A stretch of DNA of 36,593 nt from Saccoglossus kowalevskii (lineage: Eukaryota > Hemichordata > Enteropneusta > Harrimaniidae). A model generated the notes under the pieces. That model was not told the DNA's origin. It made no database searches and worked only from the letters and a program-made list of their open reading frames with translations. Shown one piece after another: positions 1 through 36,593 of this stretch (within the stretch, counting starts at the first letter, position 1; every line of letters begins with the position of its first letter). Location of the stretch: assembly GCF_000003605.2 (NCBI RefSeq), contig NW_003137821.1:962233-998825 (forward strand), written 5' to 3'. The position numbers and the translations under genes were made by a program.

Positions 1-120
1 AAAATAATGTTCAAACGGTAAGTTACCCCGTGTTTACATTTGGTGAATCCACTATTGATGTACTAGGTTATGAGCATCACAAAAACATATGGTTGGTGTT
101 CTTTTAGCAATTATTCCCCC

Positions 121-189
121 TTTTTCAGTCAATATTTTAAAAGAAGTCTGAAAATTCATCTGCTTAGAGCACATTTCTTAATTTAATGC
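121..189 (+). mobile_element. Decayed LINE reverse-transcriptase C-terminal tail
   Basis: One frame reads FKRSLKIHLLRAHFLI then a stop, the form of the extreme C-terminus of CR1/Jockey-like LINE ORF2 proteins (FKxxLKxHLL). A one-base slip just upstream would add SVNIF in front. It lies outside the inverted-repeat arm. Only about 20 codons remain recognisable, so the assignment is tentative. Confidence 0.45.
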
Positions 190-688
190 CAATGTTAATG
201 GTTAAATTATATTTCGAAAACTTTTTATATTTTTTATAAAACAGTTAATTTTTCTTTTAATGTGATTTATATTCATGTATTGTACATCGGTGTGTGATGC
301 AGTGAACAACGCTGTGAATCAAACACGGGGAGCAATATATCAATGTAAGGTCAATGCGTACTCATATGTAATCTTAATCTTTTCACCAGTCTCCTCGCCC
401 GATTTGTTATATTTCTGGAAAGGAACCCTAATGTTTGAGCCAACAGACAACATTTGAGTCAACTTTCAGTTTTTACTAAAAAATATGGCTATGTTTGTCA
501 AAAATAAACAGAACTATTTTGCGAATTTGTGATGAAAAGTGAGAACAGGGAAAATTGAGAGATTGACAACTTCAGTGCAGTAGACCATTTTAATGGGAAA
601 TACTTGCCATTCGTCACCACTGTCTTATCGACGGTACACATCACCAACCATTTCAAAGTCAAGTCCCTTGTTGTAATTCATACAACTG

Positions 689-1236
689 TCAGGGGACAGC
701 ACATGAACACGAATTATGGTACTGGCTGTGTACAATTCTTTTTGGTCCGAGACAGGGCTCTTGTCTAAACACTATGTTTAACCTCGAGCCCACAGGGCTG
801 CTGATTGGCACCATCTTGGACATCAGCCAAATGACCCCCCAAGATTTTAATCCGTGTTCACCATGGTAAGTGCATGACCAGGAATTCACAATGCGTGCCG
901 TATGGAGTGGGGGTTAGGGAAACGCCGTCAACCTTTAGCCCTTCAAGCAAATCAGCTGTGTTTAATACACCAACTGTATGACGTGGAATTTCACCCACAG
1001 AACACTCTTGGCGATGGTCAATATTTGGTGGTATGTATTTGGAGACTTATTGTCAGGAATTTTTCGATTTAATGACAATTGCATCACAAAAAGTTGAACC
1101 TTCACTGTACATAAAATGCATAAACTGCCTTGCGACCATAAATTTTGTTTTGTCCTTTCTCTTTCTCAACTTTAGCTGCCTGTTCGGGCTTTTCTTGCTC
1201 AATGTTAGCGGCTTGTTCAAACATTTCTTTAGCTCT
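689..1236 (-). pseudogene. Decayed ORF of unknown family, left copy
   Basis: Reading the minus strand, a charged, Ala/Glu/Lys-rich segment (EQAANIEQEK, then AAKVEKEKGQNK) leads into YGRKAVY. After a +4 nt shift relative to the right copy come CDAIV and ECSVGEIPRHTVGV, then GLKVDG and THCEF. The stretch is richer in G+C than its surroundings, as former coding DNA often is. Frameshifts and stops make it non-functional. The right-arm copy is at 29068-29591. I do not recognise the family; an element-encoded protein is possible. Confidence 0.4.
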
Positions 1237-2629
1237 CTCATATTAACTTTTCACAAATAATTCATTTTGTTCTCAGGCTATTAATGTTTATTGAGCTACA
1301 ATCCGAATCATTCATTTTCCCCCATATAAACTGATTCGCAGATTCGCATGTAACTGATAAGAAGGAGATGTATGCACCAGTCTGAGATATATATATGAAC
1401 ATAACAATTCAATATTTAACTGTTTCAGATCGCGCGAGAGTTTTAATACAGGTTGTACAGTGAAAATAATTAGCGTTATTACCCCTGTCACGTTTATAGT
1501 TTATGTTCTTGATTGGATTGGATTTTTTGGGGGGATTCTGACCCAGAACATGTTTTCAATTTATCTCTTGAGAAATAAACGTAAATACTGAATACTTCAA
1601 TTGGACGTGATGTGAATTAATGTACTAACTGTAATATTGTTTGATGACCTCACTTGAAAGACATTTGGGCAATACTGATAAATATGGTTTACAATGAGAT
1701 GCAGTTCTGTGGTTTTGCACGACATAATTGCAAATTCAAAATTTGGAACGATTACGTATTGTTTCTAATATGGTTGTTTTAAAAATAATTTCATGGCATA
1801 GAAGGTCTAGTCTCGGAAAAACGAAAGCTAACATTTCATTTCTTGTTGTATGTGTACGATACTTATAGCAATATTGTTTTCTATCTTTGAGCTAAACACG
1901 CTGCATGTCAGTACATACACCCGTACGCCTATATTTGTACATACTTTGTTTCCCTGTAATATCCTTATGGTATTGAGAGTCAGTCGATGGAATGGCAAAC
2001 TAACGAAACATAATTGAAACTCGAACGGCTATCCATTAATAATTTGACTCATGGTCACAGTAAGTTTGGCTATGCTATTAGTTATAAAGTATTGCCGTAA
2101 TTACGAATGCGATTGTTTAAGCAATTTGTAACGCTTTAAAGAAACAAGGCGCAGTTTCTTGGGGAGAAATGGGAATTAAATAGATCCTTCAAATGTCACG
2201 AGCAAATAACAATGTGTATAATATATATGTTGTGTTTATGTATTTACACACGTCAAGCGCTGTAAACTGGCAATGGGAATATATGTATATGCTACAACCT
2301 GTTCTTCATACTTTACATGTCTTGTGTAGGTCTTGTACTTGTTCATGACTTATTATTGTTCCAGGGGAGATACCTTTAAGCATATGGCTTGAAGACGATC
2401 ATTAAAAACGTGACTCGAAACCTAAAGGAGATGTCGCAAACACATCATCCAAGAAAGAAGAGGTTTATGTTAAGAAAGTTGCATTGGCACGATTTACACT
2501 TAATATGACGTAGTCTACGTTTTCTGATGTGAATGTGTTAACAAAATATAGCAGTCAATTCAGTGGTGTTATCTAGGGCCCCAAATACTTGTACGGAATA
2601 ATGACAAACAATCACTGGTCTGTAATTAC

Positions 2630-2692
2630 CATATTTAACTATAATTTTAATTAATAATTAATTTATAATTAATAATCAAATATGGTAAGTCT
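2630..2692. repeat. AT-rich imperfect palindrome
   Basis: ACCATATTT and AAATATGGT bracket about 40 nt of TTAATTAATAATT-type sequence that is itself largely self-complementary. The right-arm counterpart (about 25785-25840) keeps one flank but has lost most of the symmetry. Confidence 0.55.
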
Positions 2693-3784
2693 GACGTCTA
2701 CAAAAATATAGAAGAAAGAATACATAATTCAAATTGAGCCGACCGTATGCATTTATTTGAAAAGGGTTTGACAGTTCTTTACACAACTATAATGTTGAGC
2801 GGTATATATTCCACCAATTCATGTAAATTGCGCACGTTTGCCAATTCGAATACGTAAAATATAATGACTATAATCCCTCTTGTGACTTACTCTCGATTTA
2901 CTATTAATTCTGAATTCTGGCACAAACACAATTGCAGCTTGCCTCTTGAGGAATATACACATATGTAATATATTGCAAGTAGACGTGCATTAAATTCATA
3001 TGTGAATATACTACATTGAGGTCATTTCACAATGTTAAAGAGTTTGTAGCAGGACATAATAGAACGTACGAATGTTGAGTTTGATTAGGCATACCATTCA
3101 ATACAACGTTTGTAAATTTGACCTAATATGCAACAGACTTGACATACTAACAGTTTAAACAATTAGGAACACATATCAGCACACCAGGTAAGTTTATTTA
3201 AAACATGGTGAGGCAATTACGTAATGTTGAACACAAGTAAGCAAGATCTCGTATTCATGGATATTGAATGTCAAATTTGAGCAACTGAATGATCACTAGT
3301 TTAAGAATAGCACTGACTCAGAGAAATGAATAACAAAAAATGTATATTTCAAGTCTAGTTTCTAATTACATGGAGATTGAATTGAAGTAATTTATTACTT
3401 GGAAATGCGTACTGAATGGTAACTAATTCGATGGAATTATTCTCTATGCTGGTTAAGCAGCAACATCCCAACAGATGTAATGTTGTATCAAGTTGCGTAA
3501 TCGATTTTGGCAAAACATGTCAAAAGAACTTGGAGATCATTGACAAGCTTGATATAAATTATTAAAGCCATTTACTAGCTGTATTGTTTGGGGACACTGC
3601 TGCGTTTGCATTCGAGACGAAGTAATTATGTTTACGGAGTTAATTCGTAATGTGGTCTTTGTAGAGAACTAGTAAAGAACGATATGATGCTTGTAGTAAC
3701 GGCCCGTCATCGGAAAGACTGTGGTGTACCTTCAGCCAAGCAAACAGAGGTTATTTTACACATTTTGCCCAGCTTGCGGCATTC

Positions 3785-4135
3785 CAGTTCGATAACAAAT
3801 ACATTATGCGTTCTTGTAACTACAATTGTGTGCCAGGCAAGCAACGAATATTGTAACATTCACGGCAAGTTCTTACACTTTTCGCAATACCACTATTCCA
3901 ATGCAGTAAAATGTATATTTGCATATGTATATGACACTATTTATCATATTTTGTACTACTAATATATTTCACCTTTCTTGCAAGTTGGGCCTTTTATTTT
4001 TAATTTAATTTTATTTTATTTTATTTTATTTTGTTTGGAATTCCGGGTCCGATAAAGTGTCAATATTTTTTACAAGACAGAGATTTTATTTTATTTTAAA
4101 ATACCCTATTATTCAGTAATAACCGTATGACACAT
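3785..4135. other. Left-arm-specific segment with (TTTTA)n tract
   Basis: The right arm has only about 85 unrelated A/T-rich bases at this place (24640-24725). The segment includes a TTTTA pentamer tract (4008-4033) and a second short one (4084-4098). It is either an insertion or a replaced tract. No terminal repeats were recognised. Confidence 0.5.
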
Positions 4136-4501
4136 TACATTATTTGGCAAACTGTTTATGTATTACTAGTAATTTGTTTATTGTTTTGTGATATTGTACT
4201 TTTTAACATGACATTTGTAATAGGTTATGTTATATACATTATACATTGTTAGGGTAGTTAATATTGCAACCGTTTATCATCAGGAATTTATCATAATCAT
4301 GACCATGACTTTTGTACTTTCAGCTCTACATGAAACGGTTGTAAAAATTATATGTTTCAAAACATTGATTATTTGTTGTTGATTAAGTACATACATAAGT
4401 TAATGGTCAATGCAATGTTAAGTTGTGGACTGTTTTACAAAGTGCCGTATTTTGAAGCATAAATTAGTTTAAAATTATAAGCAGTTATCATAAATATTGT
4501 A

Positions 4502-4543
4502 ATATATATATAGATATATACATAGATATAGACATAGATATAA
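4502..4543. repeat. (TATAGA)n-like microsatellite
   Basis: A run of TA followed by GATATA and CATAGATATA units. The right arm lacks it. Confidence 0.7.
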
Positions 4544-5555
4544 GCTTCAATCTGATTAGTAACGTTAATTTACCACAATGAGAATTAATTAATTAATGTG
4601 TAAATGTATGTTTTATAAAGAAAGATGTGGTACTTTAATCATTCTATATATACATATTGTGTGTACGTTTAGACATGCAGCTTCAACTACAGTGAACCGT
4701 GTTTAATGTGCTATGCACTTGGTGCAAGCATATTTTGGTGTTGATATTAAATTAAATTGTGCTGCTATTTTAATATTTTCTTCTCTTCGTAATTGTTAAT
4801 CAAATATAATTTACATTAGTCGTGATATATAATTGTAAGGAAGCACACTTTGATTTCGTTATTTAACTAAGGTTCAGTTTCCATGACAACATGGTAATGT
4901 TTTGTATTCAATGTTCAATACACGACATCTGTCGCGATATTTGGTATTTCATGGTTTCATCGTGCATGGTTTCATGAAATTGTATATAATGTTGGCGATT
5001 AGAGATGATTTCGCATATTTTTTTGTCATTTTCTTTGAAAATAGATGCGTGGACCAAAGGCATACACAAAGACTCTGTGTGCACTCGTGGTTGGTAATTT
5101 GTAGAACATTTCATAGTTGATAATGGCAACCGTACGGATACTGTGTACGATTTAAAAAAAAAACTGTTTTGATTATGTCTTAATATAACGTCCTGTAAAA
5201 TAATTTAGGAACAATTTTGAAAAAGAAATTTTAAAATCATTGCGCATTAAAATAATAAATGAACGGTACAAATGTTACAATATCTTTGCTCTGTTCAAAC
5301 TACTACTTCCGCAGTATTTAAGTTTGTAATAAAAAAATAAAAAAAAATAGTTCTGGTTATAAAGAATGAACTAGTGGTAGAATCCAAGATCGTGTTTCCA
5401 GTGTTAGACAATGGAAGAGTGCGGATGTGGACGTTCTTGATTGTAATCTAAGTGTTCTTAGTTCATATTCAAATGGTATCAGACAAACATATTGCAGACA
5501 TGATACAAAGTCTGCTCAATTTGGAACGCAAAATCTTACATACATGGATAGTGAC

Positions 5556-6107
5556 AGAATCGACGATTATGAAATCTAGTGCATGCATAGTTACGCATAA
5601 CATCCTATGTGGTGTGTTACTTTATAACTCCTTAATTCTCCCATATTTATGATATGGATTAGATGTCTGTGGTAGTACTTACCGTACTTTCCTTGATCCA
5701 ATTTATAAACAACAAAAGAAACTGGTTCGCATTATAATGTTTTAAATCAGACTAACTCATAGAAGACCTGTCTTTCATTCGCTGGGTTTTCTTGACATCT
5801 ATGACGAACGCAAGCTACAACTAGCATGTTTTATTCAGGATCTGTACAACAATAATCCCCCCCGTGATCTAAGTAATTCTCTCTTCATGGCCATTTATAC
5901 CAAACTAGATCATTGTCAAATGAAAACTTTGCCTGCCCAAATAAAAGAACTACTTTTGGTCAATTTTCCCTGGATTACTCTGGAACCAAATTGTGGAATA
6001 GCCTTCCTAACCATGTTAGAAATATTTCCAATCGCAATATTTTCAAGCAAACATTAAAAGCACATTTATCCAACTCATATAGTTTTCCATTTACATACCA
6101 GTGGTGA
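5556..6107 (+). mobile_element. Decayed LINE ORF2: reverse-transcriptase C-terminal region (left arm)
   Basis: One frame reads YNSLILPYL, a stop, YGLDV, STYRTFLDPIYKQQKKLVRII, another stop, then THRRPVFHSLGFLDIYDE and RKLQLACFIQDLYNNNPP. After one frameshift it reads RTTFGQFSLDYSGTKLWNSL, PNHVRNISN and FKQTLKAHL, with a stop at 6107. This is the typical C-terminal order of CR1/Jockey-like LINE reverse transcriptases: ILPYLxYG, then QKKxxRII, then GxxxWNSLP, then FKxxLKxHL. At least two stops and one frameshift make it dead. The sequence to about 6300 looks like the matching 3'UTR because it is shared with the right arm. The catalytic core is absent from the fragment. Confidence 0.82.
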
Positions 6108-6304
6108 AAAACAACTACCATGTAAAACATTATAGTGTTTGTATTAATATTTGTTTTTATTTCTATTAGATTCTATAAATGTAATTTTATTTCTTAACAA
6201 AACGCCCGCCAAAATGATTATTTAGCTCTATTTGTATTCGGGATCAGACTAGACTAGCTTCACCTAAGCTATGTTCTGCTGCCCAACCATTACTGCTCAT
6301 CTTA

Positions 6305-6668
6305 TATAGTTATATTCTTAATGTAGATTTCCTCATGATTTAATGTGAATTTCGTCTTGATTTTAATAGTTATGTATAGCATAATGGTTAATAAATTTAA
6401 TTTATTAAATACATTATTAAAATATTTATTAAACACAGCGCTGAGTTATGTGACTGTAAATGTTAACAATGTCCATTATAGCAAGATACGTATCATTCCT
6501 ATAGACGGTATAATACATAATAAATGAAATAGACTTGATGACAATTTCGTACATATTTGAACATGTTTACCAACTGTTATTTGTAAGCGATTTTTGTATC
6601 CAATGTTCATACATTCATGGAGAAAAAAAACTACAGTGTAAAACTATTACTATTATTGTTTGCGTGTA
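6305..6668. other. About 360 bp left-arm-specific insertion
   Basis: Left and right arms match on both sides: the word ATTACTG(C)(A/T)CATCTTA before it and CTATGATTTGCA after it. In the right arm these flanks are nearly adjacent (about 23000-23020). The insert is AT-rich, with no coding content and no clear terminal repeats. Confidence 0.6.
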
Positions 6669-7856
6669 AACGCTATGATTTGCAAAATCTTGCACAGTAC
6701 ATGTGCACGAACAGCATTACATAGTCGAAGCTCATTTAGTATAAATGAAATTACCATAAATGCTGTCTTGGTTTATAACTATATAGCAACACTCGCGCGT
6801 GAAATAATAATTGATCTTGTTACGATGAACATATTTCTCAAACAAGAAAGTAGGTGACATCTACAGTGAATTAATCATCTAGTATTTAATTTCATCTATG
6901 TTTCGGAAGTTAAAGTCAGAACGTCACATAATGATGTGGTGTATGCCCTGTGAATATCAAGTAGTTTATTTGCCTGCGACCAACAGTATATATCCGTTAG
7001 TTATGTGAGTGGAACACACTTACATAGTTACATGCCTTTTAATGAATACCCTCTATTATATCCCGAACCTTTCTTCTATGTCATCTGTAAGTACATTGGT
7101 AGAGGAAAATCGATGCAATAATTGCGACACTCTATCCTGTGTGTATGTTTTACCAAGAAAAGTTAAGATTCTCAACGCTTTACAGGACAAATAAACATAT
7201 ACTGTGATAAAACATATTTATATCTATGTTAATATTTCGAATATTACTACCATACTTAGTCCTTGACAAACAACACGAATATTATGCAAAATATTAAAAC
7301 TAAAAAACAAATATATTATTGTGGAGATTATGATCCATAACCCATCAAATGAACTGTCACATACATATGATTTATATTCTTAGACTACTCTTAGGTTACG
7401 CAACGTCGCATCAAGTATAAAGTCGTATATCAGTCTCACAATTACATTGAAAGTACTCTCTCTATCTTGTATCTAATTACTGTATATGCCCTCAGTAAAT
7501 ACGACGGTTTATGATCAATACATTGCAATGTGTAGACTAATTGGCAAAGGCAACAATCAATGCGGCGATTCACAGACTAGGTTTTGTATGTACTTCACAC
7601 TTGTCTCTGTAGCTAATACGTATTTTAAACAGTTTATCCTCTTTGTTCGCTACCTAAAAAGTCAATTATATAACAAGACAACGTAATTGACTTTTGTAGA
7701 GGACTATGTAAGCATTTTACTGTGTGTTTATTTTGTATGAAGAGCGGTTTCAAACGTCGGTTGAAGTCCATTCTCTGTAAATAAAAATTGTTAGCAAACG
7801 CGTGTTCCAATTATTTGCAATTTAAAGATTAACCAACGACTGAGCTTAAATTAAAA

Positions 7857-7964
7857 TGGGGTGGGGTGGGGTGGGTAGGGGTGGGGTTGGGCTGGGTAGG
7901 GGTGGCGTGGCGTGGCGTGGCGTGGCGTGGCGTGGCGTGGCGTGGCGCAGCGTGGCGTGGCGCA
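7857..7964 (+). repeat. GGGGT / GGCGT pentanucleotide array with G-quadruplex potential
   Basis: Starts with GGGGT-type units and slightly longer variants (7857-7903), giving nine runs of three or four G separated by 1-2 nt. It then becomes a regular GGCGT array with two GCA interruptions. It occupies the same arm position as the ACACT array at 21754-21824 on the other side. Confidence 0.95.
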
Positions 7965-8029
7965 GAGTTATATCACATGGTTTCAAGAATCAATAATAGT
8001 GTAAGCATTTAATATTGGAACAAAGCTTT

Positions 8030-8345
8030 TTAGGTATTTTAATTATATAATTATCAAATGGTCTTTATTGCAAAACTGCTATGTACGCACTATTCTGTGC
8101 TGTGTAACATCGTATAAGCAAGCACATTTGACAGCCTTCGTTGGTGTATTAACAGCCGTAATAAAAACGATACATAAGACTGTTAACATATATAAACATA
8201 GATAATTAAACCTCTGTGAGTGATCACGAATATAAAGACCACCTGCCCTTTAATGATCACTGGGTAACTTACACGTCAAGCAACTAACATTCAAATGCCA
8301 CCTGTCTGTTGTGTCCGGTGATCGCCCTTTTAACGATCGATTGGT
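8030..8345. mobile_element. About 315 bp left-arm-specific insertion with internal imperfect repeats
   Basis: Absent from the right arm, where the flanks meet near 21590. It contains two related motifs, TGCCCTTTAATGATCACTGG and CGCCCTTTTAACGATCGATT (about 8247-8342). These and ATATAAAGACCACCTG resemble a dispersed repeat I recall from marine invertebrate genomes; that resemblance is from memory only. No coding sequence. Confidence 0.45.
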
Positions 8346-10000
8346 AAAATGAACCCGTCTATAAAGGCCGAAATGATGGATAATGATTGCAAGTTTACTC
8401 TGAACTCTTTATTCAGTAATCAAATGAGACTTTTATACTCTACGTATGTCCTATCTTCAGATAGCTGTTGAAAACTGAAAATCATATTGAGATAGTACTG
8501 CCATATGGTTGTTTTCAATAATTAATTAATCTCCTTATGAATATCACCTAGTACTGTATATTTCATTTCATCATCTTGATGTTCACCATGCACATGTTTA
8601 ACTGTGTATATATTTATATCTGAACTGTTTTCATTATATCATACCGATATTGTATATGTTTTTTATGTACTGAGTTACTTTTATATTTGATTAAATTAAA
8701 TTAATATGGCGACGTTCACGCTTGTCTGGTATAGAAAATAATCCAGATGAAAACAATTTTTCTATAACAAATGATAGTAATTTACAGCGACCTAACGAGT
8801 GAATTCGCCGTCATGGCCAGCGGTGACTCCATACTCGGCTAAGCTACAGTAAATGGAATTTCTGTCTGCGGGGAGTTGATGGTATAAATGTAATTATCTC
8901 ATAAAATCGTTATAATTCGTCATTTATCAATAATAATTCACTGTGTCGTATCGTTGTTCAAATCGCTCGAATATAGCTTTCATTATTAGTTTGACATCAT
9001 TTCAACGACGCAGACGTTCCTACTCGATAGGATTATTGATGTGATTGCAAATAGCCAGTTTAGTCGATAAAAAGACGGTTTTAAAGGCGGACGTCCTACT
9101 GAAGTAAGTGCAAACACCTTGCGTAACGATGTGCGGGCAAACACCGACTTCAAGTCAGGAACTGGTTTTAATTAAGATAAACGTAATACAAATTACGGAA
9201 TTCAAATTGCAAGGCGTATAGTGTGACGCTTTGTACATATGTAATACATATATCGACTGTGTTATTAGTTTGAAACAGCGGTATGTTTTACCATTATTCA
9301 TCAGAAAATGGATAATTGAAACACCAACCTAGTTCTACTTCAACTGTTTTAGATATAATGAATAAATTACCGGTAATAAAACCTAACATTTGTGCCATAA
9401 AAACTAATTGCTCATTATGTGAGAAAAAGTAATTGCTGTTGTTTCTGTAGACATATGTTTTATCAGAATCATTACACGATTGCTGCACGTGTTCTATTTC
9501 AAATACATTAACATATTTTTTTTTATTTTTATGTCCAAAACTTGTGAATGCTTACTTCTGACATTATTATTAAAGTTAACACTATGTCTGAAATCATATC
9601 TTAAGCACTTTCGTTCAATTCTAACTAAACGTAAATTTTCGGTCACGGGCATTGATCATGCAATACGCCGCTAATAGACAACACAGAACAAACACAATGG
9701 AAGATGACGAGGCATAATAAAACCTTGTTAGATGGGGAGAGCCAGAATTTTCATAAAGCAAACATAAAGTAGGGTTAGATAAGCTGGTAAATGGATTTCC
9801 CTGAAACGTCGCAGAACCATGAAGATTATCTTCTTGTCTTTTTTATATTCTGTAAATGAGGTATCAATCGGCACAGTCATGTCTAATAAATAAATGCAGA
9901 CAATAGTGATGTAATGTAAAAATGTCCTACGGGCGGCCATATTCGATCGAATCATTTATATATTACATCATATTAAATGCTGAAAAATATCACTGGAAAG

Positions 10001-10585
10001 TCCTCATACAATCCTGTTTGAAATATGCCTAATTAACCGACATGGTTTTTAAATAGCGAGACAAATTTACGTGTTTAGACTTATTAGTGCAACTAAGTGA
10101 GTATGTGAAAGAGATAATAAGTAATTGTCCAGGTTGTTTATCATTGCGTATTCTCATAATAATTTCCAAGATCAAACATTTCTAAGGATCCATTGAATCT
10201 TGTGATACCATTAACACCAGGGGTTGATTTAAATAGACTCAGGACCTAGAATTTGATCTCTATCGCACATATTGATACCAGTGTTATATTATGCAGATAA
10301 CTTACATGACGTGACCTTTAACAGTGGCCTTGAGGAATATTCTGCAGCTGTACACTTGTGTTAACTTACAGCTGAGGCAATTGGGACAAGAAATACTTAC
10401 AATGAATACAAATAATGACATCAAAAACAAAACAATATATAGCAATATATGATTGCTTGCTTGAGTTGTCTATGGACGTGGACATTAAACATGTTATTTG
10501 CATTTTTTGATTAAATTCATGATTGATGCTTAGGAGCATGCATTGTTTTACAACGTACTTCAAGGCTCAAGACCGGAAGGTAGCT
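10001..10585. other. Spacer sequence 3' of the GPCR gene, no gene seen
   Basis: Lies between the left-arm inner edge and the candidate poly(A) signal. It has only short chance frames and no match to the right arm. Confidence 0.7.
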
Positions 10586-10591
10586 TTTATT
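10586..10591 (-). terminator. Candidate poly(A) signal AATAAA of the GPCR gene
   Basis: The minus strand reads AATAAA about 370 nt past the stop codon, the first canonical hexamer I found downstream. This would give a 3'UTR of roughly 0.4 kb. There is no transcript evidence. Confidence 0.45.
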
Positions 10592-10963
10592 GGGACGGAT
10601 GCAAAGAATATATAAAAATGTCCCATGTACATAGGCTTGTTAAGATTCCTAAAAATAAACATGTATGGCAGAGGCGCATTGAGTTACACTGAATCTGGTA
10701 TAAGTTCACATCTTCTTCGAGTGCTGTCTGGTTTGGTTATGTGAAGTGCCGATCCTCAAGTATTGGGTAATATGAAACAACTTCTCGCACATGTACTTCC
10801 ACAAGACGTTGTGGGTAAGTATGTTATCGAAACAAGGTTTGAAATCAAAAACTGGAATTACTGCCTCGCACCCAAACTATAGGTTATACCATCTCAGTAC
10901 GCGAGTCCCATTCTGATAAAATTCATCCTTCATTTCGAATTCAATTTTAGAATCCAACTGAGA

Positions 10964-11705
10964 TTACACTCTGTCCCCCACATCGTGTTGTACGCTGCTT
11001 TCGCTGCCATCACTGTTGAACCATATTTCATTGGTGTCCAAAGTTGACGTGTCATCGTTGGACTCGATGCTGCTTTTCCCTAAACTATGCGAAGAACAGC
11101 AAGTCAGCTCACAGAAACCACGACGAAAGTTCGCGCTCATGATGGAATAAACGACCGGTTTATATACACCTATCGCATAGAATGTGGTATCCACGAGGAA
11201 TTCGTAAAGAGAATACCACTTATTGTCATATAACGAAACGCGTTTAATGAAAAATGACACTATTGTGTCTATGACAGTTGGGAGTAGCAGAGCAGTATAT
11301 AATCCCACCAGAGTAATAAGTAAGTGTAACGCCCTCTTACAAGCAGACACGATTTTGTTATTTGTCGATAGCAAAACCTGGGCCTCTGTCGATCTAAGAA
11401 ACGCGTTGATCTTCGTAAACGAAACACTGATAATTACTAGTGGTAGAACATATAACAGGAGAACACGCGAGAGAGAAACCCGTAACAAATTTGATGAGCC
11501 GTCATTAAGGTTACATACACGAATTGACGCATTGGCGGCGCTGTCATTTGAATGGGTATGATTAGATTCACGCCACACACTACTGAAAATGGACGCTGGG
11601 ATGGCAGCAGACACGGAGAGCAATTGAATGATGATTGCTACAGTGAAGAACTTTTTCATAGTCCGAATGCTGTATGTTCTGAGTTCACGGGATAGTATAA
11701 AACAC
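10964..11705 (-). CDS. GPCR exon 4 (ICL2 through C-terminus)
   Basis: Acceptor GGTTTTTGTAG|G with a good pyrimidine tract. The first base completes Arg3.50 (AG+G); the next codon is Cys133, so the usual DRY reads DRC. The exon then encodes ICL2 (FILSRELRTYSIRT), TM4, the glycosylated ECL2, TM5 (YVLPLVIISVSF), ICL3, TM6 (LLLP), TM7 (KPVVY), helix 8 and a 43-residue tail ending in GDRV and TAA (10966-10964). The longest open frame starts at an internal ATG (11659), which is only Met148 and not the true start. Confidence 0.95.
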
Positions 11706-14700
11706 CTACAAAAACCGATTTTAAGAACAAATTTTCAATGATTTACATAGATAATTTGAAGTTCCAGATTGTACGTTGAAGCGGAAGGAGCCACATGACC
11801 TGTTTTTCCCTTCAAATAGTATTCCATTTGTTCCAGTTATCATGTCCATTGTTTCAATTACCATGGTTACATACATTTAAATATATTTTTTGTATGATCT
11901 ATAGATGCACAGTGGTAACTCTGCAAGAATGCATAATGTTTATCAATTATCTAACCGAGGAACAATTTTCATGATTATCCTAAATACTTACCTATCAATA
12001 CTCATGACTGTCAGCGTTAATATAGTGATAGTTAGAGAATAGTCCTTACAAAACGACATACTCCTACAAAATGCAGTACCAAATCTCCAATCCTGTAACC
12101 ACATATACATACATACGTTAAGTTCTGGGTTACCGTAGTACTCTTGGTATCAACAACAGTGTATGATATACGCAGTGCAGATGCCGAAACCACTAGCCGA
12201 AGTTTATTTACTGCCTGAACTGTTGCTTGGAACACACATACTATGTATAAAACATCGTGTTCTAATGTGTGTACACTATCTCATTATCGCAGTACTTATA
12301 TCTCGTATATTGTTGTAATATGTTTCACTAAATAACTTACTTCATACACGTGTTTACTGATGATGTCAAACGGCATGGCCAGGAGCAGCATTATGATGTC
12401 ACCAAGAGCAATTTGTGCAATGAACATATTTGTTACACTTCGCATGTGTTCATTTACTGCCACCACCGCTGTCACCAATGCATTGCCTGTAACATATATT
12501 ACCAAGAGTTTACATTCGTATCGTTACATCGAACATTAGCTAAAGAAGTTATTGTTCAGTGATATTTTTAAAAGTGCACGTTTCACTACACGTTAATCTT
12601 GTATTACATCATATCAATTCATGCGAAATTGTATCTCTGATAACGTTAATATATGAGTCTATACTGATGCCATTGCCTCTCTACATTCAAATGTCGTTTC
12701 TTATCTATCTCATCACGAGGTGAATTAAATGTCTAAATAAATAATACTACTAATGACAGTGAAAGTAGTACCTACCGAAAGTAAGCTCTGATAACATACA
12801 CTAAAGATTGCTCTCGGTTAAAATACTCACTGTCTTGTTGTTGAATTAACCTTTTTAACAACTCTGATGGTGCATATGAAAACTCACTACCCTGTGCACG
12901 AGATGTTTTATAAATGCATTTATGTTGTTTATATTAAACAAATCACATGTCATTATTCTTCCTAAGAATGTTCTGCCATGTAGTAAACTTTATTCGATTG
13001 ATGTGTATGTAAGTTTTGTACATCGAAAACACAAAGAAGCTGTTCTCTGATTGGTCAGACTGTAAGGGGCTAGGGTTCGGTAACCAATCAGATACAATCC
13101 TGCAAGTATCTTTGCTCTTTGCATTGACTTCAAAAAGACACTAGCATTAAATTTATGCTTTATGCTGACATACAGAGTTGTGAGTGTATGAGTGGTTCTG
13201 TTTCAGATATATATTCCAAACAGAAAACTAATTTTTAGACAATATTTCATTACTTACATGGACTTCTCATTACATTGCATTGTGTCCCGCATGTGTTAAA
13301 TTTTAATACAATCAATTGGAGTTGACATATATTTGATTTTATATAAGAACAAAATGTTCTCCATTTATTACATAGTGCATAGTAACGAATAAGTGACGGA
13401 TGGACCTGTTCATTAATTTTACATTTTCAATTCGATAAATCGGCCATGTGAACACACACACACATATGGATGCGTTATCTCAGAGAATTGAAAATCAATC
13501 TCGTTAATGACGCTGTCATCGATTCCGACATTATATGTATACGTCGGATACAATTTATTGACGCCTATTTTGCGGAAAATGGCGACTTTTGACCAACAGG
13601 GGCCAGGGTAATTTAGAAACATTTAACTAATGCGATAGCAATTAGTTTAACTGTGTAAATAAAAAGAAAATATAGCATGTAAGTGGCAATATGCATGTCA
13701 CGCTCGTTGTTAATTGTTAAATCGACGACATTGGATAATACAGTAGCAACTTCGGTATTTTCTTTGATCTAACGTCTCTTGAGATTTAGAACGTTCGATG
13801 TGCATAATAGGTGTCGACTATTTCAAGACAAATTTCAAATATATACAAAATTCTAGAAAAATATTGATTATGTTTATCAATAGGTGTATTTTGAAACAAG
13901 TACCTTGCCTATGCTACATAATGCGTAGCAGGGCACACACTAGTAAGTTTCAAACGAATTGTATACATTGTAATTGTAACTCTATGCAAGTCAAGGAAAA
14001 TAACAATAAGTGTACATCAGAGTATATGAAGAGCGGTACCAGAACTATTTTGTTCGAAACTTATTTGATGCTGCAAATATTCAAAAATGGGCTACATAAT
14101 CTGTGATATGATGGTTGTGGACATTTGCGTAATAGAATATTACTTCGCATGAAACGTTATTTCATTACACTTCTATGTTTGTTGTAGTTGTCTGCCCTAT
14201 TTTATGGTGCTTTTGGTTAAATTGAAGTTAAGTTTGTTTATTGAATTGTAAGTGTATTCACTGTTCAAAAAGTGTTGCACGCACGAACGAAGAAACGCAG
14301 TAAGTAATCTAGAAAAGAAAACTGTCTTCATTCTAGTTAAGTTACGAGTACACTGGGAACATACAAGTGATATATGCATCCAATTCTGATTAGGTATTGC
14401 ATGAGTAATAGCATTCGATAAATTTAATGTCTCACTCTTCTGACATTTGTCTACTCCAGAAGTGATGGAAATCACTCTACTAAAACCGGGAACGGGAAAT
14501 GCAGATCAATCTATAATTAAACCGGTTATATATGTACTTGTGCAATTTAACACCTCACTGGTCATGCCTATCAACTTTAGGTGGGCATAATGTCATGCAT
14601 GTGGTCTAAAGCGTTAACATCATTGAATGTATCAATATCACATATTCTGTAAATGTCTCTGTCAATTTAAAGGCTCGCGAGATCACATGGGAATTAGGGT

Positions 14701-17700
14701 TAATTTGCTTAGCAATAAACAAGTTTCAAACAGTAAGCTGAAAACTATGTTTACAAAAAGGTGTATGTATTTATACGCTATCCAGCAAAAGGTTTACGCA
14801 TTGCTTTCTCGTATAGTGTTTATATATATAGATATATCAGTCAATTCGTCATTCTCAGATTACTGGTAAGATGTAGTCATATTCTCCCAGTTATAAATTT
14901 ATTTTAAACGTGTCTCAGCTCAGGAAAGTATCAATGTACATGGCGTAGAAGTCAGAAATATACTAAAATGACAAAAACTGCGGTAAATGAACTTGCTTGC
15001 TATATTATGCTCGTAATGACATGAAAGTGTAATTTGTTCTAAATATGGAAATCTTATTCTGTTCAGCATACGAGCATATCATTTAACGTGTCACGTACAG
15101 TTTCCCTGTAAGGCTACGTCTATTATTAACATACGATAAAAGAATATCTCCATTCGTGTTGGTTTTTTTAAAAGCATAAGTAGGCACATGTCCAATTATG
15201 TATCTTATCAGTTGTATAACGTGCGTATCTTCGCAATGACTATCATACAGATTGAAAAATACATATCACGTAGTTTGAAGTCATATTTCGTCGAACTTGT
15301 TTTTATAGCATACGCCACCAGAAGATGTTTTTATTATCAAANNNNNNNNNNNNNNNNNNNNNNNNNNNNNNNNNNNNNNNNNNNNNNNNNNNNNNNNNNN
15401 NNNNNNNNNNNNNNNNNNNNNNNNNNNNNNNNNNNNNNNNNNNNNNNNNNNNNNNNNNNNNNNNNNNNNNNNNNNNNNNNNNNNNNNNNNNNNNNNNNNN
15501 NNNNNNNNNNNNNNNNNNNNNNNNNNNNNNNNNNNNNNNNNNNNNNNNNNNNNNNNNNNNNNNNNNNNNNNNNNNNNNNNNNNNNNNNNNNNNNNNNNNN
15601 NNNNNNNNNNNNNNNNNNNNNNNNNNNNNNNNNNNNNNNNNNNNNNNNNNNNNNNNNNNNNNNNNNNNNNNNNNNNNNAGAAAAATCGATTGTAAATTAA
15701 AAAAAAATCATGCGTTTTGGAGTATCAAAAACAGACAGAATTGCCACACAACTTTGCGAGTAGCATAAATTCTCACTATCGGCGCGACTTGATACAAAAC
15801 CGATAATTCTTCATGTCTACTGACATCAACCCACGAGTAAATGTTGCGGGATTATTTTTAAACACTGCTTTACTACAAATCACAAGTATGAAAGCGATAG
15901 CATGGGTTATTCAATAAATAGTATAATAGTATTAAAACCACTGGTAACACTCACACATTAAACTATAACTTGATATTATACCAAAATAAATATTGTGCAA
16001 ACACATTTTTAAGTAACACCTTATTCCGCTACGCCCAACTGCATATAATAAGTGCACATGGGAACAAATAACTGAGTATACGCGTGGGCACACAGCACAA
16101 GTGGGTATATATATAAGTGCATACCTGCGCGGAATAAGTTGAAAAAATACACAGCAATAAACTCACTATGCATGACTGGAGCATTGTTTTTGTATCCTTA
16201 GTAAGCATCTTTGCAAAGTTGTTTAATTATTCTAAATTGGGATCACATTTCAGGTAATTATTGTCACAGAGAAGTACAAGCATTCTAAATTTACGTTTTC
16301 ATTTTAAAAGCCATGCACGCACCACGGAGACGTTGACACGAGCTGAAAACACAATATGGTCGATCCCTGCATAAAGCATATTGTTTTGGGTGATAATATA
16401 CAATTTAAAACAAGTGTTCCTAACCCGATAACTAATAAGGAAACAACATTTCGTTCTTGCAGACATGTTTAATTTACAATGTAAGATAGATAATTATATA
16501 TCTACTTCTACATTACTAGCGTAGGTGGTCTATACAATAAAATAAGTATCAGCACCAACGACGATAAAATTATGTCGATTACAATTGGTGAAATTGTATT
16601 ATACGTGCAGTATGTTTTCAATTTCACTGATAACTGCATTAATACTATACACATATAACACTTAAAATGTTGCACATTAGTTACACAATTTCAATTATTA
16701 TGCTAAACAAAGAATTTAAAAAGTCGATTATGTTCATGTGTTCTGAAATTATAAATAAATACCTTTTAGGCTCAAAGAAAATATCTACTAAACATTAAAT
16801 GATAACAATAGCTCAATTTCGCGTACTTATGTTTTCAAACGCAATACTAGTACGTTTGCAAATATTCGGGTAAGCTTGATTCAATAAACTACCTCCAAGC
16901 ACTGCCATAGCACGCATCCTACAGACTCAAATACCGTTACCACTCTGTTCTTTCAGTGGTCTGAGACACGGCTGAGAGAGTCTCAAACAATAATTCAGTA
17001 ACACATTAATACTTTCAGATCTTGTACAAACCAGCATTTCAATCTATTTTTTCACATTTTAACATGTCACATGTTTATAATGATAGAAACGTGGCTCTGG
17101 GTATTACCTCACCTCCTAAGCCTAGTAACCCTTCAACTCAAAACATTTTAAAGTGTAAAACAATGTTCAATCTGGTAATTTATAATCATATTCATATACC
17201 ATATTACCGTTTCAGTAGTTATTTATACACTAACATGGATCTTTAGCTAATTTTACGCGTAATATGGGATAAACTGGGATTACGGCAGCTGGAAGAGGCA
17301 AACTGTGTAAAAGGTTGAATACGTCTCTACGCAGAACAGTTTTCCATCTGCTTCTTTTGAAACATCATCTTAACTTTATTAATCATCACATTACCGAAAT
17401 ATATTAGATCTTTTATATGACATAGAATGCAACGATGGACAACCATTAATATGCCTTGGATAAAAAAAGCATGCGCACTTCTCATTCTTAGATGGTGGTG
17501 ACAGACGTCAACAGCAACTGCTTTTGTGATCTTACATTAAATGCTTTTTGAAATTTACGAGAAAACGCTGGCAGTGTCACTGTCTATAAAATATCAAAAG
17601 GTGTTCCGGATATCGGTTCAAAAGCTCCGAGTAACATGCCTACAAAATGACCAGTTCCTAATGTGCGTACAAATAAAAAGATTCTCCTAAATCTCCTAGA

Positions 17701-18693
17701 GACACATTAACAGTTGCACAGTTTCACAGCCCCAGGGCAGAACAGTTATGTGTGTGAAAACTGTAAAATGCCCAAACAACTATGCAAGAAAGATGGTTGT
17801 TGGCGTTACCATGAACAAAACATTATTATGAACAACTGAAATAGAAATATATACATGCTAGCGGAGAATGTATGTCACTTTTATTTTATTTTATGGGAAC
17901 TCTAATTACAGGGGCTCCAATTATTTTCGTAATTTAATTTGCGGAGTGTATTTGTTGTATATAGTACCCACTTAAGCGCCTTTGTATCAAATTGCCTCGC
18001 ATCGATCTGTCTGTTACAACTAGTGCAGGTGTGTACATGATACGTCCATGTATAAAACAGTCTTAGGTATAGATCCTATATGCGCACATACGTCGTTGAT
18101 ATAACGTGAATGAGTGAATGACAAATATATTACATCCCTAATAACAGCTGTACTACAGACCCGACACCAACGTTTCGCAGATTCTGAATTCGTCTCTTTC
18201 AGTGTTCACTGTAATGCAACGCTGTATGTAAGTATGTACGTATAGTTCTGTGCCGTTATATTTTATTGTTTTACATGTTGCCACACATTGAAAGCTTCTG
18301 CAACATATAAAACTATTAGCAATATCATAGTCTGTATAAACATAGACACACAAGAACGCATTATTCGAGCAGTTAACAATTCAACAACCAGAATTTGCAG
18401 CGTGGGTATCTCCCAGGCAATGGCATTTCTTTGGTTTTAAAATAGACCAACCCGGTATTTAGAATTTGAATCGTAACATTATTGTTATTATAATATATGT
18501 ACCATATAAAATAAAAAAGCATATTGAGTTGCGTGTACAGCTTACCTGCAATGCCAAATAGTAGTACTATTAAATACAGCAATACAATCGAGACTGTCTT
18601 TGCACTCGGTGGGTCATCGTGTTTCTCGGCTTTAATAGCAGTACGCCACATATCATCCATGCCCGGGTACATATCGGGATCCAGATCTGCCAT
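10964..18693 (-). CDS. Atypical class A (rhodopsin-family) GPCR, four coding exons
   Basis: Seven-transmembrane plasma-membrane receptor, predicted to couple to G proteins; ligand unknown. Joined exons give 378 residues, normal for the family. TM1 (about 33-57) has G50-N51 (1.50); TM2 (67-92) has D79 (2.50). ECL1 has WRFG, then C107 (3.25). TM3 ends D131-R132-C133, exactly 24 residues after C107. TM4 is 150-172, TM5 (213-235) has P220, TM6 (256-281) has P274, and TM7 (297-322) has P315 and Y318. Helix 8 (324-335) ends in C330/C334/C335, possible palmitoylation sites. ECL2 has C196 and three N-glycosylation sequons (N180, N185, N190). The Ser/Asp-rich tail ends at V378. There is no signal peptide, and position 3.32 is Lys, which argues against an aminergic receptor. 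Oddities: DRC for DRY, Q159 for W4.50, L272 for W6.48, K314 for N7.49. Overall it resembles peptide receptors, but I cannot assign a subfamily. Confidence 0.93.
11706..11991 (-). other. GPCR intron 3 (286 bp), splits the DRY arginine codon
   Basis: GTAAGT donor and TTTTTGTAG acceptor; phase 2, interrupting the Arg3.50 codon as AG|G. An intron at this place is a recurrent position in class A GPCR genes, which supports the exon model. Confidence 0.9.
11992..12092 (-). CDS. GPCR exon 3 (ECL1 and TM3)
   Basis: A short 101-nt exon that lies outside any long open frame and is found only from splice sites and motif spacing. Acceptor GGTTACAG|GATTGG, donor GATAG|GTAAGT. It encodes DWRFGTAFC at the ECL1/TM3 junction and ends LTLTVMSID plus two bases of the Arg codon. 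The spacing from C3.25 to D3.49 is exactly 24 residues, and phases fit exon 2 (0) and exon 4 (2). This exon makes the gene intact. Confidence 0.92.
12093..12340 (-). other. GPCR intron 2 (248 bp)
   Basis: GTAAGT donor and TTACAG acceptor; phase 0. It contains the stop-free decoy frame 12235-12093, which is excluded by frame and motif spacing. Confidence 0.9.
12341..12486 (-). CDS. GPCR exon 2 (ICL1 and TM2)
   Basis: 146 nt bounded by acceptor TTACAG|GC and donor GAA|GTAAGT. It encodes residues 51-98: NALVTAVVAV, the ICL1 segment NEHMRSVTN, then TM2 with the ALGD motif (D79, 2.50) and MPFD. Two leading bases complete Gly50. It ends in phase 0 after Y97-E98. The reading frame agrees with both neighbours. 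Confidence 0.93.
13046..13092. repeat. Perfect 10-bp hairpin built from two inverted CCAAT motifs
   Basis: TCTGATTGGT (13046-13055) and ACCAATCAGA (13083-13092) are perfect reverse complements around a 27-nt loop containing AGGGGC and TAGGG. It lies in GPCR intron 1, in a locally GC-richer patch. CCAAT boxes bind NF-Y in animals; function here is unknown. Confidence 0.6.
15342..15678. other. Assembly gap (337 N) inside GPCR intron 1
   Basis: A run of undetermined bases. Open frames that appear to cross it are artefacts. A hidden repeat or alternative exon cannot be excluded. Confidence 1.
18546..18693 (-). CDS. GPCR exon 1 (N-terminus and TM1)
   Basis: Encodes residues 1-49 plus the first base of codon 50. 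The start ATG (18693-18691) has A at -3 and G at +4, and an in-frame TAG lies two codons upstream, so this is the first possible start in the exon. The extracellular N-terminus is short and acidic (MADLDPDMYPGMDDMW). TM1 follows and ends at the donor GCAG|GTAAGC. The split codon is Gly1.50, completed as G-N-A-L-V by exon 2 (phase 1 intron). An upstream non-coding exon is possible but not visible. Confidence 0.9.
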
Positions 18694-19603
18694 GATATCC
18701 TAGTTCCTAGTAGATCAACATAAATATCAAGATTAAGTTAGGTGTGGCGGGAGTTGAGTAGGTTTTGTGGTTGCACTAAAGGTATACGTGGATATATTAA
18801 TGTGAGTGATGACGATGATATAGTATACTGCCGACTAAAGTCGAATAATCAATGTTCAAGATGCACATCACATGCCCCACCAAACTGGATGTTCCATTAT
18901 TTCGGTAGGGGTGTCGCCCAGGAAGAATGAGGGAACCTTCCTTTACGTCATTCATTATTAATGGAACCCAACTTATCAACACTATAATCTGATACAAAAC
19001 TCGAGTATTTCTCTATTAATCACGTTTGTCTCGAGTTTAAGTATTAGTGTTCATAAGGGGAAACGTGGTGAACGTTTCAAAAGTCGCGTGGACCACGGAA
19101 GACGAGAGTTCCGGTTGACATAAAAAAATCATAATTCTTGTTACGATAAAATGTGTGTTTTTCAAATGAGGAAGGTTTATGGAATAAATTAGACATAGAG
19201 AAATTTCAGATCCAAAATAGTTACTATACCAAATTGGTCATCTAGTATTAAATATTAAAAGATAATAACATTGATATTCATATGTGCGATACAAATCCAA
19301 CCCAAGGTCCCGAGTCTATTTCAATCAAACCCTGGTATGACAGATTTCAATGGATCTTTGGAAATGTTTGATCTTGGATATTGACATACGCGATAATCAA
19401 CAACCTAGACAAATACTTATTATGTATTTCACATACTCACTTAGTTGCACTAATAAGTCTAAAGACGCCAGTTTGTCTTGCTGTTTAGTAACCATCTCGA
19501 CAATTCGTTTGATTTCAAATAGGATCTGCATGAGGACAGATCGCTTACTTTTTGTCGTACAATGAACATGTTATCATATAAACTATTACCTTTATACTTC
19601 GAC
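18694..19603. other. Region upstream of the GPCR start, up to the right arm
   Basis: Should contain the 5'UTR and core promoter of the minus-strand GPCR gene. I see no convincing TATA box or initiator and no other gene. Short frames at 18742-18997 on both strands look like chance. Confidence 0.6.
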
Positions 19604-21753
19604 TTTTCCAGTGATGTTTTCTGGCATTTAATATGATGTACTATATAAATGATTCGATCGAATATGGCCGCCCATAGGACATTTTTACATTACATTACTA
19701 TTGTCTGTGCACATTTTTATCAGCCATGACTGTGTCAATTGATACCGCATTTCCAGAAAGTAAAACAACAAGAAGATAATCTTCATGGTTCTGAAATTCT
19801 ACTTTGTAGTGAAAATCCGGATATAGCTCTGTAGAATCTTGTGTAATGCTCATGCGCAGTTCATTCAAATGTTATCTATAAATTGGGGTTATCATGTATG
19901 TCATCCATTTAAGAGAACATTCTGTGATCTTTCAGGGAAATCCATTTACCAGTTTATCTAACCCTAGTTTAAGTTCGCTGTCGAAAATTATCAGGAGGCT
20001 CTCCCCAACTAACAAGTTTTCATTATGCCTCGTCATCTTACATTGTGTTTGTTCTGTGTTGTCTATTAGCGGCGTATTGCATAACACATAGTATCAGTGC
20101 TCGTGACCGAAAACGTTACAGAATTTACGTTTAGTTTTTTTTCCTGCATTGAACGAAGGTGCGCAAGATATGATTTCAGACAAAGTATTAACTTTAATAA
20201 TAGTCAGAAGTAAACATTCACAACAAGTTTTTGACATAAAAATAAGAAAAAAAAAATATGTTAATGTATTTGAAATAGAACACGTGTTTTAATGAAGCAG
20301 TAATCAAGTAATGATTCTGATAAAACATATTTCTACAGAAACAACAGCAATTACTTTTTCTCACAAAATTAACAATTAGGTTTTATGGCACAAATGTACA
20401 GTTCTATTTCCGGTAATGTATTCATTAAATCAAAAAAAGATAGTCATTCCGAAACGAGCAGTTTATAATTATCATAAAAATATCACCATCTTAAAACTAG
20501 GTTGGTGATTCAATTGTCCATTTTCTCATGAATAATGGTAAAACTATTTTTCAAATTACATATCGACAGTTTCAAACTAATAACACAGTCGATATATGTA
20601 TTACATTCGTGCAAACACTATACGCCTTGCAATTTGAATTACGTAATTTGTATTACGTTTAAACAAATCATTTATCTTAATTAAAACCATGTTCTGACTT
20701 GAAGAAGATGTTTGCCAGCAGATCGTTACGCAAGGTGCTTGCACTTACTTGAGTACGACGTCCACCTTTAAACCAGGCTTGTTATCAACTAAACTGGCTA
20801 TTTGCAATCACATCAATAATCCTATCGAGTAGGAACGTCTGCTTGGTTGAAATGATGTCAACTAATAATGAAAGCTTTATTTGAACGATTAGAACAACGA
20901 TACGATACAATGAATTATTATTGATAAAAGACGAATCATAACGATTTTATGAGATAATTACATTTGTACTATCAACTCCCCGAAGACATAAATTGCATAT
21001 AGCGTCGCTTAGACGATTATGGAGTCACCGCTGTCCACAACGGCGAATTCACTTATTAGATCGCTGTAAATTTGTTATAGAAAAACTGTTTTCATCTGCA
21101 TAATATTCTATATCCGACTAGCGTAAACGTCGCCATATTAAATTAATTTAATCAGTATACTCTAGGAGTATTGGGTGATATAATAAATGGTAGAATGTAG
21201 ACTACGTTGCTCTTAAAACGCGTTTTATGTGCATATTTCAAAAAATTCGTTCATACCGCATATATATCGTGACCCCCTTCCGGCTGTTACAGTTCAGATA
21301 TAAATATATTCACAGTTAAACATGTGCATAATGAACATCAAAGTAAATAAATGAGATATACAGTACTAGGTGATATTCATGAGGAGAATAAATAATTCTT
21401 GAAAACAACTATATAACTATACTGTCTCAATTTATCTGTCAGTTTTCAACAGGTATCTGAAGATAGGACATACATAGAATATAACGTTCTCATTTGATTA
21501 CAGAGAAATTGGGAATGCAAGTGAAGAGTTTAGAGTCCAGAGTAAACATGCAATCATTATCCATCATTTCGGCCTTTATAGGTTAATTTTACCTTTGTTT
21601 CAATATTTAATGATTATACTATTATAGATTCTTGAAACCAATCGATAGAATATTAATCAGCAGATGTACTCGGCATTGTTGATTTCCAAATTATTCTAGT
21701 GAGATCACATTCACTGTTTACTATTCAGATGGGAAAGTTGTTTTGTTACGTTA

Positions 21754-21824
21754 TACACTACACTACACTACACTACACTACACTACACTACACTACACTA
21801 CATTACACTACACTACACTACACT
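21754..21824 (+). repeat. ACACT pentanucleotide array (right arm)
   Basis: About 13-14 tandem CTACA/ACACT units with one CATTA variant. Flanking sequence (TTAGCTCAGTCGTTGGTTAA on the array's right side) matches the left arm beside the GGCGT array, so the two arrays occupy the same ancestral site. Confidence 0.95.
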
Positions 21825-22235
21825 GCAATACAATATAAACTTAGCTCAGTCGTTGGTTAATCTTTAAATTGCAAATAATCGAAAAACGCGTTTGTTAAAA
21901 TGGACTCTATCCGTTGTTTGAAACCGCTCTTCATACAAAATAAACACACAGCAAAATGCTTACAAAGGCTTCTAAAGAAAGTCAATTACGCTGTCTTGTT
22001 ATATAATTTACTTTTTAGTTAGCGAACAACGAGGATAAAATGTTATAAAATACGCATTAGCTACAAAGACAAGTGTGCAGTACACACAAAATCTAGTCTC
22101 TGAATCGCCGCATCGATTTTTGCCTTTGCCAATTAGTCTACACATTGCAATGTATTGATCACAAACCGTCGTATTTACTGATGGCATAGACAGTAATAAG
22201 ATACAAGATGTAGAGAGTACTTTCAATGTAATTTA

Positions 22236-22800
22236 ACTGTGTGAGACTGATACACTCACGTCACCAACGGGTATAAACTGATTATACCTAATGCGACATT
22301 AAACACGTTGCGTAACCTAAGACTAGAATATAAATCATTTGTATATGACAGTTCATTTGATGAGCTATGGAACATAATATCCACAATTGTTTTTTATAAC
22401 TTTAATATTTTGCATAATATTTTGTTTGGCAAGGACTAAGTAAGGTAGTAATATTCAAAATAATAATATAGATAAAAATAAACATAGATATTTTATTACA
22501 GTTCATGTTCATTTGTGGTATATGGTGTTGAGAGTCTTAACTTTTTTGGTAAAAAATACATATAGGAAAGAGTGGCACAATTATTGCATCGATTTACCTC
22601 TAACAATGTACTTACTGATTTTGATGGGTATAATAGAGGGTATTCATTAATAGGCATGTGACTATGTAAGTCTGTCTCACTCACATCACCAACGGATATA
22701 AACCAACTACTTGATATTCACATGGCATACACCGCATCATTAACTGACGTTCTGACCTTAACTTCCGACACATAAATGAAATTAAACACCTTGCAAAACT
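22236..22800 (-). repeat. Internal duplication in the arm, units about 430 bp apart
   Basis: On the minus strand, GTTTATATCCGTTGGTGATG with GTGAGTGAGAC (about 22675-22705) recurs as GTTTATACCCGTTGGTGACG with GTGAGTG (about 22250-22285), each after a GTTTAAT word. The left arm retains the first unit (near 6985) and a shortened second (near 7400). The third copy at 34813-34975 shows the same motif. Confidence 0.55.
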
Positions 22801-23214
22801 CGAGACTAGAAGATTAATTCACTGTAGATATCACCTACTTTCTTACTCGGGAAATATGTTCCTCGTAACAAGATCAATTATTATGTCACACGCGAGTGTT
22901 GGTATTTTGATATAAACTAAGAAAGCATTCATAGTAATTTTATTTTAAACAAAATGAGCTTCGATTATATAATGCAGTTCGTGCACATGTGCTGTGCAAA
23001 TCATAGTGTGAGATAAGATGTGCAGTAATGGTTGGGCAGCAGAAAATAGCTTAGATGATGCTAGTCTAGTCTGATCACGAATACTGATGGAGTTAAATAA
23101 TCGTTTTGGCAGGCGTTTGTTAAGAAATAAAATTACATTAATACAATCTAATAGAAAAAACAATAAATATAAATACAATAAACTCGGTTAGCAATAATGT
23201 TTTACTTTTATTTT

Positions 23215-23450
23215 TCACCACTGTTATGTAAATAGAAAACTAACTATGTGAGTTAGCTAAATGTGCTTTTAATGTTTGCTTGAAAGTATTGCGATTGGAA
23301 ATATTTCTAATATGGTTTGAAAGGTTATTCCACAATTTGGTTCCAGGGTAATCTAGGGAAAATTGACTAAAGGTGGGCAGGAAAAATTTTCATTTTACAA
23401 GAATCTAGTTTGGTATGAATGGCCAGGAAAAGAGAAATAACTACTGTTAC
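23215..23450 (-). mobile_element. Decayed LINE reverse-transcriptase C-terminus (right arm copy)
   Basis: The minus strand reads QFSLDYPGTKLWN, then NHIRNISN and FKQTLKAHL and a stop, matching the left-arm LINE relic. About 315 bp present in the left copy (5557-5872, encoding ILPYL to YNNNPP) are deleted here at about 23445. A further 13-nt deletion just before QFSLDY breaks the frame. Confidence 0.8.
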
Positions 23451-24678
23451 TATCCATGTATGTAAGATTTTGCGTTCAAGAATGTGCAGACTTGATATCA
23501 TGTCTGCAATATGTTTGTCTTAGACCATTTGAATATTAACTAGGAACACTTAGATTACAAACAAAAACATTCACATTCGCACTCTTCCAAAGTTCAACAC
23601 TCGAAACACGATCTTGAATTCTACCACTAGTTCATTCTTTATAGCCAGAACTATCTTTAACTCCCAGAACACACTTAAATACTGGGGAAGTAGTAATTTG
23701 GACAGAGCGAAGATATTGTAACATTTCTAGTGTTCATTTATAATTTTAATGCGCAATGATTTTAAATCGGAGCAGTTTTCTTTTTCAAAATTGTCACTAA
23801 ATTATTTTAAAGGACGTTATATTCAGACATAATCAAAACAGTTTCGTTTTTTTTGTTTTTAAATCGTACACAGTATCACGGTTGCCCTTATCAACTATGA
23901 AATATTCCACAAATTACCAACGACGAGTGCACGCTGAGTCTTTGTGTATGCCTTTGGTACTGGCATCTATTATCAAAGAAAATGACAAAAAATCATCTCT
24001 AATCGCCAACTGCATATACAATTTGATGAAACCATGCACGATAAAAAGGTCATTATCTAACAAACCCTATGGCGTTGTTCTATTTTCCTCGTGATATAGG
24101 TAATTTGAAGTACCAAATATCGCGACAAATGTCATGTATTGACCTTTAAATACAAAACATAGCCATGTAGTTACTGAAACTGGACACTAGCGGTGTGCAT
24201 CATTAATTTATTCCATAAATAATCAATTCTGATAAAATATTACTATTCTGATAATTGTCGATAGTTTTAAATTTATTTAAGCTTCAAATTTTACGATTGC
24301 GGTACTGTGTAAAACAGTCTACATCGTAACATTGGGTTGACTATGAACTCATGAATGTGGTAAATTAACAGTTTGTTAACAAACAAACGAACCCGTTTTG
24401 AAACACAGATATTTTTACAACCGTTTTTTTGTAGAGCTATAAACCAGAAAATTGAGAGAATATTACAAATTACAAAAGATCATGGTCATGACATGATAAA
24501 TTACTGATGATAAACGGTTGAAATATTGAGTTAACTAACAATTTGTATTGTATCTAACATAACCTATTACAAATGTCATGTTGAAAAGTACAACATCACA
24601 AAACAATAGACAAAATATATGCATAGACAGATTGCCAAATAATTTAATGTTTCTTGCTTGTCTGGTGCACAAATGTAG

Positions 24679-24707
24679 TTTATTTTTTTTTATTTTTTTT
24701 ATTTTTT
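24679..24707. repeat. Poly(T)/TTTTTTTTA tract
   Basis: Three A-interrupted T runs, possibly a retroelement A-tail on the minus strand. It sits where the left arm has a different, longer segment. Confidence 0.7.
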
Positions 24708-26249
24708 AACATCTTCACCATGATTTAATGCCGCGAACCGGGCAAAATGTGTAAAATAACCTCTGTTTTCACGACTAAAGGTACACCCACAGCCTTCCCG
24801 ATGACGAGCCGTTTAATACACGCATTATTCAATACTAGTTCCCTACGAAGAACACATTATGAATTGTCTCCATAAACATAATTACTGTCCCCAAACAATA
24901 CAACTAGAATATGGTTGCAATAATTTATATCAAGCTTTTCAATGATCTGTAATTTCTTTTGCAATATTTTGCCAAAATCGATTACGCAACTTCATACAAC
25001 ATTAAATCTGTTGGGATGTTTGCTGCTTAACCAGCATAGAGAATAATTATACCGAATGAGTTACCAATCAGTACGCAATTCAATCTCCATGTAATTAGAA
25101 ACTAGACTTGAAATATACATTTTCGTTATTGATGCCTCTGTGTCAGTGCTATTCTAAAACTAGTGATCATTCAGTTGCGCAAATTTGACATTCAATATCC
25201 ATGAATACTAGGTCTTGCTTACTTGTGTTCTACATTACGTAATTGCTTCACCATGTTTTCAATAAACTCACCTTGTGTGCTGTTATATGATATGATGGTA
25301 TGTGTTCTTAATTGTTTAAACTGTTAGTATGTCAGGTCCGGGTTTTGATGTATATTGCATGTTAGGTCACATTTCAAACTTTGTATTGAATAGTATGCGT
25401 AATCAAACTCAACACTGCGTACTATTATGTCCTGCTACAAGCCCTTTAACATTACGGAATGAATGTAGTATATCTACATATGGATTTAATGCACGTCTAC
25501 TTGAAATATATTACATATGTGTATATTCCTCAATGGTGTTTGTGCCAGACTTCAGAATTAATAGTAAATCGAGGGTATGTCACAAGAGGGTTTATAGTCA
25601 TAAAATTTTGCTCACTTTGAAGAGGCGAACGTGTGAAATTTACATGAATTGGTGGAATAGACACCACACAGCATTAAAGTTGTATAAGGAACTGTCGCAC
25701 CTTTTTTCAAATAAATGCATACAGTCAGCTCAATTTGAATAAAGTATTTGTTCTTCTATATTTTCGTAGACGTCAGACTTCCCATACTTGAGCACTAATT
25801 ATATTATTAATTAAAAATATTGTTAAATATGGTAATTGTAGACTAGTGATTGTTTGTCATTGTTTTATATATAGTATTTGGGATCCTAGATAAAACGACT
25901 GCATTCACTACTATATTATGTTAAAACATTGACAACAGAAAACGTACACTACGTCATAATAAGTGTCAATCTTTTCAATATAACTTTCTTAGCATAATGA
26001 TTCCATGCGCTCTAGCAAATGCAACTCCCTCTTCATTTGCGACATTATCTTGAGGTTCCGAGTAACGTTTTTAATGATTTTCGTCAAGCTATATACTTAA
26101 AGAATCAAACGTATCTCTCCTGGCACAATAATAATTCATGAACAAGTACAGGAACATCAAATTTAAATAAACATGCAATAGGATCTATACCAGGCATGTA
26201 AAGTATGACGAACATGTTTAATATAGCATTCACATATATTCCACTATGC

Positions 26250-27930
26250 TGAAATCACACAGTGACAGAAAGTGTCATATATAATGTCACCTGGAAAACA
26301 AACTAGCGTGTTTGCAATTGTTAGCACCTTCTACCTCAATATATCACATCTACTCAAATCAGAACTAGATTGAATGTGAATAAATGAACGTAAATATATG
26401 TCATATCACTACTTCAACGAGAATGTTATAATATAAAAAGTGTATTTTTTAAAATTTTAAACGTATATTTGAAAGGAATTGAAATGTTTGCAAGAAATTC
26501 TTGAACTAAAGAAAGCAAATGAAACAAATGACCTCATGACCCCGTGTGATGAAAAAATGATATGGATCACTGACTCTGACTCTTATCTAAGATGAAAACA
26601 AAAATCAATCGGCATGTGCACAACACTTATCTGGTAAATGCTCTTGCCCATGCAGGGTGCCCTTGCACATAGTCGTGCATGGAAGGTATGTCATTTATGT
26701 TTGTGATTAGTCAATTAATAAAAAAAAAACATGACTGATGTTTAAAAAATGAGCATTATCTATGTTTTGGTTATTCAGTGGGCCATTGTTAATTTACATA
26801 AATATAAAGATGTATTGTATCTATTGTCATTTGCTCATGAATAATTCAAAGCATGCCACTTGAAATTGGACGGATTCATCTATTCAAATTTCTCCTCAGA
26901 AACTCGATTGAAAATTGCAATAGCTCAGTCGTTAGAGAGACTACCCGCTGTGGTTGATGTTGCGGGTCCCCTCCAACTTTTTTCACTAATCAAGGAAGAA
27001 CTCTCCCCCCTCGTCAATTCCAGATGTTGCACTTTGTCTAAAGCTACACAGTTTTGGTCTTAGTCTGCTTTACAATAGCGGTTTACAAATGTTATGAAGC
27101 TAAGACAATGGCGGTTTATGAATATTTCTTTGTACCAATAACGCTTAGTGTGACCTGTTTAAACTCTGCATAATAAAAAAAGATTACTGAAATAAATCAA
27201 CGGCCGGAACAATTGATCACGTGACCAAAAGTAGTAATAACAGTAAATTAACTGGATCATCTGAAATCATGGCCAAATGATTCTTTTTATTATTCACGCT
27301 TATTTTCGTAAAATATGAAGCACATTTTGCATGTTCTAAGTTTCATTTCTGGTAGGGCTCTGGAGGTTTAACTGCGTGTAGCAAAGACTGTGTACACATG
27401 ACAAATGCATCTATACCTTAAATGAAATCAGCACAAGTATGGCTGAGAACTGAGTGATAATATGGCCACGCTCAAACAACTTGATGTGCATATACAATTC
27501 TATACATTTTCTCTTTGTACCCACTCTAAAACAATTTTAATGTCTTCTTCCAGTTTTAGACAGTGATATTTGATTTGTTTTACTAATCCTTGACTAGTGA
27601 TCTAGTGCCGGAAACTGAATATCTTTTCGTTGTAATATCCCCACATGAGCAAGGCCCACAACATTCGATTAATACTAAATGTTATCAGTAACAAACGCAT
27701 AAAATACGTTCGCACTTTATTTAAATGACGGACATTTTTCATAATAAAATGTTATCAGTGTCACGTTTACTAATCAACCGGATGACTGAATTTATCCCAC
27801 AATCAAATTTATCATATTAAACATTTCTCGTTTCCATGTTTGTATAATATTTTGAGTAGCTATAACTGCGCCTGGCTACTTTAAAGTGTAATAAATTGTT
27901 TAAACAATTGCATTCGTAATTATGGCAATT
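26250..27930. mobile_element. About 1.7 kb right-arm-specific insertion
   Basis: Left-arm sequence 2155-2270 spans this place with only about 100 bp. The insert holds the tRNA-like SINE head and one copy of a tandem 243-bp unit. There is no intact ORF; the 67-codon frame at 26860-27063 overlaps the tRNA-like part and is unlikely to be coding. It may be several nested insertions. Confidence 0.6.
26915..26980 (+). mobile_element. tRNA-derived SINE head (degenerate)
   Basis: TAGCTCAGTCGTTAGAG (26921-26937) closely fits a tRNA D-arm / pol III box A. ACCCGC (26943-26948) and GCGGGT (26962-26967) could pair as an anticodon-like stem, followed by a degenerate box B (GGGTCCCCTCC). It has no proper acceptor stem, so it is a SINE or tRNA pseudogene, not a working tRNA. 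Confidence 0.5.
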
Positions 27931-28172
27931 ATGGCAAACCCATAAAATACGTTCGCACTTTATTTAAATGACGGACATTTTTCATAATAAAATGTTATCA
28001 GTGTCACGTTTACTAACCAACCGGATGATTGAATTTATCCCACAATCAAATTTATCACATTAAACATTTCTCGTTTCCATGTTTGTATAATATTTTGAGT
28101 AGCTATAACTGCGCCTGGCTACTTTAAAGTGTTATAAATTGTTTAAACAATTGCATTCGTAATTATGGCAAT
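27698..28172. repeat. Recent tandem duplication, 243-bp period
   Basis: Copy 1 (27698-27929) and copy 2 (27941-28172) differ at four positions that I count in about 232 bp. The last ~60 bp of each unit match left-arm 2100-2155. The copies are far more alike than the two arms are, so this duplication is younger than the inverted repeat. Confidence 0.93.
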
Positions 28173-29067
28173 GCTTTATAACTAATAGCATAACCAAACC
28201 TACTGTGACCATGATAGTCGTTGAGTCAAATCATTAATGGACAGCCATTCGAGTTTCAGTTATGTTTCGTTAGTTTGCCAGTCCCTTGACTGACTCTCAA
28301 TACCATAAGGATATTACGAGGGAACAAAGTATGCACAAAGACAGAAGTACGAGTGTATGTACTGACATACAGCGTATTTAGCTCAAAAATTAGAAAACAA
28401 TATAACACACACGACAATAAATAAAATGCTAGCTTTCGCTTTCGTTTTACCGAGACTAGACCTTCTATGCCATGGATTTATTTTTAAAACAACAATCTTA
28501 GAAACAATATGTAATCGTTCCAATTTTGGAATTTGCAAATATGCCGTACAAATCCACAGCACTACATCGCGTTGTAAACCATATTTATCAGTATTGCCCA
28601 AATGTCTTTCAATTGAGGTTGTCAAACAATATTACAGTTAGCACATTAATTTACACCACGTCCAATTGAAGTAATGAATATTTACGTGTATCTCTCAAGA
28701 CATAGATTGAAAACATGTTCTGGGTAAGAATCCAAAAAAAAATCCAATCTAATCAAGAAAATGTCTATAAACATGACAGGGGTAATAACACTAATTATTT
28801 TTGCTGTACAACCTGTATTAAAACTCTCGCGCGATCTGAAGCAGTTAAATATTAAATTATTATGTTCATATATATCTCAGACTGGTGTAAAAATCTCTTT
28901 CTTATCGGTTATATGATGTGCCAGGTTTGGGAAATTACGACCGCACTGTAATTTCAATCTACCATTTTGCGAGTCAGATAATATGGGGTGAAAATAGAGG
29001 ATTGGGATTGTAGCTCAATAAATATTAATGGCCTAGGAAAAACTGAACTAGCGGCAATTTGTTAATA

Positions 29068-29591
29068 TGACAGAGCTAACTAAACAAAAAGAAATATTTA
29101 AACAAGCCGCAAATATTGAGCAAAAAAAGTCGCACAAGCAGCTGAAGTTGATAGAGTAAAGATAACACAAAATTTATGGCCGCAAAGCAGTTTATTATTA
29201 TGATAGTGAAGGTGCAACTCTTTGTGATGCAATTGTCACTAAATAGAAAAACAAGGTGAAATTTCTGGCAATAAAGGTACTAGTCTCCAAACACATACAC
29301 CCGGGCCGGCCAGATGGACCAAATATTGACCATCCCTAAGAGTGTTCTGTGGGTGAAATTCCCCGTCATACAGTTGGTGTATCAAACACAAATGATTTTC
29401 CTGAAGGGCTAAAGGTTGACGGCGATTCCCTAACCAACACCCCATGCGGCAACAATTGTGAATTTCTGCAATTACCATGGTGAACACGGGTGGCAATCTT
29501 GGGGAACATTTGGCTGATGATCATCTTGGAGATTCCCGGTCCGATGTCCAAGATGGTGCCAATCAGCAGACTTGGGGCTCGAGGTTATATA
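29068..29591 (+). pseudogene. Decayed ORF of unknown family, right copy
   Basis: An upstream frame from ATG 29068 reads MTELTKQKEIFKQAANIEQ and stops. From 29175 a single frame runs 139 codons to a TAG at 29592, broken by only three stops (29244, 29337, 29481). Readable parts are YGRKAVYYYDSEGATLCDAI, ECSVGEIPRHTVGV, GLKVDG and NNCEF. The stop at 29337 (TAA) is CAA in the left copy, so it arose after duplication. This is a former protein-coding segment that I cannot assign to a family. Confidence 0.45.
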
Positions 29592-30060
29592 TAGTGTTTA
29601 GACAAGAGCTCAGTCTCGGACCAAAAAAAAGTGTACACAGCCAGTACCCGGATTCATGCTCATTTGGTGTACCCTGACAGTTTGTATGAATTGCAACAAA
29701 GGACTTGACTTTGAACTGGTTTGTTATGTATACCGCCAAGAAGACAATTGTGGCAAATGGTTAGTGCATGGTCTACTGCACTGAAGATGTCAATCTCATA
29801 ATTTCCCCAGTTTCCTCTTTTCAACGCAAATCCGCAAAATAGTTCTCTTTATTTTCTTCATTTTCCTACAGAAGTTTGGAACAAAATTGGCCATATTTTT
29901 TGAGTAAAAACTGGAAATTGACTCAAATTTTGTCTGTTGGCTCAAAAATTAGGCTTCATTTCCAGAAATATTAAAGAATATAAAAAATTGTAGAAACAAT
30001 CGCGCGAGTCTGGTGGTGAAATGGTAAGATTACATATGAATACGTCATTAATCTACAGAA

Positions 30061-30884
30061 TCGATTGGAGGACACGTGATCAGTACCATACATAATATGA
30101 CAAATGTAAAATATGTTACCATCGGTGAGATGGTAGTGTTATTGCTTCCTGTGGCCCAAGATAATTTGTAGATATTAACTAGAAATTCTAATTCGCTCCA
30201 AACCAGTACCTCACTTCAGTTCTCACATTTGTTTGGATAGTTCCGCTCTTAGTTAAATTTATTTCATCGCCCGTTATAGCAGCTGTCCAGACTGACACCA
30301 TATCACTCGCATCTATTTAGAAGCGCGTACTGGGAAGAACGCCGCGATCAAACGCGTTTTTACTGTTCTGCTTTTCACTATTTTAGCTATTGTTTACAAC
30401 TCTAAATGTGAACCTGCTAAACTGATAGCCATTATCCTGGATTTGCGCCAATCACAACTCTTATAAATTGACAATCACTTATCTGTATCAAAGTTACCAC
30501 TATTATCAATTGCTTACTGTAATTTGCGTTTGTGAATTTCTAAGAAATGTAAACAGCTTTTCGTATTGCTGTCTGAGCGACATTCAAATGTTCAAAAGTT
30601 TGCTCGCATATCAGTTCTAATCTTTTTTTTCAAACCATGTATACCCGCTAGCTTAACAATGACATAGCTATGATAAATATTTCGTTGGATGATAACACAA
30701 CAAGTTCACAAAAGATGTCACACTTTTGATCATAACCTCAAACAATGCAATCAAATTACGTCACAAAATCCATAATTTCTATGATATCAATGAATAAAAT
30801 TACAATCTGATACTATCCGATGTGACCTATTTCATATAACCTAATAGGATGACAACCCATTATGCGATGATTACAGGATATTAT
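30061..30884. other. Right flank outside the arms, no gene seen
   Basis: AT-rich with short chance frames only. No match to left-end sequence 1-325 was recognised. Confidence 0.6.
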
Positions 30885-31200
30885 TAGTTTTCAACGTAGC
30901 ACATATTGTAACCATATTTTAATAATCTGCCATATACGATTTTCATGAAATTGTGCTGGTATTTGCAGCAAATTATTCGAATTTGAATTTTTGTTCAAAT
31001 TCTCGTAACACTTCGTGAAGCACAACATGGCATAATGCGAGATGGATTTATATGACAGGAATAATTATACATATCACAGAAATAATTAATTTTCAACATG
31101 CACCAGAGATGAAATTTATTAACAACAGACGAGATAGCTGTATGGTATTCGTTGAGCCTGAATAAATACATCACGTATTCATTGTGCTAATAATTGTAAT
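30885..31200 (+). repeat. Diverged direct repeat, copy 1
   Basis: Shares CGTAGCACAT, TTGTAACCAT, TTTTAATAA, GCTGGTAT, GTGAAGCACAACATGG-like and TTTCAACATGCA words in order with 32960-33270, about 2.07 kb away, at roughly 70 % by eye. No coding content. Confidence 0.6.
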
Positions 31201-31269
31201 ATAAAACTACCAAGTTTGCATGCGACTAAAATTTTATCATTAATGAGGAATTATGAAATCATGATTATG

Positions 31270-31345
31270 AATTAACCTTCAGTACGTAATTCGAAGTAAC
31301 AAATTACTACAATTTAATCTCTACTTAATTGGAAAATGGACTGAG
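31270..31345 (-). repeat. Short diverged match to the arm sequence near 3350-3425
   Basis: TTCAGTACG, AAGTAA, AAATTACT and CAATTTAATCTC occur in the same order as in the reverse complement of left-arm 3350-3425, and in right-arm 25070-25110. Only about 70 bp is convincing. Confidence 0.4.
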
Positions 31346-32959
31346 AGTTATTGGTGATTAACATAACTTCCGATTCGTTACTCACAGAACATCTTCAAAT
31401 TTTCTTCTAAATCCAGGAATGTGGCAATTATGAAACAACTACAAATTTAATGGAAACTACCCTGGACCCATATGTAATAATATTTTGCAAATATTGTGAT
31501 AATATGCGTTTCATACGATAATTTCCAGATAACGGAAACCCGAACATCCTTTTTTTAATTTTAATATTAATCACGTCAGTGGTGTTCACACGACTCCGTC
31601 AATACAATAAAAAATAAAATACGTTAACGATGTTTGGTTGTTCGGTATTTAATACACTATTTAAGGCACGTGCATCCAAGCTTCTTCAATAACATGTCTC
31701 CAGCGTCACGTCTACTAATTTATCGTACATTTGATTTTATTGCCGAAACAAATTGATCAATTATTTCAAATTGACTATGTCAACATAATTTTACATTTCT
31801 AATGACAAGAGGGTGTTAAAACTGACAACAGAAAATACTTAGCGCTAGTAAATGATTGGAATTTTTGGATTGCTGCTTAGCCAATATTAAAATCAATGTT
31901 TATTTGTTTGGCAACCCTAACTCCAAATACTGAACAACATTGACCAGTAGGTTGCTCCCAGCAATTATAAATAACTTTTGTCGAAAGCGACAGCATTGTG
32001 GTGCAGTATCAATTACCCGGCGCGTGACACATCATCTTTAACCGACGTACATACAATTTGATTGCATTTTACTGGCGACGAATCGCAAAGAATTGTTCCT
32101 GATCACAATGCGGAGATGGAAATCAATTTAAGGACACAAGGGCAATCGCAATATATTGAGGTGTTAAAAGTTGGCGAAATCGCGCGTAACCTGACACTTT
32201 GTAAATTACATACTCTGACATAACAGCTATTGGCCTATTAAGTACACAATGTGAATTATTTATACATTTACATGTATATTTCAGAGTGGTGTTAGAATGA
32301 TCCACGAATGAAAGGTTTAAGTGATCTTATTTCATTCATGCTTTTTCGCTGGCAATATATAATAAAAAAAACTTTCATGACATTAATCTGTATTCAGCCT
32401 GGATAAGTAAGATCAGTGGTTGGTTGCATGTTATGGGTAATATGTTGATAACAAACACTATAAACAAAGAAACGCCATTATAAAAACCAAGATCGATAGT
32501 GAATGATGTATGCTTCTCAAGTGAGCTACCAATACTGCAGACAGCATTGCACTTCAGGAGGGCGGGGGCTTTTGTGTAATCTAATACTTCGGTAATCATA
32601 ATATCATGTCAGTTTAACTATTAGGAAGAAATAGAATACTTACATTCCAACACACAATGTGAATATCTGGTTACGTGAGTCACGCATTTACCTAATCGAT
32701 GATTACCAATGCTCAAGTATCATTAATCATGCCAAACACTCGTATAATGCTCGGTTGTTTTTAATTGATATATACTTCAAACAAATTTATCAAATATTAA
32801 ACGCTTCGTCTGTTACATTTTATTTCAGTGTGCTTTCTGTAGTTGATCACATTCATCTTTGTATGATATATACGAAAAACATATGAGGTAACAAATCGAG
32901 CATGAAACTATTTTCAACGTTGTAATATCTAGGATACATTGAGTAAACCAGAGTGACTT
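31346..32959. other. Gene-free stretch
   Basis: Only short frames (for example 32375-32599 minus) without recognisable domains. A weak match to right-arm 25925-25955 near 31815 (GTTAAAAC, GACAACAGAAAA). Confidence 0.6.
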
Positions 32960-33270
32960 TATTATATTTCAGCGTAGCACATTGTAACCATGTTTTAATA
33001 AACTACTCTTCACGACGTTGCGCTGGTATGTGCAACGAATAGATTAAAATATACGATTAAGTAGTGATAGTTTTGTTCGATTTTTATATAGCACTCCATG
33101 AAGTACAACATGGCTTTATGTAACGATAATAAGTAGCCATCTTTTCAGATTTAATTAAATTTCAACATGCAACGGAGTGAAATATATTGGTTACAGGTAG
33201 CAATGTGATAGTCGCTTATTCTTGGATAAAAATCACTATGCATTTACTGATTCAGGCTTAATTACTCCGA
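32960..33270 (+). repeat. Diverged direct repeat, copy 2
   Basis: Second copy of 30885-31200: GCGTAGCACATTGTAACCAT near its start and TTTCAACATGCAACGGAG near its middle. Confidence 0.6.
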
Positions 33271-34812
33271 AATTATCAGACTTTACTGGTGACTCGGTAT
33301 GTGCTGATAACGATAATATATAGGTAACATCGAATATTCCAATATCGAGTTAATTAGACTTTCGAAGCGAGATTGTCCTGATAGTGTGCTAGAAGTCATA
33401 TTCCTGATTAAATTAGGCTGACCTTATTTGTTTGCAGAGTCTGATAGTATTGTGGATATCATTTTACATGATAACGTCACGAGGATTGAAGGAACTGACA
33501 TGTTTACATGGAAACATGTATATTATCTCTAGATATATATATATATATATGCGACGGAGATGTGACGATGTGTATTGGAGCTGCAACAATAACATCCATG
33601 TACCAACACAGTATTATTTTACAATAAAATATGAATACCTATGACAATAGTTATACGTACAATATCGTTTCGTGTATGCTGTAAACTAATATTCCATACA
33701 CATCCACGCAACCGAAATAATAATATAAACATTGTGTGTGATTAAAGCGTCTATCGTTCAGTTCACTGATATTTTCTGAATTCGTGTTTATTTAGCAGTA
33801 ATGCGCGGATTTCGTAAAAATATATTGTGATATGTGCATGTGAATGTGATCAGTGAAATCAATTTTAAGACATGAGAAAACAGCGAGATTGATTGAATGT
33901 GGGCGTTTGTACCAGAGCGCAGAAAATCATTTGCCCGACCTTATAAAGTAACAAAAGTAAGGTAATTTGTTTGACATACACCGGTCAGTCGCCAGAGATA
34001 CAATATAATGCATTATATTTGTCATAAGAATATGTGAAACAAAAGTATAAAGAGACATTACTGTTTGCAATTGCGCATTTAATCATATAAAGCATGTTTA
34101 CCAAAATTGAAATGCAAAATAGCTACTTTGTTATACACTAAACCCTTGGCTTTATGAACTGCTTGAAACATAACATGTAAAAACATGTCATAACATAGGT
34201 TGCATTATTCTATAAATATCCTATCAATAACATTTATGTCCCGTAAAATACTCTGAGTTTCATTTTGAAAAAAGTGCATTTGTGTTTGTTTACAATGCGA
34301 TTAATTTTCATCAAAATGTGTTTAACTACTCTAACAAACACTTTTCAAAAAATACTAAAACGCTAAGGTTTTGATAGATTTTGAAAGAAAATACAGATGT
34401 TTTATAATAATATACGCATGTTTTCAATTTGAGCAGCGTGGCTTTAATTAAAACAGTTTGAAAACACAAATGTGCTCCGAAGATTTACAGTGTAGAAGTA
34501 CGGGTTCGGTTCAAAGACAATGTGGTGTGTTACACACAACAATGCTACATATACTAGATTAGTTAAGGCGAAGCACAATAATTAGAAATAATTTCCGGAT
34601 TTCTGAATTAATTAAATTATCTGCTGAACCATCGACCCAATATAATTTGTAAATATTTACTCCTTCAATGTCCATTACATTGCCATACACATTAGTAGTG
34701 CATGTAATGTCTAGTGTCGCAGGAGTGAAGAAAATATGATACAACATAAATGGTGGAACATTGATCTTTGATATATAAATATACTAAATAAAACAGCAAC
34801 AGCTGATTCATA
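33271..34812. other. Gene-free stretch with a short (AT)n run
   Basis: Contains an (AT)n tract at 33532-33550. Otherwise AT-rich DNA with no recognisable coding or RNA feature. Confidence 0.6.
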
Positions 34813-35460
34813 CTCTACGCTCAGGTTACGCAACGTGTTTAGTATCGTATAAGTGTCGGGAGTTAAAGGTAAAACGTCACCTTTAATACAGAGATTACGT
34901 CTAGTGCATATCGAATGATTGCATTTTGAGAAAAAACAGTTTATATCCGTTGTCTGGGTGTCGGAATTGTGTAGTAGTTACAGTACAATTGATATATATT
35001 CTTCGTCATATCCCTATGTTGTTTAGTGTGTTCGTCAACGATATTCTATATCGTTTAGAACGTCACAGTGAAAAATAGAGAACACAAAACTTCTGAGACT
35101 TATTTCATGAGTATGATTTTTTATATTTTCGTCAACAATTAAATAATAGTTCTAAACTCATTCATAAATTCACACTGATTCAGGAAATCATTTCCACAGA
35201 AATAATAAATCTTGTGTATAACACATTTCATTCACTTCCTATGACGTGGAATGCCTAATAAGTGAATCCGCCGTCATTACATGTGGCGACTCAATAATCG
35301 ATGACGGCAGATACACTTTTAGTCAATTTTGGAGTCAATACTCTAAATGCGATTATATCACAGAGTCGCTATTGTTTGGCTTATTGATAATAAGTCAGGG
35401 TATCGTATCAGTGTGATTCTTCAAATCTCTCAAATATGCTTTCATTATAAGCTGTCGCAC
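34813..35460 (+). repeat. Third, partial and diverged copy of the arm sequence
   Basis: In left-arm orientation. GGTTACGCAACGTGTTTA, GTGTCGGGAGTTAAAG, AACGTCA and TTTATATCCGTTG (34823-34945) match left-arm 6880-7010 / 7390-7400 and right-arm 22250-22800. AATAAGTGAATCCGCCGTCA through TATCGTATC and AATATGCTTTCATTATAAG (35257-35450) match left-arm 8795-9000 and right-arm 20870-21060. About 1.5 kb of arm sequence between the two blocks is missing here. Confidence 0.75.
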
Positions 35461-36593
35461 ATGAAAACAATTCAAACTAAATAAAATAACTAGGCCAGTC
35501 AATATGAAATGTATTACAAGGAGAACAAAGAACCTTTAGTCAACTTACTTTCTTTCACGATAATGTAATATAATGAAATCAAACAACGGGTTCGAGCAAG
35601 ATCAAGTTTTACACAAAATCTATTTTATTACTTTTATTATAATTGAGAAAGCAGGTGATCAAAATGATATGACTCTTCGCATACTACAGAAGCAAAAAAT
35701 CTCCGCCCCTCCCCAATGTTAAGTTGGAAAATAATGACCCACCCTCAATTATATTTGCATCCGCATCCATTTATGAACATTCTCGTCAATCACGCTCAAC
35801 AGATCAATTCTGGTCAATTTTAGGGAAATGAGGGAACATCTAGTGTGACTAAGCAATCGATTGATGCATAATCATTAAATTAAGAATGATGATGACGATG
35901 TCTAAACTGTCACATAGCAACCAACATCAATTATCGATGGTCAGAAATTGTAATAAAAGCAATAGAGCAGCGCTTCCAAAAAATAAGATATATAGATGCA
36001 GCAACACCAAAACGTGACTAATATATTGCATGGCGTTGTCACGTAAAGAGATTGCATTGAAACTCAAATAATAAAATAACAATAGAACAAAATGACAGCT
36101 GTATTTATTTACATTGGTGCAACCCAAAAGAAATCTGACGGAAAATACAACGATAGCATGGACAGAATTCTTTCATATACAATACCGTCCCTTGAATTTC
36201 ATTCAAAACAAAACAAGGCCTTTTATCAGTTATGGGGTGTTGTCAAAAAAGATGAGATTTTGTTTTTTCCCAGACCATTGCTGCGCGTTGCTTAATCCAT
36301 TAGTGCACTCAATGAACTGTTGTAATATTGAGGACATATTTCAATAATTTATTTTGTCTACTTACAATAAGATATATTGATGAAGGTAATATTAGTTTCA
36401 ATTAGTGTGAAACAATTGTATAATTGCAATTGCAGACTTGCTACATCCGTGTTATGTTTTTTACAACGAACCACATCTGGTAAATTTGAATAATAAATAT
36501 ACTTCTAACGCTATAAAATAACATGTACAACTGTAGCTCATTAAACGCAAATCGCACTAGGAAATACAAGTTCAATACATGACAAAACATGTT
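35461..36593. other. Gene-free right end
   Basis: Two overlapping plus-strand frames (36092-36295, 36114-36347) have no recognisable domain. An exon of a gene extending past the window cannot be excluded. Confidence 0.5.

What the first reader, a model, noticed from the sequence alone, without database searches (positions are those of the whole stretch)
325..30060. Giant inverted repeat (about 10 kb arms) enclosing one GPCR gene
Left arm and right arm are reverse complements over almost their whole length, separated by 9.6 kb that contains the complete GPCR coding region. Edges are sharp on the inner side. Divergence of 10-20 % with many indels shows it is old and not an assembly duplicate. 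Such palindromes are usually unstable, so persistence around a gene is notable. It could reflect an inverted segmental duplication, two opposed insertions of a long element, or a composite mobile unit.
Basis: seen in the sequence. Interest (0 to 1): 0.7.

Follow-up and report, generated by a model that had tools for sequence, protein, structure and literature searches.

The report
Orientation switch in GPCR gene array
The big inverted repeat is real but ordinary: its two arms are neighbouring copies of one duplicated receptor-gene unit that meet where a local row of such copies changes direction.

Summary
The inverted repeat is real: 409-10287 matches 19265-29971 on the opposite strand as one collinear series (0 of 20 shuffles gave any inverted hit). 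The spacer holds one complete four-exon class A GPCR, nearest in sequence to bombesin/GRP receptors, and a 337-base N gap that three paralogous units bridge.

The reading of a special repeat enclosing a gene does not hold. In the window's own genome the series flank, arm, GPCR is a unit repeated along the same scaffold. Copies A-D and the left arm (E) lie one way; the window's gene unit (F) and the next one (G) lie the other way. The left arm is the upstream part of a unit whose GPCR is missing. Its inner edge is a rearrangement junction near 10287-10290; the outer edges are not edges. The nearest copy of F is D, not E.

Best reading: a local tandem gene array in which a block was flipped, or duplicated in inverse orientation and then trimmed. 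Which is unresolved: the reciprocal junction was not found and large N gaps surround the region. Ordinary gene-cluster evolution; low interest.

The parts
1..10287 (+). Left arm: upstream part of array unit E, same orientation as units A-D; it lacks its own GPCR
   Evidence: Best tile matches to A-D all parallel and to F and G all inverted; no GPCR match in this stretch at E 1e-3
10287..10290 (.). Rearrangement junction between unit E (upstream part) and unit F (3' flank), uncertain by a few bases; no shared sequence seen at the break
   Evidence: Read by eye from the alignments of E with A, B, C, F, G and of the F 3' flank with B, C, G, which both stop here
10291..10963 (-). Truncated 3' flank of the unit F GPCR gene; in copies B and G the 3' flank runs on for several kb more
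10964..11705 (-). GPCR exon 4 (742 nt with stop codon)
   Evidence: 7tm_1 in the joined protein
11992..12092 (-). GPCR exon 3 (101 nt)
12341..12486 (-). GPCR exon 2 (146 nt)
15342..15678 (.). Assembly gap (337 N) in intron 1; copies A and G have only 20-31 bases between the two aligned sides
18546..18693 (-). GPCR exon 1 (148 nt, start codon at 18693)
19265..29971 (-). Right arm: upstream part of array unit F, continuous with its GPCR
29972..36593 (-). Outer flank of unit F, repeated in parts in units A-D; its counterpart in E, if any, lies beyond the start of the left contig

Best explanation
The window lies inside a local tandem array of a segmental unit in an animal genome (animal inferred from the gene type). 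Each unit is at least about 26 kb and carries one bombesin/GRP-receptor-like GPCR gene with long upstream and downstream DNA. Units A, B, C, D and E run one way, F and G the other. The inverted repeat is the place where direction changes: the left arm is what remains of unit E upstream of its lost GPCR, the spacer is the GPCR gene of unit F, and the right arm is the upstream DNA of F. Shown: the copies, their orientation in the assembly, the junction and the open genes. Inferred: the event. I favour an inversion of a block of a direct array, with one break between upstream region and GPCR in one unit and the other just 3' of the GPCR in a further unit, over an inverted duplication of a block followed by a deletion. 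The GPCR copies look kept by purifying selection; I see no function for the repeat itself.
For: Own-genome search with the inner end of the left arm: 8 matches at 6 places, the query's own included, all on scaffold C2915 between 813 and 1019 kb. BLAST of the window on 230 kb of that scaffold (about 71 kb of it N) shows the series flank-arm-GPCR repeated. Best hits of 400-base tiles: E parallel to A 23 of 23, B 17 of 17, C 17 of 17, D 24 of 24, and inverted to F 25 of 25, G 22 of 22; F parallel to G 43 of 44, and inverted to A 48 of 48, B 29 of 31, C 51 of 52, D 37 of 37, E 24 of 24. GPCR copies A, C, F and G are open over 378 aa with the same four exons; dN/dS 0.22-0.45 in 6 of 6 pairs. E|F junction: both homologies stop within a few bases, while in B and G the 3' flank goes on. 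F is nearest D: 88.7% against 86.5% to E, D+F 100% in the inner-half tree (A, B, D, E, F, G), and E with A outside (C,D,F,G) at 98% in the outer-half tree (A, C, D, E, F, G). E is the best match of F in 4 of 62 tiles with a hit, of 63 tested.
Against: The reciprocal junction that an inversion predicts was not seen. The D GPCR site is in a 32.8 kb N gap, and from 1031501 to at least 1070000 all is N. For E, F is not a distant copy: it ties with A overall (86.5% each) and is the best match in 7 of 26 tiles, second to D with 10. Pairs D-F (arm) and C-G (gene, 91.5%) form a mirror order that an inverted block duplication would also give. Copies are mosaic: coding pairs A-F and C-G are closest among four (dS 0.071 and 0.085), the 3' flank pairs B with G, so simple trees of units may mislead. 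Not every gene copy is clean: B is cut by a gap and its exon 4 matches in two frames near the C terminus, probably a frameshift or sequence error; A has a GC donor after exon 3.
Confidence: 0.88

Rival explanations
1. A variant within the array reading: inverted duplication of a multi-unit block (for example C-D copied as G-F), followed by deletion of the GPCR of unit E and of the F 3' flank at the centre.
For: Mirror order of nearest copies: D nearest F in 14 of 25 arm tiles with a hit (26 tested), with 100% support in the inner half; C nearest G in the gene region at 91.5%.
Against: Needs two events and a copy of several units; B is nearest G in the 3' flank (87.8% over 2,894 columns); among the four complete genes F is nearest A (the D gene site is in a gap). 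Gene conversion could give the same pairs.
Confidence: 0.35
2. The palindrome is an assembly or scaffolding error: two contigs or paralogues joined the wrong way round.
For: The spacer has an N gap, the array is repetitive, large N gaps surround it.
Against: The N gap lies inside GPCR intron 1 and is bridged collinearly in A, C and G; exon phases across it fit. The E|F junction is inside a gap-free stretch with no shared sequence seen at the break. G, beyond another gap on the same scaffold, has the same orientation as F, although its placement also rests on scaffolding. No reads were available to test any of this.
Confidence: 0.1
3. The arms are two opposed insertions of a long mobile element, or terminal repeats of a composite element carrying the GPCR.
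For: Two long inverted copies around a gene; a stretch at 5746-6104 looks by eye like the end of a LINE open frame (recalled pattern; no Pfam hit).
Against: The arm probe was found only on this scaffold (one 491-base probe, counts are lower bounds). No outer ends. In copies A, C and G, and in B up to its gap, the arm is continuous with its GPCR gene. No mobile-element domain in 10 arm and flank frames scanned, of 187 window frames of 50 aa or more.
Confidence: 0.02

Closest known systems
Tandemly arrayed gene clusters with a minority of inverted members (vertebrate survey PMC2547482; abstract and passages seen)
   Same: Local duplicates of one gene with its surroundings, mostly in one direction; the survey gives 72-94% parallel pairs in tandem arrays
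   Different: Here two of seven units run the other way, and one unit (E) has lost its gene at the switch point.
Inverted segmental duplications / large palindromes with gene copies (recalled; listing only)
   Same: About 10 kb inverted arms with a spacer of about 9 kb
   Different: Arms are only about 86% identical at aligned bases, and the nearest copy of F is D; the gene is in the spacer and belongs to one arm's unit
Bombesin / gastrin-releasing-peptide receptors (class A GPCR)
   Same: 7tm_1 domain; best solved-structure matches are bombesin receptor subtype 3 and GRP receptor
   Different: No ligand known; four coding exons; locally multiplied; no receptor tree was built here

Membership tests
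Tandem array of a segmental gene unit | Several copies of the same gene with shared flanking DNA lying next to each other | tested here: met
   Units A-G on C2915, 800-1031 kb; GPCR exons seen in A, B (parts), C, F, G
Tandem array of a segmental gene unit | Gene copies open and constrained | tested here: met
   4 of 4 copies with all exons in view are open, dN/dS 0.22-0.45. B is cut by a gap and exon 4 matches in two frames near its end; the D site is in a gap; E has none
Palindrome made by direct inverted duplication of one segment | The two arms are each other's nearest relatives | tested here: not met
   F is nearest D (88.7% against 86.5% to E; D+F 100%; E best match of F in 4 of 62 tiles). 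For E, F and A tie at 86.5%
Gene-conversion-maintained palindrome | Near-identical arms | tested here: not met
   79.6% with gaps, 86.5% at aligned columns
Transposable element with long inverted ends | Defined outer ends with target-site duplication | tested here: not met
   Homology to other units continues past both supposed outer ends; target-site duplications as such were not searched for
Transposable element with long inverted ends | Dispersed copies in the genome | tested here: inconclusive
   One arm probe: only C2915; a second arm probe did not complete
Bombesin-type GPCR | Class A seven-helix receptor with best match to that subfamily | tested here: met
   PF00001 E 3.2e-32; the first 6 rows of the 60 shown (709 matched) are bombesin subtype 3, GRP and neuromedin-B receptors. 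Only solved structures were compared; no tree was built
Bombesin-type GPCR | Activation by a bombesin-like peptide | not testable with these tools
   Needs an assay

The most novel reading that the evidence does not exclude
The array is a multi-unit palindrome whose opposite-facing copies still exchange sequence by gene conversion: D-F identity is 94-97% in five neighbouring 1,000-column blocks of the inner arm, against 79-93% in the other blocks with data. Unit E, which has kept its long upstream region without a gene, would then serve as a donor or shared control region for the facing receptor gene.
Probability: 0.07. Interest if true: 0.4.

Novelty: new member of a known kind. Interest (0 to 1): 0.15.

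Why it matters
It shows a local multiplication of a neuropeptide-type receptor gene in an animal genome, with a clean switch point where inversion and inverted duplication could be told apart. For the question asked, it removes a claim: there is no sign of an unusual stable palindrome guarding a gene. The general point is that a window-limited view of a tandem array can look like a giant inverted repeat.

Tried and rejected
Mobile element reading: rejected. Simple inverted duplication of E into F: rejected, because F is nearest D. Assembly duplicate: unlikely (divergence; bridged gap). tRNA and Rfam scans: no hits. Pfam on 10 arm and flank frames gave nothing above curated cut-offs; the best was Amastin E 0.0022 at 1361-1588, 18.4 bits against a cut-off of 27.2. 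Full extent of the array and the reciprocal junction: not reached. I read the abstract and passages of PMC2547482 (12 of 13 places); all others were seen only as listings with abstract starts.
Full report
The observation. Comparing the window with itself shows one collinear chain of 13 inverted blocks, from 409-10287 against 29971-19265. It has 8,363 aligned columns at 79.6% identity with gaps counted; 0 of 20 windows shuffled within 50-base bins gave any inverted match. With gap columns left out, the arms are 86.5% identical over 7,838 columns. The window also holds a 337-base N gap at 15342-15678, inside the spacer, which the finding does not mention.

The gene. The spacer codes on the minus strand for a complete 378-residue receptor in four exons: 18693-18546, 12486-12341, 12092-11992 and 11705-10964. 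It matches Pfam 7tm_1 at E 3.2e-32. Its best solved-structure matches are bombesin receptor subtype 3, GRP receptor and neuromedin-B receptor (709 distinct sequences matched, 60 shown). The N gap lies in intron 1.

The surroundings. The inner end of the left arm has 8 matches there at 6 places, itself included, all on this scaffold between 813 and 1019 kb (one probe of 491 bases; the tool says its counts are lower bounds). I fetched 800001-1070000. Of this, 32,796 bases before the window and everything from 1031501 on are N, with further gaps. The series outer flank, arm, GPCR is repeated as units A (800-822 kb), B (841-862 kb, with a gap), C (868-891 kb), D (909-929 kb, then the gap), E (the left arm), F (rest of the window) and G (1005-1031 kb).

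Orientation. I cut the window into 400-base tiles; two tiles with too many N were dropped and the last 193 bases were not tiled. By best hit per unit, tiles of E match A in 23 of 23, B 17 of 17, C 17 of 17 and D 24 of 24 cases in parallel, and F in 25 of 25 and G in 22 of 22 cases inverted. Tiles of F match G in parallel in 43 of 44 cases, and A, B, C, D and E inverted in 48 of 48, 29 of 31, 51 of 52, 37 of 37 and 24 of 24. So five units face one way and two the other. The inverted repeat is the switch point.

The junction. The left arm stops resembling the other units at about 10287-10290, a place that in F lies about 570 bases upstream of the GPCR start codon (19265 against 18693). At the same bases the 3' flank of the F gene stops resembling those of B, C and G, while B and G go on resembling each other for several kb (87.8% over 2,894 columns and further blocks). 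Unit E shows no GPCR match in the window (E 1e-3). So the junction looks like a rearrangement break that joined the upstream part of E to the far end of F. At the other side, 325 and 30060 are not ends: similarity to units A, C and D goes on past both.

Is the join across the N gap right? In copies A and G the two aligned sides of the gap lie 20-31 bases apart; in C they lie 100 bases apart, but there 125 window bases beside the gap are unaligned. The order is the same in all three. The four exons of F give an open reading frame with the same exon lengths as A, C and G. The scaffold join is therefore well supported. The E|F junction is within a gap-free stretch, without a shared sequence at the break that could have misled an assembler, as far as the alignment shows. 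I have no reads to test it.

How the copies are related. Of F, the nearest unit in the arm is D (88.7%) before E (86.5%) and G (86.3%); of E, A and F tie at 86.5%, D has 86.1%. Trees put D with F at 100% in the inner half (A, B, D, E, F, G; 3,086 columns) and E with A outside (C,D,F,G) at 98% in the outer half (A, C, D, E, F, G; 2,503 columns). Of 62 F tiles with a hit (63 tested), D is best in 21, C 14, G 10, A 9, B 4, E 4; of 26 E tiles, D is best in 10, F 7, A 3, G 3, B 2, C 1. Among the four complete GPCR copies, A-F (dS 0.071) and C-G (dS 0.085) are nearest, the other four pairs 0.177-0.207; dN/dS is 0.22-0.45 in 6 of 6 pairs. Copy B, cut by a gap, matches in two frames near the end of exon 4, probably a frameshift or an error, and copy A has a GC donor after exon 3. 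The 3' flank pairs B with G. The pattern is a mosaic, as expected with unequal crossing-over and gene conversion (inference). It speaks against a simple inverted copy of E into F, but does not by itself decide between inversion of a block and inverted duplication of a block.

Interpretation. Most likely a direct tandem array of a GPCR unit suffered an inversion with one break between upstream region and gene in one unit and another just 3' of a gene in a further unit; this explains both truncated sides of the junction in one event. It predicts a reciprocal junction, which I did not find; it may lie in the N stretches or beyond the fetched region. The rival is an inverted duplication of several units with a central deletion; the mirror pairs D-F and C-G speak for it. 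Neither is unusual: in vertebrates 72-94% of neighbouring pairs in tandem arrays are parallel and the rest are not (PMC2547482, abstract and passages). The arms, about 86% identical at aligned bases and separated by about 9 kb, are not the kind of near-perfect palindrome whose stability is a puzzle (general knowledge).

Verdict. Ordinary gene-cluster evolution with a clear switch point.

Noticed in passing
window 27692-28172: Tandem duplication of a 243-base unit, two copies at 97.9% identity, in the right arm. A, C and D match as if they had one copy; G has two partial copies of its own; the left arm keeps only the last 66 bases or so.
   Followed up: partly
window 5746-6104: Two overlapping frames resemble by eye the C-terminal end of a LINE reverse-transcriptase frame (recalled pattern); no Pfam hit.
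   Followed up: partly
window 14241-14640: About 330 bases in GPCR intron 1 that also occur in the 3' flanks of units B, C and G: perhaps a short interspersed repeat.
   Followed up: no
window 7857-7962 and 21754-21832: Different simple repeats (TGGGG/GTGGC and TACAC) at corresponding places of the two arms, so they arose separately or diverged fast.
   Followed up: no
L029, scaffold C2915:1005114-1005185: A stray fragment matching the start of GPCR exon 2 (75% over 24 residues) beyond the 3' end of the unit G gene: perhaps a remnant of another gene copy.
   Followed up: no
L015, scaffold C2915:861102-861355: GPCR exon 4 of copy B matches in two frames near the C terminus, so this copy may carry a frameshift or a sequence error.
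   Followed up: no
window 15342-15678: The only gap in the window is probably over-sized: copies A and G have 20-31 bases between the aligned sides where 337 N are written.
   Followed up: yes
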